Source: Micromonospora terminaliae
Lineage (GTDB): Bacteria > Actinomycetota > Actinomycetes > Mycobacteriales > Micromonosporaceae
Direction of reading: 5' to 3'
Assembly: GCF_009671205.1 (NCBI RefSeq)
Contig: NZ_CP045309.1
Coordinates: 1,860,001-1,924,000, forward strand
DNA: 64,000 nt
A program made the position numbers and the translations under genes. Of this stretch, positions 1-64,000 are shown piece by piece. Positions within the stretch are counted from its first letter, which is position 1. The number at the start of each line of letters is the position of its first letter. The notes beneath the pieces are model-generated. The model was not told the DNA's origin. It ran no database searches and saw only the letters and a list, made by a program, of their open reading frames with translations.

Positions 1-749
1 CGGTCCACCCGGCGCAGCAACCCGGCCACGTCGGTGCCGATGATCGGGTTCTGGGCGGCGATCCGGCGACCCAGCCGGCTCTGCGGGCTCAGCCGCATGG
101 TGCCCGACCGGGAGAACCACCAGAAGATGTCCCGGCCCAGCCAGCACTGCGGCAGCACCGGGCCGAGGGTCGGCGCGGCGAGCGCCACCCGGCGGCCGTC
201 GTCGGCGAGTTCGGCGGCGATCTGCACCCCGGTGTTGCCCCCGCCGACCACCAGGACATCGTGTCCCGGCAGCTGGCCGGGCCGGCGGTACCGGGCGCTG
301 TGCACCTGCGCGACCCGCGGCGCGAGCTTCCGGGCCACGTCGGGGATCCGGGGCGTGTGGAACGCCCCGGCCGCGACCACCACGCGCCGGGCCTGCAGGG
401 TCCCGGTCGAGGTGTCGACCGTGAAGCCGCCGGCCGGGCCGGGACGGACCGACGTGACCCGGCAGCCGAGCCGGACCGGCAGGGCGAAGTGCGCGGCGTA
501 CCGGGCCAGGTAGTCGGCGACCTCGTCCTTGCCGGGATGCCCGTCCGGGTCGCCGGGGAAGGGCAGGCCCGGCAGGGCGGAGAACCGGCGCGGGGTGAAC
601 AGGGTCAGTGAGTCCCACCGCTGCCGCCAGGCGTCTCCGACGTGGTCGTGCGCGTCCAGGATCGCGAAGGGCACGCCGGCGCGGTGCAGGTGGTGGCCGA
701 GCGCCAGCCCCGCCTGACCGCCCCCGACGATCACGGTGTCCAGGTCCAT
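1..749 (-). CDS. Flavin-binding monooxygenase / FAD-dependent oxidoreductase (C-terminus off the left edge)
   Basis: About 249 N-terminal residues are visible and the frame stays open to the window edge, so the gene is truncated. It starts at the ATG at 747-749. Residues 6-13 are the FAD-binding Rossmann motif VGGGQAGL. A second dinucleotide motif, VVGGGNTG, lies about 165 residues further on and would bind NADPH. This two-Rossmann layout is typical of FMO/CzcO-like cytosolic enzymes that use FAD, NADPH and oxygen to oxidise small substrates or metabolites. The substrate cannot be predicted. The neighbour downstream of the start is a copper chaperone read in the same direction, with only 23 bases between them, so cotranscription is possible, though no functional link is evident. 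Confidence 0.8.
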
Positions 750-772
750 CGGTCCGTCCCCCCTCGTACCGG

Positions 773-970
773 TCAGGCGACCTGGTGGCCGGCTTCGCCG
801 ATGGCGGCCACCACCGCGGCCCGGTCGGCGTCGCCGTCGACCCGGACGGTTCGGGTCGCGAGGTCCACCGCCACGGCGCGGACGCCGGCGACGAGACCCA
901 CCTCCTCCCGGATGGCGTCGACGCAGCGGCCGCAGCTGATCTTCGGCACGGAGAGCACGAGCTGGTTCAC
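773..970 (-). CDS. CopZ-like heavy-metal-associated (HMA) copper chaperone
   Basis: A 65-residue protein with the ferredoxin-like HMA fold length and the CGRC (CxxC) metal site near residue 13, in the context [11 protein letters not shown]. Members of this family bind Cu(I) and hand it to P1B ATPases in the cytosol. The start is a GTG preceded by AAGGAG eight bases upstream. It diverges from the copper ATPase at 1190 across about 220 bases that presumably hold both promoters. A copper-responsive repressor of the CsoR type would be expected, but none is encoded here. The family assignment is firm. Copper rather than another soft metal is inferred from the neighbour. Confidence 0.85.
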
Positions 971-1189
971 GGTTCACTCCTTCGTCCGGCGGGCCGCCCT
1001 CCTGGTGGCCCTGCGGTTCGAACCGTGCCGGGAGGCGCTGTCCGCGCCCTGTCGCGTACCCCCGGCGGCGCCGACGGGTCGCGGACAGCGGGCGGACAGC
1101 GGCGGCGGCGAGCGTGGCGTCACCGGCCGGCGAGAGCCGCCGGACCAGCGAGGGCGCCTGCGACGCCCCAGTACGAGAGGAGCAGTGCG

Positions 1190-4100
1190 ATGACGACACC
1201 GACGGTTGTCTCCGGCACGCTGGACATCGGCGGGATGACCTGTGCGTCCTGCGTCCGGCGGGTGGAGCGGGCGCTGAGCCGGGTCGAGGGCGTCGAGGCG
1301 GCCCAGGTCAACCTGGCGACCGAGACGGCGAGGGTGGTCTACGACCCCGCCCGGGTGGCCCCGCCGGCACTGACCGCAGCGGTGGAGCGAGCCGGCTACA
1401 CGGCCACCGTGCCGGCCGACGAGCCGCGTGAGCCGGGCGGGACGCCCGCGCCGGCGGCCGACGAGGACGCCGACCGGGCCCGCGCCGAGGAGCGGGAGGT
1501 CACCCGGCTCAAGCGGACCTGGCAGCTCACCCTGGCCACCGGGCTGTCCATGATGGTGCTGATGTACCTGCCGTTGTCCATCGACGCGATGGACTGGCTC
1601 ATGCCGGCGCTGCTGGTCGTCGCGACCGTCGTGCAGTTCGGCGCGGGCCGGCCCTTCTACCGGGCGGCCTGGGCGGCGGCGCGGCACGGCGGCGTCAACA
1701 TGCACACCCTGGTGGCCCTGGGCACCACCGTCGCCTACGGGTACAGCGCCTTCGTCACGCTCTGGCCGGCGGCCGCCGAACGGCTCGGCCTGCCGCTGCA
1801 CGTCTACTTCGAGATCTCCGTGGTGGTCATCGCGCTGGTGCTGACCGGGCGCTGGATGGAGGCCCGGGCGCGGCGGCAGACCGGCGCCGCGATCGGGGCG
1901 CTGCTCGGCCTGCGCCCGCGGACCGCGTGGGTGCTGCGCGACGGCGCCGAGGCCGAGGTGCCGGTGGACCAGGTCGTCGTGGGTGATCTGGTGCGGGTGC
2001 GGCCCGGCGAGAAGGTGCCGGTGGACGGCACGGTCGTCGAGGGTGCCTCCACCGTGGACGAGAGCATGCTGACCGGCGAGAGCCTGCCGGTGTCGAAGAC
2101 GGTCGGGGACGTGCTGATCGGCTCGACCGTCAACCGGACCGGCTCCGTGGTGCTCCGGGCCACCGCGGTGGGCCAGGACACCACCCTCGCCCAGATCGTG
2201 CGCCTGGTCCGGGAGGCCCAGGGCGGCAAGGCGCCGATGCAACGGCTGGTGGACAGCGTCTCCGCCTGGTTCGTGCCGGCCGTGCTCGGGCTGGCCCTGC
2301 TCACCTTCGCCGTCTGGGCGCTGGCCGGGCCGGCCGACGGGCGGCTGACCTTCGGCATCGGCACCGCCATCGCCGTGCTCATCATCGCCTGCCCGTGCGC
2401 GCTGGGCCTGGCCACCCCGACCGCGATCATGGTCGGCACCGGCAAGGCCGCCGAGCTGGGCATTCTCATCTCCGGCGGCGACGCGCTGGAACAGGCCCGG
2501 CGGATCACCACCGTGGTGCTGGACAAGACCGGCACGCTGACCCGCGGCCGCCCCGACGTGACCGCGCTGCACGTCGTCGACGGCGTCGACGCCGACCAGC
2601 TGCTGGCCTACGCCGCGGCGGCCGAGACCGGCTCGGAGCACCCGCTCGGTGAGGCGATCGTCCGGCACGCCCGCGCCCGCGACCTCGCCGTTGCGGCGGC
2701 GGAGTCCTTCGAGGCGGTGCCCGGACACGGCATCGAAGCGCGGGTCGAGGGCCGCGCCGTGCTCGTCGGCAACGCCGCCCTGATGGGGCGCCACGGCGTC
2801 GACGTGACCGCCCTGTCCGACCGCGTCGCCGGCGTCGCCGCCACCGGCGGCACCCCCGTGTACCTCGCGGTCGACGGCCGGCTCGCCGGCGTCGCCGGGA
2901 TCGCCGACACCCTGCGACCCGAGTCCGTGGACGCGGTGGCCCAGTTGCAGGCGCTGGGCCTGCAGGTGTGGATGCTCACCGGCGACAACCGGGTCACCGC
3001 CGAGGTGGTCGCCCGCGAGGTCGGCATCAGCCAGGTGATCGCCGATGTCCGGCCCGAGGAGAAGGCCGCCCGGGTGGCCGCACTGCAGGAGCGGGGCGCG
3101 GTGGTGGCGATGGTCGGCGACGGCATCAACGACGCGCCGGCGCTGGCCCGCGCGGACCTGGGGATCGCCATCGGCACCGGCACCGACGTGGCGATCGCCG
3201 CCTCCGACATCACCCTGGTCGGCGGCGACCTGCGCGGCATCGTCTCGGCGATCGCGCTGTCCCGGCGTACGGTCACCACGATCAAGCAGGGCCTGGGCTG
3301 GGCGTTCGGCTACAACGCCCTGCTGATCCCCGTGGCCGCCGGGGTGCTGTACCCGGCCTGGGGCATCCTGCTCGACCCGTCGCTCGCCGCCGCGGCGATG
3401 GCCATGAGCTCGGTCAGCGTGGTCACCAACGCGCTGCGGCTGCGCCGCTTCCGCCGCCCGGAGACGGCCGCCGCGCTGCGGCCCCGCCTGGGGGCCCGGC
3501 TCGGCGAGTGGGCGTACCTGACCGGGGTCGCCGCGCTCGCGCTCGCCGTGGGCGCCGGCTTCACCGCGCTCAGCCGCACCGACGCCGCCGCCCGGGGGAT
3601 GAACGGGGTGCTGGCCTGGACGCAGAACACCGGCATGCCGATGCGACCAGCGATGAGCACCATGATGACCGCCGAGACCGAGCCGGTGGACGCCGAGGAC
3701 GCCGGGGTCCGCGTCGACGTCCGGCTGCCCGCCGACGTCCTGCCCGGCCGGCCCGCCACGATCCGGGTCCGGATCACCGACGCGGAGAGCGGCCGGCCGG
3801 TCCGGGACGTGGGGCGCAGTCACGACGCCTGGATGCACCTGATCGCCGTTCGCGACGACCTGGCCAGCTTCGCCCACGTCCACCCGCAGCCGGCGGCCCG
3901 GCCCGGCGAGTTCGACGTGACGCTCACCTTCCCCACCCCGGGCCGGTACATCGTGCACACCGAGTTCCGGCGCAAGGGCGAGCTGACCGACGTGCTGCAG
4001 CGCCACGACCTGGTGGTCGGCGACCCCGCGGAGGTCATCCACCAGCGGCCCGTGGTGTCCGGGCGGCAGCAGGTCGTCGACGGCGTGCGGGTGACCCTGG

Positions 4101-4429
4101 ACGGGACCGCGAACGTCGGCGGCAGCCGATTCACCTACCGCTTCGCCGACGCGGCCACCGGCCGGCCGCTGACCGGGCTGCGGCCGTACCTGGCCGCCGC
4201 GGGGCACGTGGTCGTCATGTCGGCCGCGGGCGACAGCTTCGCCCACGAGCACGCCGAGACCGTCGACGCCGACGGCCAGCCGGTCTTCGCCCTGCCCGGT
4301 CAGACGTACGGCCCGGACCTGGACCTGCACGCCGACTTCCCCCGCCCTGGCCGCTACCGGCTCTGGGGCCAGTTCCGCCTCGCCGACGGCCACGTCATCA
4401 CCGTGCCGTTCACCGTCGACGCCCGCTGA
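1190..4429 (+). CDS. copA: CopA-type Cu(I)-translocating P-type ATPase with extra C-terminal extracytoplasmic domain
   Basis: A 1,079-residue P1B-type ATPase that exports Cu(I). I chose the ATG at 1190 because GAGAGGAG lies just upstream. The order is an HMA domain with Cys18 and Cys21 in GMTCASC, two leading membrane helices, the TGES actuator (about 294), the CPC ion site (401-403), DKTGT with the phosphorylated Asp445, SEHP, TGDN and GDGIND, and the late-helix YN and MSSVS motifs of Cu(I) pumps. Ordinary CopA proteins end near here. This one adds a ninth hydrophobic helix (about 772-798), then a Met-rich linker and about 260 residues with AHVHP and FAHEHAE histidine clusters. Nine helices would put that tail outside the membrane, where it could accept exported copper. 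ATPase function is certain; the role of the tail is inferred. Confidence 0.93.
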
Positions 4430-4458
4430 CCGACCGACACCCTGGAAAGGAACCGACC

Positions 4459-5094
4459 ATGCAGATCGCCGTCCTCCTCTTCGACCGGTTCACCGCCCTC
4501 GACGCCGTCGGCCCGTACGAGGTGCTCGGCCGGCTCCCCGGTGCCCGTACCGTCTTCGTCGCCGACCGGCCCGGCCCGGTCACCACCGACGTGGGCGCCC
4601 TCGCCCTAACGGCCACCGCCACTCTGGACGAGGTGACCCGCCCGGACGTGCTGGTGGTCCCCGGCGGGCCGGGGCAGATCGCCCGGATGACCGACGCCCG
4701 GCTGCTCGACTGGCTGCGCGCCGTCGACACCGCCACCACATGGACCACCTCGGTCTGCACCGGATCGCTGCTGCTCGCCGCCGCCGGCCTGCTCGCCGGC
4801 CGCCGGGCCACCTCGCACTGGCTGGCCCTGGATCAGCTGCCCGCGTTCGGGGCCGCGCCGGCCGAGGAGCGGGTGGTGGTGGATGGCAAGTACGTCACCG
4901 CCGCCGGGGTGTCGGCCGGTGTGGACATGGCCCTGACGCTGGCCGGCCGGATCGCCGGGGAGGCCGTCGCCCAGGCGGTCCAGCTCGGCATCGAGTACGA
5001 CCCCCGGCCGCCGTACCCGGCGGGATCCCCGCGCACCGCGCCGGCGCCGCTGGTCGCCGCGCTGCGCGCGGACCCGCATCGGGTGCTGGGCTGA
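4459..5094 (+). CDS. DJ-1/PfpI family protein (isonitrile hydratase-like)
   Basis: A 211-residue class I glutamine-amidotransferase-like protein. The N-terminus MQIAVLLFDRFTALDAVGPYE and the SVCTGS nucleophile elbow, whose Cys lies near residue 99, match the DJ-1/PfpI superfamily, with closest resemblance to the isonitrile hydratase/ThiJ-like branch. Such enzymes hydrate or hydrolyse small electrophilic substrates or act as stress proteins in the cytosol. The ATG follows GGAAAGGAA by eight bases. It begins 29 bases after the copper ATPase stop in the same direction, so it is probably cotranscribed with that pump. An oxidative or metal-stress role is plausible but not shown. Confidence 0.8.
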   Translation: MQIAVLLFDRFTALDAVGPYEVLGRLPGARTVFVADRPGPVTTDVGALALTATATLDEVTRPDVLVVPGGPGQIARMTDARLLDWLRAVDTATTWTTSVCTGSLLLAAAGLLAGRRATSHWLALDQLPAFGAAPAEERVVVDGKYVTAAGVSAGVDMALTLAGRIAGEAVAQAVQLGIEYDPRPPYPAGSPRTAPAPLVAALRADPHRVLG

Positions 5095-5174
5095 GCGGTC
5101 CGCCCGGGTGGGAGCAGCGCACGCCGGGACCCGTGCCGCAACGGGCGGCGTTCCGTGTCCCGGCGGTGGGCCCG

Positions 5175-7154
5175 CTACGCCCCAACGGTCTGCGGATCAC
5201 CGGCGGCGTCGTGGGCGGCCATCGTCTCCTGCCGGAGAGGTTCCTCGCGCAGGATGGCGCAGTGCAGCCAAGCGTCCGGGATGCCGAAGCCGTCCACCAG
5301 CGTCCGCATGTGCGGGCGCAGCTCCTTGAGCAGGCCGTTCACCACCCCGGTGACCGCCTTCGAGCGGGCCGGTGTGAGTCGGCCGTGCTCCAGCAGCCAC
5401 CCCTTGTTGGTTTCGATGACGCTGAGCGCGTACAGGTCGCAGACCCGGGAGAGCAGCGCCCGGACCGCCGGGTCGGCGGCGTCCTCGATGCCGGCGACGA
5501 ACGCCTCCAGGGTGACCCGGTCGATGTGCGCGGCCGCGACGGCGAGGACGTGGTCCTGGACGTCGTTGAAGATGTCGAAGGGGTGGTCCTTCTTCGTGGC
5601 CGCGCCGTTGCGGAGGCGGCGGACCGCGCCGTCGAGCAGGTGCCTCTCGCGGTCCTCGAAGACCTTGAGCTGCCAGCCGCGGTCGGTGACGGCGACCTCC
5701 TCGTCACGGCCGGGCACGGCGCTGATCAGCCGCTCGATCAGCGACCGGGCGGCGGTGCGTTCGAGCACCATCTCGCGGACGTGTTCGGCGACGAAGGAGG
5801 CGCGTCCCCAGCCGTCCAGCGAACCGAACGCGTCGCGGTAGCCGGTGAGCAGGCCCTTTGCCACGAGTTGCAGCAGCACCGTGTTGTCGCCCTCGAAGGT
5901 GGTGAAGACGTCGGTGTCGGCCTTGAGGCTGGGTAGCCGGTTCTCGGCCAGGTAGCCGGCGCCGCCGCACGCCTCGCGGCACATCTGGATGGTGCGGGTG
6001 GCGTGCCAGGTCTGCGCGGCCTTGAGGCCGGCGGCCCGGGATTCCAGCTCCCGCTGCCGGTGCTCGTCGACCGGGCCGTCGCCGCTCTGCACCTCGTGCA
6101 GCGCGGTGACCAGCTCGGTCTGGGCGAAGTGCAACGCGTACGTGGTGGGCAGGGCGGGCAGCAGCTTGCGCTGGTGGGCCAGGTAGTCGTTGAGCAGCAC
6201 CTCCCGATCCGCGCCGGGCGTGCCGAACTGCCGGCGGATGTCGCCGTAGCGCACGGCGATGGTCAGCGCCGACCTGGTGGCCGCCGACGCGGCGCCGCCC
6301 ACGCTGACCCGGCCGCGCACCAGGGTGCCGAGCATCGTGAAGAAGCGGCGGGAGTCGTTCTCGATCGGGCTGGAGTACGTGCCGTCCTGCCCGACCTGAC
6401 CGTACCGGTCCAGCAGCATGTCCCGCGGCACCGTCAGGTGGTCGAAGCTGAGCCGCCCGTTGTCCACGCCGAGCAGGCCGGCCTTGGCGCCCGCGTCGCC
6501 GATGGTCACGCCGGGCAGGGGATTGCCCTGCGCGTCGCGGATCGGGACCAGCCACGCGTGGACGCCGTGCCGCCGCCCGTTGGTGACCAGTTGTGCGAAG
6601 ACCACCGCCATCCGCCCGTCGCGCGCCGCGTTGCCGATGTAGTCCTTGCGGGCTGCCTCGTGTGGGGTGTGCAGGTCGAAGGTCTGCGTGTGCGGGTCGT
6701 ACGTGCAGGTGGTGCGCAGTTGCTGGACGTCGGAGCCGTGACCGGTCTCGGTCATCGCGAAGCAACCGAGGAGCTTGCCGGAGATGATGTCCCGCAGGTA
6801 CGCGTCGTGGTGCCGTTTCGTGCCGAGTGCGCTGACGGCGCCGCCGAACAGGCCCCACTGCACGCCCGCCTTGACCATCAGCGACAGGTCGACCTGCGCC
6901 AGCATCTCGGTGGCGACGATCGAGCCTCCCACGTCGTTCCTGCCGCCGTACTCGGTCGGGAAGGCCGATGCGATCCCCAGCTCGGTGGGGAGTTCGGTGA
7001 GCAGCCGGCTGATCCGCGCGCGGGCCTGGTCGCCGGTCTCGCCGTAGACCGGGAGGAAGCGCCCGTCGAGGTGGTCCCGGAGCGCGTTGCGCACGTCGGC
7101 CCACGGCCCGTCGAGCACCTCCCGCAAGTGAGCGAGGTCGATGTGATCGGACAC
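5175..7154 (-). CDS. Acyl-CoA oxidase / acyl-CoA dehydrogenase family flavoenzyme
   Basis: A 659-residue FAD enzyme of the long ACOX-like group, longer than the roughly 380 residues of ordinary acyl-CoA dehydrogenases because of an added C-terminal ACOX domain. The central region has the flavin-contact segment CFAMTETGHGSDVQ, and the later FTTFEGDN segment carries the Glu expected as catalytic base. It would form the 2,3-double bond of acyl-CoA in fatty-acid beta-oxidation. I prefer the GTG at 7154 because GGAGGGG sits about seven bases upstream. An in-frame ATG at 7178 has no ribosome-binding site. A perfect GTACTC-N6-GAGTAC palindrome lies about 40 bases upstream. It diverges from a secreted protein gene. 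Confidence 0.9.
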   Translation of the reverse strand: MSDHIDLAHLREVLDGPWADVRNALRDHLDGRFLPVYGETGDQARARISRLLTELPTELGIASAFPTEYGGRNDVGGSIVATEMLAQVDLSLMVKAGVQWGLFGGAVSALGTKRHHDAYLRDIISGKLLGCFAMTETGHGSDVQQLRTTCTYDPHTQTFDLHTPHEAARKDYIGNAARDGRMAVVFAQLVTNGRRHGVHAWLVPIRDAQGNPLPGVTIGDAGAKAGLLGVDNGRLSFDHLTVPRDMLLDRYGQVGQDGTYSSPIENDSRRFFTMLGTLVRGRVSVGGAASAATRSALTIAVRYGDIRRQFGTPGADREVLLNDYLAHQRKLLPALPTTYALHFAQTELVTALHEVQSGDGPVDEHRQRELESRAAGLKAAQTWHATRTIQMCREACGGAGYLAENRLPSLKADTDVFTTFEGDNTVLLQLVAKGLLTGYRDAFGSLDGWGRASFVAEHVREMVLERTAARSLIERLISAVPGRDEEVAVTDRGWQLKVFEDRERHLLDGAVRRLRNGAATKKDHPFDIFNDVQDHVLAVAAAHIDRVTLEAFVAGIEDAADPAVRALLSRVCDLYALSVIETNKGWLLEHGRLTPARSKAVTGVVNGLLKELRPHMRTLVDGFGIPDAWLHCAILREEPLRQETMAAHDAAGDPQTVGA

Positions 7155-7191
7155 GGGCACCCCTCCGCTGACGGACATATGGGTACAGTTC

Positions 7192-7209
7192 GTACTCGAT
7201 CAAGAGTAC
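7192..7209. promoter_or_regulatory. Candidate TetR-type operator between divergent genes
   Basis: GTACTC-GATCAA-GAGTAC is a perfect 6-bp inverted repeat with a 6-bp spacer. It lies upstream of the acyl-CoA oxidase start and about 180 bases before the start of the divergent secreted-protein gene. Palindromes of this size are typical of TetR/FadR-like repressors that control fatty-acid degradation genes. No such regulator is encoded nearby, so binding is an inference. Confidence 0.45.
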
Positions 7210-7389
7210 CGGCCGGTGGCGTGACCCGCCGGGCGATGCCGCGGTGAGACCGGACACCATCGTCCGCTCCCGCCGGGAGCGCTCGGCGCCCGGTAGCCGG
7301 AGCTTGCCGAGATCGATTCACGAGCGTAGGAAGAACATCACCCCTTGACCACCGCGTCGACGCACCGTCCAGTGTCGAAGGAGCAGCGC

Positions 7390-9423
7390 GTGACCACACC
7401 CGGACGCCTCCGTCTCGCCGTGTCCGTGCTGGTGACCGCGGGCAGCATGCTGCTCGGCACGGCCGCCGCCGCAGCGCCTCCCACGACCCCGGCGCCGGCC
7501 GGCGACCGGACGTGCGACCCCATCGACCCGACGGCCTGCCTGCTGCCGTTCCCGAACGACTACTTCACCGTGCCGGACCGGACCAGCCCCACCGGCAAGC
7601 GGGTGCGGTTCGCAGCGTCGGCGATGCCCGCGACCGTGCAGGGGACGCCGATCGACCCGGCGGAGTGGAACCGGCAGGACGGGTTCAGCCCCGGCTCGCC
7701 GATCCTGGTGCACGTGCCCGGCCTCGACGCCGCGGCGACCGGCGTCGCGCCGGTCACCGACATCGGCCGCTCGCTGGCACCGGACGCGCCGATCGTGCTG
7801 CTCAACGCCCGGACGGGCGAGCGCACCCCGTACTGGGCCGAGCTGGACGCGCACGCCGCCGGCCGGCCCGACCGGCAACTGCTGATCATCCGGCCGGCGG
7901 TCGCGCTGACCGAGGGCACCCGGTACGTCGTGGGCCTGCGTGGCATGCGCGACGGCACGGGGGCGACGATCCCGGCGCCGACGGCGTTCCGGGCGTACGT
8001 GACCGGCGCCGGCCTCGGCCGCCGGGACGTCCGCGCCGCGCAGATGAAACGGATCCTCGCCGACCTGAGCCGGACCGGCGTCAAGCGGCACAGCCTCTAC
8101 CTGGCCTGGGACTTCACGGTGGCCAGCCGCCAAGGGCTGACGGGGCGGATGCTGGCGATCCGCGACGGCGCGTTCGCCGCCCTCCGCCGGGCCGCACCGT
8201 CGTTCACCGTCACCAATGTGACCGACTACTCGCCGGAACAGGACCCGCTGATCGCCCGGCAGGTGACCGGCACCGTCGACGTACCGTCCTATCTGACCGG
8301 CGACGGCGGGCCCGGCTCGCGGCTGCACTACGGACCGGCCGGCGGCGACGGTACGCCACCCACACCGAACGCCCTGCCCACGCCATCCGGCAGCACGGTG
8401 GCGGCCGACTTCGTCTGCAACATCCCGCGCAGCGCCTCCGCCGCGACACCGGCGCACCTCTCGCTCTACGGCCACGGCCTGCTCGGCCGGCCCACCGAGA
8501 TCAACGCCGGCAACGTCAAGACGATGTCGAACACGTACGACTTCACCTTCTGCGCGACCAGCTGGATCGGCATGGCCTCCGCCGACGTCCCATACGTGGC
8601 CGGCGCCTTCACCGACCTCACTGCCTTCCCCGCCGTGGTGGACCGGTTGCAGCAGAGTTTCCTGAACTTCCTCTTCCTCGGTCGCGCGATGATCCACCCG
8701 GGCGGGTTCGCCGCCCACCCGGCGTTCCGGGACGCCGCCGCGCGGCCGCTGATCAACGCGGCCGGCGGGCTGCACTACGACGGCAACAGCCAGGGCGGCA
8801 TCAACGGCGGCGCGCTCACCGCCATCGCTCAGGACTGGACCCGGGCGGTGCTCGGCGTGCCGGCGATGAACTACTCGACGCTGCTGCAACGCAGCGTGGA
8901 CTTCGCCCCGTTCCAGCAGATCATGGACGGCTCCTACCCGGACAAGGTCGACCAGCAGCTGATCCTCGCGCTGCTCCAGATGCTGTGGGACCGCGCCGAG
9001 GCCAACGGGTACGCCCAGCACATGACCGACCGCCCGCTGCCGGGCACCCCGGCGCACCAGGTGCTCATGCACGTGGCTTTCGGCGACCACCAGGTCTCGC
9101 CCGCCGCGGCCGAGGTGCAGGCACGCACGATCGGCGCCCGCCTGCACACCCCCGCGCTCGCCGACGGCTGGTCGGCGGACGTGCGGCCGTACTGGGGCAT
9201 CGCGCCGATCCGCAGGTACCCGTATCAGGGGTCGGCGATCGTGATCTGGAACAGCGGCACGGCGTACGCGCCACCGCCGACGAACCTCGCCCCGGTCGGC
9301 CCGGAGTACGGGAAGGATCCGCACGAGTTCCCGCGCGCTCAGGCCGGGGCCCAGCACCAGAAGGCGGTGTTCCTGCTCACCGGCGAGGTCGTCGACGTCT
9401 GCGCGGGCACACCCTGCCCGTAG
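7390..9423 (+). CDS. Secreted alpha/beta-hydrolase-like protein of unknown substrate
   Basis: A 677-residue exported protein. I chose the GTG at 7390, which GAAGGAG precedes by six bases. The upstream TTG at 7345 lacks a site. The first 33 residues form a Sec signal (arginines, hydrophobic core, AAAAA cleavage region). The middle contains LYGHGLLGR, reminiscent of an oxyanion region, and GNSQGG around Ser467, which matches the GxSxG nucleophile elbow of lipases and esterases. An FGDHQVS segment about 100 residues later could supply the acid/His residues. The N-terminal LLPFPNDYFT and EWNRQDGFSPGS segments recur in uncharacterised actinobacterial secreted proteins as far as I recall. I infer a lipase/esterase-like hydrolase; the substrate is unknown. 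Confidence 0.65.
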   Translation: MTTPGRLRLAVSVLVTAGSMLLGTAAAAAPPTTPAPAGDRTCDPIDPTACLLPFPNDYFTVPDRTSPTGKRVRFAASAMPATVQGTPIDPAEWNRQDGFSPGSPILVHVPGLDAAATGVAPVTDIGRSLAPDAPIVLLNARTGERTPYWAELDAHAAGRPDRQLLIIRPAVALTEGTRYVVGLRGMRDGTGATIPAPTAFRAYVTGAGLGRRDVRAAQMKRILADLSRTGVKRHSLYLAWDFTVASRQGLTGRMLAIRDGAFAALRRAAPSFTVTNVTDYSPEQDPLIARQVTGTVDVPSYLTGDGGPGSRLHYGPAGGDGTPPTPNALPTPSGSTVAADFVCNIPRSASAATPAHLSLYGHGLLGRPTEINAGNVKTMSNTYDFTFCATSWIGMASADVPYVAGAFTDLTAFPAVVDRLQQSFLNFLFLGRAMIHPGGFAAHPAFRDAAARPLINAAGGLHYDGNSQGGINGGALTAIAQDWTRAVLGVPAMNYSTLLQRSVDFAPFQQIMDGSYPDKVDQQLILALLQMLWDRAEANGYAQHMTDRPLPGTPAHQVLMHVAFGDHQVSPAAAEVQARTIGARLHTPALADGWSADVRPYWGIAPIRRYPYQGSAIVIWNSGTAYAPPPTNLAPVGPEYGKDPHEFPRAQAGAQHQKAVFLLTGEVVDVCAGTPCP

Positions 9424-9459
9424 AAGGGCCGCCCTCGAACACACCTTCCAGAAGGGGAC

Positions 9460-10134
9460 ATGGACGACGGCACCCGCGGCGAGATGCTCGACCGCCTGGC
9501 TGAGGCAGTCGGCTCCGTCGCCGTCACACACCCGGCGCGCGTTGCCATCGACGGACCGCCCGCCGCTGGCAAAACCACGCTCGCCGACGAGCTGGCCGTC
9601 GTCCTGCGCGCACAGGGCCGCGACGTCATCCGCGCGACGATCGACGACTTCCTCTTCCCCCGGGCACAGCGCTACCCACGCGGCGAGTACTCGGCCGAGG
9701 GCTGCTACTTCGACACCCACGACTACGCGGCGCTGAACCGGGTTCTGCTCGATCCGCTCGGCCCTGGTGGCGATCGACGCTTCCAACACGCGGTCTACGA
9801 CCGCACGACCGATGCCACGCTGTCCCCGCCGGTCACGACCGCCACCGCCGACGCCGTGCTGATCTTCGACGGCGTCTTCCTCATGCGCCCGGAACTGATC
9901 GACCGGTGGGACCTGCGCATCTTCGTGTCGACCGCGCTCGAGAAGACCGTCGGTCGTGCCCTGGTCCGAGAGCGCCGGGTGTCGTCCCGCGCCGACATCG
10001 AACGGCGCTGGCGCGAGCGATACATCCCCTCCCAACAGCTCTACCTCGCCACGGTCCGCCCGGCCGAGCACGCCGACATCATCGTGCACAACGACGAGCC
10101 CCAGCAGCCGATCTGGACGACCCGAACGCGCTGA
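9460..10134 (+). CDS. Uridine kinase-like P-loop NTPase
   Basis: A 224-residue cytosolic protein with a Walker A motif GPPAAGKTT at about residues 32-40 and the following helix pattern of the uridine kinase/phosphoribulokinase family. The segment TIDDFLFPRAQRYPRGEYSAEGCYFDTHDY is the substrate-side loop seen in uridine-kinase-like proteins of actinomycetes, and a Walker B-like IFDGVFLM follows near residue 130. It would phosphorylate a nucleoside or related small alcohol with ATP. The ATG at 9460 follows GAAGGGG closely. It lies 36 bases behind the secreted hydrolase, so it may share that transcript, although no functional link is apparent. Confidence 0.75.
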   Translation: MDDGTRGEMLDRLAEAVGSVAVTHPARVAIDGPPAAGKTTLADELAVVLRAQGRDVIRATIDDFLFPRAQRYPRGEYSAEGCYFDTHDYAALNRVLLDPLGPGGDRRFQHAVYDRTTDATLSPPVTTATADAVLIFDGVFLMRPELIDRWDLRIFVSTALEKTVGRALVRERRVSSRADIERRWRERYIPSQQLYLATVRPAEHADIIVHNDEPQQPIWTTRTR

Positions 10135-10152
10135 CCGTACCGGTTTGAGGTC

Positions 10153-11697
10153 TCAGCGTAGGGCGGCGTGGGCTTCGGTGAGGAAGCGGTCGCGGTCGTC
10201 GCCGTGGGCGATAGCCGCGTTGTAGACGGCGTCGATCGCGGCGGCCAGCGGATCGTCGTTCGCCAGCGCGATCAGGGCGGGAAACGCGGTGGCCTGCTGG
10301 AGCACGTCGGAGACACGACGTGTCCCGGACGCCCTCGCCGGCAGGTGCAGCGTGATGATGGTGTGCGGCACCTCGGGATCGGACAGCAGCCGGTGGAACG
10401 CGGCGCCACCGTTCTGCTCGCTGAAGGGCTGGGGGAGTGGGCGGCCGGCCTCGGCGGCGGCGAGCGCCTCGGCGACCCACCCGATCCGTTCCAGCCCGGC
10501 GACCCGCATCGCGCGGCGAGCCGCCCAGCAGGCTGTCGCGCGCTGGCGGGCGGCGGGCAGGCCGTCGAGGCGGTCGAGCAGCGGGCGGTCGATCCGGGCC
10601 AGGGACCGCGCCTGGCCGAGGAGCCCACGGACCCGATCCGACGGGGGAGCACCGCCCCACTGCTCGGCGTCGCGCGCGGCCTTCCAGCGGCGGGCCTCCT
10701 CGGCTCGCGCGGTCGCCTCGGCGGCCTGCCCGCGCAACGGCTCCATCCACGGGTACGACCCGACGGTGTCGAGCAGGTGCTCCCAGATCACGCCGAGGGC
10801 GAAGGCGTGCCGGCCCAGGACCCCCTCGTGCCGCAGCGTGACGCCGTCGGGGCCGGACGTCAGCCGCACGATGCTCGGCTCGTCGTCGGGCAGCGCGTCC
10901 AGCGGTTGAGGGAAGATCGGCTCGTCGGCGGTGGCCCACGACCACGTGAGCGTCTCGTCGTCGACCCGAGCCAACCGGACCTCCAGGTCACCGGCGGGCA
11001 GCACGCCCTCGGAGATCCCGACCGGCGCGGGCCGGTGGCGGACCACCGTCACCCGGGGCAGGCCGGAGTCGTCCTCGTACGGGTCGGGTGGCAGCGGGGG
11101 CAGGATGGCCGGGCGTTCGGACGGGCGTGGCACCAGGGACAGCATGCCCCACTCGGCGGCCTTCGCCGGCTTCTGCTCCCAGGCACGACCCCCCGGCCCG
11201 GCCAGCACCGTGCGCCACGGTGCCTCCTCGGACACCGCCCAGATGTGCAGCTCGTGCCGCTCGGGCGGGTCGTCGTCGGTGCGTACGGTCTCGTGCAAGC
11301 GGTCGCGCGCGTGCACCCGCACCCGGATCAGCCCGCGCGGAACGGCCACGTCGGTGAGGGCCTCCGCGGTGCCGCCCATCAGGCCGACGACCGACAGCCG
11401 CCCGCTGGGACTCCAGAGGGTCACCTCACTGATCGCGTCCCAACCGGCGTCGACCGCCGATGGAGGCCCGGGCAACACCCGTACCCGTGCCTCGATCCGC
11501 CCGGTATGTATGCCGCAGAAGCCGGTGAACTGATTTGGCCCGCCGAGGTGCAGCAGGTCGTCACCCCGGACGTGGATCCCCATGCCGGATGCACCCGGCA
11601 CAGTGAACACGTCGTACTGGCAGTAACTGACCGGCAGGCGCGCCCAGCCGGTCCCCGATTCCGCAGATCGATGATCCGTACCAGCCAGGTCGTCCAC
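10153..11697 (-). CDS. Hypothetical protein, two-part soluble protein
   Basis: A 514-residue protein that I do not recognise. The N-terminal half (about 20-270) is rich in beta-type segments, starting at WARLPVSYCQYDVFTV and GDDLLHLGGPNQFTG. The C-terminal half is helical, Arg/Ala-rich and charged, with EATARAEEARRWKAARDAEQW near residues 345-365. There is no signal peptide or membrane helix. It ends 18 bases from the convergent kinase-like gene. The start is a GTG with only a weak upstream purine stretch, so the true N-terminus could lie a few codons downstream. It looks like a conserved actinobacterial hypothetical; no function is assigned. Confidence 0.6.
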   Translation of the reverse strand: MDDLAGTDHRSAESGTGWARLPVSYCQYDVFTVPGASGMGIHVRGDDLLHLGGPNQFTGFCGIHTGRIEARVRVLPGPPSAVDAGWDAISEVTLWSPSGRLSVVGLMGGTAEALTDVAVPRGLIRVRVHARDRLHETVRTDDDPPERHELHIWAVSEEAPWRTVLAGPGGRAWEQKPAKAAEWGMLSLVPRPSERPAILPPLPPDPYEDDSGLPRVTVVRHRPAPVGISEGVLPAGDLEVRLARVDDETLTWSWATADEPIFPQPLDALPDDEPSIVRLTSGPDGVTLRHEGVLGRHAFALGVIWEHLLDTVGSYPWMEPLRGQAAEATARAEEARRWKAARDAEQWGGAPPSDRVRGLLGQARSLARIDRPLLDRLDGLPAARQRATACWAARRAMRVAGLERIGWVAEALAAAEAGRPLPQPFSEQNGGAAFHRLLSDPEVPHTIITLHLPARASGTRRVSDVLQQATAFPALIALANDDPLAAAIDAVYNAAIAHGDDRDRFLTEAHAALR

Positions 11698-11841
11698 TCC
11701 GCAATCCTACGACCGTCATGATCTGCTGACCTCGGCTGGATCGATGTCGGCCGGAGTTGTCGTATCCGGGCCGCGTTGTTCGTAGCTGATGTGAGAGGCC
11801 GCCCACGAGGGCGCGGTCGCGACCGAGGGAGATGCCGACCG

Positions 11842-12666
11842 ATGCAGCACCCACTGGCCATGGTCCACCGCATGTTCGAGCTCGTCGAGCCGATCGCCAC
11901 CGTCACCTTCTCCGAGGTGCCGAACGAGGCGTTCCTGGCCTTGGGTATGCGCAACTACTGGGACGGGTACTTCGCGGGCCGGGCCGCACCGCTGGGCCTG
12001 GCGCCGGCCGAGGTGGTGCACGCGGTCTTCTACAACTTCGCCGACGGCGAGGTGGCGCGCCACATCCCGTGGGTCTGGGGGAAGATCACCCCGCAGGAGG
12101 CGATCGCCGTGCGCGAGCGGGGCAGCGCCGCGGCGCTGCGGCAGAGGATCGGGCAGCTCGCCGACTCGCCCGGCCTGGTGCGGGCCGCCGGCCTGGCCAC
12201 CCGGGCAGCGGTCAGTGCGCCGACCGAGGGCCGCGCGCTGTACGCCGGGCTGCGGGCGCTGGACGTGCCCGAGGAGCCGGTGGCCAGGCTCTGGCACGCG
12301 GCGACGCTGCTGCGGGAGCACCGCGGGGACGGCCACAACGCCGCCCTGCTCGCCCACGGCATCGGCGGCACCGAGGCTCACGTCCTGCTCGCGCTGTCCC
12401 TCGGCATGCGGGCCGAGGAGTTCGGCCGGATTCACCACCTGCCCAAGGCGCAGCTCGCCGGTGTCGTCGACGGGTTGCGCCGCCGCGGCCTCGTGGACGC
12501 CGCCGGCGGGTTCACCGACGCCGGCCGCCAGACCAAGGAGCGGATCGAGGCCCTCACCGACGAGCTGGCGGCGCCGGCGTACGACGTGCTCACCGCCGGC
12601 GAGCTCGACGAGTTGATCGCGCTGCTCGAGCCGATCGCCGCCGCGGCACAGGAAGCCGACGACTGA
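11842..12666 (+). CDS. SCO6745-like family protein (winged-helix-like)
   Basis: A 274-residue cytosolic protein beginning MQHPLAMVHRMFELVEPIA. The segments FLALGMRNYWDGYFAGRAAPLG and HAVFYNFADGEVARHIP match what I recall of the actinobacterial SCO6745 family, sometimes labelled SalK. The C-terminal third, LPKAQLAGVVDGLRRRGLVDAAGG, resembles a winged helix of the MarR kind, so a regulatory or sensing role is possible, but no activity is established for the family to my knowledge. The ATG at 11842 follows GAGGGAG; an earlier in-frame ATG at 11776 lacks a ribosome-binding site. It converges on the PPOX protein gene. Confidence 0.75.
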   Translation: MQHPLAMVHRMFELVEPIATVTFSEVPNEAFLALGMRNYWDGYFAGRAAPLGLAPAEVVHAVFYNFADGEVARHIPWVWGKITPQEAIAVRERGSAAALRQRIGQLADSPGLVRAAGLATRAAVSAPTEGRALYAGLRALDVPEEPVARLWHAATLLREHRGDGHNAALLAHGIGGTEAHVLLALSLGMRAEEFGRIHHLPKAQLAGVVDGLRRRGLVDAAGGFTDAGRQTKERIEALTDELAAPAYDVLTAGELDELIALLEPIAAAAQEADD

Positions 12667-12728
12667 GCCGCTCGGTCCCCGTCGGTCGTGCGGGCAGCGG
12701 CCTCGCTGGTTGCCGGGTCGGCGCCGGC

Positions 12729-13148
12729 TCAGCCGATCTGGTTGTTGTCCTTCAGCGCGCCCCACCCGTGCCAGCGGTCGATCTCGATCAGAGCGCTGAC
12801 CCTTCGGCGATCGCGCCGTGGATAGGCCCTTCCGGTGTAGTGCTGGGAGAGCCGGTCGATGTCCGTCAGGTCCTCGTCGTCGCGAAGTTCGACGACTCGC
12901 CCGAGGATCGTGACGTGGGTGTACCAGGCCTGCTCGTCCAGCACCGTCAGGGTGACCCGGGGGTCGTTGCGGAGGTGGCTCAGCCGGCGGCGGCCCTCGT
13001 CCATGTTCACCATGATCCGGCCGTCGTCCCACAGATACCAGGTGGCCGCGGAGACCGGCTGACCGTCGGCTCGGAGTGTGGCCATGACGGCGGGGTTCGG
13101 CTTGCGGAGCATGGTGACCGCAGGTTCGGGCAGGGGCGGCTTCGACAT
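12729..13148 (-). CDS. PPOX-class F420-dependent family protein
   Basis: A 139-residue split-barrel flavin/F420-binding protein. The N-terminal KPNPAVMATLRADGQPVSAATWYLWDDG is the standard first strand pair of pyridoxamine-5'-phosphate-oxidase-like proteins, and the later RRRLSHLRNDPRVTLTVLD stretch is the cofactor-side helix and strand. Actinobacterial members of this size usually bind F420 or FMN and reduce small substrates such as quinones. The ATG at 13148 is preceded by AGGAGGAG, an unusually strong site. It lies 89 bases downstream of a VOC-family gene in the same direction. The substrate is unknown. Confidence 0.85.
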   Translation of the reverse strand: MSKPPLPEPAVTMLRKPNPAVMATLRADGQPVSAATWYLWDDGRIMVNMDEGRRRLSHLRNDPRVTLTVLDEQAWYTHVTILGRVVELRDDEDLTDIDRLSQHYTGRAYPRRDRRRVSALIEIDRWHGWGALKDNNQIG

Positions 13149-13237
13149 GGAACTCCTCCTCGCGACAGCGTGACCTTCCGCAATGTACGCAACCGCCGGG
13201 CCGATCGGCCTTGTTATGGGGTGTTGTGGGCTGTCGG

Positions 13238-13609
13238 TCAGCCGTTGGGGCGTGATGCGATCGCCTGCAGCGACCACTTGTTGCCGTCGGGGTCGCCGAA
13301 GTAGACGAAGTTCCCCCATGGCTGCACGTCGACCTCGCTGGCGTCGACGCCGGCGTCGAGCAGTTGCCGGCGCGCAGCCTCGGCGTCGGCGACCACGACC
13401 TGGATTTCCTGGGTGCCGGGGGTCTTGTCGGTGATGCCGTCGCCGATCACGATGGAGCAGGCGGAGCCGGGTGGTGTCAGCTGGACGAAGCGCAGGCTCT
13501 CGTGCACCCGATGGTCGTGGTCGGCGTTGAAGCCCACCTTCTCGTAGAACGCCTTGGCGCGGTCGACATCGGTCACCGGAACGGGGATGAGTTCAATCTT
13601 CCAGTCCAT
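13238..13609 (-). CDS. VOC family (glyoxalase/bleomycin-resistance-like) protein
   Basis: A 123-residue protein made of two beta-alpha-beta-beta-beta units. The opening IELIPVPVTDVDRAKAFYEKVGF and closing VYFGDPDGNKWSLQ segments are diagnostic of the vicinal oxygen chelate family. Members are metal-dependent isomerases or dioxygenases, or drug-sequestering proteins, in the cytosol. The metal-ligand positions are not obvious enough to tell an enzyme from a binding protein. It lies between the PPOX gene and a LysR gene, all on the minus strand, and may share a transcript with the PPOX gene. Confidence 0.88.
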   Translation of the reverse strand: MDWKIELIPVPVTDVDRAKAFYEKVGFNADHDHRVHESLRFVQLTPPGSACSIVIGDGITDKTPGTQEIQVVVADAEAARRQLLDAGVDASEVDVQPWGNFVYFGDPDGNKWSLQAIASRPNG

Positions 13610-13661
13610 CGCCCCACCGTAGGACGTGGCTACGACACTCGGGGGCCCCAGACCATCCGGC

Positions 13662-14567
13662 TCAGGTCCGGGCTTCGGCCGGGCCGCTCAGCTCGGCCAG
13701 GAAGGCGTCCACGGCGGGCCGTTGCGCCGTGCCGCCGAGGGCGCGGGTGACCGCGAAGATGCGCCGCTCGGTGACCGGCTCGACCAGTGGCTCCACGTGC
13801 ACCCCGGGTGGCACGTGGCGCAGCGCCAGCTCCGGTACCAGTGCGGCGCCCAGCCCGGCCGCGACGAGGTCCAGCGTGAGCGCGAAGTCGACGGAACGGT
13901 GCCGGATGTCCGGCTCGAAGCCGGCGAGCCGGCAGGCGTGCAGTGTGGACCGCAGGCACGGCGTGTGCTCGGCGCTGGCGATCCACGGCACATCGCGCAG
14001 CTCGCTCAGCCGGCCGGTGTGACGGCGCCACCCGACCGGGGTGATGAGGTGCATCGGGTCGGTGGTGACCGGGTGCCGGTCCAGGTCGTCGACCAGCGGC
14101 GCGGGCACGTGGTCGTATTCCTGCAGCACCACCACGTCCAACGTGCCGGAGCGCAGGTCGAGGCGGCTCTGCTGGTCCTCGGCCTCGATCACCCGCACGT
14201 CCAGCTCCGGGTGCTTGGCCCGCGCGCGGGCGGCGGCGGGGGCCACCAGCGCCCCGGCCGCGGACGCGAACGCGCCGACCCGCACCGTGCCGCTGACGCC
14301 GTGGCGGATCGCCGCGAGCCCGGCCACCGCCTGTTCCACCGCCCCCAGCACGGTCTTCGCGTGGCCGGCCAGCACCTCGCCGGCCGGTGTGAGCACGATT
14401 CCGCGCCCGGCCCGCTCGACCAGCTCGTGCCCGGCCTCCCGGGACAGCTGGACGAGCTGCTGGGAGACCGCCGACGGGGTCACGTGCAGGGCCGTTGCGG
14501 CGGCGGTGACGCTGCCGCGCAGCGCGACCTCGTGCAGCACGCGGAGCCGGCGAACATCAAGGTCCAT
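13662..14567 (-). CDS. LysR-family transcriptional regulator
   Basis: A 301-residue regulator. Residues 1-60 hold the winged helix-turn-helix (MDLDVRRLRVLHEVALRGSVTAAA, then HVTPSAVSQQLVQLSREAG), followed by an effector-binding periplasmic-binding-protein fold (FASAAGALVAPAAARARAKHPELDVRVIEAED onwards). It diverges from an EamA-type exporter 72 bases away. The classical LysR arrangement has the regulator control the divergent gene and itself from the shared interval, where a GTAGCC-A-GGCTAC palindrome sits. The inducer is unknown but is probably the exporter substrate, such as an amino acid or related metabolite. Confidence 0.92.
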   Translation of the reverse strand: MDLDVRRLRVLHEVALRGSVTAAATALHVTPSAVSQQLVQLSREAGHELVERAGRGIVLTPAGEVLAGHAKTVLGAVEQAVAGLAAIRHGVSGTVRVGAFASAAGALVAPAAARARAKHPELDVRVIEAEDQQSRLDLRSGTLDVVVLQEYDHVPAPLVDDLDRHPVTTDPMHLITPVGWRRHTGRLSELRDVPWIASAEHTPCLRSTLHACRLAGFEPDIRHRSVDFALTLDLVAAGLGAALVPELALRHVPPGVHVEPLVEPVTERRIFAVTRALGGTAQRPAVDAFLAELSGPAEART

Positions 14568-14580
14568 GTAGCCAGGCTAC
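14568..14580. promoter_or_regulatory. Candidate LysR binding palindrome in the lysR/eamA interval
   Basis: GTAGCC-A-GGCTAC is a perfect 6-bp inverted repeat with a one-base spacer. It abuts the regulator start codon and lies about 60 bases before the exporter start, where a LysR recognition or activation half-site would be expected. The spacing is tighter than the usual T-N11-A LysR box, so the assignment is tentative. Confidence 0.4.
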
Positions 14581-14639
14581 AACAGCGATGAAGAACTTTG
14601 AACTGGTCCTTAAGCGTCCGCTCGGGCAGCGTAGCGGGC

Positions 14640-15563
14640 ATGAAAGCATCGCACCGACTTCTCGCCGTGCTGGTGGCCGCCATCTGGGGCGTCAACTTCG
14701 TCGCCATCGAGATGGGCCTGCGCGACCTGCCGCCGCTCGTGCTCACCGCGCTGCGCTTCGTCGCGGCGGCGCTGCCGCTGGTCTTCCTGGTGCCGCGCCC
14801 CACCGCCCGGCTTCGCTACGTGGTCGCCTACGGGCTGGTGCTCGGTGTCCTGAAGTTCGGCGCGCTGTTCACGGCGCTCGCGGCGGGCATGTCGGCCGGT
14901 CTGGCCTCGCTGGTGCTGCAGGCGCAGGCGCTCATGTCGGTGCTGCTGGCGGCGACGGTGCTGGGCGAGCGGCCGACGCGGGCGCAGGTGGCCGGCGTAC
15001 TGGTCGGATCGGTCGGGATCGGCGTGCTTGCGATCGACAGCGGCGGCCACGCCACGGTGATCGGCTTCGTGCTGACGCTGTTCGCGGCGGCCAGCTGGGC
15101 CGTGGCGAACCTGGTCATGCGAGCCAGCGGCGAGACGCGACCGCTCTCGCTGCTGGTCTGGTCGAGCCTGGTGCCGCCGCTGCCGCTGCTCGGCCTGGCC
15201 GGCGTCGTCGACGGCACGCACGCGGTCCTTGATGCGATCACCGGCCTGTCCTGGCGCGGGCTGCTCGCCGTGGCGTACGTCGCGTACGTGTCGACCCTCG
15301 TCGGCTTCGGTATCTGGAACCGGCTGATCGCCCGGTACTCGATCGCCCGGGTGGCGCCGTTCAGCCTCCTCGTCCCGGTCTTCGGGCTGAGCGCCGCCTG
15401 GCTGCTGCTCGGCGAGCCCGTCGGCCCGACGGAGCTGGCCGCGGGCGCCACCATCCTCGCCGGGCTGGCGCTGGTGGTCCGGCGTTCCACGGCGGACCGC
15501 GGCAACGCCCCAGCTGCCAGCGAGGGCCGGGAGCCCGAGTACGCCCCGGCCGCGACTGCCTGA
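14640..15563 (+). CDS. EamA/DMT-family transporter, probable metabolite exporter
   Basis: A 307-residue inner-membrane protein with about ten hydrophobic helices arranged as two EamA repeats (roughly 5-145 and 150-290). LLAVLVAAIWGVNFVAIEMGL and ALRFVAAALPLVFLVP are typical DMT-superfamily openings, resembling the O-acetylserine/cysteine exporter EamA. It would export amino acids or related metabolites by proton-coupled transport. The ATG at 14640 has only a weak upstream GCGGGC. An upstream in-frame ATG near 14598 lies in the promoter region and is unlikely. A divergent LysR gene suggests substrate-induced expression. Confidence 0.88.
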   Translation: MKASHRLLAVLVAAIWGVNFVAIEMGLRDLPPLVLTALRFVAAALPLVFLVPRPTARLRYVVAYGLVLGVLKFGALFTALAAGMSAGLASLVLQAQALMSVLLAATVLGERPTRAQVAGVLVGSVGIGVLAIDSGGHATVIGFVLTLFAAASWAVANLVMRASGETRPLSLLVWSSLVPPLPLLGLAGVVDGTHAVLDAITGLSWRGLLAVAYVAYVSTLVGFGIWNRLIARYSIARVAPFSLLVPVFGLSAAWLLLGEPVGPTELAAGATILAGLALVVRRSTADRGNAPAASEGREPEYAPAATA

Positions 15564-15602
15564 TCCGCGTCCCAGCGTCGAGGGCTCAGGCGTTGGCGGC
15601 AC

Positions 15603-16079
15603 TCACCGTCGACTGCGTGGCTGCTGCCGGACGTAGGAGGCCGTCGTCACCACGAGCAGCACCGCACCGACGAAGAAGTAGGTGTTGATCCCGAGCCCGG
15701 CCCAGAGCTCAGTCGTCGAGATGTCTTCCGCCCCCACAAAACCGCCGCGGCGGATGCCGGTGGCCATGAGCAGGTTCTCGACCATCCCGGGAATGCCCCG
15801 GACGACGAGGAGCGTGCTGCCGAACCACAGCGGCGTCAGGAGCACCCACCGAGGGACACGTCGTCCCCACGGCCGGACGGTGGCCACCACGACAGCCGTC
15901 CCGACGGCCGCCATGAGGATGAGAACGACGTTGAAGATCACGTACGCCCTCAGGTCCCACGGCCCGTCACCGGTCGGATCGTCACCGGGAAAGAACACCG
16001 CCAGCACGTGGGACACGACGAAGAAGACCAGCCACGCGACCATGCCGTACGCCCACCGAGCGCTGCCGTGAACTCTCAT
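15603..16079 (-). CDS. Small integral membrane protein, hypothetical
   Basis: A 158-residue protein with four predicted membrane helices: WAYGMVAWLVFFVVSHVLAVFF, DLRAYVIFNVVLILMAAVGTAVV, WVLLTPLWFGSTLLVV and LGINTYFFVGAVLLVVTTASYV. The family is not recognised. I chose the ATG at 16079 (MRVHGS). A GTG six codons upstream has the better purine-rich GAGGGGAGG site at somewhat long spacing and is the main alternative. It converges on the exporter gene, with 39 bases between the stops. No regulation is visible. Confidence 0.65.
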   Translation of the reverse strand: MRVHGSARWAYGMVAWLVFFVVSHVLAVFFPGDDPTGDGPWDLRAYVIFNVVLILMAAVGTAVVVATVRPWGRRVPRWVLLTPLWFGSTLLVVRGIPGMVENLLMATGIRRGGFVGAEDISTTELWAGLGINTYFFVGAVLLVVTTASYVRQQPRSRR

Positions 16080-16283
16080 GCCATCAAGATCGTCCACTCG
16101 GACGCCCCGACACCTCCCCTCCTCGAGGGATTCACCTCCCCGCGCGGAAGGAGGCTCGACTTCTCGGGCACACGCGGCCGGTGTCAGGTGAGCCGCAGGT
16201 CGTGCTGTTCGAGGGCGGCCTCGGTGATGTTCAGGGGAGGCCGGGCCGGGCCGGCAAAGCTGTTCGTGTCGGTGTGCGGTGGC

Positions 16284-17156
16284 ATGATGCTCCGCATGAC
16301 CAGCCAGATCGATCTTGCGGCGGCAGCCCGCGAGCACCTACCGGCAGACGTCGCCGACACCTGGTTGTCGCTGCTGCGGCCCGGAATTCGGCTGGTCACC
16401 GCCGACGGCGGCGACGGGCCTGCGATCGGATACCTGGGCGGTGAGCCCGAGCTGCCCGAGGACCTGGCGTGGCCGGTCTGGGAGGGGCACGGGCCGTTGA
16501 GTTTCATCGCGTCCGTCGACTGCGCCGCGCTGCCACGGGTGGCCGGCGAGATGGGGCTGCCGGTCGACGGCCGGCTTCTGTTCTTCTACTTCGACGGCCA
16601 GTACGACGACGCTGAGGCGTTGGTCTTCGCCAGCGATCCGGAGTCCCAGGCCGGTGCCCGCGTCGTGTACGTGCCGGCAGGCCGAGCCGGTGTGCAGCGG
16701 GCGACTCCCGAGGGCATCGAACCCTACAAGCGCATCCCGCTCGCCTCGCGCGCGGTGTCGACGGCACCCTCGTACGACCATCCCGTGCTGCACGACGCGT
16801 TCGGGGCCGGGTTCAGCCGGGCGGCAGAACCGGAGCATCCGCTTCGACGCAGCGAGTTCTGTTCGGCGATCAGCGGTGGCGGGGGCCCGCTGCACCAGCT
16901 CGGCGGCTACGCCTGGCCGGTGCAGGGCGACGTCGAGTACGAGGTCGCGCAGGCGGCACTGGGCGGCAGCGTCGACTGGCAGGACCCGGCACTCGCCTCC
17001 GAGGCCGGCCGATGGCTGCTGCTGGCCCAGTTCGACAGCGACGACAACGCGAACATGATGTGGGGCGACGTCGGCATGCTCTACTGGCTCATCCGGCCCG
17101 ACGACCTCGCCGCCCGTCGATTCGACCGAGCCATGTTCACCTGGCAGTGCTGCTGA
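16284..17156 (+). CDS. DUF1963 (YwqG-like) protein
   Basis: A 290-residue cytosolic protein. YLGGEPELPEDLAWPVWEGHGPLSFIASVDC and GRLLFFYFDGQYD are the hallmark segments of DUF1963, and HQLGGYAWPVQGDVE and LLLAQFDSDDNANMMWGDVGMLYW complete the domain. The family is common in polymorphic-toxin and immunity neighbourhoods and as free-standing proteins; its biochemical role is unclear. The start is one of three nearby ATGs (16284, 16287, 16296), and no strong ribosome-binding site separates them. The next gene, 95 bases on, has the look of a contact-dependent immunity-like protein, so the two may belong together. Confidence 0.75.
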   Translation: MMLRMTSQIDLAAAAREHLPADVADTWLSLLRPGIRLVTADGGDGPAIGYLGGEPELPEDLAWPVWEGHGPLSFIASVDCAALPRVAGEMGLPVDGRLLFFYFDGQYDDAEALVFASDPESQAGARVVYVPAGRAGVQRATPEGIEPYKRIPLASRAVSTAPSYDHPVLHDAFGAGFSRAAEPEHPLRRSEFCSAISGGGGPLHQLGGYAWPVQGDVEYEVAQAALGGSVDWQDPALASEAGRWLLLAQFDSDDNANMMWGDVGMLYWLIRPDDLAARRFDRAMFTWQCC

Positions 17157-17250
17157 CCGCGCTTCGCGGCAGAACCTGTGCACGGTTCCCGGGCACGGTC
17201 GCAGGACCTGGGCCGGCCTCGCCGGTCCGGCCGAGACACCAGGGGTTGCG

Positions 17251-17946
17251 GTGAGTTTTGACCTGTACGTCTGGCACGAGGACCAGCCGATCACTGCGGC
17301 CGAGGCGCGAGCAAAGCTGGAGCGTTGGGCCGACGGTGGGCCGGACCCGTTCGCCGCGCATCCGGCCGTGGGGCGGTTCTACGACGCACTGCTCGACCGC
17401 TTCCCACCGCTGGAGAGCCTCAGCGACGAGGACATCGACCGGCTCGGAGTGTGGAGCATGACCCCCGAGCGTTCCGATGCGATCGTGGCCGTCTCGTGCG
17501 TCTGGTCGCGAGCGGACGAGCTCGGTGCGGCCGTCCTGGCCCTCGCCGTCGAGCACGGCCTGGTGTGCTACGAACCGGGCTACCACGTCGTGAACCCGAA
17601 CGCGCCGGGCTACACAGCGCCCTTCACGCTCTCGTCGGAGAGCTTGCCGACGATGCCCGACCCCGACGACCGCCGATTGGAGTGGATCATGGGCCAGGTC
17701 GGCAGAGACAACGGTTACGTGATTCTCGAACGCGCCGACGGATGGTTCGTCCAGGTCGGCTACGGCGACGCCGGGGGAGTGCCCGACGGGACATACGCAT
17801 TGGAGTATCGGGAAGGTTCCATCGACCGGCACTTCCGCTGCCAGACCACCGACCGTGCGGCGGCCGTGCGGCTCCTGCAGGAGTTCCGAGCCGGTGACGA
17901 GACGTGGAAGCGCCGTCATACGTGGGGGCCGCTGTTCGGCGAGTGA
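17251..17946 (+). CDS. Hypothetical protein with MSFDLYVW opening
   Basis: A 231-residue soluble protein with no signal peptide. It starts at GTG 17251 with the MSFDLYVWHEDQPITAAEA opening, which recurs in actinobacterial hypothetical proteins. The C-terminal part (NGYVILERADGWFVQVGYG, then GTYALEYREGSIDRHFRC) looks like a compact alpha/beta domain of the kind found in immunity proteins, but I cannot name the family. It follows the DUF1963 gene in the same direction and precedes a CapA-like gene. No function is assigned. Confidence 0.6.
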   Translation: MSFDLYVWHEDQPITAAEARAKLERWADGGPDPFAAHPAVGRFYDALLDRFPPLESLSDEDIDRLGVWSMTPERSDAIVAVSCVWSRADELGAAVLALAVEHGLVCYEPGYHVVNPNAPGYTAPFTLSSESLPTMPDPDDRRLEWIMGQVGRDNGYVILERADGWFVQVGYGDAGGVPDGTYALEYREGSIDRHFRCQTTDRAAAVRLLQEFRAGDETWKRRHTWGPLFGE

Positions 17947-18070
17947 GCGCACCGGGGCGGGTCGAGGCGTGCGCGATTCAGCCACTGGGATGCGGCGTCA
18001 CGGCCGGGTTCTGTGGTGGTGGCCGCCGGGGCACCGGTGGTCGCGCGGAGCGCGTACCCTCGGCCGCGTG

Positions 18071-19153
18071 ATGCGCAGGACGGCGCGTTCCGCGCTGGCG
18101 GCGCTGACGGCGGTCGCGATCGGCGTCGGGCCGGCGGGATGCGCCGCCGGACCGACCGGCCCGGCGCCGGTCTGGCACGGGGCCACGTCCGCTCCGGCAC
18201 CGACCGGCACCGCGGCGCCGGACGCGCCGGTCGAGGTACGGCTGGCGTTCGCCGGTGACGTGCACTTCACCGGCCGTACCCTGCGCCTGCTCGACGATCC
18301 GGAGACGGCCTTCGGGCCGATCGCGTCGACGCTGCGCGACGCGGACCTGACCCTGGTCAACCTGGAGACGGCGGTCACCGACCGGGGCGCCCCGCAGCCG
18401 AAGACCTACCATTTCCGGGCGCCGAAGACCGCCTTCGCGGCGCTGCGCGCGGCCGGGGTCGACGCGGTGTCGATCGCCAACAACCACGTCCTCGACTACG
18501 GCCGGCAGGGGCTCGCCGACACCCTCGGCGCCGCCGCGGAAGCCCGGTACCCGGTCTTCGGCGCGGGTCGCGACGCCGAGACGGCGTACGCGCCCTGGCT
18601 CACCACGGTACGAGGGCTGCGGATCGCGGTGCTCGGCATGTCACAGGTGCATGACCTGGCCGGGTCGTGGCGGGCTACGGACACCCGATCAGGGGTGGCG
18701 ATGGCGTTCGATCCCGTGCGGGCCACCGCCGCGGTGCGGTCGGCGCGGGAGCGGGCGGACCTGGTCATCGTCTTCATGCACTGGGGCGTCGAGGGCAGCT
18801 CGTGCCCGACCGGCGAGATGAAGACGTTCGCCGGCAGGCTGTCCGAGGCCGGCGCCGACATCGTGGTCGGTGCGCACGCGCACACGCTGCTGGCCGACGG
18901 CTGGCTCGGCAGGACCTACGTGCACTACGGACTCGGCAACTTCCTCTGGTACGCCAACTCGCACAGCACGGACTCCGGCGTGCTGAAACTGGTCGTCCGC
19001 GGCCGGACGGTGGTGGACAGCCGGTTCGTCCCGGCGACGGTCTCCGCCAGCGGCCAGCCGGTTCCGGCCACCGGGGCCGGCAGACAACGCATCCTCGGCA
19101 AGCTCGCCACCGCCCAGCGGTGCACCGGTCTGGCAACCAAACGCCCGGGATAG
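18071..19153 (+). CDS. CapA family protein, metallophosphatase fold lipoprotein
   Basis: A 360-residue protein of the poly-gamma-glutamate capsule CapA family. LAFAGDVHFTGR supplies the first metal-site residues, and NLETAVTD, IANNHVLDYGRQG, GAHAHTLLAD and YGLGNFLWY supply the later ones. The N-terminus has a hydrophobic stretch ending GPAGC, a near-lipobox that would anchor it outside the membrane. I start at ATG 18071; a GTG precedes it directly. CapA homologues act in poly-gamma-glutamate synthesis, but no capB/capC partners lie here, so a stand-alone surface phosphatase or hydrolase role is as likely. It ends 30 bases from the convergent DUF2809 gene. Confidence 0.82.
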   Translation: MRRTARSALAALTAVAIGVGPAGCAAGPTGPAPVWHGATSAPAPTGTAAPDAPVEVRLAFAGDVHFTGRTLRLLDDPETAFGPIASTLRDADLTLVNLETAVTDRGAPQPKTYHFRAPKTAFAALRAAGVDAVSIANNHVLDYGRQGLADTLGAAAEARYPVFGAGRDAETAYAPWLTTVRGLRIAVLGMSQVHDLAGSWRATDTRSGVAMAFDPVRATAAVRSARERADLVIVFMHWGVEGSSCPTGEMKTFAGRLSEAGADIVVGAHAHTLLADGWLGRTYVHYGLGNFLWYANSHSTDSGVLKLVVRGRTVVDSRFVPATVSASGQPVPATGAGRQRILGKLATAQRCTGLATKRPG

Positions 19154-19267
19154 CGCGGCGGGCGTGGCCCCGCCCGCGAGCGCCTACCGACGGGTGTCGA
19201 GCACGCGGTCCGCCGGTGGGGAGACGGCATGGCTCGGCGGTTGCGGTGTCGCGGGGGCCCGAGCGCG
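19152..19267. repeat. 116-bp repeat, copy A (intact DUF2809 3' end)
   Basis: This stretch spans the last 28 codons of the DUF2809 gene and about 30 bases beyond its stop. It recurs, at roughly 85-90% identity by eye, at 35,493-35,608. Here the copy is part of an intact gene, so this is the likely source locus or the older paralogue. Confidence 0.8.
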
Positions 19268-19654
19268 CACCAGGTGGTGCAGCAGCACCAGGGGAGCCAC
19301 GCCGGCCGGGTACCAGGCCAGGTCGACCGGGTCGAACTGCACACCCAGCGCCAGCCGCGCCGCCAGGCTCCGCGCCGACAGCTCGGCCGGGACCCCGGTC
19401 AACTGCGCGCACTCCACCAACCAGCAGAAGACGGTGGCGACCGCCCCGGCCGGCACCGGCGCCATCCGGGGCCGCACGAACAGCACCCCGGCCCAGGCCA
19501 TCGACGCGTACAGCGCGGTGCCGGAGTACTGCCGCAGCGCCCCGTCGTCGACGACGCGGATCAGCAGTGCGAGGCCTAGGAACAGCAGCGCGGCCACCGG
19601 CATGAGCAGCCGCACCGTACGGGTCGTGATCGGCGTTCGCGCGAGGGTGGCCAC
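19184..19654 (-). CDS. DUF2809 family membrane protein
   Basis: A 156-residue protein with three to four hydrophobic helices. LLMPVAALLFLGLALLIRVV, MAWAGVLFVRPRMAPVPAGA, TVFCWLVECAQLTGVPAELS and WYPAGVAPLVLLHHLVRARA fit DUF2809, a small uncharacterised integral membrane family. I place the start at the GTG at 19654, since the longer ATG form would overlap the end of the next gene. Its 3' end is duplicated as a fragment at 35.5 kb. It is the last gene of a minus-strand unit after the large RING-type gene, with about 40 bases between. Confidence 0.72.
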   Translation of the reverse strand: MATLARTPITTRTVRLLMPVAALLFLGLALLIRVVDDGALRQYSGTALYASMAWAGVLFVRPRMAPVPAGAVATVFCWLVECAQLTGVPAELSARSLAARLALGVQFDPVDLAWYPAGVAPLVLLHHLVRARAPATPQPPSHAVSPPADRVLDTRR

Positions 19655-19694
19655 CGCAACAAGGTACGGGTACGGACCGATGCCGGTGGGGCGG

Positions 19695-22061
19695 CTACCG
19701 CGGCGCCAGTGCGGCGGCCAGGTCACCGGGGGACACCGCCGTCCACGACGCCCCGGCCGTCCCGTCGAGCAACAGGGCGCTCGAACCTTCGGCCACTTCG
19801 CCGTCGAGGAGCATCGTCAGCCGGTCCTGGTCCACCGTCGCGACGAACGCCTTCCCCGGCTGGGGCCACGGCGACGTGCCGTCCCCGGTGTCGCGGGTCG
19901 CTGCCGCGCGGACCGCGGCAACGGTGTCGGCGCCGCCGCCGACCGGCACCTGGGTGGTGGTGCCGTCCGCGTGCGCGACGACGATCCGGTCGGCCCGCGC
20001 CGAGGCGTGCCAGGCGGCCAGGTCCAGCAGGGTCGGACGGATGCCGGAGCGGAAGTGTTCCCACAGGTCGGCGGCGAGCCGGCCGAGCCGAGCGCCGTAG
20101 CCGGTGACGTTGTGACCGTACCCGGTGGTCGACAGGCTCGCGTCGATCCACATCACCTCGCCGGTGCGCACGTTGTGCACCAGCGGCGCGAGCGAGCGGG
20201 CGTCACCGCGCAGCTGGAATCGCTGCACGACCCGGGCCGGGTCGAACTGGCGGCCACCCCGCTCCGGCAGGGAGAAACCGGCGAACGCGGCGTCCAGCGC
20301 CTCGAAGGGCACATCGTTGTAGCTGAACACCACGGGCACGGCCCACTCCACCCGCGCGGCCAGCAGCGCGGCCCGGTCGAGGTCGAGGAACTCGGTGGCG
20401 CCCAGCGGCGGCGGCGCCGACGTGAGGTCACCGGAGTGGATCGCGGCGCGCCCCTTGAACCGCAGCCGGGTGTAGTCACAGTGACCCCGCGGCCTCCACC
20501 CCGCGTCGTAGAACGCGCAGGACAGGTCCAGGTCGACCCGGAACTTCTCGCCGTCGGTCCAGTGCAGGAAGAGCCGCAGCACGTCCAGGTCGGGCAGGTG
20601 GCGGAGGCTTCCCCGCGGCCAACCCGTCAGCTGGGCGGAGCCCGCGCGTTCGCGCCGCGGAGCGGGCACCCGGCCCAGCGCGGCATCCAGCACCGCCACG
20701 TCGAACCGGTCCAGCCCGCCGGCCCGGTCCACCAGTTCGGCGTCGACGCTTGCCCGGATCTCGGCGATCGCGTCGGCCGGCAGCGGGCGGCGCCGCTCCG
20801 GCGCGCTCCACGCCCGTACCACGTCGCCCTTCGGGAAGAACGTGCGCCGCGGCGTGCCCGGCTCGGCGCCCCGACCCGGTGCGGGCGTGGCCGGTCGCCG
20901 TGTCCGCAGGCCCAGCGCGCGCCCCAGCGCGGCCCCGACCGTGCCGACGTGCCCGGCTCCGACAGCCTGTGCGGCCTCCGCCATCGACGCGCCGGCGGCC
21001 AACTCCACCGCCTCCGGGACTGCGACCGTGGCGTCGCGGCCGGTCAGCGCGGCGGCCGCGTCGGCGAGGACGGTCGGCGACACCCGGGACGCGACCTGCC
21101 GCGCGCCGTCCAGCACGACGCGCTGCGCGTCCGGGTCGTCGCCGGCCAGGCGCAGCAGGTGGTCGAGCCGACGCCACAGGTCGCCGGGCCGCTGGACGAG
21201 CAGGGCGGCGGCGTCTGCCGCGTCCCCGTCGGCCGCCGCCTGCTCGACCAGCGCGGCGAAGGTGCGAACTCGCACCGACACCGTGCCGCCGGCATGCCAG
21301 GAGAGGATTAGCCGCTCGTGGGCGCGCGCAGCGGCGTCGACCATCGCGGTGCCCAGCGCGCCGCGGGCCGGGGCGCGGGTGCCGCGCAGCGCGGCGAACG
21401 CGACCGCCGCATTCGGGTACGCGGCGACTCGTTCGTAGGGGTGCAGCCGCTCGGCGAGCCGCTTCCAGACGGTGGGATGGCGGGCCAGGTCCTCGGCCGC
21501 GATGACGGGGTCGAGGGACGCGAGGAAGGCGAGGACCGTGCGGCGCAGTGGCCGGGGCAGCGCCCATACCCGCGGCGGGCCGACGGTGACCGCCGGCTCG
21601 TCGACCGGCCGGTACGCCTCCGACGGCGGGTTGTCGCGGCGTCGCCGCGGCAGGACAAGGCCGGGATCCCCGCCCGAGTACGCCCAGAGGGTGCGGGCCA
21701 CGTCGCTGGCCGTGCCCCAGCGGGCGGCGGCCTCGGCGAGGACCCGCTCCTGGGCGGCGGTGAGTGCCGTGCGGTGCAGCGCCTCCGCGATCACCACCGC
21801 GAGTGTCTCCCGGGCGGGCACCACCGGCGGCAGCCAGTCGAGGCGGTCCGGCGCGGTCGCGGCGACGAGCGTCCGCAGGTCGGCCAGATCCGCCCCGCCG
21901 AGCGCCGTGGGCCGTCCCACCAGCTCGTCCCGCAGCCGGGCGGCGGTGCCGGCCGGAGCGGGGTCAAGGGTGAGCCGGCGCAGCCGCACCGGCGCCGCCG
22001 TGGACGACGCCGGCGGTGCCGCCTCGGCCTCGAGCGGCAGGTAGGAGTTGCCGGCGGTCAG
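19695..22061 (-). CDS. MXAN_6230/SCO0854-type RING protein, main body (downstream part of a frameshifted gene)
   Basis: About 788 residues of a soluble protein that is Ala/Arg-rich and helical at first and ends in a mixed C-terminal region (FLHWTDGEKFRVDLDLSCAFYD, RGHCDYTRLRFKGRA, AVPVVFSYNDVPFEALD). It resembles the C-terminal body of the MXAN_6230/SCO0854 RING-domain family. It has no convincing start codon or ribosome-binding site of its own. Its first meaningful codons (LTAGNSYLPLE) pick up exactly where the upstream RING frame stops, one base out of phase. Both halves therefore look like one gene of about 940 residues. The stop is at 19695. The biological role of the family is unknown; a RING fold often recruits protein partners. 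Confidence 0.7.
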   Translation of the reverse strand: MTAGNSYLPLEAEAAPPASSTAAPVRLRRLTLDPAPAGTAARLRDELVGRPTALGGADLADLRTLVAATAPDRLDWLPPVVPARETLAVVIAEALHRTALTAAQERVLAEAAARWGTASDVARTLWAYSGGDPGLVLPRRRRDNPPSEAYRPVDEPAVTVGPPRVWALPRPLRRTVLAFLASLDPVIAAEDLARHPTVWKRLAERLHPYERVAAYPNAAVAFAALRGTRAPARGALGTAMVDAAARAHERLILSWHAGGTVSVRVRTFAALVEQAAADGDAADAAALLVQRPGDLWRRLDHLLRLAGDDPDAQRVVLDGARQVASRVSPTVLADAAAALTGRDATVAVPEAVELAAGASMAEAAQAVGAGHVGTVGAALGRALGLRTRRPATPAPGRGAEPGTPRRTFFPKGDVVRAWSAPERRRPLPADAIAEIRASVDAELVDRAGGLDRFDVAVLDAALGRVPAPRRERAGSAQLTGWPRGSLRHLPDLDVLRLFLHWTDGEKFRVDLDLSCAFYDAGWRPRGHCDYTRLRFKGRAAIHSGDLTSAPPPLGATEFLDLDRAALLAARVEWAVPVVFSYNDVPFEALDAAFAGFSLPERGGRQFDPARVVQRFQLRGDARSLAPLVHNVRTGEVMWIDASLSTTGYGHNVTGYGARLGRLAADLWEHFRSGIRPTLLDLAAWHASARADRIVVAHADGTTTQVPVGGGADTVAAVRAAATRDTGDGTSPWPQPGKAFVATVDQDRLTMLLDGEVAEGSSALLLDGTAGASWTAVSPGDLAAALAPR

Positions 22062-22525
22062 CCGCGCCCGCAGATCGGGCAGGCTGTGTACCCGTCGGCG
22101 TCGAAGCAGTCCGCGCACACCAGGTGCCCACAGGGATCCAGCGCGTGGACTCGACCCTCCGCGCCGCACAGGATGCACGGTGCCGTCTCCGTCTGCAGCA
22201 GGTGCACGATGAGCCGCTCGACGTAGAGCCGGTCCGCGTCGGCCGGGGTGTCCGGGAAGCGGCGGAACAGCGGCACGTGTTCCCGGTCGGCGCCGACCAG
22301 CTCGGCGGTGACCGCGCAGACGAAATCGGCCCAGCGCATCCGGGTCACCGGGTCCAGCCGGGCGAACCGCCGCCGGACCACCGCGTCGAGCAGCCAGCCC
22401 GTGGCCGCCAGGTCAGCCTCCAGGTTGGCCACCCAGGCGTCGCCGTCGGCGGGTGGCGCGGCGGCCGGCTCCGGCAGCGCCACCGAGCCGGCCCGGCGCA
22501 GCAGGAGCGTCGCGAGCGCGTCCAT
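22058..22525 (-). CDS. MXAN_6230/SCO0854-type RING protein, N-terminal RING part (upstream part of a frameshifted gene)
   Basis: The 155 residues start at ATG 22525, which AGGAGG precedes. They end in a complete C3HC4-like RING finger: CILCG, DPCGHLVCADC and ACPICGRG, followed at once by a TGA. In the next frame the sequence continues as a RING protein body with no gap. Restoring one C within the GGGCGCGGCTGACC stretch would give CPICGRRLTAGN and join the two parts. I read this as either a sequencing or assembly error in a GC-rich stretch or a real inactivating mutation. A third option is a naturally split gene, which seems least likely. Confidence 0.7.
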   Translation of the reverse strand: MDALATLLLRRAGSVALPEPAAAPPADGDAWVANLEADLAATGWLLDAVVRRRFARLDPVTRMRWADFVCAVTAELVGADREHVPLFRRFPDTPADADRLYVERLIVHLLQTETAPCILCGAEGRVHALDPCGHLVCADCFDADGYTACPICGRG

Positions 22526-22817
22526 CAGCGGCGTCCTCCTCGCGGTTGCTGTGCCGGCGGCCGGCGCCGCCGCGGCAGGCAGATGCCGGGGCGGAGAGTC
22601 GGCACGCTGCATTCAGTCGAAGAAAGGAGAAGGAAGCGCACCTGGGAGCCGCCCCGGCCCGCCGATGTTACGGCCGCCACATCGAGCGCGCGACCCGGTT
22701 TCCGCCGGGAACGCGGCTCGGTCAGCCCGCGAAGCGGTCCGGGCAGCGAGTGCCAGCGGCCGGGGGAGGGCTGGTTCGGCTGCGGCATCGGGGTAAAGGT
22801 CTGGCAGGCTGCTCACC

Positions 22818-23549
22818 ATGCCGGACCGCCTGCTCGATGACGAGGCGTTGGAATCGTCCGCCGTGGTGGCGAACTCGTCGATGAACCGGGAACGCCAGCT
22901 CGCCGGCGTGAACAGCTACGCGCGGGAACTCGGCTTCAACCCCCTCGACTGGGTCATCGCCCGGGCCCGGCAGTCCCCGCCGCGCGGGACGATCGGCTGG
23001 CTCGACCTGTGCTGCGGCAGCGGCCGCGGCCTCGTGCAGGCGGCGAACACCCTCGCCCGCGACGGACTCGACCATCTCGTCACCATCGTCGGCGTCGACC
23101 TCGTCGACTTCTTCGACCCCACGCCCGTCCAGGGCGCGGCCCTGCACCTGACCTGCGCCTCCGTCGTCTCCTGGTCGCCGCCGCGCCGGTTCGACCTCAT
23201 CACCTGCGTCCACGGCCTGCACTACGTCGGCGACAAACTGGCAGTGCTGACCCGCGTCGCCAGCTGGCTCACCGAGGACGGACGGTTCGTCGCCGATCTC
23301 GACCTGGACAGCATCCGCCTCGCCGACGGCCGGACCGCCGGCCGGAAACTGGCGACCGCCCTCCGCGAGGCCGGCTTCACCGTCGACACCCGCCGTCGCC
23401 GCATCACGCGGAACGGCGCCGGGGACGTCTCACTGCCGTATACGTACCTCGGCGCCGACGACCGCGCCGGACCCAACTACACCGGGCAGCCCGCGGTCAG
23501 CTCCTACTACCGTCATCGGCAGGACTCCGGAGCCGACAGCGGGGAGTAA
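22818..23549 (+). CDS. Class I SAM-dependent methyltransferase
   Basis: A 243-residue cytosolic enzyme. Motif I is WLDLCCGSGRGLVQA at about 62-76, the acidic end of strand 2 is VGVDLVDFF near 92, and motif IV is FDLITCVHGLHYVGD near 125, which resembles small-molecule methyltransferases of the Methyltransf_25 type. It would transfer a methyl group from S-adenosylmethionine; the substrate is unknown. The C-terminal SLPYTYLGADDRAGPNYTGQ stretch is not part of the core fold and may form a substrate lid. It diverges from the RING gene over 292 bases, in which I see no strong element. Confidence 0.85.
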   Translation: MPDRLLDDEALESSAVVANSSMNRERQLAGVNSYARELGFNPLDWVIARARQSPPRGTIGWLDLCCGSGRGLVQAANTLARDGLDHLVTIVGVDLVDFFDPTPVQGAALHLTCASVVSWSPPRRFDLITCVHGLHYVGDKLAVLTRVASWLTEDGRFVADLDLDSIRLADGRTAGRKLATALREAGFTVDTRRRRITRNGAGDVSLPYTYLGADDRAGPNYTGQPAVSSYYRHRQDSGADSGE

Positions 23550-23717
23550 TAGAGGGGCTTGGGTTGCCGGCGACGTCGCGGAGCCCGAAGCCGGGGGTCA
23601 TCGCATCGGTGCAGGAGAAGCGACCGTGCACAGCTCCGCGAGCATCCGGGCGGGCGCGGTCCGACTCACAGTCGGGCTCGATCGGAGCATCGTCCACCTT
23701 CGAGGGCGGCCGGCGGT

Positions 23718-24431
23718 TCAGGCGGTGCGGAGCCAGCGCCGCCAACTCGTCCGGGTGATCCGTTGCTCGGGGTGCGCGACCAGGTGGAGAACGAACTGCA
23801 CCCGGAGCTGCACCAAGGGGTCGTCGAGCTGCACCAAGGGGTCGTCGGCACGGGCCAACATCGCCACCCGGTCGAGGAACAACGGGTCGTCGAGCTGCCG
23901 GACCAGGCAGGCGTACCCCCAGTCCTTGCACCGGTACGGCCGCCGTAGTGCCGCAAGGATCAGCTCCGCGATCTGCGGCTTGATCCCCTCCGGAATGACG
24001 TCACGGTCGAGTCGGCGCAGAAGTGCCTCCTTCGTTCCCCAGGGGGACCACATCCGCGACTCCGGCGCCTGCCACTCCTCGGGAAAATCCGCCTCCCACC
24101 GCAGGTACAGCACCACGAACGGTGCCCAGAGCGCGCGGGTCACCCCGTCACCGTCCGCGGCGTCCCGGAAGGCGCCGAGCGGCCCGTAGATCGTCTGTCT
24201 GTCATGCCAGCGGAAGTCGGCGTGCGCCTGGTCCATCGCCGCGCGGAGGCGAGGCTGGCTGGACCTCGACCGGTAGTGCGACAACCACAGGGCATTCGAT
24301 CGGTGCAACGCGTCGCTCGCCGCCGCGACCATCGCCTGATGCCGGTCGAGCGCACGGTGGCGCGTGACCGGGTCAGTCGCCACCAGGTCGAACAGCCAGG
24401 CGTAGTCGCCGGGTGGCTCCTCGAAGATCAC
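23718..24431 (-). CDS. Hypothetical helical protein with a recent 7-residue duplication
   Basis: A 237-residue Arg/Ala/Trp-rich soluble protein, largely helical, family not recognised. It has repeated helix pairs such as LILAALRRPYRCKDWGYACLV and ending WRRWLRTA. The C-terminal region contains DDPLVQLDDPLVQL, produced by an exact 21-bp tandem duplication of the DNA (23,805-23,846), so the copy number is probably variable. The start is a GTG with a weak ribosome-binding site. It lies upstream of the GNAT gene on the opposite flank, 73 bases from it, in the same direction. Confidence 0.55.
   Translation of the reverse strand: MIFEEPPGDYAWLFDLVATDPVTRHRALDRHQAMVAAASDALHRSNALWLSHYRSRSSQPRLRAAMDQAHADFRWHDRQTIYGPLGAFRDAADGDGVTRALWAPFVVLYLRWEADFPEEWQAPESRMWSPWGTKEALLRRLDRDVIPEGIKPQIAELILAALRRPYRCKDWGYACLVRQLDDPLFLDRVAMLARADDPLVQLDDPLVQLRVQFVLHLVAHPEQRITRTSWRRWLRTA
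23805..23846. repeat. 21-bp exact tandem duplication inside a gene
   Basis: Two identical 21-bp units beginning GAGCTGCACCAAGGGG and ending GTCGTC lie head to tail, in frame with the gene that contains them. A third, degenerate unit (AACAACGGGTCGTCGAGCTG) follows about 30 bases on. Exact identity suggests recent slippage. Confidence 0.85.
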
Positions 24432-24504
24432 CGCGGCCTGCTGTGGCGGCTTCGGCGGGGAGCGGTCAGGCCAGAGGTTGACATGATCCGGGCCTTCGGG
24501 AGTG

Positions 24505-25002
24505 TCACGAGGCGCGTGGCAGCGCGAGCCAGTCCTGCCAGGTGATGTCGCGACCCAGATAACGGGGCTGCTGGAAGGGCCAGTCCGCGGCGATCCACCG
24601 CGGTACCAGCGCGTCGAATGCGCGCTCCAGTTCGCCGCCGACGAGGTCGTCCACCACCCACCAGGAGACCTCGCCGTCGGAGCCGATGCGCTCGGGCGGG
24701 TCGATGTAGACGCACCCGAGGATCCTGGCCTCCTCCTCGTCCAGCAGCGCGTAGTTGAACGACTGGTGCGCGGCGATCTCCTTCTCGTGCCGCAGCAGGT
24801 CGATGCGGTTCTGTTCGTAGGTCATCGACTCCGGCGGCCAGGCCCAGGCCGGACCGAAGATCTCCCACAGGCGCTCTTGGGAGCCCATCACGGCGGGGTA
24901 GTCGAGCGGGCTGTCCGCCTCCCGGATCGGCCGCAGGTGGAGCGTGGTGTCGGGCACCGGCACGTAGACGGGGTGGACGAAGTCGTCAGGCAGCCAACTC
25001 AT
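24505..25002 (-). CDS. GNAT-like N-acetyltransferase family protein
   Basis: A 165-residue cytosolic protein. TTLHLRPIREADSPLDYPAVMGS and FNYALLDEEEARILGCVYIDPP are strands 1 and 4 of the GNAT fold, and WWVVDDLVGGELERAFDALVPRWI is the following helix. Members transfer acetyl groups from acetyl-CoA to amines. The substrate here is unknown, and the usual pyrophosphate-binding Q/RxxGxG/A loop is not clear, so activity is uncertain. The ATG at 25002 opens MSWLPDDF. Its 3' half is repeated, with stop codons, at 43.5 kb. A poly-G run lies 45 bases upstream of the start. Confidence 0.8.
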   Translation of the reverse strand: MSWLPDDFVHPVYVPVPDTTLHLRPIREADSPLDYPAVMGSQERLWEIFGPAWAWPPESMTYEQNRIDLLRHEKEIAAHQSFNYALLDEEEARILGCVYIDPPERIGSDGEVSWWVVDDLVGGELERAFDALVPRWIAADWPFQQPRYLGRDITWQDWLALPRAS

Positions 25003-25045
25003 TCGGCCGACGCTACAACCGGTGCGCGCGCAATGATCCGTCAGG

Positions 25046-25080
<35 letters not shown>

Positions 25081-25167
25081 CGGCGCCTGCTGCCGGCCGG
25101 ATGCCGTGACTTCAGGCCGGACCACCTCACCAGCACACGGGCTCTGGCCTGACGGTGGCGGCGGCGG

Positions 25168-25857
25168 TCAGGAGGTGACCGGCGTCGTCGTACCCGTCGG
25201 GCTTGCCGACGGCGACGCCGGGTCGGGGGACGCGGAGCCGCTGGGCGCCGGGCTGCTCGGCGCCGGAGTGCCACTCGACGGGGTCGGGCCAGGGGTGGAC
25301 GGGGACGGGGTGGGACTGCCGGACGGGCTGGGGGTGCCGGACGGGCTGGGCGGGGCGGTGGTCGGGGACGAGGAGGGGGCGCCGGTCGGTCCGGACGTCG
25401 GCGGCACCGTCGGCTTCGTGGTCGGCGGCCTGGTGGCCGGGCTTGTGGCCGTCGGCTTCGGACCGCCGGTCGCCGGGCGTGGCGTCGCCGGGGCGGTGGT
25501 CGGCTGCCGCACCGACTCGGTCCGGGCCACCTGATCAGTAGGCGGCGGGATGTCGGTGGGAGATGGACCGGAGACGGCGGCGGCACTGGGCGTCGGCAGG
25601 AGATCGGGCGTGGGGGTGGCCGGTGCCGGCCGGACGTCCGGCGTGCCGGCGGCCCGCGCCTGGGCGGCGGTGCCCGGATCAGCCTCGGCGTCTCCCATCA
25701 GCGCGAAGCCGAGACCCGCTCCGCCGACCAGCAGGGCGGCGAGGACTCCGGTCACGACGGGCAGCGCGGCCGAACGGGGTGGGCGGGGACGCCGGTGGGC
25801 GGGCAACGAACACTCCTGACCTGCTGGGATGTGGCTGGCGCGACGACGCCGACCCAT
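25168..25857 (-). CDS. Pro/Thr/Ser-rich single-pass membrane protein
   Basis: A 229-residue protein with one N-terminal helix (SAALPVVTGVLAALLVGGAGLGFALMGD, about 30-57) and then a disordered extracytoplasmic tail dominated by Pro, Thr and Ser (for example PPTTKPTVPPTSGP), ending TGTTTPVTS. Such low-complexity tails act as cell-wall-spanning or O-glycosylated linkers in actinomycetes. No enzymatic domain is visible. The ATG at 25857 is used here; a TTG at about LPAHRRP, preceded by an AGGAG-type site, is an alternative start. The poly-G tract lies about 90 bases beyond its stop. Confidence 0.6.
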   Translation of the reverse strand: MGRRRRASHIPAGQECSLPAHRRPRPPRSAALPVVTGVLAALLVGGAGLGFALMGDAEADPGTAAQARAAGTPDVRPAPATPTPDLLPTPSAAAVSGPSPTDIPPPTDQVARTESVRQPTTAPATPRPATGGPKPTATSPATRPPTTKPTVPPTSGPTGAPSSSPTTAPPSPSGTPSPSGSPTPSPSTPGPTPSSGTPAPSSPAPSGSASPDPASPSASPTGTTTPVTS

Positions 25858-25990
25858 GACCCTGCCGTCCGCCCTCGGCGACCGCCAATGGCCGGACGGC
25901 GGAGGTGACCGGGATCACCACCAGGCGGGCATGCGGCGGTCGAAGCAGCCATCAGACCGACATGTCGGACCAGTGCACGTCCGCTCATGG

Positions 25991-26022
25991 CAGAGCCTCC
26001 CCGGCGATCCGGGGAGGCTCTG
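25991..26022 (-). terminator. Strong hairpin terminator of the subtilase gene
   Basis: CAGAGCCTCCCCGG and CCGGGGAGGCTCTG form a perfect 14-bp stem with a CGAT loop, 30 bases beyond the minus-strand stop of the subtilase gene. There is no T-tract, as is common for terminators in high-GC actinomycetes. Confidence 0.8.
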
Positions 26023-26051
26023 ACCATTGCTGGGGGACCGGTGCCGCTACC

Positions 26052-29000
26052 TCACCGGCGCGGGTCCTCCTGGATCTTCAGGGCGTTGAGGATCGGGTCG
26101 CTCTCGCCCTTCTCGCGGCGAAGCTCGATCTTCAGATCGCCACCGGCATGCTCGACGGTGACCGTGTTCATGTCCGCGGTCAGCGCACCCACCTTCGCCT
26201 GCACATCGTGGTCGTAGAGCACGACCTTGCCGTCGGCCAGAACATCGAAGGTTCGCTTGCCGGCCTTGACGTTCTCGATCTCCGCGAAGTCGAGGCCGAT
26301 CCGGTACGTCCCGGCGGGGGCGTTCTTGAACACGTAGCTGAACGTCTCGCCGGTCCGCTGGGTGCGGAACAGCGCGTCCTCCTCGGTGCCGGCGATGTCG
26401 GCCTTGGTGGTACGGGCCTTGCCGCCGACGTAGCCCCACGGCTGCGAGCCGAGCTCCTGGTCGGGCGACCAGACGAAGCCGTCGGTGCCCACGTACCCGG
26501 CTCCGCCCACGTCGACGCCCCGCCAGTAGGCCGAGGTCGCCAGGCGGACCGGCTTGAGCTGAGCCTCACTCTTGCCGGCGTTCGACGTCACGAGCACGTC
26601 CCCGACGAGCACGCCGGGCTCGACGCCGGCGTTGTCGGCCGTCGCCGTGACCGTGGTGGACTCGCCGGCCGCGAGCGTGACCGTGCCGGTCGCGGCCGCG
26701 CCCGTGAGGGTCAGCCACGGAAGGTCGGCCGCCTCGTGCCCGCCGTCGCTGGTGCGTTTCTGCTCGCTGAGCCGCACCTCGAGCGGGGCGGAGCCGGTGT
26801 TGGTCACGGTCACGTCGGCCGTCGCCTCCTGGCCCTTGTCGAGGAGCCAGTCGAGGTCACCTCCGGTGACGGTCGCGATGCCCGTGGTCAACGCCGTGTC
26901 GACCACCTCGGCCTGATCCTTCCTGGCGATGGTCACGGGGTGGCTGGCGGTGACGTAGTTCGGCGCCTCGACCTGCACGGTGTTCTCGCCGACCAGCGCC
27001 TGAGCCTTCCACCGGCCCTTCGCGTCGGCCGTGATGACCCGCTCGCCGTTCGGCCCCTTGAGCGTGACGATCGCGCCCTCGATCGGCTTGCCGTCGTTCT
27101 TGTCGGTGACCGTGCCCTCGATCGTGCCCGCGGCCGGAAGGGTGTACTCCAGCCCCAGGCCGGCCTTCAGGATGGGCTGGTTGAAGGAGTACTGGGCCGC
27201 GGGGTTGTGCGTCAGGCTCTCCACGCCGACCGTCGCGGACGACCCTCGGGTGAGGGGGTTGTCGCCGCCGACGCCGTCGCCGTACCCGATCTGGATGCGG
27301 CCGTCCGCGATCAGGGTGACCGAGAAGCTCACGCGCGCCGTCTGGTCGCTGTAGAAGGTGGCGTTGCGCCACTCGATGACCTCAGCGGCCAGGCCGTCCA
27401 CCTCGGTCCTGCCGAAGTAGATACCCGCTTCGTCGTCGACGACCAGGTCGTCCCAGAGCGGATAGATCGCGTCGAACGCGTACGGCGACGGCAGCTCCGT
27501 GTTGCCTCCCACCGCGCTGGCCTGGTCGAAGATCAGCTGACCGTTCGTCGTCACGCACACGCCGTCCCAGGCCGTGTCGTAGAACGGGAACAGGAAGCTG
27601 GAGTCGAACCACAGCACGCCGCAGACGTCGTCGCCGTGCCACCCGGACTCCTCCGTACCCTGGCGGTAGAGCCCGTCGGTCACCTTCATCGAGTACGAGC
27701 GACCGGCGGGGGCCACCGGCACGGGGCCCGGCTCCGGCTGCTCGGGCTGGGGCTCCGGCTCCGCCGCGTCCGCGCGCGGGTCGAGCGTCACCCGCAGCGC
27801 GGCGATGGTCGGGGCCTTCAGGCCCTTCGAGCCCCGCAGCTCGACGGTCAGCGGACCGCCCTCGTGCTTCACGACCGCGGTGCGCCAGTCGGCGGCGTTC
27901 GGCCCGACGGCCGCGGCCGCGTCGTACGCGTAGTCCGTCAGCGTGCCGTTCACGAGGACGTCGAACACCCGCTTGCCCTTTGCCGTCTTCTCGATCTCGG
28001 CGAACCCGAGGTCGATCGCGTAGGTGCCCTTGGGTGCGTCGGGGAAGCGGTAGAACAACTGCCGGTCCGCCGTGGTGCGCTGCGACTGGAACAGGGCGTC
28101 GTCCGTCGTACGTTCGATCCCGGACGTCGTGGAGGCGACCTTCGTCTTCCCCTCGTAGCCCCACGCTTCCTTGCCGGCGGCCTGGTCGCCGGACCAGGTG
28201 TAGCCGGAGCCGTCGGTGAACGAAGGGCCGCCGGCGTTGACGCCGACCTGGTACTTCGTGGTCGTGAGCGTCACCGGGACGTACGTCTTGGACTGGCGTC
28301 CGGAGTCGGACCGCACCACGATGTTCGCGCCGAGGACCCCGGGCTTGGCGTCCTTCGAGGAGATCGACACCTTGACGGTCGTCGACTCGCCCGGGGCGAG
28401 GGTGCCGCCGGTCGAGGACAGCGACAGCCACGGCAGGTCGGTGAGCAGGTCGTCCTCGACGTCGACCAGCACGACGTCATCGGCGACCTGGTCCGCCGCC
28501 CACAGCGCGCCGGTCGAGTCGGTCTCGAGGCCGCCGCCCTGGCCCGCCTTCTGGCCCGGGAACCACCACGCGTTGACCAGCGAGCAGTCGTCGGGGTCGA
28601 CCTGCAGCAGCCGGGTCGGCCGGTTCGAGGTGAGGTCGGTGTACCAGATGGTGTCGGACGCCTGGTTGTAGGCCAGGCCCATCACCTCCGGCAGCGGCGG
28701 AGCGCAGAAGGACAGCAGCGCACCCGCGTTGTCATGCGACGTCCCGGCGACGGTGCCGATCATGCCGTTCCTCCGGCCGCCGACGTAGAACACGTCCTCC
28801 GCCGGGTTGTAGGCGAGTCCGGTCAGCTGCAGCGTGGACCAGTCGCCCTTGATCTGCCGGGTCTCCTTCCCGGTGTTCCGGTCGAAGCAGTGGATGTAGC
28901 TGGCCGGGCTGTCCTCCATCTGGCACATGTCACCGGTCCTGGTGTCGAGCGCCATGTCGAACGCCCGGTAGGCGGGGTTCCACGAGGCGTCGAAGACCTT

Positions 29001-32000
29001 TCCGGTCGGCTTGCCCGTCACCGTGTAGGCGGTGTTGGTCCGCTTGTTGTAGTCGTGGACCCAGACGTCGCCGTCGTACCCGATGCCCGAGGGCTCCTTC
29101 TCCTGGATGGTGCCCGGGATGGCGATCCGGGTGATGACGTCTCCGCCGGAGGTCACGCCGACCTTGCCGGCCGCCTGTGCTTCCGCGGCCTTCGCCGTCG
29201 CCGCCGTGCCGTCGAGGTTCGACGGCTTCATGCCGCTCGCGCCGGCCTTCCACGCGGCGAGGTCGATCGTGCTGGCCGCACCCGTCCCGGTGCGCGCGGT
29301 GGCGCCGGTGGCGTCGAGCTCGGGGTGGCGCGCGGCCTCGCCCAGGTCGTACGTGAGCGGGGCGGAACCGGTGTTGGTCAGCGTCAGCGAGCCCACGCCG
29401 TTCTGGTCGGTGCCCAGCAGCGCGTCGAGGCCGTCGGCCTTCAGGCCGGCGACGCCCGTGGTCAGCCGCGCATCGATCGTGGCGTTCGCGTAGAGCTTGT
29501 CGAGGGAGAAGGGGTACGCCGCGGTCGTGTAGTTCGGCGCGTCGACCGTCATGGTGTAGTCGCCAACCGGGAGCTGGCGATGCACGATGCCCGTCCCGTT
29601 GGTCGTGACCGCCTCGACCAGCCCCTTCTTGTTCGTGAAGGAGACCTTGGCCCCGGCCACCGGCAGCCCGTCGTTCTTGTCGACGACGGTCGCGTCGAGG
29701 TAGCCCCAGTCGGGAAGGTCGTAGGTGACGATCATCCCGTCGTGCAGCACCGGGGCGCTGTCGGAGAACCGGATGCCGTCGACGCCGGCCCAGCCCTGGA
29801 TGCCGGTGATGGTCTTGGCGCCGGCGGTCACCGGGTCGTCGGTGCCGATGCCGTCGCCATACCCGAAGATGATCTTGCCTGAGCGGGTGAGCGTGGCCGA
29901 GAAGTTGACCGGCTCCGTGTACTCCGACCGGATCGGCCAGGCCCAGATCTTGGCGTTGCGGAACTCGACGACGAACGCGTCCTCACCGTCGACCTTGGTG
30001 GCCGCCGTGAAGACGCCCCCACCGGGGGCGAACTCGACGGGGGTCTGGACGTAGAACGGGAAGACGCCCGCACCGCCGCTGCCGGGTCCGGTGCCCTCGT
30101 CCGGGGTGATCACGCCGCGCAGGCTGATGCCGAGGGTGTCATGGCTGCCGTTGTAGAGCGCGATCGGGAACGGCAGCTTCACCGTCGCCCACACGCCGCT
30201 GGTGAACGCGACCTGGTCGGTGCCGCGCAGGTATTCGCCTTCGGACACGTCGCAGCTGTAACCGCCCTTGTCGACGACGCGCCCGACCAGGATCTCCAGC
30301 GGCTTGTTCTCGGCGCCGACGGTCAGCGGGAGGGACGTCGGCGAGAGGCAGGCGTTGGGCGTGACGGCGAGCCCGTACTGGCCCTCCGGCACACCGGCGA
30401 TCGTGAACGCGCCGTTGGCGTCCGTGCGTACGGGCTTCAGCGGCGTGTTCTTGACCGAGACGTCGGCGTTCGGGACCGGCCGCTTCTTGTCGTCGACGAC
30501 CCGGCCGCTGATGTCGTGCTTCGCGGCGGCCGTGAGCGGCAGCGTGACGGAGCTGTCCTGGCCGAGGGAGATCGTGACGTTGGCGGTCGCGGTCAGGTAG
30601 CCGAAGACCTTGGTACTGAGCTGGTAGGTACCGACCGGCAGGTTGGTCGTGAACCGGCCGTCCTTGTCGGTGCCGATCGACCGGCTGAACGGTCCGCTGA
30701 TCGTCACCTCGGCGGCGGGGACCGGGGCGCCGTCGGCGGTGACGACACCGGTGAGGGTGCCGCCCTGCCGGGGCGCGAGCTCGAGCAGGCGGACGAGGTC
30801 GAGCCGGCCCTCGCCGTACTTGTTGTTGACGTCGGCGGTGCCGCCGCACTCGGTGTCGTCGACGTCGACGGCCGAGTCGGCGAGCAGACGGCGGGTCTCC
30901 TCGACCTGCCCGATGAGGGTCGGGTCGTAGCTCCACAGGTCGGCGACGGCGCCGGCGACGTGGGGAGCCGCCATCGACGTACCGGCCATCTCGACGTAAC
31001 TGTTGTTCGGGTACGACGAGCGGACGGCGACGCCCGGCGCGGAGATCTCCGGCTTGATCCGGCCACCCTCACCCTCGCCCTTGCGGGAGAACGACGCGAG
31101 CGTGCCGTCCGAGTCGTACGCGCCGACGGAGTAGGCACTCTCGGCGGAGCCGGGCGAGGAGACGGTGTCGCAGGCGGCGTACGGCGTGGTGTTGCCCGAC
31201 GACCAGACGCTGAAGATGCCCGCGGCGCTCCAGGCCTCGTCGATGGCCTGGAAGAAGTCGTCGAAGTTGTGCTCGACGGTCTGGCCCCACGAGTTGTTGA
31301 TGACGTGGGGGCGCTTGGACGGGTCAGGGTTGTTCCCGTTGACGTCGGTGGGGGCGAGCAGCCACCAGCCGGACTTCAGCAGCGACTCGACGCCGCTGCT
31401 GTCGCAGCAGCCGTTCGTCGCGATCCACTGCGCGTCCGGCGCGACGCCGATGTGGTTCGTGCCGTCGTCGCCGACCATGGTGCCCATGGTGTGCGTGCCG
31501 TGTCCGTTGTCGTCGCACGGCGCGCCCGTGCACGTGCCCCGGGCGGCCATCCAGTTGTAGTTGTGGTCGACGGTCCCGTCCGGCTTCGTACCGCGGTACT
31601 GGTGCATCAGGGCGGGGTGGTCGAACTGGACACCCGAGTCGAGGTTGGACACGGTGATGCCCGCACCGGTGGCGCCCATGGCCCACGCCTCGGGGGCGTG
31701 GATGGCGTCCAGACCCCACGTGGTGGTGCCCTCCGCGGCCGTGGCCTTCGGGGCGGCGGAGCGGGCAGCCTGGTCGGCCGGCGTCTTCTCCTCCACGGGC
31801 TCGACCAGCGCGACCTGCGGCGCCACGTGGATCTCGGCGACCTGGCCGACCGAGGCGACGTCGAGCGCGAGCTTCTGCGTGCCGCCCTTGACGAGCACGG
31901 CGTTGACGAGCGGGTAGGACGTGTACTTCACGCCCGCCGCGTCGAGCTCGGCGGCGACGGACCCCGCGGAGCTCTTCGCTGCCGCCTTCAGCGCGTCGTA

Positions 32001-32240
32001 GACGAACTGACCGCGTTCGGTCCAGTTCGCGATCTTCTTGGCGGGGGCGAGATCGGCCTTGGCGCCGAACGTGATCCAGAAGTCGGAGGTCGGCTGCGTG
32101 CGGAAGCGGTCCTTCAGGTTCGACGCGATCTTTTTGGCGGCCGCGCCGGGATCGGGCTCAGCGGCGGACGCCGGTACTGGCTGGATCATGCTCAGGCCGA
32201 CCGCTGCGGCAAGCGTTGCCGCGAGGGCTTTGAGTCTCAT
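26052..32240 (-). CDS. Very large secreted S8 subtilase with repeated regulatory-like and malectin-like domains
   Basis: A 2,062-residue exported protease. Residues 1-27 are a Sec signal ending ASAA. An inhibitor-like propeptide follows. The subtilisin catalytic domain (about 175-470) has Asp201 in NLDSG, His247 in NGHGTH and Ser422 in GTSMAAPH, so it looks active. After it come beta-sandwich modules of the carboxypeptidase-regulatory-like kind (for example PVPNADVSVKNTPLKPVRTD, GYLDATVVDKNDGLPVAGAK, GTIEGTVTDKNDGKPIEGA). Two further malectin-like domains sit at about 1330-1490 and 1906-2062, each with GY/W and FAEIE motifs. It would cleave extracellular protein while binding polysaccharide or cell wall. 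SD AGAAGGA precedes the ATG. It is followed by a strong terminator and lies 257 bases from the LuxR-type gene. Confidence 0.9.
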   Translation of the reverse strand: MRLKALAATLAAAVGLSMIQPVPASAAEPDPGAAAKKIASNLKDRFRTQPTSDFWITFGAKADLAPAKKIANWTERGQFVYDALKAAAKSSAGSVAAELDAAGVKYTSYPLVNAVLVKGGTQKLALDVASVGQVAEIHVAPQVALVEPVEEKTPADQAARSAAPKATAAEGTTTWGLDAIHAPEAWAMGATGAGITVSNLDSGVQFDHPALMHQYRGTKPDGTVDHNYNWMAARGTCTGAPCDDNGHGTHTMGTMVGDDGTNHIGVAPDAQWIATNGCCDSSGVESLLKSGWWLLAPTDVNGNNPDPSKRPHVINNSWGQTVEHNFDDFFQAIDEAWSAAGIFSVWSSGNTTPYAACDTVSSPGSAESAYSVGAYDSDGTLASFSRKGEGEGGRIKPEISAPGVAVRSSYPNNSYVEMAGTSMAAPHVAGAVADLWSYDPTLIGQVEETRRLLADSAVDVDDTECGGTADVNNKYGEGRLDLVRLLELAPRQGGTLTGVVTADGAPVPAAEVTISGPFSRSIGTDKDGRFTTNLPVGTYQLSTKVFGYLTATANVTISLGQDSSVTLPLTAAAKHDISGRVVDDKKRPVPNADVSVKNTPLKPVRTDANGAFTIAGVPEGQYGLAVTPNACLSPTSLPLTVGAENKPLEILVGRVVDKGGYSCDVSEGEYLRGTDQVAFTSGVWATVKLPFPIALYNGSHDTLGISLRGVITPDEGTGPGSGGAGVFPFYVQTPVEFAPGGGVFTAATKVDGEDAFVVEFRNAKIWAWPIRSEYTEPVNFSATLTRSGKIIFGYGDGIGTDDPVTAGAKTITGIQGWAGVDGIRFSDSAPVLHDGMIVTYDLPDWGYLDATVVDKNDGLPVAGAKVSFTNKKGLVEAVTTNGTGIVHRQLPVGDYTMTVDAPNYTTAAYPFSLDKLYANATIDARLTTGVAGLKADGLDALLGTDQNGVGSLTLTNTGSAPLTYDLGEAARHPELDATGATARTGTGAASTIDLAAWKAGASGMKPSNLDGTAATAKAAEAQAAGKVGVTSGGDVITRIAIPGTIQEKEPSGIGYDGDVWVHDYNKRTNTAYTVTGKPTGKVFDASWNPAYRAFDMALDTRTGDMCQMEDSPASYIHCFDRNTGKETRQIKGDWSTLQLTGLAYNPAEDVFYVGGRRNGMIGTVAGTSHDNAGALLSFCAPPLPEVMGLAYNQASDTIWYTDLTSNRPTRLLQVDPDDCSLVNAWWFPGQKAGQGGGLETDSTGALWAADQVADDVVLVDVEDDLLTDLPWLSLSSTGGTLAPGESTTVKVSISSKDAKPGVLGANIVVRSDSGRQSKTYVPVTLTTTKYQVGVNAGGPSFTDGSGYTWSGDQAAGKEAWGYEGKTKVASTTSGIERTTDDALFQSQRTTADRQLFYRFPDAPKGTYAIDLGFAEIEKTAKGKRVFDVLVNGTLTDYAYDAAAAVGPNAADWRTAVVKHEGGPLTVELRGSKGLKAPTIAALRVTLDPRADAAEPEPQPEQPEPGPVPVAPAGRSYSMKVTDGLYRQGTEESGWHGDDVCGVLWFDSSFLFPFYDTAWDGVCVTTNGQLIFDQASAVGGNTELPSPYAFDAIYPLWDDLVVDDEAGIYFGRTEVDGLAAEVIEWRNATFYSDQTARVSFSVTLIADGRIQIGYGDGVGGDNPLTRGSSATVGVESLTHNPAAQYSFNQPILKAGLGLEYTLPAAGTIEGTVTDKNDGKPIEGAIVTLKGPNGERVITADAKGRWKAQALVGENTVQVEAPNYVTASHPVTIARKDQAEVVDTALTTGIATVTGGDLDWLLDKGQEATADVTVTNTGSAPLEVRLSEQKRTSDGGHEAADLPWLTLTGAAATGTVTLAAGESTTVTATADNAGVEPGVLVGDVLVTSNAGKSEAQLKPVRLATSAYWRGVDVGGAGYVGTDGFVWSPDQELGSQPWGYVGGKARTTKADIAGTEEDALFRTQRTGETFSYVFKNAPAGTYRIGLDFAEIENVKAGKRTFDVLADGKVVLYDHDVQAKVGALTADMNTVTVEHAGGDLKIELRREKGESDPILNALKIQEDPRR

Positions 32241-32497
32241 GCAAAGTCCTTCTGCCTACAGGGGTTGGTAGGGGTCGTGGCTCTCGTGGTCGTCGGCACC
32301 GTCGGCGTCGTGGGCGTCGGAGGCGTCGCGAGCGCTGACGTGCGGCTCGCGCGACAGCTCGAGAGGTGGTTGGTGCTCGCCGGCGGAGTCGTCACGCGCG
32401 ACAGGTAGCTCAGCCATGCATTGGCCTACGGCTATGGATCATGCAGTCATGCTCGGCGGACGAGAGACCGCTCGCTATCCAGCGGATACGTCAATTT

Positions 32498-35452
32498 TCA
32501 CGACGCGTCGCCGAGGGTTTCCTCTTCGGCGAACACTCCGGCCTCCACCGCCTTGACCGCGAGCGCGGTCCGGGAGGTCACCTTCAGCTTGCGCATCGCC
32601 GCACGTAGCTGCTGATCCACCGTCGCCGGCGACTTGGCCAGGATCCGGCTGATCTCCCGGTTCGTCTTGCCGGCGACAACCAGTTGGACCACGTCGAGCT
32701 CGCGAGGGGAGAGCTGGTCGCCGTACCCTCGTCGGCCGCCGCGCCACAGTCGCGGAACCTCGGCGCCGTGTTCGCGAAGCCGCTGTGCGACACGGTCCGC
32801 ATCGCCGCGGGCCCCGAGCCGGAACAGCTGCTCGTACTGCGCGGCCAGCAGCTCCCGGCCCGGTTCGATCCGGCCGTGCGCGATGAGCGCCTCGGCTTGC
32901 CGCTCGCGGGCGAGCATGGCGTCATACGGGCGCGGCAACGCGCTCCAGGCGCGCGCCGCCCGCTCGTAGGCCGTCGCCGCGCGGACGTGGTCTCCGGTTG
33001 CGGCGAGCAGCAGGGCGCGGCACACGGCGAGCGCGGCGCGCGGCGCGGGCGCCGTACGGCCACGCAGTCCTCTGGCGAACTGCTCGCCCAGGCGGGTCGC
33101 GGCCTTCACGTCGCCCGCGACGAGGTGCGCCTCGATCCGGGCGGGGACGAGGTCCGTCGCCCAGACCCAGATTCCCTTTCTCCGGACGGTGTCCATCGGC
33201 TCGTTCGTGACCTGCAGCGCCCGGCCGCTGTTGCCGTCCGCCAGCCACAGTCTGGCCAGCGCGGCGGCGGCCTCCATCGTGTCGTCGGCTGCGCCGAGAC
33301 GGGCGGACTCCTCGAGGACCAGCCGGAACTGCTCCTCGGCGGCGCGCCGCCGTCCGGCCGCGGCGGCCAGCCGGGCCGCGAGGCGAATGCTGCCGAGGTA
33401 GTGCGCCGGCCGGTCCCGGTCGGCATCGGCGAGTGCCGCGCTCCGCTCCGCGAGACCATCCCACCGGCCGGTGAGCCACGCCAGGTTGGCCTGTTCGAGT
33501 CGGACGTTGTGCTGCAACCGGGACGCCTGCTCGGCCTCGGCAAGGCCCATGGCCACGGCGAGGTGTTCCTCCGCGTCGGCGTACCGGCCCCAGATCAGCG
33601 CGCCGGTCCCGACATTCGCGTGGATGCGGGCCACGTCGAGACGCTCCGCCGAGCTTGTGCCGTCGGTGGGCAGGCCGGCGACGACGTCCCAGGCCTCTTC
33701 CTCGCCGAGCATGAGCAACGCCGCGGCCCGGTTGCCGGCCAGGTTCAGCCGCTCCGCGGGGGAGTCGATGTCGGCGGCGAGTTCGGCGGCGCGGTCCAGC
33801 CAACGCCGGTGGGTCGACGCGGGCCACGGCCCCGCATAGGCCCATCCCAGGTAGGTCATCGCCCGAGCCGCCTCGACCGGGTCGTGGTCGAGGTTGGCCA
33901 CCGCCTGCTCCAGCTCGCCGAGTGCGGCCTGCGGCTCACCCCCGGTGATCAGGAGCCGGCCGAGGGGGTTGCGGATCTCGGCCTGCTGGCGGGCGGACAG
34001 TCCGGGGGTGTCCAGGACCGAGCGCAAGGTACGGATCACGCGGTGGTAGACCTCGTCGACCGGTTCACGGCGGCCCAGCGCGGCTACCCCGGCGATGCGC
34101 GCGACTCGTGCCCGATCCGTCGGCGGCAACACCGCCCACGACAACAGGTCGACCAGCACGTCGACGGCCTTGGTGTGGTCACCCGAGGCCATGGCCAGCT
34201 CGGCGCTCTGCTCGGCGTACCGCGCCCAGGACTGCGTCTCGCCCGCCTCACGGAAGTGGCGGGCGAGACGTGCGACCGGCGGCGGATCGATGTCCTCCAC
34301 GGCCCGGCCGGCCAGCAGGTGGAAGTGTTTGCGGTCGGTCAACGGGATCGCTTCGTAGACCGCCGTGGCGGCCAGCACATGCCGGAACCGCCAGCGGCCG
34401 CGGTCGTCTCCGTCGAGGATGCCGGCATTGGCCGCCTCCGCGACAGCGCCTCGACACGCATCCGGTGACAGACCGGCGGTCATCGCGATCGTGGCCACCG
34501 ACGACCGCTCACCCAACGTCGCCGCGGCCCGCAGCACCTGCTGCGCCGCCGGCGACAGGCGGCCCACCCGCTCCCGGGTGGAGTCGCGCACCGTCGGCGG
34601 CACCTGCAGCTCGCGCAACTTCAGCCGGACCCACTGCCCGTCGCGGAAGACGAGGTCGGCACGGTCGCACATGAGGCGAACCGACTCCTCCAGCGCCAGC
34701 GGAACGCCACCGGTCCGCTCGTGCATGAACGTCGTGAACTCCTGCGATATCGGATTGCCGTCCAGCATCGAGGACACCAGCGCTGCCGTGTCGTCGGGTC
34801 GCATGGGCGCCAGGGCGATCCTCAGCTGGGTCACGCCAGCAGGCAGCCGGGATGTCAGCCGCAGCAACAGCGACCCGGCGTCCACCTCCTCCGGCCGGTA
34901 GGAGATCACGAGGCTCGGCCCGTCCGACTGCTGTCGGGAGGTGACGAACAGCAGGAACTCCAGGGTCACCTCGTCGGCCCAGTGGGCGTCCTCGAGCACG
35001 AGAACGTCGACACGCAGAGCCCGCAGCAGCTCGTCCAGGGCGCGGAACAGGCGATGCCGCGCCGCCTTCGCATCGTCCAGTGGCGGCAGTGCGGGCGGCA
35101 GGTCCGACGACCACTCCGGGAACAGGGGCCGTAACGCACCCGCAAGCTCGCTGAGCCGCAGCCGGGACACCGGCCGGTCGATCCCACGGAACGCGTCGAC
35201 GACCGGCCCCAACGTCAGCGACTCGCGAAGCGGTGGGCACACCGAGACCAGGGCGGTGTGCTGGTCCGGCGCGGCCAACCACTCCCGCAGCAGTCGGCTC
35301 TTCCCGATGCCCGCCTCGCCCTCCACCAGCACGATCGCCGGTGGCCGGGCCAGGGCCCCCCGAAGCGCCGTCATCTCGCGGTCACGACCCACGAAATGCG
35401 GCGTGGAAACGGTCGGTGACGTCCGGTCGTCCTCTGGCGAGGGGTCGAGCAT
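32498..35452 (-). CDS. Large AAA/LuxR-family (LAL-type) transcriptional regulator
   Basis: A 984-residue regulator. Near the N-terminus is an ATPase with Walker A GEAGIGKS at about 43-50 and Walker B-like VLVLEDAHWAD near 148-158, then TPR-like alpha-helical repeats in the middle (400-870). The C-terminal LuxR helix-turn-helix, LSPRELDVVQLVVAGKTNREIS, is at about 912-933. LAL-type regulators activate secondary metabolism or degradative genes in actinomycetes; here the divergent-side neighbour is the subtilase 257 bases downstream on the same strand. One TTA codon (residue 107) is present, which is rare in this window and could make translation depend on a bldA-type tRNA. The actual targets are unknown. 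Confidence 0.9.
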   Translation of the reverse strand: MLDPSPEDDRTSPTVSTPHFVGRDREMTALRGALARPPAIVLVEGEAGIGKSRLLREWLAAPDQHTALVSVCPPLRESLTLGPVVDAFRGIDRPVSRLRLSELAGALRPLFPEWSSDLPPALPPLDDAKAARHRLFRALDELLRALRVDVLVLEDAHWADEVTLEFLLFVTSRQQSDGPSLVISYRPEEVDAGSLLLRLTSRLPAGVTQLRIALAPMRPDDTAALVSSMLDGNPISQEFTTFMHERTGGVPLALEESVRLMCDRADLVFRDGQWVRLKLRELQVPPTVRDSTRERVGRLSPAAQQVLRAAATLGERSSVATIAMTAGLSPDACRGAVAEAANAGILDGDDRGRWRFRHVLAATAVYEAIPLTDRKHFHLLAGRAVEDIDPPPVARLARHFREAGETQSWARYAEQSAELAMASGDHTKAVDVLVDLLSWAVLPPTDRARVARIAGVAALGRREPVDEVYHRVIRTLRSVLDTPGLSARQQAEIRNPLGRLLITGGEPQAALGELEQAVANLDHDPVEAARAMTYLGWAYAGPWPASTHRRWLDRAAELAADIDSPAERLNLAGNRAAALLMLGEEEAWDVVAGLPTDGTSSAERLDVARIHANVGTGALIWGRYADAEEHLAVAMGLAEAEQASRLQHNVRLEQANLAWLTGRWDGLAERSAALADADRDRPAHYLGSIRLAARLAAAAGRRRAAEEQFRLVLEESARLGAADDTMEAAAALARLWLADGNSGRALQVTNEPMDTVRRKGIWVWATDLVPARIEAHLVAGDVKAATRLGEQFARGLRGRTAPAPRAALAVCRALLLAATGDHVRAATAYERAARAWSALPRPYDAMLARERQAEALIAHGRIEPGRELLAAQYEQLFRLGARGDADRVAQRLREHGAEVPRLWRGGRRGYGDQLSPRELDVVQLVVAGKTNREISRILAKSPATVDQQLRAAMRKLKVTSRTALAVKAVEAGVFAEEETLGDAS

Positions 35453-35492
35453 GCGTGATGATCTCTCTTCTCGCTGCTCGGCCGCAAGTGGC

Positions 35493-35608
35493 AGCGCGGC
35501 GAACGTGGCCCCGCGCTCGAGCGCCTACCGACGGGTGTCGACCGCGCGGGCCGCCGGCGGGGTGACGACGTCGCTCGGCGGTTGCGGTGTCGCGCGGGCC
35601 CGAGCGCG
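35493..35608. repeat. 116-bp repeat, copy B (orphan)
   Basis: Homologous to 19,152-19,267 over 116 bases. Here it lies between the start of the LuxR gene and the stop of the EcsC gene, with no intact DUF2809 gene around it. It ends one base before the EcsC stop codon, so it marks a recombination or insertion breakpoint. Confidence 0.8.
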
Positions 35609-35609
35609 G
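35525..35609 (-). pseudogene. Remnant of a DUF2809 gene C-terminus
   Basis: Minus-strand codons read ATPQPPSDVVTPPAARAVDTRR then a stop, matching the C-terminus ATPQPPSHAVSPPADRVLDTRR of the intact DUF2809 protein at 19.2 kb. Only about 28 codons remain, with no start or membrane helices. It is a fossil of a duplicated gene or of a recombination event. Confidence 0.7.
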
Positions 35610-36299
35610 TCAGTCAGGCCACGAAGTCGGGGGCGGGCCAAAGGCACGACGACCGGCCCGCACAGCCAGAGTGGCGAGGGCAGCGTTGGCGCCACCACCG
35701 ATCACAGCGCCGATACCGAACGGTGCCACTCGACCGAGAACGATGATTCCCTGCTTGGTCCCGTACTTCGTGACGAAGTTCTTTCCCAGGATCCCGTTGA
35801 TCTGACGCAACGTCTGGACAGGCACCTTGGCGACGACCTGACGTCCCCAGTGTTGCCCCGTACGCTCGGCGACCTTGCCGATGGTGGCAGAGCCGGATCC
35901 GCCGAGCATGATTCCCATGACGATCGTCCGTCGGCGCTCGGTCTCGTCGATGCGGACTCCGTGGACTTCGGCGATCGAGAGCGCGAAGAGCGCGCTCAGC
36001 TCAAGGGATGAGAGGGCCTCGCCGGCTGACAATGCCAGTGCAACGCCCGTGCCCACGCCGGGCGCCGCTGCAGTTGCTCCGACTGCGGCACCCGTTCCGG
36101 TCAAGGCGCTGATGTACATCCGCTCCAGATTGCGGATCACGTCTGCCGGTGTGGCCTCCGGGTTCCGCTGGCGGGCCCGGGCGATGTTCTTGCGCACCAG
36201 AGGGCTCTGCACGGCGATTGCCTTGTCCAGGAGGTCGAGGACTCGCTGCCCAGGTACGGCTGCTTCCGGAACCGGTCCGTCGAGGGCATCTGTTGCCAT
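35610..36299 (-). CDS. EcsC family protein
   Basis: A 229-residue protein. LDLLDKAIAVQSPLVRKNIARARQRNP and ATPADVIRNLERMYISALTGTGAAVGATAAAPGVGTG are characteristic of the EcsC family, an uncharacterised, often membrane-associated group with a conserved hydrophobic glycine-rich middle. A second hydrophobic stretch is FGIGAVIGGGANAALATLAV near the C-terminus. The family's best-known member lies beside an ABC transporter in Bacillus, but no such partner is adjacent here. The ATG is preceded by AAGGAG nine bases upstream. It ends exactly at the duplicated DUF2809 fragment. Confidence 0.8.
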   Translation of the reverse strand: MATDALDGPVPEAAVPGQRVLDLLDKAIAVQSPLVRKNIARARQRNPEATPADVIRNLERMYISALTGTGAAVGATAAAPGVGTGVALALSAGEALSSLELSALFALSIAEVHGVRIDETERRRTIVMGIMLGGSGSATIGKVAERTGQHWGRQVVAKVPVQTLRQINGILGKNFVTKYGTKQGIIVLGRVAPFGIGAVIGGGANAALATLAVRAGRRAFGPPPTSWPD

Positions 36300-36702
36300 G
36301 CCTTGAACTCCTTGAATTGTCAGGTGCCAGCGGAGTCTCCCATTCGACCAGTCGAGCGGACCTTGCGCTAGATCGTCGATCGGTGGACGCGTTACTGGCC
36401 GTGTAGTCGACCCGGCAGCAGGGGGCTGAGCGTCTTACGACGGCGGAGCCCGGTTTTTTCGACTCTGCCCTCTGGACCACCGGTCGGTCATCGCGGGCAT
36501 TTATCCCGCGGCGACCGTCGAACGTGCCTGCGGTTGCGCTGTTCCGCCTCGAGTCGAGCGTGACGAAGGGGGCCGGCTGTCCGTGGCCCGCTTCGCTGCG
36601 AGCATCGAACAGTTAGGTGCTCACCCTGCAAAGCATTCGGGCTGTTCATGCTGCCTGAACCCGGATAGGGTCCCCGCCATCGTCTCAGGCAGGAGGTTTC
36701 CG
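36300..36702. other. 403-bp intergenic region with plus-strand hairpins
   Basis: The region separates the EcsC gene (leftward) from the amino-acid ABC operon (rightward) and must hold both promoters. At 36,423-36,459 a branched stem (GGGCT/AGCCC with an inner CGTC/GACG) is followed by six T, which looks like a factor-independent terminator on the plus strand, although no plus-strand gene precedes it. A second imperfect hairpin (CGGTCG..CGCGGG..CCCGCG..CGACCG) lies at 36,481-36,517. A small RNA or a leader is possible. I see no open frame with support. Confidence 0.4.
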
Positions 36703-37590
36703 GTGGTCAGGAAGCGTGCGCTTCGCATTGTCGTCGGTCTCGCCGCACTCTCACTCGCCGTCGCCGGCTGTGGCCGCTCGACCAGCGGCCAGACGCCGCA
36801 GGCCGGTGCCTCCGCCTCGGCCGCCGCCGACGCCAAGGCGGCCGACCTGGTCCCGGCCGCCCTCAAGGAGAAGGGCGTCCTGCGGGTCGCCACCGCCGAG
36901 GGCTACCCGCCGATGGAGATGTACAAGGAGGGGACCCAGGACCTGATCGGCGTCGACCCGGAGCTGGCGGCGGCGATCGCCGGGCGGCTCGGCCTGAAGC
37001 TGGAGATGACCAACGCCAGCTTCCCCGGCCTGATCCCGGGTCTGCAGGCTGACCGGTGGGACCTGGCGATGTCCTCGATGAGCGACACCGAGGAGCGCCG
37101 CAAGGCCGTCGACTTCGTCGACTACTTCCAGGCCGGCGGCGCCATCATGGTGGCCAAGGGCAACCCGGCCGGGGTGAAGGACCTGGCGGACCTGTGCGGC
37201 CGCGCCGTGGTGCTCGCCAAGGGCAGCTCGAACCTCGCCATCGGCGAGAAGCAGAACACCTCGTGCGCCAAGAAGATGACGATCTCGCAGAGCGAGGACG
37301 CCCCGACCGGCCTGCTGCAGATCGACGCCGGGCGCGCGGTGGCCACCATCGTGGACTACCCGGTGGCCAAGATGCTGGCCACGCAGAGCGGCAAGTACGA
37401 GGTGCTGGAGGCCCAGTACGAGGCCGGCCCGTGGGGCATCGCGATCGACAAGAAGGACAGCCAGCTGCGCGACGCCGTCCAGCGGGCCCTTCAGGAGCTG
37501 ATCGACTCGGGTGAGTACACCAAGCTCCTGGAGAAGTGGGGCGTGCAGGGCAGCGGCGTGCAGGCCGCGACGGTCAACGACCAGAAGTGA
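36703..37590 (+). CDS. Polar amino-acid ABC transporter substrate-binding lipoprotein
   Basis: A 295-residue surface lipoprotein. The GTG at 36703 follows GCAGGAGG. The signal ends in AVAGC, a good lipobox. [19 protein letters not shown] and [63 protein letters not shown] are the standard SBP_bac_3 fold for amino acids. It would capture an amino acid or small peptide outside the cell and deliver it to the permease encoded next, with which it overlaps by four bases. The following deacylase suggests D-amino acids or N-acyl derivatives as ligands. Confidence 0.9.
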
Positions 37591-38537
37591 GTACACCGGT
37601 GGATACGACCGCCACGGGCCCGGCCTCGGCCGGGCCCGCCGGCCCGGAGGTGAACCGGATCAGCCACCCGCTGCGGCCGGGGCGCTGGCTGGCCGCCGGG
37701 TTGACCGCCCTGGTCCTGGCCTGGCTGGCCTGGACCATCGCGATCAACCCGAACCTGCACTGGGACATCGTCGTCAAGTACCAGTTCGACCGGGTGATCC
37801 TGGAAGGGCTGTGGGTCACCGTTCAGCTCACGGTCGCGTCGATGGCGATCGGTGTGGTGCTCGGCGTCGTCGTGGCGCTGATGCAGGTCTCGGACAGCCG
37901 GGTCCTGCGCGCCGGCGCCATGGCCTACGTGTGGTTCTTCCGTGGCACGCCGCTGCTGGTGCAGCTGATCTTCTGGTTCAACATCGCGCTGATCTTCCCG
38001 GAGGTCGGGCTGGGCGTGCCGTTCGGCGGCCCGAAGCTGATGACCTGGGAGACGAACACCCTGGTCACCGGGTTCGTCGCGGCGCTGCTCGGGCTCAGCA
38101 TCAACGAGGGCGCCTACATGAGCGAGATCGTCCGGGCCGGCCTGCGCGCGGTCGACCCCGGCCAGCAGGAGGCCGCGGCCGCGTTGGGCATGTCCCGCAT
38201 GAAGATCATGAGGCGGGTGGTGCTGCCCCAGGCGATGCGGATCATCGTCCCGCCGACCGGCAACCAGTTCATCTCCATGCTGAAGACCACCTCGCTCGTC
38301 TCGGTGATCGCCGGCGCCGACCTGCTCACCGTCGCCCAGCGGCTCTACCTGACCAACTTCGAGGTGATCGCCCTGCTCATCGTCGCCTCCTTCTGGTACC
38401 TGGTCCTCACCACCGTCGCCAGCGTCGGCCAGTACTACCTGGAACGCCGCTTCAGCCGCGGCTTCGGCACCACCGCGCCGGGAACCCTGCGCGGGCGCAT
38501 CACCCGCAACCTGCGCTTCACCGGGAGCGCCCGATGA
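37587..38537 (+). CDS. Amino-acid ABC transporter permease
   Basis: A 316-residue inner-membrane protein. After a short cytosolic lead come several helices ([65 protein letters not shown]). The EAA loop reads [18 protein letters not shown] near residue 205, typical of HisMQ/GlnP permeases. The GTG start overlaps the stop of the binding-protein gene as GTGA, so the two are translationally coupled. It forms the channel with the ATPase gene that overlaps its end by four bases. Confidence 0.9.
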
Positions 38538-39298
38538 CCCCGCCCATGGTGCAGTGCCGAGCCCTGCGCAAGAGCTTCGGCCGGCTGGAGGTGCTGCGCG
38601 GCATCGACCTGACCATCGAACGCGGCCGGGTGGTCTGCGTGGTCGGCCCGTCCGGCTCCGGCAAGTCCACCCTGCTGCGCTGCCTCAACCACCTTGAGGA
38701 GCCGCAGGCGGGCCGCGTCTACGTCGACGGCGAACTGATCGGCTACGAGGAGCGCGGCGGCCGGCTGCGGCCCCTGCCGGACGCCCGGCTGCGCCGCCAG
38801 CGCGAGTCGATCGGCATGGTCTTCCAGCGCTTCCACCTGTTCCCGCACCGCACCGCCCTGGAAAACGTGATGGAGGGCCTGGTCGCCGTGAAGGGCGTCC
38901 CCGCCGCCGCCGCGCGGCGGCGAGCCGCCGACCTGCTCGACCGGGTCGGACTGGCCGACCGCGCCCACCACTACCCGGCGCACCTGTCCGGCGGCCAGCA
39001 GCAGCGGGTGGCCATCGCCCGCTCGCTGGCCATGTCGCCGAAGCTGATGCTCTTCGACGAGCCGACCTCGGCGCTCGACCCGGAACTGGTCGGGGAGGTG
39101 CTGGAGGTGATGAAGGACCTCGCGGCCAGCGGCATGACGATGATCGTGGTGACCCACGAGATGGGCTTCGCCCGCGAGGTCGGCGACCACCTCGTCTTCA
39201 TGGACGAGGGCCTGATCGTCGAGCAGGGCCCGCCCCGGGAGGTGCTCGCCGCGCCGCGGCACGACCGTACCCGCGCCTTCCTGTCCAAGGTGCTCTGA
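38534..39298 (+). CDS. Amino-acid ABC transporter ATP-binding protein
   Basis: A 254-residue cytosolic ATPase of the GlnQ/HisP kind. Walker A is GPSGSGKST near residue 37, the signature LSGGQQQR near 152, and Walker [13 protein letters not shown] near 172, followed by a D-loop and the [13 protein letters not shown] switch histidine. It powers the importer encoded just upstream. The ATG lies in an ATGA overlap with the permease stop, and its own stop overlaps the start of the deacylase, so four genes are coupled. Confidence 0.93.
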
Positions 39299-40920
39299 TG
39301 GCCCGGCTGGACCTGCTGGTCACCGGCGGGGACGTGATCGACGGCACCGGCTCGCCGTCGCGCCCCGCCGACGTCGGGGTTCGCGACGGGCGGCTCGTGC
39401 TGGTGCCACCGGACAGCCGCACTCCCGCCGAGACGGTCATCGACGCGACAGGCCTCACCGTGACGCCCGGCTTCATCGACGTACACACCCACTCCGACCT
39501 GCTCGCCGGAGACGACGACCAGCGGGAGGTGCTGCGCCGCGCGCCACTGCTGCAGGGCGTCACCACGGAGATCTGCGGAAACTGCGGCATCAGCCCCTTC
39601 CCGGTCCCGCCCGAGCGCGCCGGACCGGTGCGGGAACTGATCGCCGCCACGTTCGGGCCACCCGCGTCCGCGTACGGGTCGTTCGCCGAATTCGCCGACG
39701 CCCAGAGCGTGGCCCGGCGCAACCACCTCGCCGCCCTCGTCGGCCACGGCACGCTGCGCGCCGCCGTGATCGGCTTCGCCCAACGGCGGGCCACCCCCGC
39801 CGAGATCCAGGCGATGTGCCACCTGCTCGACGAGGCCCTCGCCGCGGGCGCCGCCGGCCTGTCCACCGGCCTCATCTACTCCCCGGGCGTCAACGCCGGC
39901 ACCGACGAGGTCATCGCCCTCGCGCGGGTCGCGGCCGCACACGGCAAGCCGTACGTGACCCACCTGCGCGACGAGATGTCCCACGTCGAAGCCGCACTCG
40001 AAGAGGCCATCGAGATCGCCACCGCAGCCGGGTCGGCGCTGCAGGTCTCCCACCACAAGACCGCCGGCCGGCGCGCCTGGGGTGCCACCGTCCGCACCCT
40101 CGCCCGCCTCGAACAGGCACGCGCCGACGGGCTCGACGTCACCTGCGACGTCTACCCCTACACCGCGGGCAGCACCGCCCTGCACGCCATGCTGCCGCCC
40201 TGGCTGATCGCCGACGGCGTACCCGCCATGCTCACCGCCGCCGCCGACCCTGCGGTCCGCGACCGGATCCGCCACGACCTGCTCGCCGGCGTTCCCGGCT
40301 GGGAGAACACCGTCGGCAACGGCGGCTGGGACCTCATCCGCGTCGCCTCCGCCCCGAACAACCCCGACGCCCAGGGGCACACCATCGCCGACCTGGCCGC
40401 CGCGCACGGCGTCGACCCCGTCGACTACGCCTGCGACCTCCTTGCAGCCGAACACGGCGACGTCACCATCCTCAGCCACTCCATGCACGAGGACGACGTC
40501 CGCCGGGTCCTGGCCAACCCGCTGACCATGCTGTGCTCCGACGGCGTACCGAAGGGGGGCCGCCCCCACCCGCGGTGGGCCGGCAGCTTCGCCCGGGTGC
40601 TCGGCCACTACGTTCGCGACGTGGGATTACTGGACCTGCCGGGGGCGGTGCACAAGATGACCGGGATGCCCGCGGCCCGCTTCGGCCTGCGCGACCGCGG
40701 GCTGCTTACCGACGGGTACGCCGCCGACCTGGTCGTCCTCGACCCGGAGCGAGTCGCCGACGGCGCCACCTACGAAGATCCCCTCGCTCCGCCGCACGGG
40801 GTGCGGTGCGTGCTGGTCGGCGGCCGGGTCGTCGTGGGCGGCGGCGAGGTCACCGACGCGCGGCCGGGCCGGGTGCTGGCCGTACCCGATCGGCAGGCCG
40901 GCATGCCGGGGCGGCCATGA
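39298..40920 (+). CDS. N-acyl-D-amino-acid deacylase (D-aminoacylase family amidohydrolase)
   Basis: A 540-residue cytosolic zinc amidohydrolase. VTPGFIDVHTHSD carries the HxH metal pair near residue 62. Later metal-site and substrate segments are QVSHHKTAGRRAWG, SHSMHEDDVR and the conserved SDGVPKGGRPHPRWAGSF, typical of D-aminoacylases/dihydroorotase-like enzymes. It removes acyl groups from N-acyl-D-amino acids, releasing D-amino acids. One TTA codon is present near residue 444. The start overlaps the ABC ATPase stop (TGATG), and the end overlaps the next gene, so it belongs to the importer operon. The exact substrate is inferred from family and context. Confidence 0.88.
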   Translation: MARLDLLVTGGDVIDGTGSPSRPADVGVRDGRLVLVPPDSRTPAETVIDATGLTVTPGFIDVHTHSDLLAGDDDQREVLRRAPLLQGVTTEICGNCGISPFPVPPERAGPVRELIAATFGPPASAYGSFAEFADAQSVARRNHLAALVGHGTLRAAVIGFAQRRATPAEIQAMCHLLDEALAAGAAGLSTGLIYSPGVNAGTDEVIALARVAAAHGKPYVTHLRDEMSHVEAALEEAIEIATAAGSALQVSHHKTAGRRAWGATVRTLARLEQARADGLDVTCDVYPYTAGSTALHAMLPPWLIADGVPAMLTAAADPAVRDRIRHDLLAGVPGWENTVGNGGWDLIRVASAPNNPDAQGHTIADLAAAHGVDPVDYACDLLAAEHGDVTILSHSMHEDDVRRVLANPLTMLCSDGVPKGGRPHPRWAGSFARVLGHYVRDVGLLDLPGAVHKMTGMPAARFGLRDRGLLTDGYAADLVVLDPERVADGATYEDPLAPPHGVRCVLVGGRVVVGGGEVTDARPGRVLAVPDRQAGMPGRP

Positions 40921-41699
40921 GCCCGGCGGTGCGCATCGGGGCGATGGTGCGGCGCCTCGACGACGGCCACACCCTCTCCACCGACCCCGACCTGATCCTG
41001 CCGCTGGCCAGCGTCGGCAAGGTGCTGCTCCTCGCCGAGGTCGCCCGCCGCCTCGCCGACCGGACCCTCGCCGCGGACCAGCCGGTCGAGCTGCTCGACG
41101 CCGACCGGGCGCTCGGCGGCACCGGCCTGCTCGGCCAGCTGTCACCCCGATGGTGGACGGTCGCCGACCTGGCCACGGCCGTCGCCACGGTCAGCGACAA
41201 CGCCGCCACCAACGCCCTGCTGCGACTGGTCACCCTGGGCGCCGTGCAGGACCTCGCCCGCGACGCCGGGCTGCGCGATACCACCGTGCACGACCGGATC
41301 CGCGCCGAACGCGGCCCCGGCGTGCCGGAAACCTTCGCCACCGGCACCGCCGGAGAACTCTGCGCCTTCCTCACCGACGTGGCGAAGGGGACCTGGCAGA
41401 GCCCGCAGGCGTGCGAGCTGCTGCGCGGCTGGCTCGCCGGGAACACCGACCGCACAATGGTCGCCGACTCGATCGGCCACGACCCCTGGTCCGGCGAGGG
41501 CGTCCGGGTGGAGAACAAAACCGGAACCGACACCGGGGTACGCGCCGACACCGGCATCGTGTCCGGCCGGCACACCGTCGTCTACGCCGTGATCGCCGCG
41601 TTCCCGCCGGGGGAGGAGCGGGCCGCCGTCGCCGAACTGCGCCGCTGGGGTGCAACAGTCGACCGGCTCGCCGGACCCCACCGCTCCGACAACTCCTGA
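40917..41699 (+). CDS. Class A beta-lactamase-fold serine hydrolase
   Basis: A 260-residue protein with the three signature sites of serine beta-lactamases and low-mass penicillin-binding enzymes: SVGK near residue 33 (SxxK), SDN near 88 and KTGTDTG near 200. There is no signal peptide, so unlike secreted beta-lactamases it acts in the cytosol. Coupled to a D-amino-acid deacylase and an amino-acid importer through an ATGA overlap, it may cleave beta-lactam-like or D-amino-acid-containing peptides rather than confer resistance. Its last 118 bases overlap the convergent LysR gene on the other strand. Confidence 0.82.
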   Translation: MSPAVRIGAMVRRLDDGHTLSTDPDLILPLASVGKVLLLAEVARRLADRTLAADQPVELLDADRALGGTGLLGQLSPRWWTVADLATAVATVSDNAATNALLRLVTLGAVQDLARDAGLRDTTVHDRIRAERGPGVPETFATGTAGELCAFLTDVAKGTWQSPQACELLRGWLAGNTDRTMVADSIGHDPWSGEGVRVENKTGTDTGVRADTGIVSGRHTVVYAVIAAFPPGEERAAVAELRRWGATVDRLAGPHRSDNS

Positions 41700-42595
41700 C
41701 TCAGCGTCGCCGCCGCGCCGCGCAGCCGCTCGACGAAACTGCCGACCACCGGGTTGGGGTTGCCGGAACGCAGCGCCACGCCGATCTCCCGGTACAGCTT
41801 GGCGTGGGCGAGCTGCCGCACCGCCACCTCGCCCGGGTTGCGCAGGCCCAGCGACGGCACCAGCGCCACCCCGACACCGGCCCGGACGAGGCCCAGCACC
41901 ACCTCGTAATGGTCACTGCGGCAGCGGATCCGCGGCGCGAAGCCCTCCGCCCGCGCGGCCAGCTCCAGCACCGACACCTCGCCCTGCACGCCGAGGGTGG
42001 TGATCCACGGTTCGGCGGCGAGGTCGGCGAGCCGCAGCCGCCGCCGGCGGGCGAGCGGATGATCCGGAGGAAGCACCACCAGCTGCGGGTCCACCATCAG
42101 CGGCTCGACCTTCGCGTACGGCGATTCCTCAGCCGGGCTCAGCGGGTGGTCGAAGACCACCACCAGATCCAGCTCACCCTGATGCAGGCGGGGGAGCAGC
42201 TCGTGCGGCTGCCCCAGGATCAGCGCCAGCTCGACCTGCGGATGGTCCCGGGTGAAGCTCGACAGGGCGCGCGGCAGCAGTTCGGTGCCGGCGGTGGCGA
42301 AGAACCCGATCCGCAGCATTCCCTGGCGGCCCTCGCCGTGTGCGGACAGCTCGTCGCGGGCCGCCGACATCAGATCGGAGATCTGCTGCGCGTAGTCCGC
42401 CAGGCGCTGGCCCGCGACGGTGAGCCGCAGGCTGCGCGGCCCCCGGTCCACCAGCGCCACACCGGCCTCCTGCTCCAACGCGGCGAGCTGGTGGGAGACC
42501 GCGGACGGGCTCAGCGCAAGGCGCTCCGCGGCGGCGACGATGGTGCCGTGGCGGGCGATCTCCAGGATGACCTGCAGGCGTGCGGTGTTGAACAT
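41582..42595 (-). CDS. LysR-family transcriptional regulator overlapping the serine hydrolase gene
   Basis: A 337-residue regulator with an N-terminal winged helix (ARLQVILEIARHGTIVAAAERLALSPSAVSHQLAALE) and a PBP-like effector domain (GMLRIGFFATAGTELLPRALSSF onwards). The ATG at 42595 follows GGGAGG. The last 30-40 codons extend past the usual end of LysR proteins and run antisense to the 3' end of the serine hydrolase gene by 118 bases. It probably controls the convergent operon or the divergent DUF2306 gene. The palindromes in its upstream region, however, look like TetR sites rather than LysR sites. Confidence 0.9.
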   Translation of the reverse strand: MFNTARLQVILEIARHGTIVAAAERLALSPSAVSHQLAALEQEAGVALVDRGPRSLRLTVAGQRLADYAQQISDLMSAARDELSAHGEGRQGMLRIGFFATAGTELLPRALSSFTRDHPQVELALILGQPHELLPRLHQGELDLVVVFDHPLSPAEESPYAKVEPLMVDPQLVVLPPDHPLARRRRLRLADLAAEPWITTLGVQGEVSVLELAARAEGFAPRIRCRSDHYEVVLGLVRAGVGVALVPSLGLRNPGEVAVRQLAHAKLYREIGVALRSGNPNPVVGSFVERLRGAAATLSQELSERWGPASRSTVAPQRRSSATAARSSPGGNAAITA

Positions 42596-42668
42596 CGGCG
42601 GGTTGCCTCCCAGGGTCAGGACCCGGCCCGCGTCCCCGGGAAGCGGTGGCCACACCGTAGCGCGCCTC

Positions 42669-42697
42669 TTGACGGTGTACGGCGTACACCCTAACGT
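42669..42697 (+). promoter_or_regulatory. Sigma70-type promoter with an operator between -35 and -10
   Basis: TTGACG (42,669-42,674) and TAACGT (42,692-42,697) are separated by exactly 17 bases, a near-consensus vegetative promoter reading toward the DUF2306 gene at 42764. The spacer is filled by the palindrome described in the next entry. Confidence 0.65.
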
Positions 42698-42722
42698 CAT
42701 CCCTGGGTGTACGACGTACACC
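42674..42722. promoter_or_regulatory. Two copies of the palindrome GGTGTAC-GNC-GTACACC
   Basis: Copy 1 at 42,674-42,690 (GGTGTACGGCGTACACC) sits inside the promoter spacer. Copy 2 at 42,706-42,722 (GGTGTACGACGTACACC) lies just past the -10, near the expected start of transcription. Both have perfect 7-bp arms and differ at a single base of the 3-bp spacer. Such sites are typical of TetR-family repressors, but no TetR gene is in the window. Confidence 0.7.
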
Positions 42723-42763
42723 GCGTGCCATGGCCGGCTGGCCAGTGGATGAAGGGATCTACC

Positions 42764-43450
42764 ATGACCTCCTCGGCCAAGCGAGAGTGGCTGGTACCCG
42801 CCGGCCTGATCCTGCTCAGCGCGGTTCCCGTGATCGCCGGTGCCGCCCGGACCGCCGAACTCGCCGGCGGTGCGGCCGTCACCTCGGACAACGCCCGGTT
42901 CTTCGCCTCGCCCGTACCCGTGCTGGTGCACATCGTCGGCGCCAGCCTGTACTGCCTCGTCGGGGCGTTCCAGTTCGCCCCCGGCCTCCGGCGCCGCCGG
43001 CCCGGCTGGCACCGCCTCGCCGGACGGTTGCTGATCCCGTGCGGGCTCGCCGCTGCGCTGTCGGGCCTGTGGATGACGCTGTTCTATCCCCGACCGCCGA
43101 TCGACCACGTGCTGGTGACCCCGATGCGGCTCGTGTTCGGTACGGCCATGTTCTGCTGCATCGTCCTCGGCCTCGCCGCCATCCGGCGGCGGGACATTCC
43201 CCGTCACCGCGCCTGGATGGCCCGCGGCTATGCCATCGGTCTCGGTGCGGGCACCCAGGTTCTGACCCACCTTCCCTGGATGCTGCTGGTCGGCCAGCCG
43301 AGCGGGGTCGGCCGGGCACTGCTGATGCTCGCCGGGTGGGTGATCAACCTGGCCGTCGTCGAATGGGCGCTGCGCGGGCGACTGACCAAGCCGACCCGGA
43401 GGATCCAGATCCTCGCCGACGCTCCCGCCGGCGTGGTTGCCAGCCAGTGA
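42764..43450 (+). CDS. DUF2306 family membrane protein
   Basis: A 228-residue integral membrane protein with about six helices. AGLILLSAVPVIAGAARTAEL, VPVLVHIVGASLYCLVGAFQFAPGLRRRRPGWHRLAGRLLIPCGLAAALSGLWM and PRHRAWMARGYAIGLGAGTQ are standard DUF2306 segments with conserved histidines that could bind haem or metal. The ATG at 42764 follows GAAGGGA. It is the only gene behind the promoter with twin palindromes, so it is tightly regulated. The family function is unknown. Confidence 0.82.
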   Translation: MTSSAKREWLVPAGLILLSAVPVIAGAARTAELAGGAAVTSDNARFFASPVPVLVHIVGASLYCLVGAFQFAPGLRRRRPGWHRLAGRLLIPCGLAAALSGLWMTLFYPRPPIDHVLVTPMRLVFGTAMFCCIVLGLAAIRRRDIPRHRAWMARGYAIGLGAGTQVLTHLPWMLLVGQPSGVGRALLMLAGWVINLAVVEWALRGRLTKPTRRIQILADAPAGVVASQ

Positions 43451-43498
43451 TGGGGACGCGAGGTGTTCGGACGCGATCCGGGCGCGGCCTGGGAGGCG

Positions 43499-43651
43499 TC
43501 ACGAGGCGCGCGGCAGCGTGAGCCAGTCCTACCAGGAGACGTCGCGGCCCAGGTAACGGGGCTGCTGGAAGGCCCAATCGGCGGCGATCCACTACGGCAC
43601 CAAGGCGTCGAGCGCGCAGCCCAGGATCACCATCTCCTCCTCGTCCAGCAC
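43499..43651 (-). pseudogene. Decayed and internally deleted copy of the GNAT gene
   Basis: Minus-strand codons read VLDEEEMVILGC, then jump to ALDALVP followed by a stop, then WIAADWAFQQPRYLGRDVSW, a second stop, and DWLTLPRAS with the final stop. The intact gene at 24.5 kb has the same segments without stops, with 36 more codons between ILGC and FDALVPRW. Two premature stops plus an internal deletion show clear decay. The upstream half is absent or unrecognisable. Confidence 0.85.
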
Positions 43652-43990
43652 CGGGTGGCCCGCAGCTTGCGCATGTTGCAGCACCGCGCCAAGGCGGTGT
43701 CACCTGAGCCGCCGCTGAGGGCGACCCAGCCTGGTTCTGCCATGGGCACCCGGTAGGGCAGCCAGGCATGCGACGACGCCTGTCTGCATCGTGAGGATCG
43801 GCCGCTCCACCGTGTCCGGAGCCGTAGTGAGTTAACGATTTCCCACCGGTGCCGATCACCTCTGGCCGTGCCAGCACCCGCGTTTACCAGGCGATACGAC
43901 AGCATGCCAGCGTGCATGCTCGCACCCGACAGGGGAAGACGCGGACGCATCGGTCTTGATTCGGAAATCGATTGCTGAAACAGTGGCGCC
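43652..43990. other. Intergenic region upstream of the kinase gene
   Basis: No supported gene lies here. A fragment that would read AWLPYRVPMAEPGWVALSGG on the minus strand could be more decayed coding sequence but is not recognisable. The right end holds the first LacI-type operator and presumably the kinase promoter. Confidence 0.5.
43961..43978. promoter_or_regulatory. LacI-type operator 1, 13 bases upstream of the kinase start
   Basis: TCGGAAATCGATTGCTGA is an imperfect palindrome around a central CG, with arms sharing GAAATCGATT. It closely matches two sites in the GH116/GH172 interval at 53.2-53.4 kb. Its position just ahead of the kinase ATG would let a repressor block transcription. 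Confidence 0.65.
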
Positions 43991-45529
43991 ATGAAGGTTG
44001 CGGCCGTCCTGGGCGTCGACATCGGCACATCGAGCAGCAAGGGCGTCCTCGTCGACACCGACGGCCGGGTCGTTCGCTCGGCGACCCGGTCGCACGAGGT
44101 GAGCCGCCCGCGACCGGGCTGGGTGGAGATGGACGCCGACGTCTGGTGGCAGGAGTTCGTCGCGCTCAGCCGGGAGCTCCTCGCACCGGGCGACGCCGAC
44201 GTCGTCGCCGTCGGCGTGAGCGGCATGGGACCGTGCGTGCTGCTGACGGACGCCGCAGGCATCCCGCTGCGTCCGGCCATCCTCTACGGCGTCGACACCC
44301 GCTCGACCCAGCAGATCGCCCGCCTCACCGAGCGTTTCGGCGCGGAGGAGATCCTCCGCCGGTGCGGCTCGGCGCTGTCCAGCCAGGCGGCGGGCGCCAA
44401 GGTGGCCTGGGTGGCCGACAACGAACCGGAGTTCTTCGCCCGGGCCCGACGGCTCTTCATGCCCAGTTCATGGCTCGCGTGGAAACTCACCGATCACTAC
44501 GTGCTCGACCAGCACTCCGCAAGCCAGTGCACACCGCTCTACGACACCGAGAGCCAGGACTGGTACGCGCCGTGGGCCACGGAGATCGCACCCGACCTGG
44601 ACCTGCCACCGCTGCGCTGGCCCGGCGAGGTGGCCGGGACGGTGACCTCGCGCGCGGCGGCGGAGGCCGGCCTGCCGGCGGGCGTCCCGGTGATCACGGG
44701 CACCATCGACGCCTGGTCGGAGGCGATCAGCGTGGGCGCCCAAGGCGTCGGCGACCTGATGCTGATGTACGGCACCACCATGTTCCTCGTCCACACCGTC
44801 ACGGCCCGCCTGACGAACCCGTCGCTGTGGGGCACGGTCGGCGCCCTGCCCAGGACGCGGAACCTCGCCGGCGGCCTGGCCACCTCGGGCGCGATCACGG
44901 CGTGGCTCCGCGAGCTGTTCGGCTCACCGGACTATCCCGAGCTGCTCCGGCTGGCCGAGGCCTCCGGCCCGGGCGCGCAGGGGCTGCTCCTGCTCCCGTA
45001 CTTCGCGGGGGAGCGCACGCCCATCCTGGATCCGCGGGCCCGCGGCTTCGTCGCCGGCCTCACCGTCTCGCACACGCGCGGGGACCTGTACCGCGCCGCG
45101 CTCGAAGCGACCGCGCTCGGCGTACGCCACAACATCGAGACGATCGAGGCGAGCGGTGGCGACATCCGACGGGTCGTGGCGGTCGGCGGCGGCACCCAGG
45201 GCGGGCTGTGGACCCAGATCGTCTCGGACGTCACCGGGCGTGCCCAGGTCATCCCGTCGCAGACCATCGGCGCGAGCTACGGAGCGGCGTTCCTCGCCGC
45301 GCGGACCGGGTGGCCCGCATCGATCGAGGCATGGAACCCCGTCAAGGAGATCCGGCAGCCCCGGGCCGAACTGGCCGCGGACTACGACGAGCTCTACGAG
45401 CTGTACCGGGAGCTGTACACGAGTTCCAAGCGGGTCGCGCACGCGCTCGCTGCACGTCAGGACCGTCTGATGGCCGCCGGCGCGCCGGCGGTCAGCGACA
45501 CCCCACGCACCGAAGGAGTCGCCCCATGA
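43991..45529 (+). CDS. FGGY-family pentulokinase, proposed D-ribulokinase
   Basis: A 512-residue sugar kinase. The first phosphate loop is VDIGTSSSKG (8-17). A substrate segment reads GVDTRSTQQ near 100. The catalytic base is Asp240 in TGTIDAWSEA, and the adenosine motif VVAVGGGTQGGLWTQI is near 395. These are the standard FGGY domains, closest to the xylulokinase/ribulokinase group. It would phosphorylate a ketopentose made by the isomerase that follows, with which it overlaps by four bases. No epimerase or aldolase is present, so the product is expected to enter the pentose phosphate pathway directly. D-ribulose as substrate is my inference. Confidence 0.85.
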   Translation: MKVAAVLGVDIGTSSSKGVLVDTDGRVVRSATRSHEVSRPRPGWVEMDADVWWQEFVALSRELLAPGDADVVAVGVSGMGPCVLLTDAAGIPLRPAILYGVDTRSTQQIARLTERFGAEEILRRCGSALSSQAAGAKVAWVADNEPEFFARARRLFMPSSWLAWKLTDHYVLDQHSASQCTPLYDTESQDWYAPWATEIAPDLDLPPLRWPGEVAGTVTSRAAAEAGLPAGVPVITGTIDAWSEAISVGAQGVGDLMLMYGTTMFLVHTVTARLTNPSLWGTVGALPRTRNLAGGLATSGAITAWLRELFGSPDYPELLRLAEASGPGAQGLLLLPYFAGERTPILDPRARGFVAGLTVSHTRGDLYRAALEATALGVRHNIETIEASGGDIRRVVAVGGGTQGGLWTQIVSDVTGRAQVIPSQTIGASYGAAFLAARTGWPASIEAWNPVKEIRQPRAELAADYDELYELYRELYTSSKRVAHALAARQDRLMAAGAPAVSDTPRTEGVAP

Positions 45530-47160
45530 CCCGTTACCCGCTGCCCGTGCTGGCCGAGCCGCCCGTCGCGGCGCCCGGCACCGTCTACACGGTGGCCAGT
45601 GGCGATCTCCGGCCCCGCGCGAACGTCACGTGCTGGCCCACTCAGCAGCAGCTGGAGGCCGACCTCACGGCCGCGGTCAACGCGCTCGGCTGGAAGGTCG
45701 AGCGTGGCCACGCGTTCGACCCGGACAAGGGCCACGGTTTCATCGACAGCCAGCGGGCCGGGATCGAGGTCTTCAAGGGCATCCCGGTCGACGCGCCGCT
45801 CATCGTGGTCGAGGCGGTCTGGCAGTACAGCCACCACGTCCTGGCCGGCCTGCGCAGCCACCGGGGACCGATCCTCATCGTGGCCAACTGGAGCGGCGAG
45901 TTCCCGGGACTGGTCGGCCTGCTCAACCTCACGGCGAGCCTCACCAAGGCGGGCGTGGCGCACTCCGCGCTGTGGAGCCGGGACTTCACCGACGACTGGG
46001 CGGTCAGCGGGCTGCGCACCTGGCTGGAGACCGGCGAGCTGCGCCACGACACCAGTCACGTCCGCGATCTGTCCACCCTGCCGGATGACGCGGAGGTCGA
46101 GCTCGGTCGCGCCCTGGCGGCGCAACTGGCCCGGGAGAAGGCCATCATCGGCGTCTTCGACGAGGGCTGCATGGGTATGTACAACGCGATCTTCGACGAC
46201 GAACTGATCAACCCGCTGGGCATCTACAAGGAGCGGCTGTCGCAGAGTGCGCTGGTCGCCGAGATGGCACGGGTCCCCGACGAGGAGGCCCACGCGGTCC
46301 GCCGCTGGCTGGACGAGGCCGGGTTGACCTTCCACACCGGCACCGACGAGGCGACCGAGCTCACCGACGCCCAGCTGACGAGCCAGTTCAAGATGTACAT
46401 CGCCGCTCTGCGCATCGCCGACGACTTCGGCCTGGACGCGGTCGGCATCCAGTACCAGCAGGGGCTGAAGGACACCGTCCCGGCCAGCGACCTGGCCGAG
46501 GGGCTGCTCAACAACGTCCAGCGGCCACCGGTACGCAGCCGCGACGGCAGCCGCGAACTGTACGCGGGCGCGCCGCTGCCGCACTTCAACGAGGTCGACG
46601 AGGGGGTGGCCGTCGACTCGTTGATCACCAACCGCATCTGGACCGCCATGGGCCTGGACCCGGCCACCACCCTGCACGACATCCGGTGGGGGGAGACCTA
46701 CGGCGACGACTTCGTCTGGGTGTTCGAGATCTCTGGCTCGGTGCCGGCGTCGCACCACGGCGGGTACGACAAGTCGTACAGCATGCGGCAGCCGCCGATG
46801 TTCTTCCCGCTCGGCGGCGGCACCCTGAGCGGGGTCTCCAAGCCAGGCGAGATCGTCTGGTCCCGGGTGTTCATCATGGACGGCGGGCTGCACGTCGACC
46901 TCGGCCGCGCGACCGTCGTCGAGCTTCCGGAGGAGGAGACCCGGCGCCGGCTGGAGGCCACGAACCCGCAGTGGCCGATCATGCATGCCGTGCTGCACGG
47001 GGTCGGTCGCGACCAGCTGATGGCCCGCCACAAGGCCAACCACGTGAACGTCGCCTACGCGCCGGACGCGGAGACCGCCGACCGGACACTGCGGGTGAAG
47101 GCCGCCATGTTCGCCGAACTCGGCGTGCAGGTGCACCTCTGCGGCGACGTCAACCTTTGA
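45526..47160 (+). CDS. L-fucose isomerase-family enzyme, proposed D-arabinose isomerase
   Basis: A 544-residue protein of the L-fucose/L-arabinose isomerase superfamily, close to the usual 590 residues of FucI. Key segments are FDEGCMGMYNAIFDDELINPL (about 211-231, with an acidic metal-site candidate), LDAVGIQYQQGLKD (about 303-316) and MHAVLHGVGRD with the later HKANHVNVAY (about 486-510). L-fucose isomerases also isomerise D-arabinose to D-ribulose and need Mn2+. The start is in an ATGA overlap behind GAAGGAG, so it is coupled to the kinase. With kinase and isomerase alone, D-arabinose fits better than L-fucose, which would need an aldolase. A bidirectional terminator follows. Confidence 0.85.
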   Translation: MTRYPLPVLAEPPVAAPGTVYTVASGDLRPRANVTCWPTQQQLEADLTAAVNALGWKVERGHAFDPDKGHGFIDSQRAGIEVFKGIPVDAPLIVVEAVWQYSHHVLAGLRSHRGPILIVANWSGEFPGLVGLLNLTASLTKAGVAHSALWSRDFTDDWAVSGLRTWLETGELRHDTSHVRDLSTLPDDAEVELGRALAAQLAREKAIIGVFDEGCMGMYNAIFDDELINPLGIYKERLSQSALVAEMARVPDEEAHAVRRWLDEAGLTFHTGTDEATELTDAQLTSQFKMYIAALRIADDFGLDAVGIQYQQGLKDTVPASDLAEGLLNNVQRPPVRSRDGSRELYAGAPLPHFNEVDEGVAVDSLITNRIWTAMGLDPATTLHDIRWGETYGDDFVWVFEISGSVPASHHGGYDKSYSMRQPPMFFPLGGGTLSGVSKPGEIVWSRVFIMDGGLHVDLGRATVVELPEEETRRRLEATNPQWPIMHAVLHGVGRDQLMARHKANHVNVAYAPDAETADRTLRVKAAMFAELGVQVHLCGDVNL

Positions 47161-47169
47161 GTTGGCGCT

Positions 47170-47208
47170 CGGCGACCCGGCCGGTCCGCAAGTCCGGCCG
47201 GGTCGCCG
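47170..47208. terminator. Bidirectional terminator between the isomerase and LacI genes
   Basis: CGGCGACCCGGCCGG and CCGGCCGGGTCGCCG form a perfect 15-bp stem with a 9-base loop. It lies 10 bases past the isomerase stop and 22 bases past the LacI stop, which converge here. Confidence 0.85.
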
Positions 47209-47229
47209 GGCCCGCGTGCCGGCAGACGG

Positions 47230-48228
47230 TCAGCTCGGGCGGGTGGAGCTGTCGCGCACCTGGAGCCCGGTGCTGAGCGTGACGGTCGACGGCAGCCGCG
47301 ACGGGTTGGCGATCCGCTCGGTGAGCAGGCCGGCGGCGGCGCGTCCCAGGTCGTACGTCGGCTGCGAGACGGTGCTCAACGACGGCCGGACCAGGTGTGC
47401 CCACGGAATGTCGTCGAATCCGACGACCCCGACCTCGTCCGGCACCCGGATGCCGCGGTCGACGAGGCATTCCACGGCGCCCACGGTCATCAGGTTGTTC
47501 GTGGCGAAGACGCTGTCGGGCGGGTTGTCGCTGTCGAGCAGCGAGGCCATGGCCCGGTAGCCGCCCTCCTCGCGGAAGTCCGCGTACCGCACCAGGGCGT
47601 CGGTGACCTCCCGTCCGCGTTCCCGCAGCGCGCGCTGGTAGCCCCGGAGCCGCTGGGCGGCCGTGGAGATCCGGCGGGGGCCGGTGATGCAGGCGACCCG
47701 CTGATAGCCGTTGTCGAGCAGGTGCGTGGTCGCCAGCCCGGCACCGTGCACGTTGTCGACGAGCACCGTGTCGATGGTGACGCCGCGCAGCTGACGGTCG
47801 ATCGCCACGACCGGGATGCGGGCCTCGAGGAGCCGGTTGATCACCGTCGAGCGGCCCGACGTGGAGATGATGACGCCGGCCATACGTTCGGCGAGGACCG
47901 CCGCGATGTACCGGGACTCCTTCTCCGGGTCCTCGTCGGTGTTGCACAGGACCACGGAGTAGCCGGCGCTCTGCGCGACGTCCTCGACCCCACGCACCAT
48001 GGAGGTGAAGAAGGGGTTGCCGATGTCGGAGATGATGACCGCCCAGAGGCTGGTCTGGCTCAGGCGCAGGTTACGGGCGACCGCGTTGGGGCGGTAGTCG
48101 AGGTCCTGCATCGCCTGGTGCACGCGTGCGGCCATGACTGGATCGACGGTGGTGCGGCCGTTCAGCACCCGCGAGACCGTCGCGGGGGAGACCTGAGCCT
48201 GCCGCGCCACGTCGTAGATCGTCGCCAT
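47230..48228 (-). CDS. LacI-family transcriptional repressor, proposed regulator of the locus
   Basis: A 332-residue regulator. The N-terminal helix-turn-helix and hinge read IYDVARQAQVSPATVSRVLNG (about 4-24), followed by a PBP-like sugar-binding core (LWAVIISDIGNPFFTSMVRGVEDVAQSAGYSVVLCNTDEDPEKE onwards). LacI proteins bind palindromes of about 16-20 bases with a central CG, exactly the type of site found three times in this locus. It is flanked by the sugar isomerase and the GH116 gene. The inducer is likely the imported sugar or an intermediate. I did not find a matching site upstream of its own start. Confidence 0.92.
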   Translation of the reverse strand: MATIYDVARQAQVSPATVSRVLNGRTTVDPVMAARVHQAMQDLDYRPNAVARNLRLSQTSLWAVIISDIGNPFFTSMVRGVEDVAQSAGYSVVLCNTDEDPEKESRYIAAVLAERMAGVIISTSGRSTVINRLLEARIPVVAIDRQLRGVTIDTVLVDNVHGAGLATTHLLDNGYQRVACITGPRRISTAAQRLRGYQRALRERGREVTDALVRYADFREEGGYRAMASLLDSDNPPDSVFATNNLMTVGAVECLVDRGIRVPDEVGVVGFDDIPWAHLVRPSLSTVSQPTYDLGRAAAGLLTERIANPSRLPSTVTLSTGLQVRDSSTRPS

Positions 48229-48282
48229 TCGCCTCCATCCGGTGGATTCCTACGATGACAAGCCCGGGAACGGGTGCCCGAT

Positions 48283-48306
48283 CCCCGCACCGGCGTCGGT
48301 GCGGGG
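48283..48306. terminator. Hairpin between the LacI and GH116 genes
   Basis: CCCCGCACCG-GCGT-CGGTGCGGGG is a perfect 10-bp stem. It lies upstream of the LacI gene and downstream of the GH116 gene on the same strand, so it would insulate the two transcripts as a second terminator. Confidence 0.6.
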
Positions 48307-48357
48307 ACTGGGCATCTTACGGGCGGAAAGTGACGGATTAGTCACGGGCGTCCGCGC

Positions 48358-48388
48358 CGGCGCTCGACACGGGCCGTGTCGAGCGCCG
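48358..48388 (-). terminator. Terminator of the GH116 operon
   Basis: CGGCGCTCGACACG and CGTGTCGAGCGCCG form a perfect 14-bp stem with a 3-base loop, seven bases beyond the minus-strand stop of the GH116 gene. Confidence 0.8.
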
Positions 48389-48394
48389 ACACGT

Positions 48395-51300
48395 TCAGCC
48401 GTTGAGCATCACCTGGATGGCGTCGCCCCGACCGACCACGACCTCGGCGTCCAAGGTAACGAGAATGCGCCCGTCCCGGCACGACCAGTCACGCACCGGC
48501 AGGGTGCGATTGCGCAGACGTACCGTCACCCGTGCCGGGGACCGCGTCACCGCCAGGGCGATGCTGGATACCCGGAGGCGGCCGTACCGGACCTCGATGG
48601 TGCCGGTGAGGTGCCCGCCGTGGCGCTCCTGCTGGAACAGGCCCCACCCCTCCGCCGCGGTGAATGCGGCGGCGAACCTGTCGGGGCTGATCCGGGGCGC
48701 GAACCCGATGTGGCCGCGGGGGCCGTGGTACTCGAATCCGCAGGCCGCGAGGTAGACACCGTGGCTGGCCATGGCGCGGGCGTAGTGGTCGCCGCACTCG
48801 ATCTCGTTGTACGGGTTGCGCTTGCCTGCGGCGTACCGGTCGTGCACCGCCCGGGTGAGGGTGAGCCCTTCCTCGACCAGGCCCTCCTGGAGCATCTGTG
48901 CCGCGACCTGGTACTCCTGGCCAGTCCACACCTCGTTGAAATACATCGCGGCCCAGCTCGCCGGGTTCCCGGCCGCGGTGTCGGCGCCACCGTGCGGCCA
49001 GGTGGTCATCAGCATGCCGTACTCGTGGTCCATCGCGAACCAGCGGCCGCCCGGAATGACGCTGTCCTCCCGGTAGTCGGCGTGGTCGGGCGTGAAGTTG
49101 TACCGGTAGAGACTCTCCAGGGCGCTGATGGCCTGCTCCGCGGGCACGACACGGGGGAGCCCGAGCTGACCGGCGAGGCTCTGCCCGAAGAGCTGGTCGA
49201 TGTGGCACCCCCGATTGCTGTTGATCGCATCGGCGTGGGCCGGGTCGACCTCCTGAATGAAGTACTCACCGTTGAAGAGTTCCGTGGACAGGTACCGGCT
49301 GCCGGAATCGGCGAGGACCCGGCACCGGTCGGCGAACTCGGGCTGGCCCACCTCGTCGGCCATCGCCGCGCCCGCCCGCAGCGCCGCGACGTACATTCCG
49401 GTGATCCAGGCGATCTTTCCGTACCAGGTGGTGTCGAGCGTGTTCGGCTGCGGGCCGTCGAGCGTGCCGTCCGGGCCCACGTCGTGTTCCATGATCCACT
49501 CCAGCGCGCGCCGCAGCCGGGACCAGTTCACCCGCAGGTAGGTGTCGTCCGGCGCGGTGAGGTGTTCCCGGTAGCAGCGCAGGATGGTGCCGCACTGCCC
49601 GTCGGTGGCCCAGCCCATGTCGGCCTCGGCGCGGTTGCCGATCTGGCCCGTGTCCGGGTGGAATCCGATGCCGAGGTCCACGCGGCTGCGGGTGTCGCGT
49701 TCCAGCTGGGGGAAGAGCCGGGCGATGGACTGGGCGTAGTTCCACACGTGCTCACAGGTGCCCGGGCAGCAGTACACGCCCTCCCAGCCGTAGAACCGCC
49801 CGTCGTCGAACAGGTAGCAGGTGTTGGTGGCGAGCGTCGACGCGGGCGCCAGGGTGCGCTCCAGGAACCAGTGCGGCAGGGTGGCGTCGGCGTACCAGGT
49901 CTTCACCCAGATGCGGGTGTCGGCCTCCAACCGGTCGAGGTCGTGGGCGATGTGTTCCACCACCGCGCGGGCGTCGGCGAACCGGGTCGCGTAGTGCCGG
50001 CGCAGGCTGTCCGAGCCGCGCAGGAAGCCCAGCGAGACGCGGTCCGGCACGGGGAAGTGCCAGCCGAGCACGAATCGCACGGTGCGGCTCTGGCCGGGTG
50101 CGAGGCGGACCGCCACGCTCACCGACCCGGCCTGCCCGGCCAGCGAGCCGTCCACCTCGGTGGGGCCGGCCTCCGAGGCGAACACCTCGTCGAGGCTGTC
50201 CCACCCGGCGAGCGACGGGCGCGTCACCGCGCCTGCGTCGAGCGCGGCGAGGACGAGCGTGCCGTTGTCGGGCACCTGGTCCAGCGGCCGGGTGTCCGTC
50301 GGCACGTCGCTGAACACGATGCGGTCGACGTTGACGTGCCCCCACCCGCCGGTGTCCGCGTCCACGACCTCGATCACCGCCGTGCGCCCCTGGTACGCGG
50401 AGGCGTTCATCGTCGCCACGCTGACCGGCTCCGCGTCGCGGCCGGCCACGCTGGCCACCAGAACGCCGTCCACCAGGAGGTTGACGCACGTGCTGCCGCG
50501 GTGGCTCCCGCCGCCCACAGCCACGTTGACGTAGCGGCGCTCGACGGTGAACGGCCGGCTGGTCAGCTTGCCGGTGACCGCGTCGGCCCGGCCTGTGTCG
50601 CCGCCGGAGCCGCGGAAGTCGTGCGAGGTCACGAACCGCTGCCCGGACGCGCCGAGATCGCCGAAGCGCTTCATGTAGTCCGGAACCTCGGAGACCTGCA
50701 CCGGGCCGGCGCCGAACGCGGTGCCCTCGACGGTCCAGCCGTCGTAGGTGTCGCGCTCCCAGTCCTCGAACACGATCTCCGGGCGGGGTGCCACGTCGGT
50801 GAACACGATCCGGTCGACGTTGACGTGCCCCCACCCGCCGGTGTGGGCGTCGACGATCTCGATGACCGCGGACTTCCCCTGGTGTGCGGAGACGTCCAGG
50901 TAGACGCTGTGCATCGCCTCGGCGTTGCGGCCGGTCGCCGTGGCGACCACCGCGCCGTCGACGAGCACGTTGACGCAGGCCTGGCCGGGGTGGTTGCCGC
51001 CGCCGATGGACAGCCGGATCGACTTGCGTGAGACCGTGAAGGGGGCGCTGGTGAGCTTGCCGGTCGGCTCGTCGGCCCGGCCGATGTCGCCGTTGGCCCC
51101 GCGGAAGTCGTGCGAGGTGACCAGTCGCTGTCCGGTCGCGTTGAGCGGCCCGCCGCCCTTCATGTAGTCGGGTATCTCGGAGACCAGCACCGGGCCGGCG
51201 CCGAAGGCGGTGCCCTCGACGGTCCAGCCCTCGTAGGTGTCCCGCTCCCAGTCCTCGAAGACGACGTCGGGGCGGTCGGCCGTCTCGGTCTGCTCGGCGG

Positions 51301-52078
51301 CCGAGAACCGGACTCCGCGCAGCGACCGGTCGCCGAACGCCGTCGACCGCAGCGTGATCCCGCGTTGCGTCCTGGTGTCCAGGCAGACCGGATTCTCGAC
51401 GTAGCCGAGCAGCGTCGCGTCCACCGTCCGGTGCGACGTGTTGCGCAGCGTGTAGACCAGCACGGTCGCCGGCAGCGTCGAGTCCGCGACCGACAGCGGT
51501 ACGAACGGCGAGAACCCCTCCAGGGTCACCTCGACCGGAGCGTCGGCGGCTGAGTACCGGACGGTGCCGATGGGGTACTGCCCGGTGAAACGCACCTGGT
51601 CGAAGCCGGTGGCGTCGAGCGCGCGGGTCTGGACCCGCCCGCCAGCGCGGGTCCGCAGCGCGAAACCGTGCCGGACGGGCGAGGCGGGCTGCCGAGGGCT
51701 CGCGTACCCGACGTCGGTGGTGCCGGCCGCCGGCCGGTTGAAGATGTCCCAGTTCCACAGCCGCCCGTCGCCGCCGAGGTACAGCTGGCCGGTGGCGCCA
51801 CCGCCGACCGGCATGCCGAGCCAGCGCAGGTCGGCGCCGGCGTAGCTGGTGGGCTCGTCCCGGCGGTACAGCGCCGCGGACCAGTCGGGCGGCAGCGCCT
51901 TGTCGACCGGTACGCCGATCAGCCGATCCTCGGGTACGCCGAGGGCGGCGGCGGCTTCGGCCCGGGAGCCGGCGAGCACGGTGCCGGCGGTGAGCCCGAG
52001 GGAGAGGGTGAGGAACTGCCGGCGGTTCGGGCCGCAGGCGTTGCCGGGACAGCACTGGTCGTTCATCTGGTCTGCCAT
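48395..52078 (-). CDS. Secreted GH116 glycosidase with a duplicated inserted domain
   Basis: A 1,227-residue enzyme exported by the Tat pathway (NRRQFLTLSLG at 18-28, signal end near 42). The GH116 core is split: an N-terminal beta-sandwich (about 50-265) and a C-terminal (alpha/alpha)6 catalytic region (about 690-1140) with CEHVWNYAQSIARLFP, QPNTLDTTWYG and NPYNEIECGDHYARAM. By comparison with family members as I recall them, Glu766 would be the nucleophile and Asp882 the acid/base. Two near-identical ~158-residue modules (271-429 and 435-592, both opening VFEDWERDTY) are inserted between the two parts and resemble sugar-binding beta-sandwiches. GH116 includes glucosidases, xylosidases and an exo-beta-D-arabinofuranosidase; context favours the last. 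It is cotranscribed with the COG0523 gene 15 bases upstream. Confidence 0.85.
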   Translation of the reverse strand: MADQMNDQCCPGNACGPNRRQFLTLSLGLTAGTVLAGSRAEAAAALGVPEDRLIGVPVDKALPPDWSAALYRRDEPTSYAGADLRWLGMPVGGGATGQLYLGGDGRLWNWDIFNRPAAGTTDVGYASPRQPASPVRHGFALRTRAGGRVQTRALDATGFDQVRFTGQYPIGTVRYSAADAPVEVTLEGFSPFVPLSVADSTLPATVLVYTLRNTSHRTVDATLLGYVENPVCLDTRTQRGITLRSTAFGDRSLRGVRFSAAEQTETADRPDVVFEDWERDTYEGWTVEGTAFGAGPVLVSEIPDYMKGGGPLNATGQRLVTSHDFRGANGDIGRADEPTGKLTSAPFTVSRKSIRLSIGGGNHPGQACVNVLVDGAVVATATGRNAEAMHSVYLDVSAHQGKSAVIEIVDAHTGGWGHVNVDRIVFTDVAPRPEIVFEDWERDTYDGWTVEGTAFGAGPVQVSEVPDYMKRFGDLGASGQRFVTSHDFRGSGGDTGRADAVTGKLTSRPFTVERRYVNVAVGGGSHRGSTCVNLLVDGVLVASVAGRDAEPVSVATMNASAYQGRTAVIEVVDADTGGWGHVNVDRIVFSDVPTDTRPLDQVPDNGTLVLAALDAGAVTRPSLAGWDSLDEVFASEAGPTEVDGSLAGQAGSVSVAVRLAPGQSRTVRFVLGWHFPVPDRVSLGFLRGSDSLRRHYATRFADARAVVEHIAHDLDRLEADTRIWVKTWYADATLPHWFLERTLAPASTLATNTCYLFDDGRFYGWEGVYCCPGTCEHVWNYAQSIARLFPQLERDTRSRVDLGIGFHPDTGQIGNRAEADMGWATDGQCGTILRCYREHLTAPDDTYLRVNWSRLRRALEWIMEHDVGPDGTLDGPQPNTLDTTWYGKIAWITGMYVAALRAGAAMADEVGQPEFADRCRVLADSGSRYLSTELFNGEYFIQEVDPAHADAINSNRGCHIDQLFGQSLAGQLGLPRVVPAEQAISALESLYRYNFTPDHADYREDSVIPGGRWFAMDHEYGMLMTTWPHGGADTAAGNPASWAAMYFNEVWTGQEYQVAAQMLQEGLVEEGLTLTRAVHDRYAAGKRNPYNEIECGDHYARAMASHGVYLAACGFEYHGPRGHIGFAPRISPDRFAAAFTAAEGWGLFQQERHGGHLTGTIEVRYGRLRVSSIALAVTRSPARVTVRLRNRTLPVRDWSCRDGRILVTLDAEVVVGRGDAIQVMLNG

Positions 52079-52093
52079 GGGTGCTCCTGACGG

Positions 52094-53176
52094 TCAGGCC
52101 GGTGTGGCCGGGAGACGGTGCACGGGGCGGGGGTAGGACGGCGTGAAGGCGTTCGCCGGGCCGGGCCGGGCGGCGGCGCCGGCCGCGAGGTCGGCGTCGT
52201 AGGCGGCGGCCCGTACCAGCGATTCGAGGTCCCCCGGTGGACAGGTGGCGCGGACGTTGACCAGCACGGTGGCCCGGGCCACCGCCGGTCCGTCGCCCCC
52301 GGCGGGCTCGTGCCGCGGCGGGTCACCGGCGGCCACGACGCTCATTCGGATCCGCCCGGCGGGCGACTGGATGGCGAGTTTGGCGTGACCGATGACGTCT
52401 CCCCGCCGGGCGCAGGCGGCGGAGAGCGATTCGAGGGCGACGTGTGCCCAGCGTCGCGGGGAGAACCCGCTGTCGGCCGAGACCTGCCATACCTGGTTGA
52501 GCCAGCTCAGCCGCGCCTCCGCCGCGGCGTACCGGTCGTAGTCGACGTCCAGGTCCACGCCGCGGTCGCGCGGTGGCTCGCCGGTCCACCGCGCGATGAG
52601 CTCGTCGACGTGCTCGCCGTGGCTCGCGCTGTAGCCGAGGACGGACGCGCCGGGGTAGCCGCCCCGGATCTGGTCGAGGAGCGCGCCGAGCGCGGCGGGG
52701 GGCAGGGTGTCGGACTTGTTGACCGCGATGAGGTTCGCCTCGGCGAGCTGGCGGTCGAACAGGTAGCCGAGGTCGCCGTCCAGCATGCCGACGCGCGCCG
52801 GATCGACGATCGTGGTGAGGGGGGCCAGCGTCAGGCGGTCGCCGTAGCGGGCCCGCAGGGGGCGGATGACCGTCGCCTGCAGGTCGGTGCAGCTGCCGAC
52901 GGCCTCGGCCAGGATGGTGTCGGCCCGCCCGGTGTCGAGCAGGTCCGTCACCAGGTCGGCGAGGTCCTCGAAGCGACAGCAGAAGCAGCCGTCGGTCACC
53001 TCGCCGACCTCGGGCACAACGTCCCGGGCCAGTTGGGTGTCGACGAGGTCGCTGCCCTGGTCGTTGGTGATCACCGCGACCCGGCTGCCGCGTGCGGTGA
53101 GCAGCCGTCCGGCGGCCAGCATGGTCGTGGTCTTGCCCGCGCCGAGGAATCCGGTGAGGACGACGAGTCGGGGCAC
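52094..53176 (-). CDS. COG0523 (G3E) GTPase, putative metallochaperone
   Basis: A 360-residue GTPase. The P-loop is GFLGAGKTT (8-16), the switch metal motif is GCFCC (CxCC) near 64, the guanine motif NKSD near 153, and a CobW C-terminal domain follows (IGHAKLAIQSP near 265). G3E proteins bind zinc, cobalt, manganese or nickel and help load metalloenzymes. It is unusual in a sugar locus. The L-fucose-type isomerase of this cluster needs a divalent metal, so metal delivery to it or to a secreted enzyme is a plausible role. The GTG start has an LacI-type operator 47 bases upstream. Confidence 0.88.
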   Translation of the reverse strand: MPRLVVLTGFLGAGKTTTMLAAGRLLTARGSRVAVITNDQGSDLVDTQLARDVVPEVGEVTDGCFCCRFEDLADLVTDLLDTGRADTILAEAVGSCTDLQATVIRPLRARYGDRLTLAPLTTIVDPARVGMLDGDLGYLFDRQLAEANLIAVNKSDTLPPAALGALLDQIRGGYPGASVLGYSASHGEHVDELIARWTGEPPRDRGVDLDVDYDRYAAAEARLSWLNQVWQVSADSGFSPRRWAHVALESLSAACARRGDVIGHAKLAIQSPAGRIRMSVVAAGDPPRHEPAGGDGPAVARATVLVNVRATCPPGDLESLVRAAAYDADLAAGAAARPGPANAFTPSYPRPVHRLPATPA

Positions 53177-53222
53177 GGCTGCCCCCTCCCAGCGCGCCGA
53201 GGGTCGCGGTGCGCTTCGTCAG

Positions 53223-53240
53223 CGAGAAATCGTTTGCTCG
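53223..53240. promoter_or_regulatory. LacI-type operator 2, controlling the COG0523-GH116 operon
   Basis: CGAGAAATCGTTTGCTCG is a near-palindrome with seven of nine base pairs matching around a central CG. It lies 47 bases upstream of the COG0523 start on the minus strand and shares GAGAAATCG with operator 3. Confidence 0.7.
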
Positions 53241-53365
53241 GTTCTGAACGAGGACCATAGGAGCGGCGGGTGGGGCTGTCAACGTCGAAGCGCCGCCGAC
53301 CTCGCCGGTCAGCACTGGAGGATTGACCGCCGCGCGACGGCTGCCTAACCTGATCGCAACTGCAG

Positions 53366-53383
53366 CGAGAAATCGATTCCTTG
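53366..53383. promoter_or_regulatory. LacI-type operator 3, controlling the GH172 gene
   Basis: CGAGAAATCGATTCCTTG, in the context CAGCGAGAAATCG that also surrounds operator 2, lies 50 bases upstream of the GH172 ATG. Seven of nine pairs match. The interval between the two divergent genes therefore carries one operator per promoter. Confidence 0.7.
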
Positions 53384-53433
53384 CCTGCCGCGTATCACGG
53401 CCCGCCCCACCCACCGATGTGGAAAGGCGATTC

Positions 53434-56400
53434 ATGACACCCACCACCCGCGCACCACGTACCTCGTTCCGGCGGCTGCTCGGTGCCGCCGCCGCGGCGA
53501 CGCTCGTCGCCGGCTCGGCCGTCGTCGGTCTCACCGGGCCCGCCACGGCCTCCACCGGACCGACCACGAACGGCCCCGTCGGCTGGGACGTCTACCGCCG
53601 GCTCGACCGGCTCCCGGAACTGACCGACGGATCCCGGGCCTACCAGTTCTCCAGCTTCGACCGCAGCGGCGGCAACGACGACGGCTTCTCCGGCCGGTAC
53701 TCCTGCCTGCGCACCAGCGCCGACGGCTGCGTCATCGCCGAGGCCAGCGGCGCCGGCGAGATCGACTCCATCTGGTTCACCCGCGACGAGGGCAACGTCT
53801 CCGCCACGGGCAGGATCAAGGTCGTCCTCGACGGAGAGACCGTGCTCGACGCCAAGCTCCAGGATGTCGTGGACGGCAAGCTCGGTGCCCCCTTCGTCTA
53901 CCCGGTGGTCGCCAACGCGGCGCAGAGCTCCGGGGGCGTCTACATCAAGGCGCCGATGACCTACCGCAGCTCGATGCGGGTCACCACCGAGAAGAACCCG
54001 ATCTTCCACCACGTCTCCTACCGGAAGTTCACCACCTCCGACGGCGTGCGCACCTTCGACCCCACCGACCGGGCCGAGGACGTCATCGCGCAGCTCAAGG
54101 CCGCCGGCACCCGCGACCCCAAGCCCGCCCAGCCGGGCGCCGCGACGGCCGAGCGGACCTTCGCCGTCCCCGCGGGCGGCCGGGCGACCCTCGCCAGTGG
54201 CGTAGGCCCCGGCGCGATCACCGCACTCCAGCTGAAGATTCCCCAGCTCGTCGGCGCGCCCCAGCCGATCGCCGACGACGGCCGCGCCTTCGGTGCCGGC
54301 GGCGGCAGCGAGTTCACCGTCGCCGTCGACCCGGCCAACACCGGCGTACGGCTCACCCGCCGGCTCGACCCACACATCGGGCACCAGCGGGCGCGGATCC
54401 TGGTCGACGGAGCACCGGTCGCTGAGTGGCCGGCCAACGACCCGGTGCCGTTCGGCACCTGGCTGGACCAGAGCGTCGAACTGCCGGCGAGCGCCACGGC
54501 CGGCAAGACGAAGCTGACCATCCGCAACGAGTTCATCTCCTCCGACCTCGACGTCAACGAGTTCACGTACTGGGTCGACAGCCTCGTCTCCGGCACCGCG
54601 AAGCGGACCGACACCGTCGACGTGGGCCCGGCGCACACCGACGTCGAGGCGGCGCACGGCTACCGGATCACCGCGCAGACCTGGCAGGGCAGCAACACCT
54701 TGTCCTACCCGGCCGACGACGACCGCAAGGCGGCCGTCGCCGCGTCCGACGCGGTGCTGCGCGACACCCGGCTGCGCATCTCGTTCGACGACAGGACCAC
54801 GGTGGACGCACCCCTCGGCGAGTTCTTCGGCACCGGCCTCGGGCTGCACTCCGTCCGGTCCCTGATGTTCGGCGTCGACCCGGCGACCGCGACCCTGTCG
54901 GCCTGGTGGCCGATGCCCTACCGGTCGCGCTGGTCGATCGAGCTGCGCAACGGATCCGACGTGGCGATCAAGCCGTCGGTGGCCACCGTGACCACCGAGA
55001 GCTCCGCCCGCTGGGCGGCGGCCCTGCGGCCGACCGGCGACACCGGCTACTTCCGGGCTACCGCGACCAGCGCCGACACCACGCCGGGAGCGGACCATCT
55101 CTTCCTCGACGTCGCCGGACGGGGGAAGTTCGTGGGGGTCACCCACACCATGGAGGGGCACATCCCCGCCGGCAACCAGCGCAACTACCTGGAGGGTGAC
55201 GAGCGGGTCTACGTGGACGGCGCGCAGAGCCCGAGCATCCACGGCACCGGCACCGAGGACTTCTACGAGAGCGGCTGGTACTTCAACCACGGCACGTTCT
55301 CCGCGCCCATGAACGGCAACCCGGCCCACGAGGTCGCCGCCTACGGCTGCCAGTACGACTGCACCGGGGCGTACCGGCTCATGCTCGCGGAGTCGGTGGC
55401 GTTCTCGACCGGACTGCGGTTCGGCATCGAGCACGGCCCGGGCGACCAGGACCCGGCCCGGTACGGCTCCACGGCGTACTGGTACGGCCAGGACACCCTC
55501 GGGCAGCGCTGGACGGACACGGTCGACGTGGGCGACGCCGTCAGCGAGACGGCTCACCAGTACGCGTCCGGCGGCGACCGGACGGTGCTCACGGCGACCT
55601 TCGAAGGCGACGACGGCGCGCCCCGACCGGTGACCGACGACGTCCGCGCCTCCACCGAACCGATCCGGTTCCGGGTGACCCTCGACGAGGACAACGCGGG
55701 CGCGGTCCTGCGCCGGGTCGGCGACCAGTCGGCCGGGTACCAGTCGGTGGCGGTCGATGTTGACGGGCAGGACGCCGGCACGTGGTCGCAGCCGCTGGCC
55801 AACGCGTCGCACCGGTGGTTGGAGGACGAGTACCGGCTCCCGGCCGCGCTCACCCGCGGCAGGGACGCGGTGACCGTCACGCTGACGCCCACCGCCGGCG
55901 CTCCGGCCTGGTCCGCGGCCCGGTACGCGGTGCTCAGCCTGGTCACGCCGTTCACCGACCACACGCCGCCGGGCGCGGTCAGCGGGCTCACCGCCACCAG
56001 CGGCACGACCAACGCCGTGACGGTGGCCTGGCGGCCGGCCGCGGACGACGTCTACGCCCCCAGGTACGAGGTGTTCGCCTCCCGCCAGGCGGACTTCACG
56101 CCGGGACCGGGCAACCGCGTCGGCACCACGACCCGCCCGAGCTTCGAGCACGCGGGTCTGGGGCTGCGCGAGACCTGGTACTACCGGGTGCGCGCGGTGG
56201 ATGCGGCCGGCAACGCCGGGCCGTACTCGCCGACCGCCTCAGCCAGCACCGGCGACACGCTGCGGATCGAAGGCGAATCGCTCCTGCCGGCGGTCAGCGC
56301 CGACGCGCCGGCCGACCCGCAGAGCGACTGCTGCGGCATCCACTGGTCGCAGAGCGCGCAGCTGTGGTTCCACGCGAACGGGCCGAACCAGAGCGTCACC

Positions 56401-56685
56401 GTCAACTTCACGGTGCCCACCACCGGGACCTATGACCTGCGCCTCGTGCAGACGCTGGCCCGGGACTACGGCACCAACACGGTGGCGATCGACGGTGCCC
56501 GGATCGGGCCGGCCTTCGACGCGTACCACTCGCCGGAGGTGGTCGTGAGCGACCCGCTCGACTACGGCCAGCGAGAGCTGACGGCGGGCCGGCACACGCT
56601 CACGCTCACCGTGACCGGCAAGGCCGCCGCGGCGGTCGGCTACCTGGCAGGGCTCGACTACGTCGAGGCGCGGCTCGTGTCGTGA
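53434..56685 (+). CDS. Secreted GH172 (DUF2961) glycosidase with FN3 and CBM-like domains
   Basis: A 1,083-residue exported enzyme. The signal peptide carries RRLLGAAAAATLV and ends near 38. GH172 is spread over two stretches: the first (about 55-230) has FDRSGGNDDGFSGRYS, GEIDSIWFTRDEG and HHVSYRKFTT; the second (about 440-700) has LGEFFGTGLGLH, SAWWPMPYRSRW and YLEGDERVYVDG plus HGTGTEDFYESGWYF. Glu587 and Glu608, 21 residues apart, match the nucleophile/acid spacing of the characterised difructose-anhydride enzyme as I recall. An FN3-like domain (about 845-930) and a C-terminal CBM-like domain (about 935-1083) follow. GH172 includes exo-alpha-D-arabinofuranosidases. SD GGAAAGG precedes the ATG. 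Confidence 0.87.
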   Translation: MTPTTRAPRTSFRRLLGAAAAATLVAGSAVVGLTGPATASTGPTTNGPVGWDVYRRLDRLPELTDGSRAYQFSSFDRSGGNDDGFSGRYSCLRTSADGCVIAEASGAGEIDSIWFTRDEGNVSATGRIKVVLDGETVLDAKLQDVVDGKLGAPFVYPVVANAAQSSGGVYIKAPMTYRSSMRVTTEKNPIFHHVSYRKFTTSDGVRTFDPTDRAEDVIAQLKAAGTRDPKPAQPGAATAERTFAVPAGGRATLASGVGPGAITALQLKIPQLVGAPQPIADDGRAFGAGGGSEFTVAVDPANTGVRLTRRLDPHIGHQRARILVDGAPVAEWPANDPVPFGTWLDQSVELPASATAGKTKLTIRNEFISSDLDVNEFTYWVDSLVSGTAKRTDTVDVGPAHTDVEAAHGYRITAQTWQGSNTLSYPADDDRKAAVAASDAVLRDTRLRISFDDRTTVDAPLGEFFGTGLGLHSVRSLMFGVDPATATLSAWWPMPYRSRWSIELRNGSDVAIKPSVATVTTESSARWAAALRPTGDTGYFRATATSADTTPGADHLFLDVAGRGKFVGVTHTMEGHIPAGNQRNYLEGDERVYVDGAQSPSIHGTGTEDFYESGWYFNHGTFSAPMNGNPAHEVAAYGCQYDCTGAYRLMLAESVAFSTGLRFGIEHGPGDQDPARYGSTAYWYGQDTLGQRWTDTVDVGDAVSETAHQYASGGDRTVLTATFEGDDGAPRPVTDDVRASTEPIRFRVTLDEDNAGAVLRRVGDQSAGYQSVAVDVDGQDAGTWSQPLANASHRWLEDEYRLPAALTRGRDAVTVTLTPTAGAPAWSAARYAVLSLVTPFTDHTPPGAVSGLTATSGTTNAVTVAWRPAADDVYAPRYEVFASRQADFTPGPGNRVGTTTRPSFEHAGLGLRETWYYRVRAVDAAGNAGPYSPTASASTGDTLRIEGESLLPAVSADAPADPQSDCCGIHWSQSAQLWFHANGPNQSVTVNFTVPTTGTYDLRLVQTLARDYGTNTVAIDGARIGPAFDAYHSPEVVVSDPLDYGQRELTAGRHTLTLTVTGKAAAAVGYLAGLDYVEARLVS

Positions 56686-56691
56686 CCGACC

Positions 56692-56726
56692 GGAGCCGCC
56701 GGGTCCGCACCGGGCCCGGCGGCTCC
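56692..56726 (+). terminator. Hairpin after the GH172 gene
   Basis: GGAGCCGCCGGG and CCCGGCGGCTCC form a perfect 12-bp stem with an 11-base loop. It lies 7 bases past the GH172 stop and before the ABC genes, so it probably reduces read-through into them. Confidence 0.75.
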
Positions 56727-56770
56727 GGCCCGACCCGCAGCAGACCCGCAGACGACTGACGAGGTGCCGC

Positions 56771-58309
56771 ATGACAGAACACCCGCTGGTCCGGATGACC
56801 GGCATCGGCAAGCGGTTCGGCGGTGTGCACGCCTGCCGCGACATCGACCTCACCGTCCGGGCGGGTGAGGTGCACGCGCTGCTCGGCGAGAACGGCGCCG
56901 GCAAGTCGACACTGATCAACATCCTCTCCGGCGTGATCACCGAGTACGACGGCACCATCGAGCTGGACGGGCGGCCGGTGAGTTTCGCCGGCCCGTCCGA
57001 CGCCCAACGCGCCGGCATCGCCACGATCCACCAGGAGCTGGACCTGGTGGCCGGGCTGTCCATCGCGGAGAACATGTTCCTCGGCCGCGAGCCGCGCACC
57101 CGGGTGGGCACCGTCGACCTCCGGCGGATGCGCCGGCAGGCCACGGACCATCTGCGTACGCTCGGCGCCGACCTCGAACCGCGGCGGCTCGTCGGGTCGT
57201 TGCGCGTCGGCGAGCAGCAACTGGTCGAGATCGGCCGGGCCCTGTCGCTCAACGCGCGGGTGCTGATCATGGACGAGCCGACCGCCGCCCTGGCGGACGC
57301 CGAGGTCGAACGCCTCTTCGCGACGATCGCGGAGCTGCGCCGGGCCGGCGTCGGCATCGTCTACATCTCGCACCGGATGGCGGAGATCGAGGTCGTCGCG
57401 GACCGGGTCACCGTGCTGCGCAACGGCGGCGTCGCGGGCAGCGTCGACCCGAAGACCGCCTCCCGCGACGACATCATCCAGCTGATGGTCGGCCGGTCGG
57501 TCGACGCGCTCTACGGCGAGGGGCGCAACGAGCCCGGGGACGTGCTGCTCGACGTCCGTGGACTCGCCGTGGCGCCACGCCGGCCGACACCCGGGCGGAC
57601 CGAGCCGGCCGGTGTCGACCTCACGGTGCGTTCCGGCGAGATCGTCGGACTCGCCGGGCTGATGGGCGCGGGCCGCACCGAACTTCTCGAGACGCTCTTC
57701 GGCGCCGGGGGCTCCGGCCGCCGCGCCGGCCAGGTGACGTTCGACGGCCGCCCGTACCGCCCGCACGGCCCACGGTCGGCCCTGGCGCGCGGGGTGGCGT
57801 TCGTTCCCGAGGACCGGCGTGGCGCCGGGCTGATGCTCGAGCACTCGGTGAGCGACAACGTCGTGCTCTCCGCGCTGTCGACACTATCGAGGCTCGGCCT
57901 CGTACGCCGGCAGGCGGTGAAGCGGACGGTGGCCGGGCAGCTCAGCGCCCTGGCGGTGAAGGCCGCCTCGCCCGTGGTCGCCACCGCCACGCTCTCCGGC
58001 GGCAACCAGCAGAAGGTCGTGTTCGCCAAGCAACTGCTGACGCGACCGCGGCTGCTGCTGCTCGACGAGCCGACCAGAGGCGTCGACATCGGGGCCAAGG
58101 CCGAGATCTACCGGCTGCTGCACCAACTCGCCGACACCGGCATGGCGATCCTGCTCGCCTCGTCCGAACTGCCCGAGCTGCTCAGCATCTGTGACCGGGT
58201 GGTCGTCCTGCACCGCGGTCACACCGTGGCCGCGTTGCCCCGCGCGTCCGCCACCCAACAAGCGATCCTCGCCGCGGCCAACGGGGCCGATGCCAAGGAG
58301 GCCCGATGA
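56771..58309 (+). CDS. Sugar ABC transporter ATP-binding protein (RbsA-like)
   Basis: A 512-residue cytosolic protein with two fused ATPase domains. The first has Walker A GENGAGKST (39-47) and Walker B VLIMDEPTAALAD near 158; the second has the usual degenerate loop GLMGAGRTE near 297, the signature LSGGNQQKVV near 412 and LLLLDEPTRGVDIGAK near 433. This tandem layout is typical of pentose and monosaccharide importers such as RbsA, XylG and AraG. The ATG follows GAGGTG. It overlaps the permease gene by four bases and would power uptake of the released sugar. Confidence 0.92.
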   Translation: MTEHPLVRMTGIGKRFGGVHACRDIDLTVRAGEVHALLGENGAGKSTLINILSGVITEYDGTIELDGRPVSFAGPSDAQRAGIATIHQELDLVAGLSIAENMFLGREPRTRVGTVDLRRMRRQATDHLRTLGADLEPRRLVGSLRVGEQQLVEIGRALSLNARVLIMDEPTAALADAEVERLFATIAELRRAGVGIVYISHRMAEIEVVADRVTVLRNGGVAGSVDPKTASRDDIIQLMVGRSVDALYGEGRNEPGDVLLDVRGLAVAPRRPTPGRTEPAGVDLTVRSGEIVGLAGLMGAGRTELLETLFGAGGSGRRAGQVTFDGRPYRPHGPRSALARGVAFVPEDRRGAGLMLEHSVSDNVVLSALSTLSRLGLVRRQAVKRTVAGQLSALAVKAASPVVATATLSGGNQQKVVFAKQLLTRPRLLLLDEPTRGVDIGAKAEIYRLLHQLADTGMAILLASSELPELLSICDRVVVLHRGHTVAALPRASATQQAILAAANGADAKEAR

Positions 58310-59370
58310 ACTCGCCCAACCCCACCTCCGTCGCTGAGGCGCCGCGCGAGGCGCCGCCCCGACGCGGGCCGATCCGACTGCCGCGGGACCGGCACGCGAT
58401 CGTCGACAGCTTCTTCCGCTTCCAGAGCCTGTTCGGCCTGGCCGCGGTCTTCATCATCGCGATCGCCGTGTCGCCCGTCCGCAACGGCGAGAGCGTCTTC
58501 CTCAGCTCCGGGAACCTCGCCAACATCGTCCGGGCGGTCTCGGAGATCGGCATCATCGCGGTCGGGATGACGTTCGTAATCCTGATCGGCGGCATCGACC
58601 TGTCCGTCGGGGCGGTGCTCGGGCTCGCCGCGGTCGGGTCCGCCACCCTCATGGTCGACAGCGGCATGGGCATCCTCCCGACGGTCCTGATCGTGCTGTT
58701 GATCGGCACCGCGTTCGGCGCCACCCAGGGTGCGATCGTCGCCCGGCTCGGCATCCAGTCGTTCATCGTCACCCTCGCCGGCCTGCAGGCGGCCCGGGGC
58801 ATCGCGCGGATGTGGTCCGGCGGGCTGGGCATCCCCATCGCCTACGGTGACGGGCCGCAGGAGGCCCCGGAGGCGTTCTCGACGCTGAGCGGGTCCATCA
58901 ACGGGGTCCTCCCGGTGCCGGCGCTGCTGTTCCTCGCCATCGGCGTCGGCGCGCTGCTGGTGCTGCGCACCACGGCCTTCGCCCGGCACGTGTACGCCAT
59001 CGGCGGCAATGAGAAGGCCGCCCGGCTGTCCGGGGTGCCGGTGCGCCGTGTCCGCATCACCGTGTTCGCGATCTCCGGCCTGCTCGCCGCGCTGGCCGGG
59101 ATCATCCACGCCGGGCAGCTCAACCAGGGCAGCCCGAACGACGGCGCCGGCTACGAGCTGGACGCGATCGCGGCCGTGGTCATCGGCGGGACGAGCCTTG
59201 CCGGTGGCAGTGGATCCATGGGCGGCACGATCGCCGGCGCCCTGCTGCTCGGGATCCTCAACAACATCCTCGCGCTCAACAACATCGACGCGAACGTGCA
59301 GCTGGTCGTCAAGGGCCTGGTCATCGTGGCTGCCGCCGCGCTGCAGAAGCTACGTCCTCGCATCGCCTGA
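58306..59370 (+). CDS. Sugar ABC transporter permease (RbsC-like)
   Basis: A 354-residue inner-membrane protein with about eight to ten helices. IGIIAVGMTFVILIGGIDLSVGAVLGLAAVGSATLM, AIVARLGIQSFIVTLAGLQAARGIARMWSGG and VIGGTSLAGGSGSMGGTIAGALLLGILNNILALNN are RbsC-family hallmarks. It forms the channel of the importer. The ATGA overlap with the ATPase gene indicates coupling, and the substrate-binding protein starts 23 bases after its stop. Confidence 0.93.
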   Translation: MNSPNPTSVAEAPREAPPRRGPIRLPRDRHAIVDSFFRFQSLFGLAAVFIIAIAVSPVRNGESVFLSSGNLANIVRAVSEIGIIAVGMTFVILIGGIDLSVGAVLGLAAVGSATLMVDSGMGILPTVLIVLLIGTAFGATQGAIVARLGIQSFIVTLAGLQAARGIARMWSGGLGIPIAYGDGPQEAPEAFSTLSGSINGVLPVPALLFLAIGVGALLVLRTTAFARHVYAIGGNEKAARLSGVPVRRVRITVFAISGLLAALAGIIHAGQLNQGSPNDGAGYELDAIAAVVIGGTSLAGGSGSMGGTIAGALLLGILNNILALNNIDANVQLVVKGLVIVAAAALQKLRPRIA

Positions 59371-59393
59371 CCCACCACCCTATGGAGGAAACC

Positions 59394-60398
59394 ATGCGTT
59401 ACGCCCGAAGAGCCGCCACAATCGTGGCGCTCGCCGCGCTCGTCGCCACCTCGGCGTGCAGCGTCGAGGACGACCCCGGCAGCAGCAGCTCCGACGCCTC
59501 GGCGAAGTGCGGCAGCGGCAAGGACTTCCTGATCGGCATGTCCCAGGCCAACAACGCCGAGCCGTACCGGCAGGTCATGAACGACGACGTGAGCAACGCG
59601 GCGAAGGCCGTGCCCGGCTTCAAGGTGGTCGTCTCGGACGCGGCTCAGGACAACAGCAAGCAGGTGGCCGACGTGGAGAACTTCCTCTCCCAGGGCATCA
59701 ACCTGCTGATCATCTCGCCGAACGAGGCGAAGCCGCTGACCGCGGTGGTCAAGAAGGCGTACGACCAGGGGATCCCGGTCATCGTGCTGGACCGCAAGGT
59801 CGAGGGTGACGCGTACACGGCCTTCATCGGTGGCGACAACGTCGCAATCGGAAAGGCGGCGGGCGAGTACTACGCCAAGACGCTGCTGCCGCAGGGCGGC
59901 AAGGTCGTGGAGATCTCCGGCCTGCCCGGCTCCACCCCGGCCGCCGAGCGCGCCCAGGGCTTCCGGGAGGGCATCGCCAGCAACCCGAAGATCCAGATCG
60001 TGGCGAGCCAGACCGCCGAGTGGCTGCGGGAGAAGGGGCAGAGCGTCATGGACGCGATGCTCAAGTCGACCCCGGACATCGACGCGGTGTACGCGCACAA
60101 CGACCCGATGGCCGAAGGTGCCTACCTGGCGGCGAAGGCGGCCGGCAAGGAGACCGCGATCAAGTTCACCGGGATCGACGCGCTGCCCGTCCCCTCCGGC
60201 GGCATCAAGGCCGTCGAGCAGGGTCGCCTCCAGGCGACGTTCCAGTACCCGACCGGCGGGCGTGAGGCGATCGACCTGGCCAAGAAGATCCTCGTCGACT
60301 GCGCCAAGGACGTCCCGAAGACGACCACCCTCGGCACCCAGCAGATCACCAAGGAGAACGCCGCGGAGGTCTACACGAAGCTCGGCGGCAAGCAGTAG
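59394..60398 (+). CDS. Sugar-binding lipoprotein of the ABC importer (RbsB-like)
   Basis: A 334-residue surface lipoprotein with signal ending ATSAC (lipobox) and the periplasmic-binding fold of ribose/pentose proteins: [66 protein letters not shown] and [21 protein letters not shown]. The ATG at 59394 has GGAGGA closely upstream; an earlier in-frame ATG at 59382 lacks a site. It would bind the monosaccharide freed outside the cell, proposed D-arabinose or short D-arabino-oligosaccharides. A strong terminator follows. Confidence 0.92.
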
Positions 60399-60404
60399 GG
60401 CCGG

Positions 60405-60443
60405 GCGCTGGTCCGCCGCCGGAGGTAGGCGGCGGACCAGCGC
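60405..60443 (+). terminator. Terminator of the sugar ABC operon
   Basis: GCGCTGGTCCGCCGCC and GGCGGCGGACCAGCGC form a perfect 16-bp stem with a 7-base loop, six bases past the binding-protein stop. It separates the ABC operon from the GH43-like gene. Confidence 0.9.
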
Positions 60444-60501
60444 GGCCGCGCGCCCGTCCGGCGCACCCCCCCACGCCACCCGTTCACCCCTGGAGGAACG
60501 C

Positions 60502-62193
60502 ATGCCCCGCCCACCGTCCCACGTCGGTCGGCTGTCCGCGCTGCTCGCCCTGGCCCTGGGACTGATCGTGGCCCCGGCGCCGGCCCGAGCCGCCGACAGC
60601 GCCGCGCCGAGCAACCAGCCGTACGAGAACCGGTCCGTCCAGGTCACCGCCGGCGAGTTCGTGAACGTGTACGACCCCAGCGTCGGCGAGGACGAGCGCT
60701 GGTACTACAACGACCACACCATGGTGCGTGACCGCGCGACCGGCCTGTGGCACGTCTTCGCGATCACCCATGCCGAGCCGGCCAACCCGTTGGACGAGAA
60801 GTTCTTCGGCCATGCCACGGCACCGTCACCCCGTGGCCCCTGGACGAAGCAGCCGTTCGCCCTCGAGGCCGACCCGAGCGCGGGGGAGACGCACATCTGG
60901 GCGCCGTACGTGCTGTTCCACGCCGGCACCTACTACATGTTCTACGCGGGCGGCACCGCCGACCACGAGGCGTACCGGATGCACCTCGCCACCTCCAAGG
61001 ACCTGACGACCTGGACACGGCACCCGGGCAACCCGCTGTTCACCGACGGCTTCGACGGCCGGGACCCGATGGTGACCCGCGTCGGCAACCAGTGGGTCAT
61101 GTACTACACCGCCAACAGCACCCCGGCCGGTGGCCACCACATCGTCGCCTACCGCACGAGCCGTGACCTGGTGCACTGGAGCGACCGGCGGACGGCCTTC
61201 GAGCACCCGGCCACCGGCACCTTCGGCGGGCCGACCGAATCGCCGTTCGTGGTGCACCGCGATGGCTCCTGGTATCTCTTCGTCTGCTGCGAGAGCGGCT
61301 ACCAGGACACCCGCGTGTACCGCAGCGAAGACCCGTTCCACTTCACCGTCGACCAGCTCGCCGGCCGGATCGAGGCGCACGCCGCGGAGGTCGTCAAGGA
61401 CGACTCCGGCGCCGGCCAGTGGTACGTCACCGGCGCCGGCTGGGGTCAGGGCGGGCTCTGGCTGGCGCCGCTGAACTGGCGTACGCCGGTCGTGACGAAG
61501 GGGAGGCTCGTCAGCACGCCCTACTACCGGGCCGTCGTGCAGACCGCACCCGAGTCCCGGCTGGTCTCCTACGAGGCCGACCCGACCGGCCAAGGCGCGT
61601 ACCGGCCCGTGACGGACTCGTCGTTCCGTTCCACGGCGCCCTACCTCGCGGTCGGCACCTTCGGGCCCACCGACACGGCGGGGGCCGCCCGGACCGTGAC
61701 CGTGTCGGCCGACGGCACGGACACGCTCCTGGCCGGCATCCCGCTCGGCGACGAGCCGGTGACCGTCGACTGGCGCTTCCGGTTCGCACCGACCACGGTG
61801 GACGTTGACCTCGTCTGGCACGTGACCGGCCCCACCAGCGCGCCGGTCTGGGAGGCCGCCTGGAACATCGACTCGGCCCTGCCCCGGCTCGCGGACCCCG
61901 CCGGCGGCGATCGCGACGGGGACGCGGCGGGCTTCACGCCGTGGACACTCGCCACGGACGACACGACCACGCTCGCGGTCGCGTACCGGGACGGGTCGGC
62001 CTGGAGCGAGGACAACCGGTGGTTCAACCGGCCGAGCGGCTCGATCGCCTGGCAGCCCCTGTGGCAGCCGGGCGGGCGGTCACTTCCGGTGGGCGACCTC
62101 CCGGGCGGGACCTGGCGCATCGGCGTGAGCGGCACGCCCGCCGACACCGGGTTTGCAGAGGCCCTCGCGGCCTCGCTCAACGGCGCGGCATAA
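60502..62193 (+). CDS. Secreted GH43-like five-bladed propeller glycosidase
   Basis: A 563-residue exported enzyme. Residues 1-31 are a Sec signal ([22 protein letters not shown]). The propeller (about 50-330) carries the expected acidic triad: Asp71 in YYNDHT (base), Asp188 in GRDPMV (pKa modulator) and Glu246 in PTESPF (acid). [19 protein letters not shown] and [18 protein letters not shown] are typical of GH43/GH32-related enzymes. The C-terminal part (about 370-563) is a beta-rich domain of unknown role. It would release terminal furanoses or pyranoses; I infer action on arabinofuranose-containing side chains. SD GGAGGAACG precedes the ATG. No LacI operator is visible directly upstream. 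Confidence 0.82.
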
Positions 62194-62246
62194 CCTCCGC
62201 CCCGCGGCCCGCAGGTCAGAGTCGCCCAGCAGGGATGTCAACAGCG

Positions 62247-62285
62247 CGGAAGCCCGTCACCGGTTCGCCCGGTGACGGGCTTCCG
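62247..62285 (+). terminator. Terminator of the GH43-like gene
   Basis: CGGAAGCCCGTCACCGG and CCGGTGACGGGCTTCCG form a perfect 17-bp stem with a TTCGC loop, about 54 bases past the stop. This is the right-hand end of the sugar locus. Confidence 0.9.
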
Positions 62286-62673
62286 CACCCCTGGGGCTCG
62301 ACATCGGGTTCCCCGACCGGACCTCGACTCGTCCACGACGCCATGCGCATCGAGGGCGACGGGACCGGCGCGGGCATGGGCGGCGGGGGACCCGGCCAGC
62401 AGGTCATCGTCATCGCCGTCCGCAACCGTCGAGGTCGTGCCGGGGTGGGTTGATCACGACGTTGCATCTGGCGGCAGCCGCTGTCGAGTCTGATGACCGC
62501 TGGTCATCCCGTCCAGGTCGGGCCGGGCACTCCGCCTCAGCGGCGGACGAGCCCGAGCCCGGCCCGAACCGGATCCTGGCCGGCAAGGCCTACCTCTCCA
62601 CGGCCTGGGGACGGCGTGGCGAGACCGCCGTTCACGTCGCCGCTGCCGACGGCTGGCGCTGAGTTCGCAGCGA
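62286..62673. other. Gene-poor stretch with possible fragments
   Basis: Between the terminator and the NTF2-like gene I see no gene with support. One short frame ending in a TGA near 62,662 reads NRILAGKAYLSTAWGRRG, which could be a decayed fragment, possibly of a transposase, but the match is too short to claim. Confidence 0.4.
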
Positions 62674-63075
62674 TTACGAGGCGCGTTGCCAGAGCGGGGA
62701 GATCTGTGCCCGCGCGAGGCGCCAGCCGCCCGGCGTGCGTACGGCGGTGTACCGGGTCTGGAGGCCGGCCAGCCGGTGCGGCACCTCGCCCTCGTGGAAG
62801 AAGTACACGAGCTGGTGGGCTTTCACCTCGGCGCGGTCGCCGTCGAGGTCGACCACGACGTCGGTGTTGAAGTGCTGGGTCAGCACCTCCTCCGGGCTGG
62901 TTCGCCGCACGACGTCGACGATCTCGTCGATACCGCGCAGGGTGCCGCGTGGGCTGTGGGTTTCGGCGTCCGGTGCGTAGATGCTCCGCAGGTCGTCGAA
63001 GCGCCGCTCGTCCAGCGCCCACGCGAGCCTGGGGACCAGTTCGGCGATCTCGGTGCGGTCGGTCAGGGATGACAT
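62674..63075 (-). CDS. NTF2-like (SnoaL/nuclear transport factor 2) family protein
   Basis: A 133-residue protein starting at ATG 63075, preceded by GGAG. The opening LTDRTEIAELVPRLAWALDERRFDDLRSIYAPDAETHSPRG is the conical NTF2-like fold, and GDRAEVKAHQLVYFF is its central strand. Members include polyketide cyclases, limonene-epoxide-hydrolase-like enzymes and small-molecule binding proteins. The substrate is unknown. It diverges from a MarR-type regulator; two matching palindromes lie between them, so it is probably the regulated target. Confidence 0.85.
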   Translation of the reverse strand: MSSLTDRTEIAELVPRLAWALDERRFDDLRSIYAPDAETHSPRGTLRGIDEIVDVVRRTSPEEVLTQHFNTDVVVDLDGDRAEVKAHQLVYFFHEGEVPHRLAGLQTRYTAVRTPGGWRLARAQISPLWQRAS

Positions 63076-63089
63076 CTCGAATCTCCATT

Positions 63090-63134
63090 CGTTGGTGCGG
63101 CCAACGATACGGCAGATCGTTGGCGCAGCCAACG
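63090..63134. promoter_or_regulatory. Two MarR-type operators CGTTGG-N5-CCAACG
   Basis: Copy 1 at 63,090-63,106 (CGTTGGTGCGGCCAACG) has 6-bp arms and copy 2 at 63,118-63,134 (CGTTGGCGCAGCCAACG) has perfect 7-bp arms. Their centres are 28 bases apart in the 70-bp interval between the NTF2-like gene and the marR-like gene, the usual place for autoregulation. Confidence 0.75.
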
Positions 63135-63145
63135 GTCTTGTTAGC

Positions 63146-63604
63146 ATGGTCACCGTGGAATCGACACCGAGTCGTCTCGCGACAAAGGCGAGCTGGTTGA
63201 TCTCGCAAACCGCCGTGCACTCGCGGCGGTTCGTCGCCGAGGGGTTCACCGCCGCCGAGGCGCGCGGCTACCACTACCGCGTGCTCGCCGCGTTGGAGGA
63301 GTTCGGTCCCGCGAGCCAGGCCGACCTGGGGCGACGCAGCCGCATGGACCGCAGTGACGTCGTCGCGGCCGTGACCGAGCTGGAAAGCCAGGGCTTCCTC
63401 GCGCGCAGCGCCGACCCGGCGGACCGCCGGCGCAACATTGTCACGATCACCAGGGCGGGCACTCAGCAGCTCCGACGGCTGGACCGCGTGCTCGACACCG
63501 TGCAGGACGAACTGCTCGCCCCGCTGTCGGCTGCCGAGCGGCAGACCCTTGTCGCGTTGCTCGGCAAGTTGATCGAGCACCACGGCGGCGTGCCGACCTC
63601 ATGA
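63146..63604 (+). CDS. MarR-family transcriptional regulator
   Basis: A 152-residue regulator. The winged helix-turn-helix reads ALEEFGPASQADLGRRSRMDRSDVVAAVTELESQGFLARSADPADRRRNIVTIT, with the typical basic wing. The C-terminal helix (LDTVQDELLAPLSAAERQTLVALLGKL) would form the dimer interface. I start at ATG 63146; a GTG nine bases on is an alternative. It overlaps twin palindromes upstream, so it is very probably autoregulated and represses the NTF2-like gene until a phenolic or drug-like ligand binds. Confidence 0.9.
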   Translation: MVTVESTPSRLATKASWLISQTAVHSRRFVAEGFTAAEARGYHYRVLAALEEFGPASQADLGRRSRMDRSDVVAAVTELESQGFLARSADPADRRRNIVTITRAGTQQLRRLDRVLDTVQDELLAPLSAAERQTLVALLGKLIEHHGGVPTS

Positions 63605-63709
63605 GCCGACTGGGCGCCCACCAATGTCCTAGCGGACGCCGAAGTCGCCGCCGATCTGCCGGGCCTGCTGTGGCACCGCATCAACGTCGGCCAGGTGGCC
63701 CACGAAGGG

Positions 63710-64000
63710 CTAACGGCGGAACGGGCGGGTCATGGCTGCGAGGAGGGAATGCTCGCTGTCGTCACCGGCGAGCTGCCACGTGAACGCGCCCCGCAGCCCG
63801 TGCCCCGCCGCGAACGCCGCTCGTTCCTCGATGGAGTCGGCGTCCTCGTAGCTCACGAACGTCTGGGTCTCAGGATGGTAGAGCCACGGTGTGCGGGCGA
63901 CCGGATGGCGGTGGTGCTGCCATGCCGGGTCGGGCAGCAGGTCACGGCTGATGTCGCGCCAGTTGCCGACATCGACGGTACCGATCTGGGGCTGGAACAG
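63710..64000 (-). CDS. GH18 (chitinase-like) protein, C-terminal part, N-terminus off the right edge
   Basis: About 96 residues are visible on the minus strand before the stop at 63710-63712. FVSYEDADSIEERAAFA and LRGAFTWQLAGDD are the last core strand and helix of the GH18 TIM barrel, where the conserved Trp of FTWQ lines the -1 sugar site. Upstream, QPQIGTVDVGNWRDI and HHRHPVARTPWLYHPETQTF fit the same fold. The catalytic DxxDxDxE segment and the signal peptide lie beyond the window. It probably hydrolyses chitin or a related N-acetylglucosamine polymer outside the cell. Confidence 0.8.
   Translation of the reverse strand: MFQPQIGTVDVGNWRDISRDLLPDPAWQHHRHPVARTPWLYHPETQTFVSYEDADSIEERAAFAAGHGLRGAFTWQLAGDDSEHSLLAAMTRPFRR

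Follow-up and report, generated by a model that had tools for sequence, protein, structure and literature searches.

D-arabinan-degrading activities of families GH183 and GH116 were reported in 2023 (PMC10509167, PMC10115798). According to the available text of the first paper, the D-arabinan locus of Microbacterium arabinogalactanolyticum encodes the GH183 enzymes EndoMA1/2, the GH172 enzyme ExoMA1 and the GH116 enzyme ExoMA2 (PMC10509167). A search of the open-licence literature for a variant without GH183 returned only the GH183-type loci of these two papers, as far as their available text goes. Here we describe a locus from a window of 64,000 nucleotides of Micromonospora terminaliae (contig NZ_CP045309.1, positions 1,860,001 to 1,924,000). 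The locus is real, and is probably a GH183-less variant of the D-arabinan utilisation system.

As in the Microbacterium locus, a GH172, a GH116 of the ExoMA2 subfamily, an isomerase, a kinase and an ABC importer are found together. Judged by the available text of PMC10509167, however, the Microbacterium locus contains GH183, its exo-enzymes lack export signals, and its importer is of the oligosaccharide type with an SBP_bac_8 binding protein, whereas the Micromonospora locus has no GH183, carries apparent export signals on its exo-enzymes, encodes an Rbs-type importer (Peripla_BP_4, BPD_transp_2) and contains a GH43/GH32-like partner and a CobW protein in addition. The Dysgonomonas gadei PUL42 resembles it in its GH172 enzymes, a predicted fucose isomerase and a putative GH116 reported for the cluster, but is a Bacteroidota-type locus with GH183; neither an Rbs importer nor a GH172-linked GH43/GH32-like enzyme was found in the available text of PMC10115798.

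The locus comprises genes for an FGGY kinase, an isomerase, a LacI repressor, a GH116, a CobW GTPase, a GH172, an Rbs-type ABC importer and the GH43/GH32-like enzyme (Table 1). Pfam and PDB matches bear out an earlier note on this DNA, which had listed three exported glycosidases, an Rbs-type importer, an isomerase with an FGGY kinase, and LacI; the CobW GTPase had been left unnamed there. In the translations, all three glycosidases have N termini resembling export signals, with a twin-arginine motif on GH116. The importer genes for ATPase, permease and binding protein together span 56771-60398 on the positive strand, and the start codon of the binding protein may lie at 59394. The isomerase and kinase had been described as translationally fused. 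Their open reading frames overlap by ATGA and the two are therefore coupled, but not fused. As the note had also stated, no aldolase or epimerase turned up among those genes of the locus span that were compared with Pfam.

Table 1. Features of the Micromonospora terminaliae locus, in window coordinates
Feature	Position	Strand	Evidence
LacI-type operator GGAAATCGATTGCT	43963..43976	+	14 bases upstream of kinase start codon
FGGY pentulose kinase, proposed D-ribulokinase	43991..45529	+	PDB FGGY kinases/xylulokinases up to 214 bits
Isomerase, L-fucose/D-arabinose isomerase fold, proposed D-arabinose isomerase	45526..47160	+	Predicted fold
LacI/RbsR-like repressor	47230..48228	-	Pfam LacI 60 bits, Peripla_BP_3 119 bits
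GH116, 1227 aa, Tat-type signal, CBM35-like insert, proposed exo-beta-D-arabinofuranosidase	48395..52078	-	Pfam, PDB, active-site residues
CobW/COG0523 GTPase, metallochaperone-like	52094..53176	-	Pfam cobW 88.6 bits
Operator AGAAATCGTTTGCT, upstream of CobW-GH116	53225..53238	+	Exact pattern match
Operator AGAAATCGATTCCT, upstream of GH172	53368..53381	+	Exact pattern match
GH172 (DUF2961), 1083 aa, proposed exo-alpha-D-arabinofuranosidase	53434..56685	+	DUF2961, PDB, catalytic residues
ABC importer ATPase, Rbs/Xyl type	56771..58309	+	Profile matches
ABC importer permease, Rbs type	58306..59370	+	BPD_transp_2
Sugar-binding lipoprotein, Rbs type, RbsB-like	59382..60398	+	Peripla_BP_4 175 bits
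Exported GH43/GH32-like beta-propeller hydrolase, GH172 partner	60502..62193	+	Pfam GH43 and GH32N

The operator pattern RGAAATCGNTTNCT was searched for in the whole 6.74-Mb genome with zero mismatches allowed. All three exact matches lie within the locus (43963, 53225 and 53368), and the pattern read backwards matched nowhere. The operator also precedes the kinase gene in relatives. Induction by D-arabinose or cell-wall extract is a trait of Microbacterium-type loci; for the present locus, the observation that bears on it is this conservation of the operators. These sites support the earlier proposal of matching operators and a single LacI-controlled regulon, in which the repressor would bind all three operators and presumably be released by D-arabinose or a product of it. 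We consider it probable that this regulon serves the use of D-arabinofuranose-containing glycans, with enzymes, importer, isomerase and kinase acting as proposed below.

The evidence for the sugar comes mainly from the isomerase and its neighbors. The isomerase, kinase and LacI repressor are homologous to, and ordered like, their counterparts in GH183 D-arabinan loci, and D-arabinose as the monomer handled by the locus, as previously suggested, is therefore well supported by homology, gene order and predicted fold. Of 15 isomerase-bearing genomes, 4 encode a relative of the isomerase (67-85% identity) in the neighborhood of a GH183 endo-D-arabinanase gene; GH183 is absent from its vicinity in the other 11 genomes of the class, some of which are on short contigs. 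The isomerase is present in 38 of 151 Micromonospora genomes, and it also occurs in genomes where arabinan enzymes were not seen. A plasmid search with the kinase-isomerase DNA returned 27 records, mostly from Deinococcus and Sinorhizobium, and was uninformative on substrate. Against NCBIfam XylB, the kinase scored 305.8 bits, below the cut-off of 380.

The isomerase is very divergent from the known L-fucose and D-arabinose isomerases (1fui, 3a9r), which it resembles in predicted fold and metal-site residues. Its scores for the L-fucose isomerase domains of Pfam, 23.8 and 22.4 bits, fall short of the cut-offs of 28 and 29.3, and a single-sequence search of the PDB gave no significant match. 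A profile search of the PDB reached an E value of 8.8e-10 when one distant sequence (G028) was included, as opposed to 0.21, to a D-arabinose isomerase, without it. Because the profile match was driven by this one sequence, we relied on a fold search with a model built without it and without classical FucI sequences. The model is predicted to adopt the L-fucose/D-arabinose isomerase fold and, together with metal-site residues that match the family, points to membership in it. The earlier label of an L-fucose/D-arabinose-type isomerase thus agrees with the modeled fold but not with the Pfam scores.

The best PDB match of the GH116 protein was ExoMA2, at 255.7 bits as opposed to 68 for beta-glucosidases. 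The ExoMA2 residues E431, H446, R483 and D557, which characterise GH116 subfamily 4 (exo-beta-D-arabinofuranosidases), are all kept in the locus protein, but these residues do not separate paralogues, since they are conserved in all 22 rows of the alignment. A replacement of R483 by Ile, seen beside a gap in the pairwise alignment, was rejected because the multiple alignment gives Arg. CobW adjoins this type of GH116 in 14 of 15 loci with a visible flank, and such a GH116 is present in 7 of the 151 Micromonospora genomes. Six histidines are peculiar to GH116 proteins of this type. The two genes are an optional cassette that travels together; GH116 is probably of the D-arabinofuranosidase type, as had been claimed, but is not part of the core. 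Five genomes (G164, G124, G217, G144 and G134) contain the complete GH116-CobW-importer-GH172 module without the isomerase, so the product there may be a different sugar or feed into a different pathway.

The conserved core includes GH172 and the GH43-like enzyme. GH172 scored 218.1 bits against Pfam DUF2961 (cut-off, 27), and its conserved catalytic residues, E587 and E608 plus D609, place it in the family. Retention of both glutamates supports its proposed assignment as a D-arabinofuranosidase type. The founder of the family, the fructan anhydride enzyme alphaFFase1 (PMC8605356), shares the DUF2961 catalytic core and both glutamates, but the locus protein has no tryptophan equivalent to W267 and carries large extra domains. 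These are inserted and C-terminal; fn3 is matched weakly, and the C terminus matches the carbohydrate-binding module 7ehg.

The GH43-like protein passed both the Pfam GH43 (53.4 bits; cut-off, 32.2) and GH32N (44.7 bits; cut-off, 22.1) cut-offs. Its motifs and model resemble GH32 as much as GH43: it shares with the GH32 endo-levanase BT1760 and with GH43 enzymes a five-bladed propeller, and its ND, RDP and TE motifs resemble those of GH32. It is ~18% identical to them over the propeller, has an extra C-terminal domain and is tied to GH172. In most relatives the two genes lie close together, and in some Kribbella and Nakamurella they form a single protein; the GH43-like protein is missing from 14 of the 38 isomerase-bearing Micromonospora. 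The exported GH43-like enzyme of the earlier note therefore passes the GH43 cut-off but is equally GH32-like and the usual partner of GH172. A GH183 structure was not among the 50 matches listed in a fold search with its model, which is no evidence against a relation. The protein is the best candidate for internal cuts, or may be a second exo D-arabinofuranosidase. That it founds a new D-arabinan-cleaving family, replacing GH183 and enabling an exo-acting, monosaccharide-importing pathway in organisms without GH183, is conceivable but doubtful.

The absence of GH183 noted for the window extends to the whole genome, where a profile search with PF13810 gave no match. The same profile matched 41 of 151 genomes of the genus, so the search works, and a GH183 encoded elsewhere in the genome, for which the note had suggested looking, was rejected. 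This absence, and enzymes that appear exo-acting or are unassigned, make it quite possible, though we lean the other way, that the same pathway has another target: small D-Araf glycosides, other actinobacterial wall polymers or sugar recycled from the cell's own wall. Such a target is compatible with the main reading in all but the polymer. Relatives of the GH172 and GH43-like genes adjoin an M23 peptidase gene in Amycolatopsis arida and an L,D-transpeptidase gene in two Nakamurella, a hint of wall turnover, but the patchy presence in the genus (isomerase, 38/151; GH116, 7/151) is what one would expect of an optional nutrient and not of recycling of the organism's own wall. The literature searched yielded no usable statement on which enantiomer of arabinose the Micromonospora wall contains.

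Alternatively, the GH43-like protein could be a D-galactofuranosidase and the locus could strip both galactan and arabinan from arabinogalactan. We regard this as unlikely: its fusion to GH172 suggests that both act on the same sugar, and no galactose pathway gene was found among those scanned in the locus. Since GH172 and GH32 are fructofuranoside families, the locus might instead serve the use of fructans or difructose anhydrides, through a GH172 alpha-D-fructofuranosidase, a GH32-like fructanase and import of D-fructose. However, an aldose isomerase is not needed for D-fructose, neither a PfkB nor a ROK kinase was found among the genes scanned in the locus, and the best match of GH116 is an exo-beta-D-arabinofuranosidase. 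What speaks against this highly improbable reading, and led us to abandon it, is the isomerase-kinase pair, which is common to GH183 loci, and its GH183 neighbors. Use of L-fucose (or L-galactose or D-altrose) by a FucI-type isomerase, with glycosidases acting on such sugars, would fit the predicted L-fucose isomerase fold but is barely credible, since the genes scanned in the locus do not include a class II aldolase of the fuculose type, the operator has no further exact match in the genome, the gene order is that of GH183 loci, and GH172 and GH116 are not known to act on fucosides.

The Micromonospora gene set thus most likely cuts D-arabinose off chains like those of mycobacteria-type walls, imports the sugar and catabolises it. 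Outside the cell, GH172 would act on alpha-D-Araf and GH116 on beta-D-Araf to release terminal D-arabinose, helped by the propeller enzyme, whose probable role is to open up residues that are internal or in other linkages. The importer is, by its domain matches, of the monosaccharide type, unlike that of the Microbacterium locus, which argues for uptake of free D-arabinose after extracellular exo-hydrolysis. The FucI-fold isomerase would then convert D-arabinose to D-ribulose, and the FGGY kinase D-ribulose to D-ribulose 5-phosphate. The polymer is presumably an arabinogalactan-like or LAM-like glycan from the walls of other actinobacteria; that it is mycobacterial arabinogalactan or LAM, as the note had it, is a guess.

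Few D-arabinan-breaking enzymes are known so far. The locus would add a second architecture, in which export of the exo-enzymes is combined with import of monosaccharides and in which GH172 has an uncharacterised partner, sometimes fused to it. New reagents for dissecting mycobacterial-type walls would come with it. The use of the walls of related bacteria by soil actinomycetes becomes testable. Beyond arabinan, too, members of the isomerase family may be a sign of D-arabinose metabolism, for example in a putative ulosonic-acid operon.

The locus of the proposed D-arabinose isomerase comprises ten genes, apparently in three transcription units, with a four-base overlap between the kinase and isomerase genes. 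An exact pattern search of the 6,742,112-base genome found the 14-base operator RGAAATCGNTTNCT exactly three times, always at the locus, and the reversed pattern gave no matches. Each site precedes one unit, which bears out the matching operators claimed in the earlier note. Thus, as far as the exact pattern shows, the regulon is confined to this locus. The isomerase matched proteins of M. halotolerans and M. chersina at 98%, in keeping with a Micromonospora host.

Features of the locus and of related gene sets (G, genomes; L, stretches of DNA around matches; P, proteins; C, contigs)
Feature	Location	Strand	Source or content
Unit 1, kinase-isomerase		+	gene reading of window
Unit 2, CobW-GH116-LacI		-	gene reading of window
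Unit 3, GH172-ABC ATPase-permease-binding protein-GH43-like		+	gene reading of window
14-base operator, three sites	ahead of kinase, CobW-GH116 and GH172		pattern search
CobW	52094-53176	-	
GH116	48395-52078	-	
Second, canonical D-arabinan locus of G363	L115 (G363:C32:5000-24999)		GH183 (399 bits), ExoMA2-like GH116, ExoMA1-like GH172
Distant GH172/GH43-like pair	G348, G430, G468, G475, G428, G362, G473		
FG-GAP-associated cases	L170, L176		P0230, P0236, P0237, P0240
Putative ulosonic-acid (Kdo?) operon, TctBA-BNR-DHDPS-isomerase-kinase	L125:7750-14818; also L135-L139, L143		Micromonospora

Among 151 Micromonospora genomes, the isomerase was found in 38, the GH43-like protein in 24, the window-type GH116 in 7 and GH183, the endo-D-arabinanase family, in 41. 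The isomerase was present in all 24 genomes with the GH43-like protein and all 7 with the window-type GH116 (hypergeometric, kinship ignored, 2e-18 and 4e-5, respectively). GH183 and the isomerase co-occurred in 16 genomes, either on separate contigs or with 78 kb or more between them; one genome, G363, carried a window-type locus plus a separate GH183-GH116-GH172 locus. Besides the window, isomerase loci were read in 34 of the 38 genomes (G408, G436 and G447 were left out). A unit of isomerase, LacI, GH172, importer and GH43-like genes recurred in 13 of the 34; in three units, the GH43-like gene fell at or slightly beyond the limit of the sequence read, and its place was given by the protein search. 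Eight units (G375, G411, G451, G421, G389, G433, G430, G353) had neither GH116 nor CobW, with kinase and operators in place. The other five (G365, G439, G409, G369, G363) had both, like the window, in stretches that stop short of the kinase. In seven genomes, a more distantly related pair of GH172 and GH43-like genes (~50% and 53-56%) adjoins the kinase or importer.

Named genomes with the GH43-like protein yielded 31 loci. The GH172 catalytic region lay in the flank, on the same strand, in 26, and its C-terminal module alone in one (L175); no GH172 was found in the flank of four (three Saccharopolyspora, one Amycolatopsis antarctica). In seven loci (five Kribbella, two Nakamurella) the two genes share one frame with no intervening stop, three of which were observed as one ORF each, 1590-1663 aa long (L156, L165, L172), and the N. 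lactea fusion protein contains both Pfam domains. Such fusion argues for one common substrate of the two enzymes. An Rbs-type importer lies ahead of the fusion gene in both Nakamurella. FG-GAP repeats occur in neighbours or domains of GH43-like/GH172 proteins in Amycolatopsis arida, Mangrovihabitans and Actinophytocola, and the A. arida neighbour additionally bears an M23 peptidase domain; these associations hint at wall turnover.

CobW adjoins the window-type GH116 in 14 of 15 loci with a visible flank (six Micromonospora including the window, eight of nine others), the exception being G028, which lacks CobW; both genes are missing from eight other Micromonospora core loci. The cassette suggests that the GH116, predicted to be Tat exported, receives metal in the cytoplasm. 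Ahead of the twin arginines, GH116 residues 9 to 20 (near 52078, minus strand) hold a Cys-Cys...Cys motif that may serve for CobW docking or metal binding. The first two cysteines are kept in 9 of 11 rows, the nine with aligned residues there; the G235 and G154 enzymes lack the motif. Six histidines (839, 865, 959, 1079, 1118, 1123), invariant in all 11 window-type proteins and substituted in all 10 aligned relatives of ExoMA2 (the Microbacterium GH116), are a candidate metal site.

In a class sample of 345 genomes, the isomerase was present in 15, the window's own counted, and GH183 (PF13810) matched in 79. The two lie within 12 kb in four of the 15 (G289, G168, G225, G183), with LacI, kinase (64-66%), ExoMA2-type GH116 and isomerase in a single run in G289 and G168. 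No GH183 was seen near the isomerase in the remaining 11, several of them on short contigs; of these 11, some (G033, G336 and G138) have an Rbs-type ATPase close to it. G275 has a more divergent GH116 within 10 kb of the isomerase. G028 carries a GH116-GH172-importer-kinase locus whose isomerase clearly belongs to the FucI family (Fucose_iso_C, 147 bits), a situation that looks like replacement of the window-type isomerase by a different enzyme of the same fold. On Deinococcus plasmids NZ_CP083456.1 and NZ_CP021082.1, kinase and isomerase genes are adjacent (~68-69% DNA identity), pointing to a wide spread of the pair.

The 14 Micromonospora isomerase genomes without the GH43-like protein showed other contexts: an ulosonic-type operon in seven (six whole, G347 partial), G429 and G434 had a short GH172 alongside a CUT1-type binding protein, G354 had a rhamnose-type neighbourhood, G390 and G399 had an aldolase plus a second kinase, and G349 and G453 had nothing telling. 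In stretch L133:6138-12336, a class II fructose-bisphosphate-type aldolase and a pair of FGGY kinases accompany a more distantly related isomerase (58%), possibly another use of the family.

When 40 loci were scanned, seven in Micromonospora had a TctB-TctA-BNR (sialidase-like)-DHDPS-family aldolase-isomerase run (isomerase 82-84%; Pfam names from two of the loci). The kinase comes next in six; the seventh ends at a contig edge. An eighth locus has just aldolase, isomerase and kinase, while a ninth (L100) contains a relative of the aldolase at 37%. None of the curated family models gave the operon's aldolase a name above cut-off. The simplest prediction from gene content is that an eight-carbon ulosonic acid is taken up and cleaved. 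NAL-family enzymes are described as making KDO from pyruvate and D-arabinose (PMC4016182). Kdo, cut by a lyase of the DHDPS-aldolase family, would yield these two products, and the isomerase would thus again be sited where D-arabinose appears.

Publications since 2023 describe the enzymes and the idea of such a pathway. Open-licence literature, at the level of listings and abstracts, held no description of three features that we consider new: the GH183-free architecture joining exo-enzymes to monosaccharide import, the GH43-like partner of GH172 with its fusions, and the CobW cassette. In the scheme proposed for Microbacterium (PMC10509167), GH183 cuts outside, oligosaccharides are imported and unexported exo-enzymes finish inside, whereas the window locus has exported exo-enzymes and an Rbs-type importer, which would suit uptake of free pentose. 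The exported GH172 and GH116 would most likely strip terminal alpha- and beta-linked D-arabinofuranose, respectively. The GH43-like enzyme would work on the same chains, perhaps internally, and, if so, would make up for the lack of GH183.
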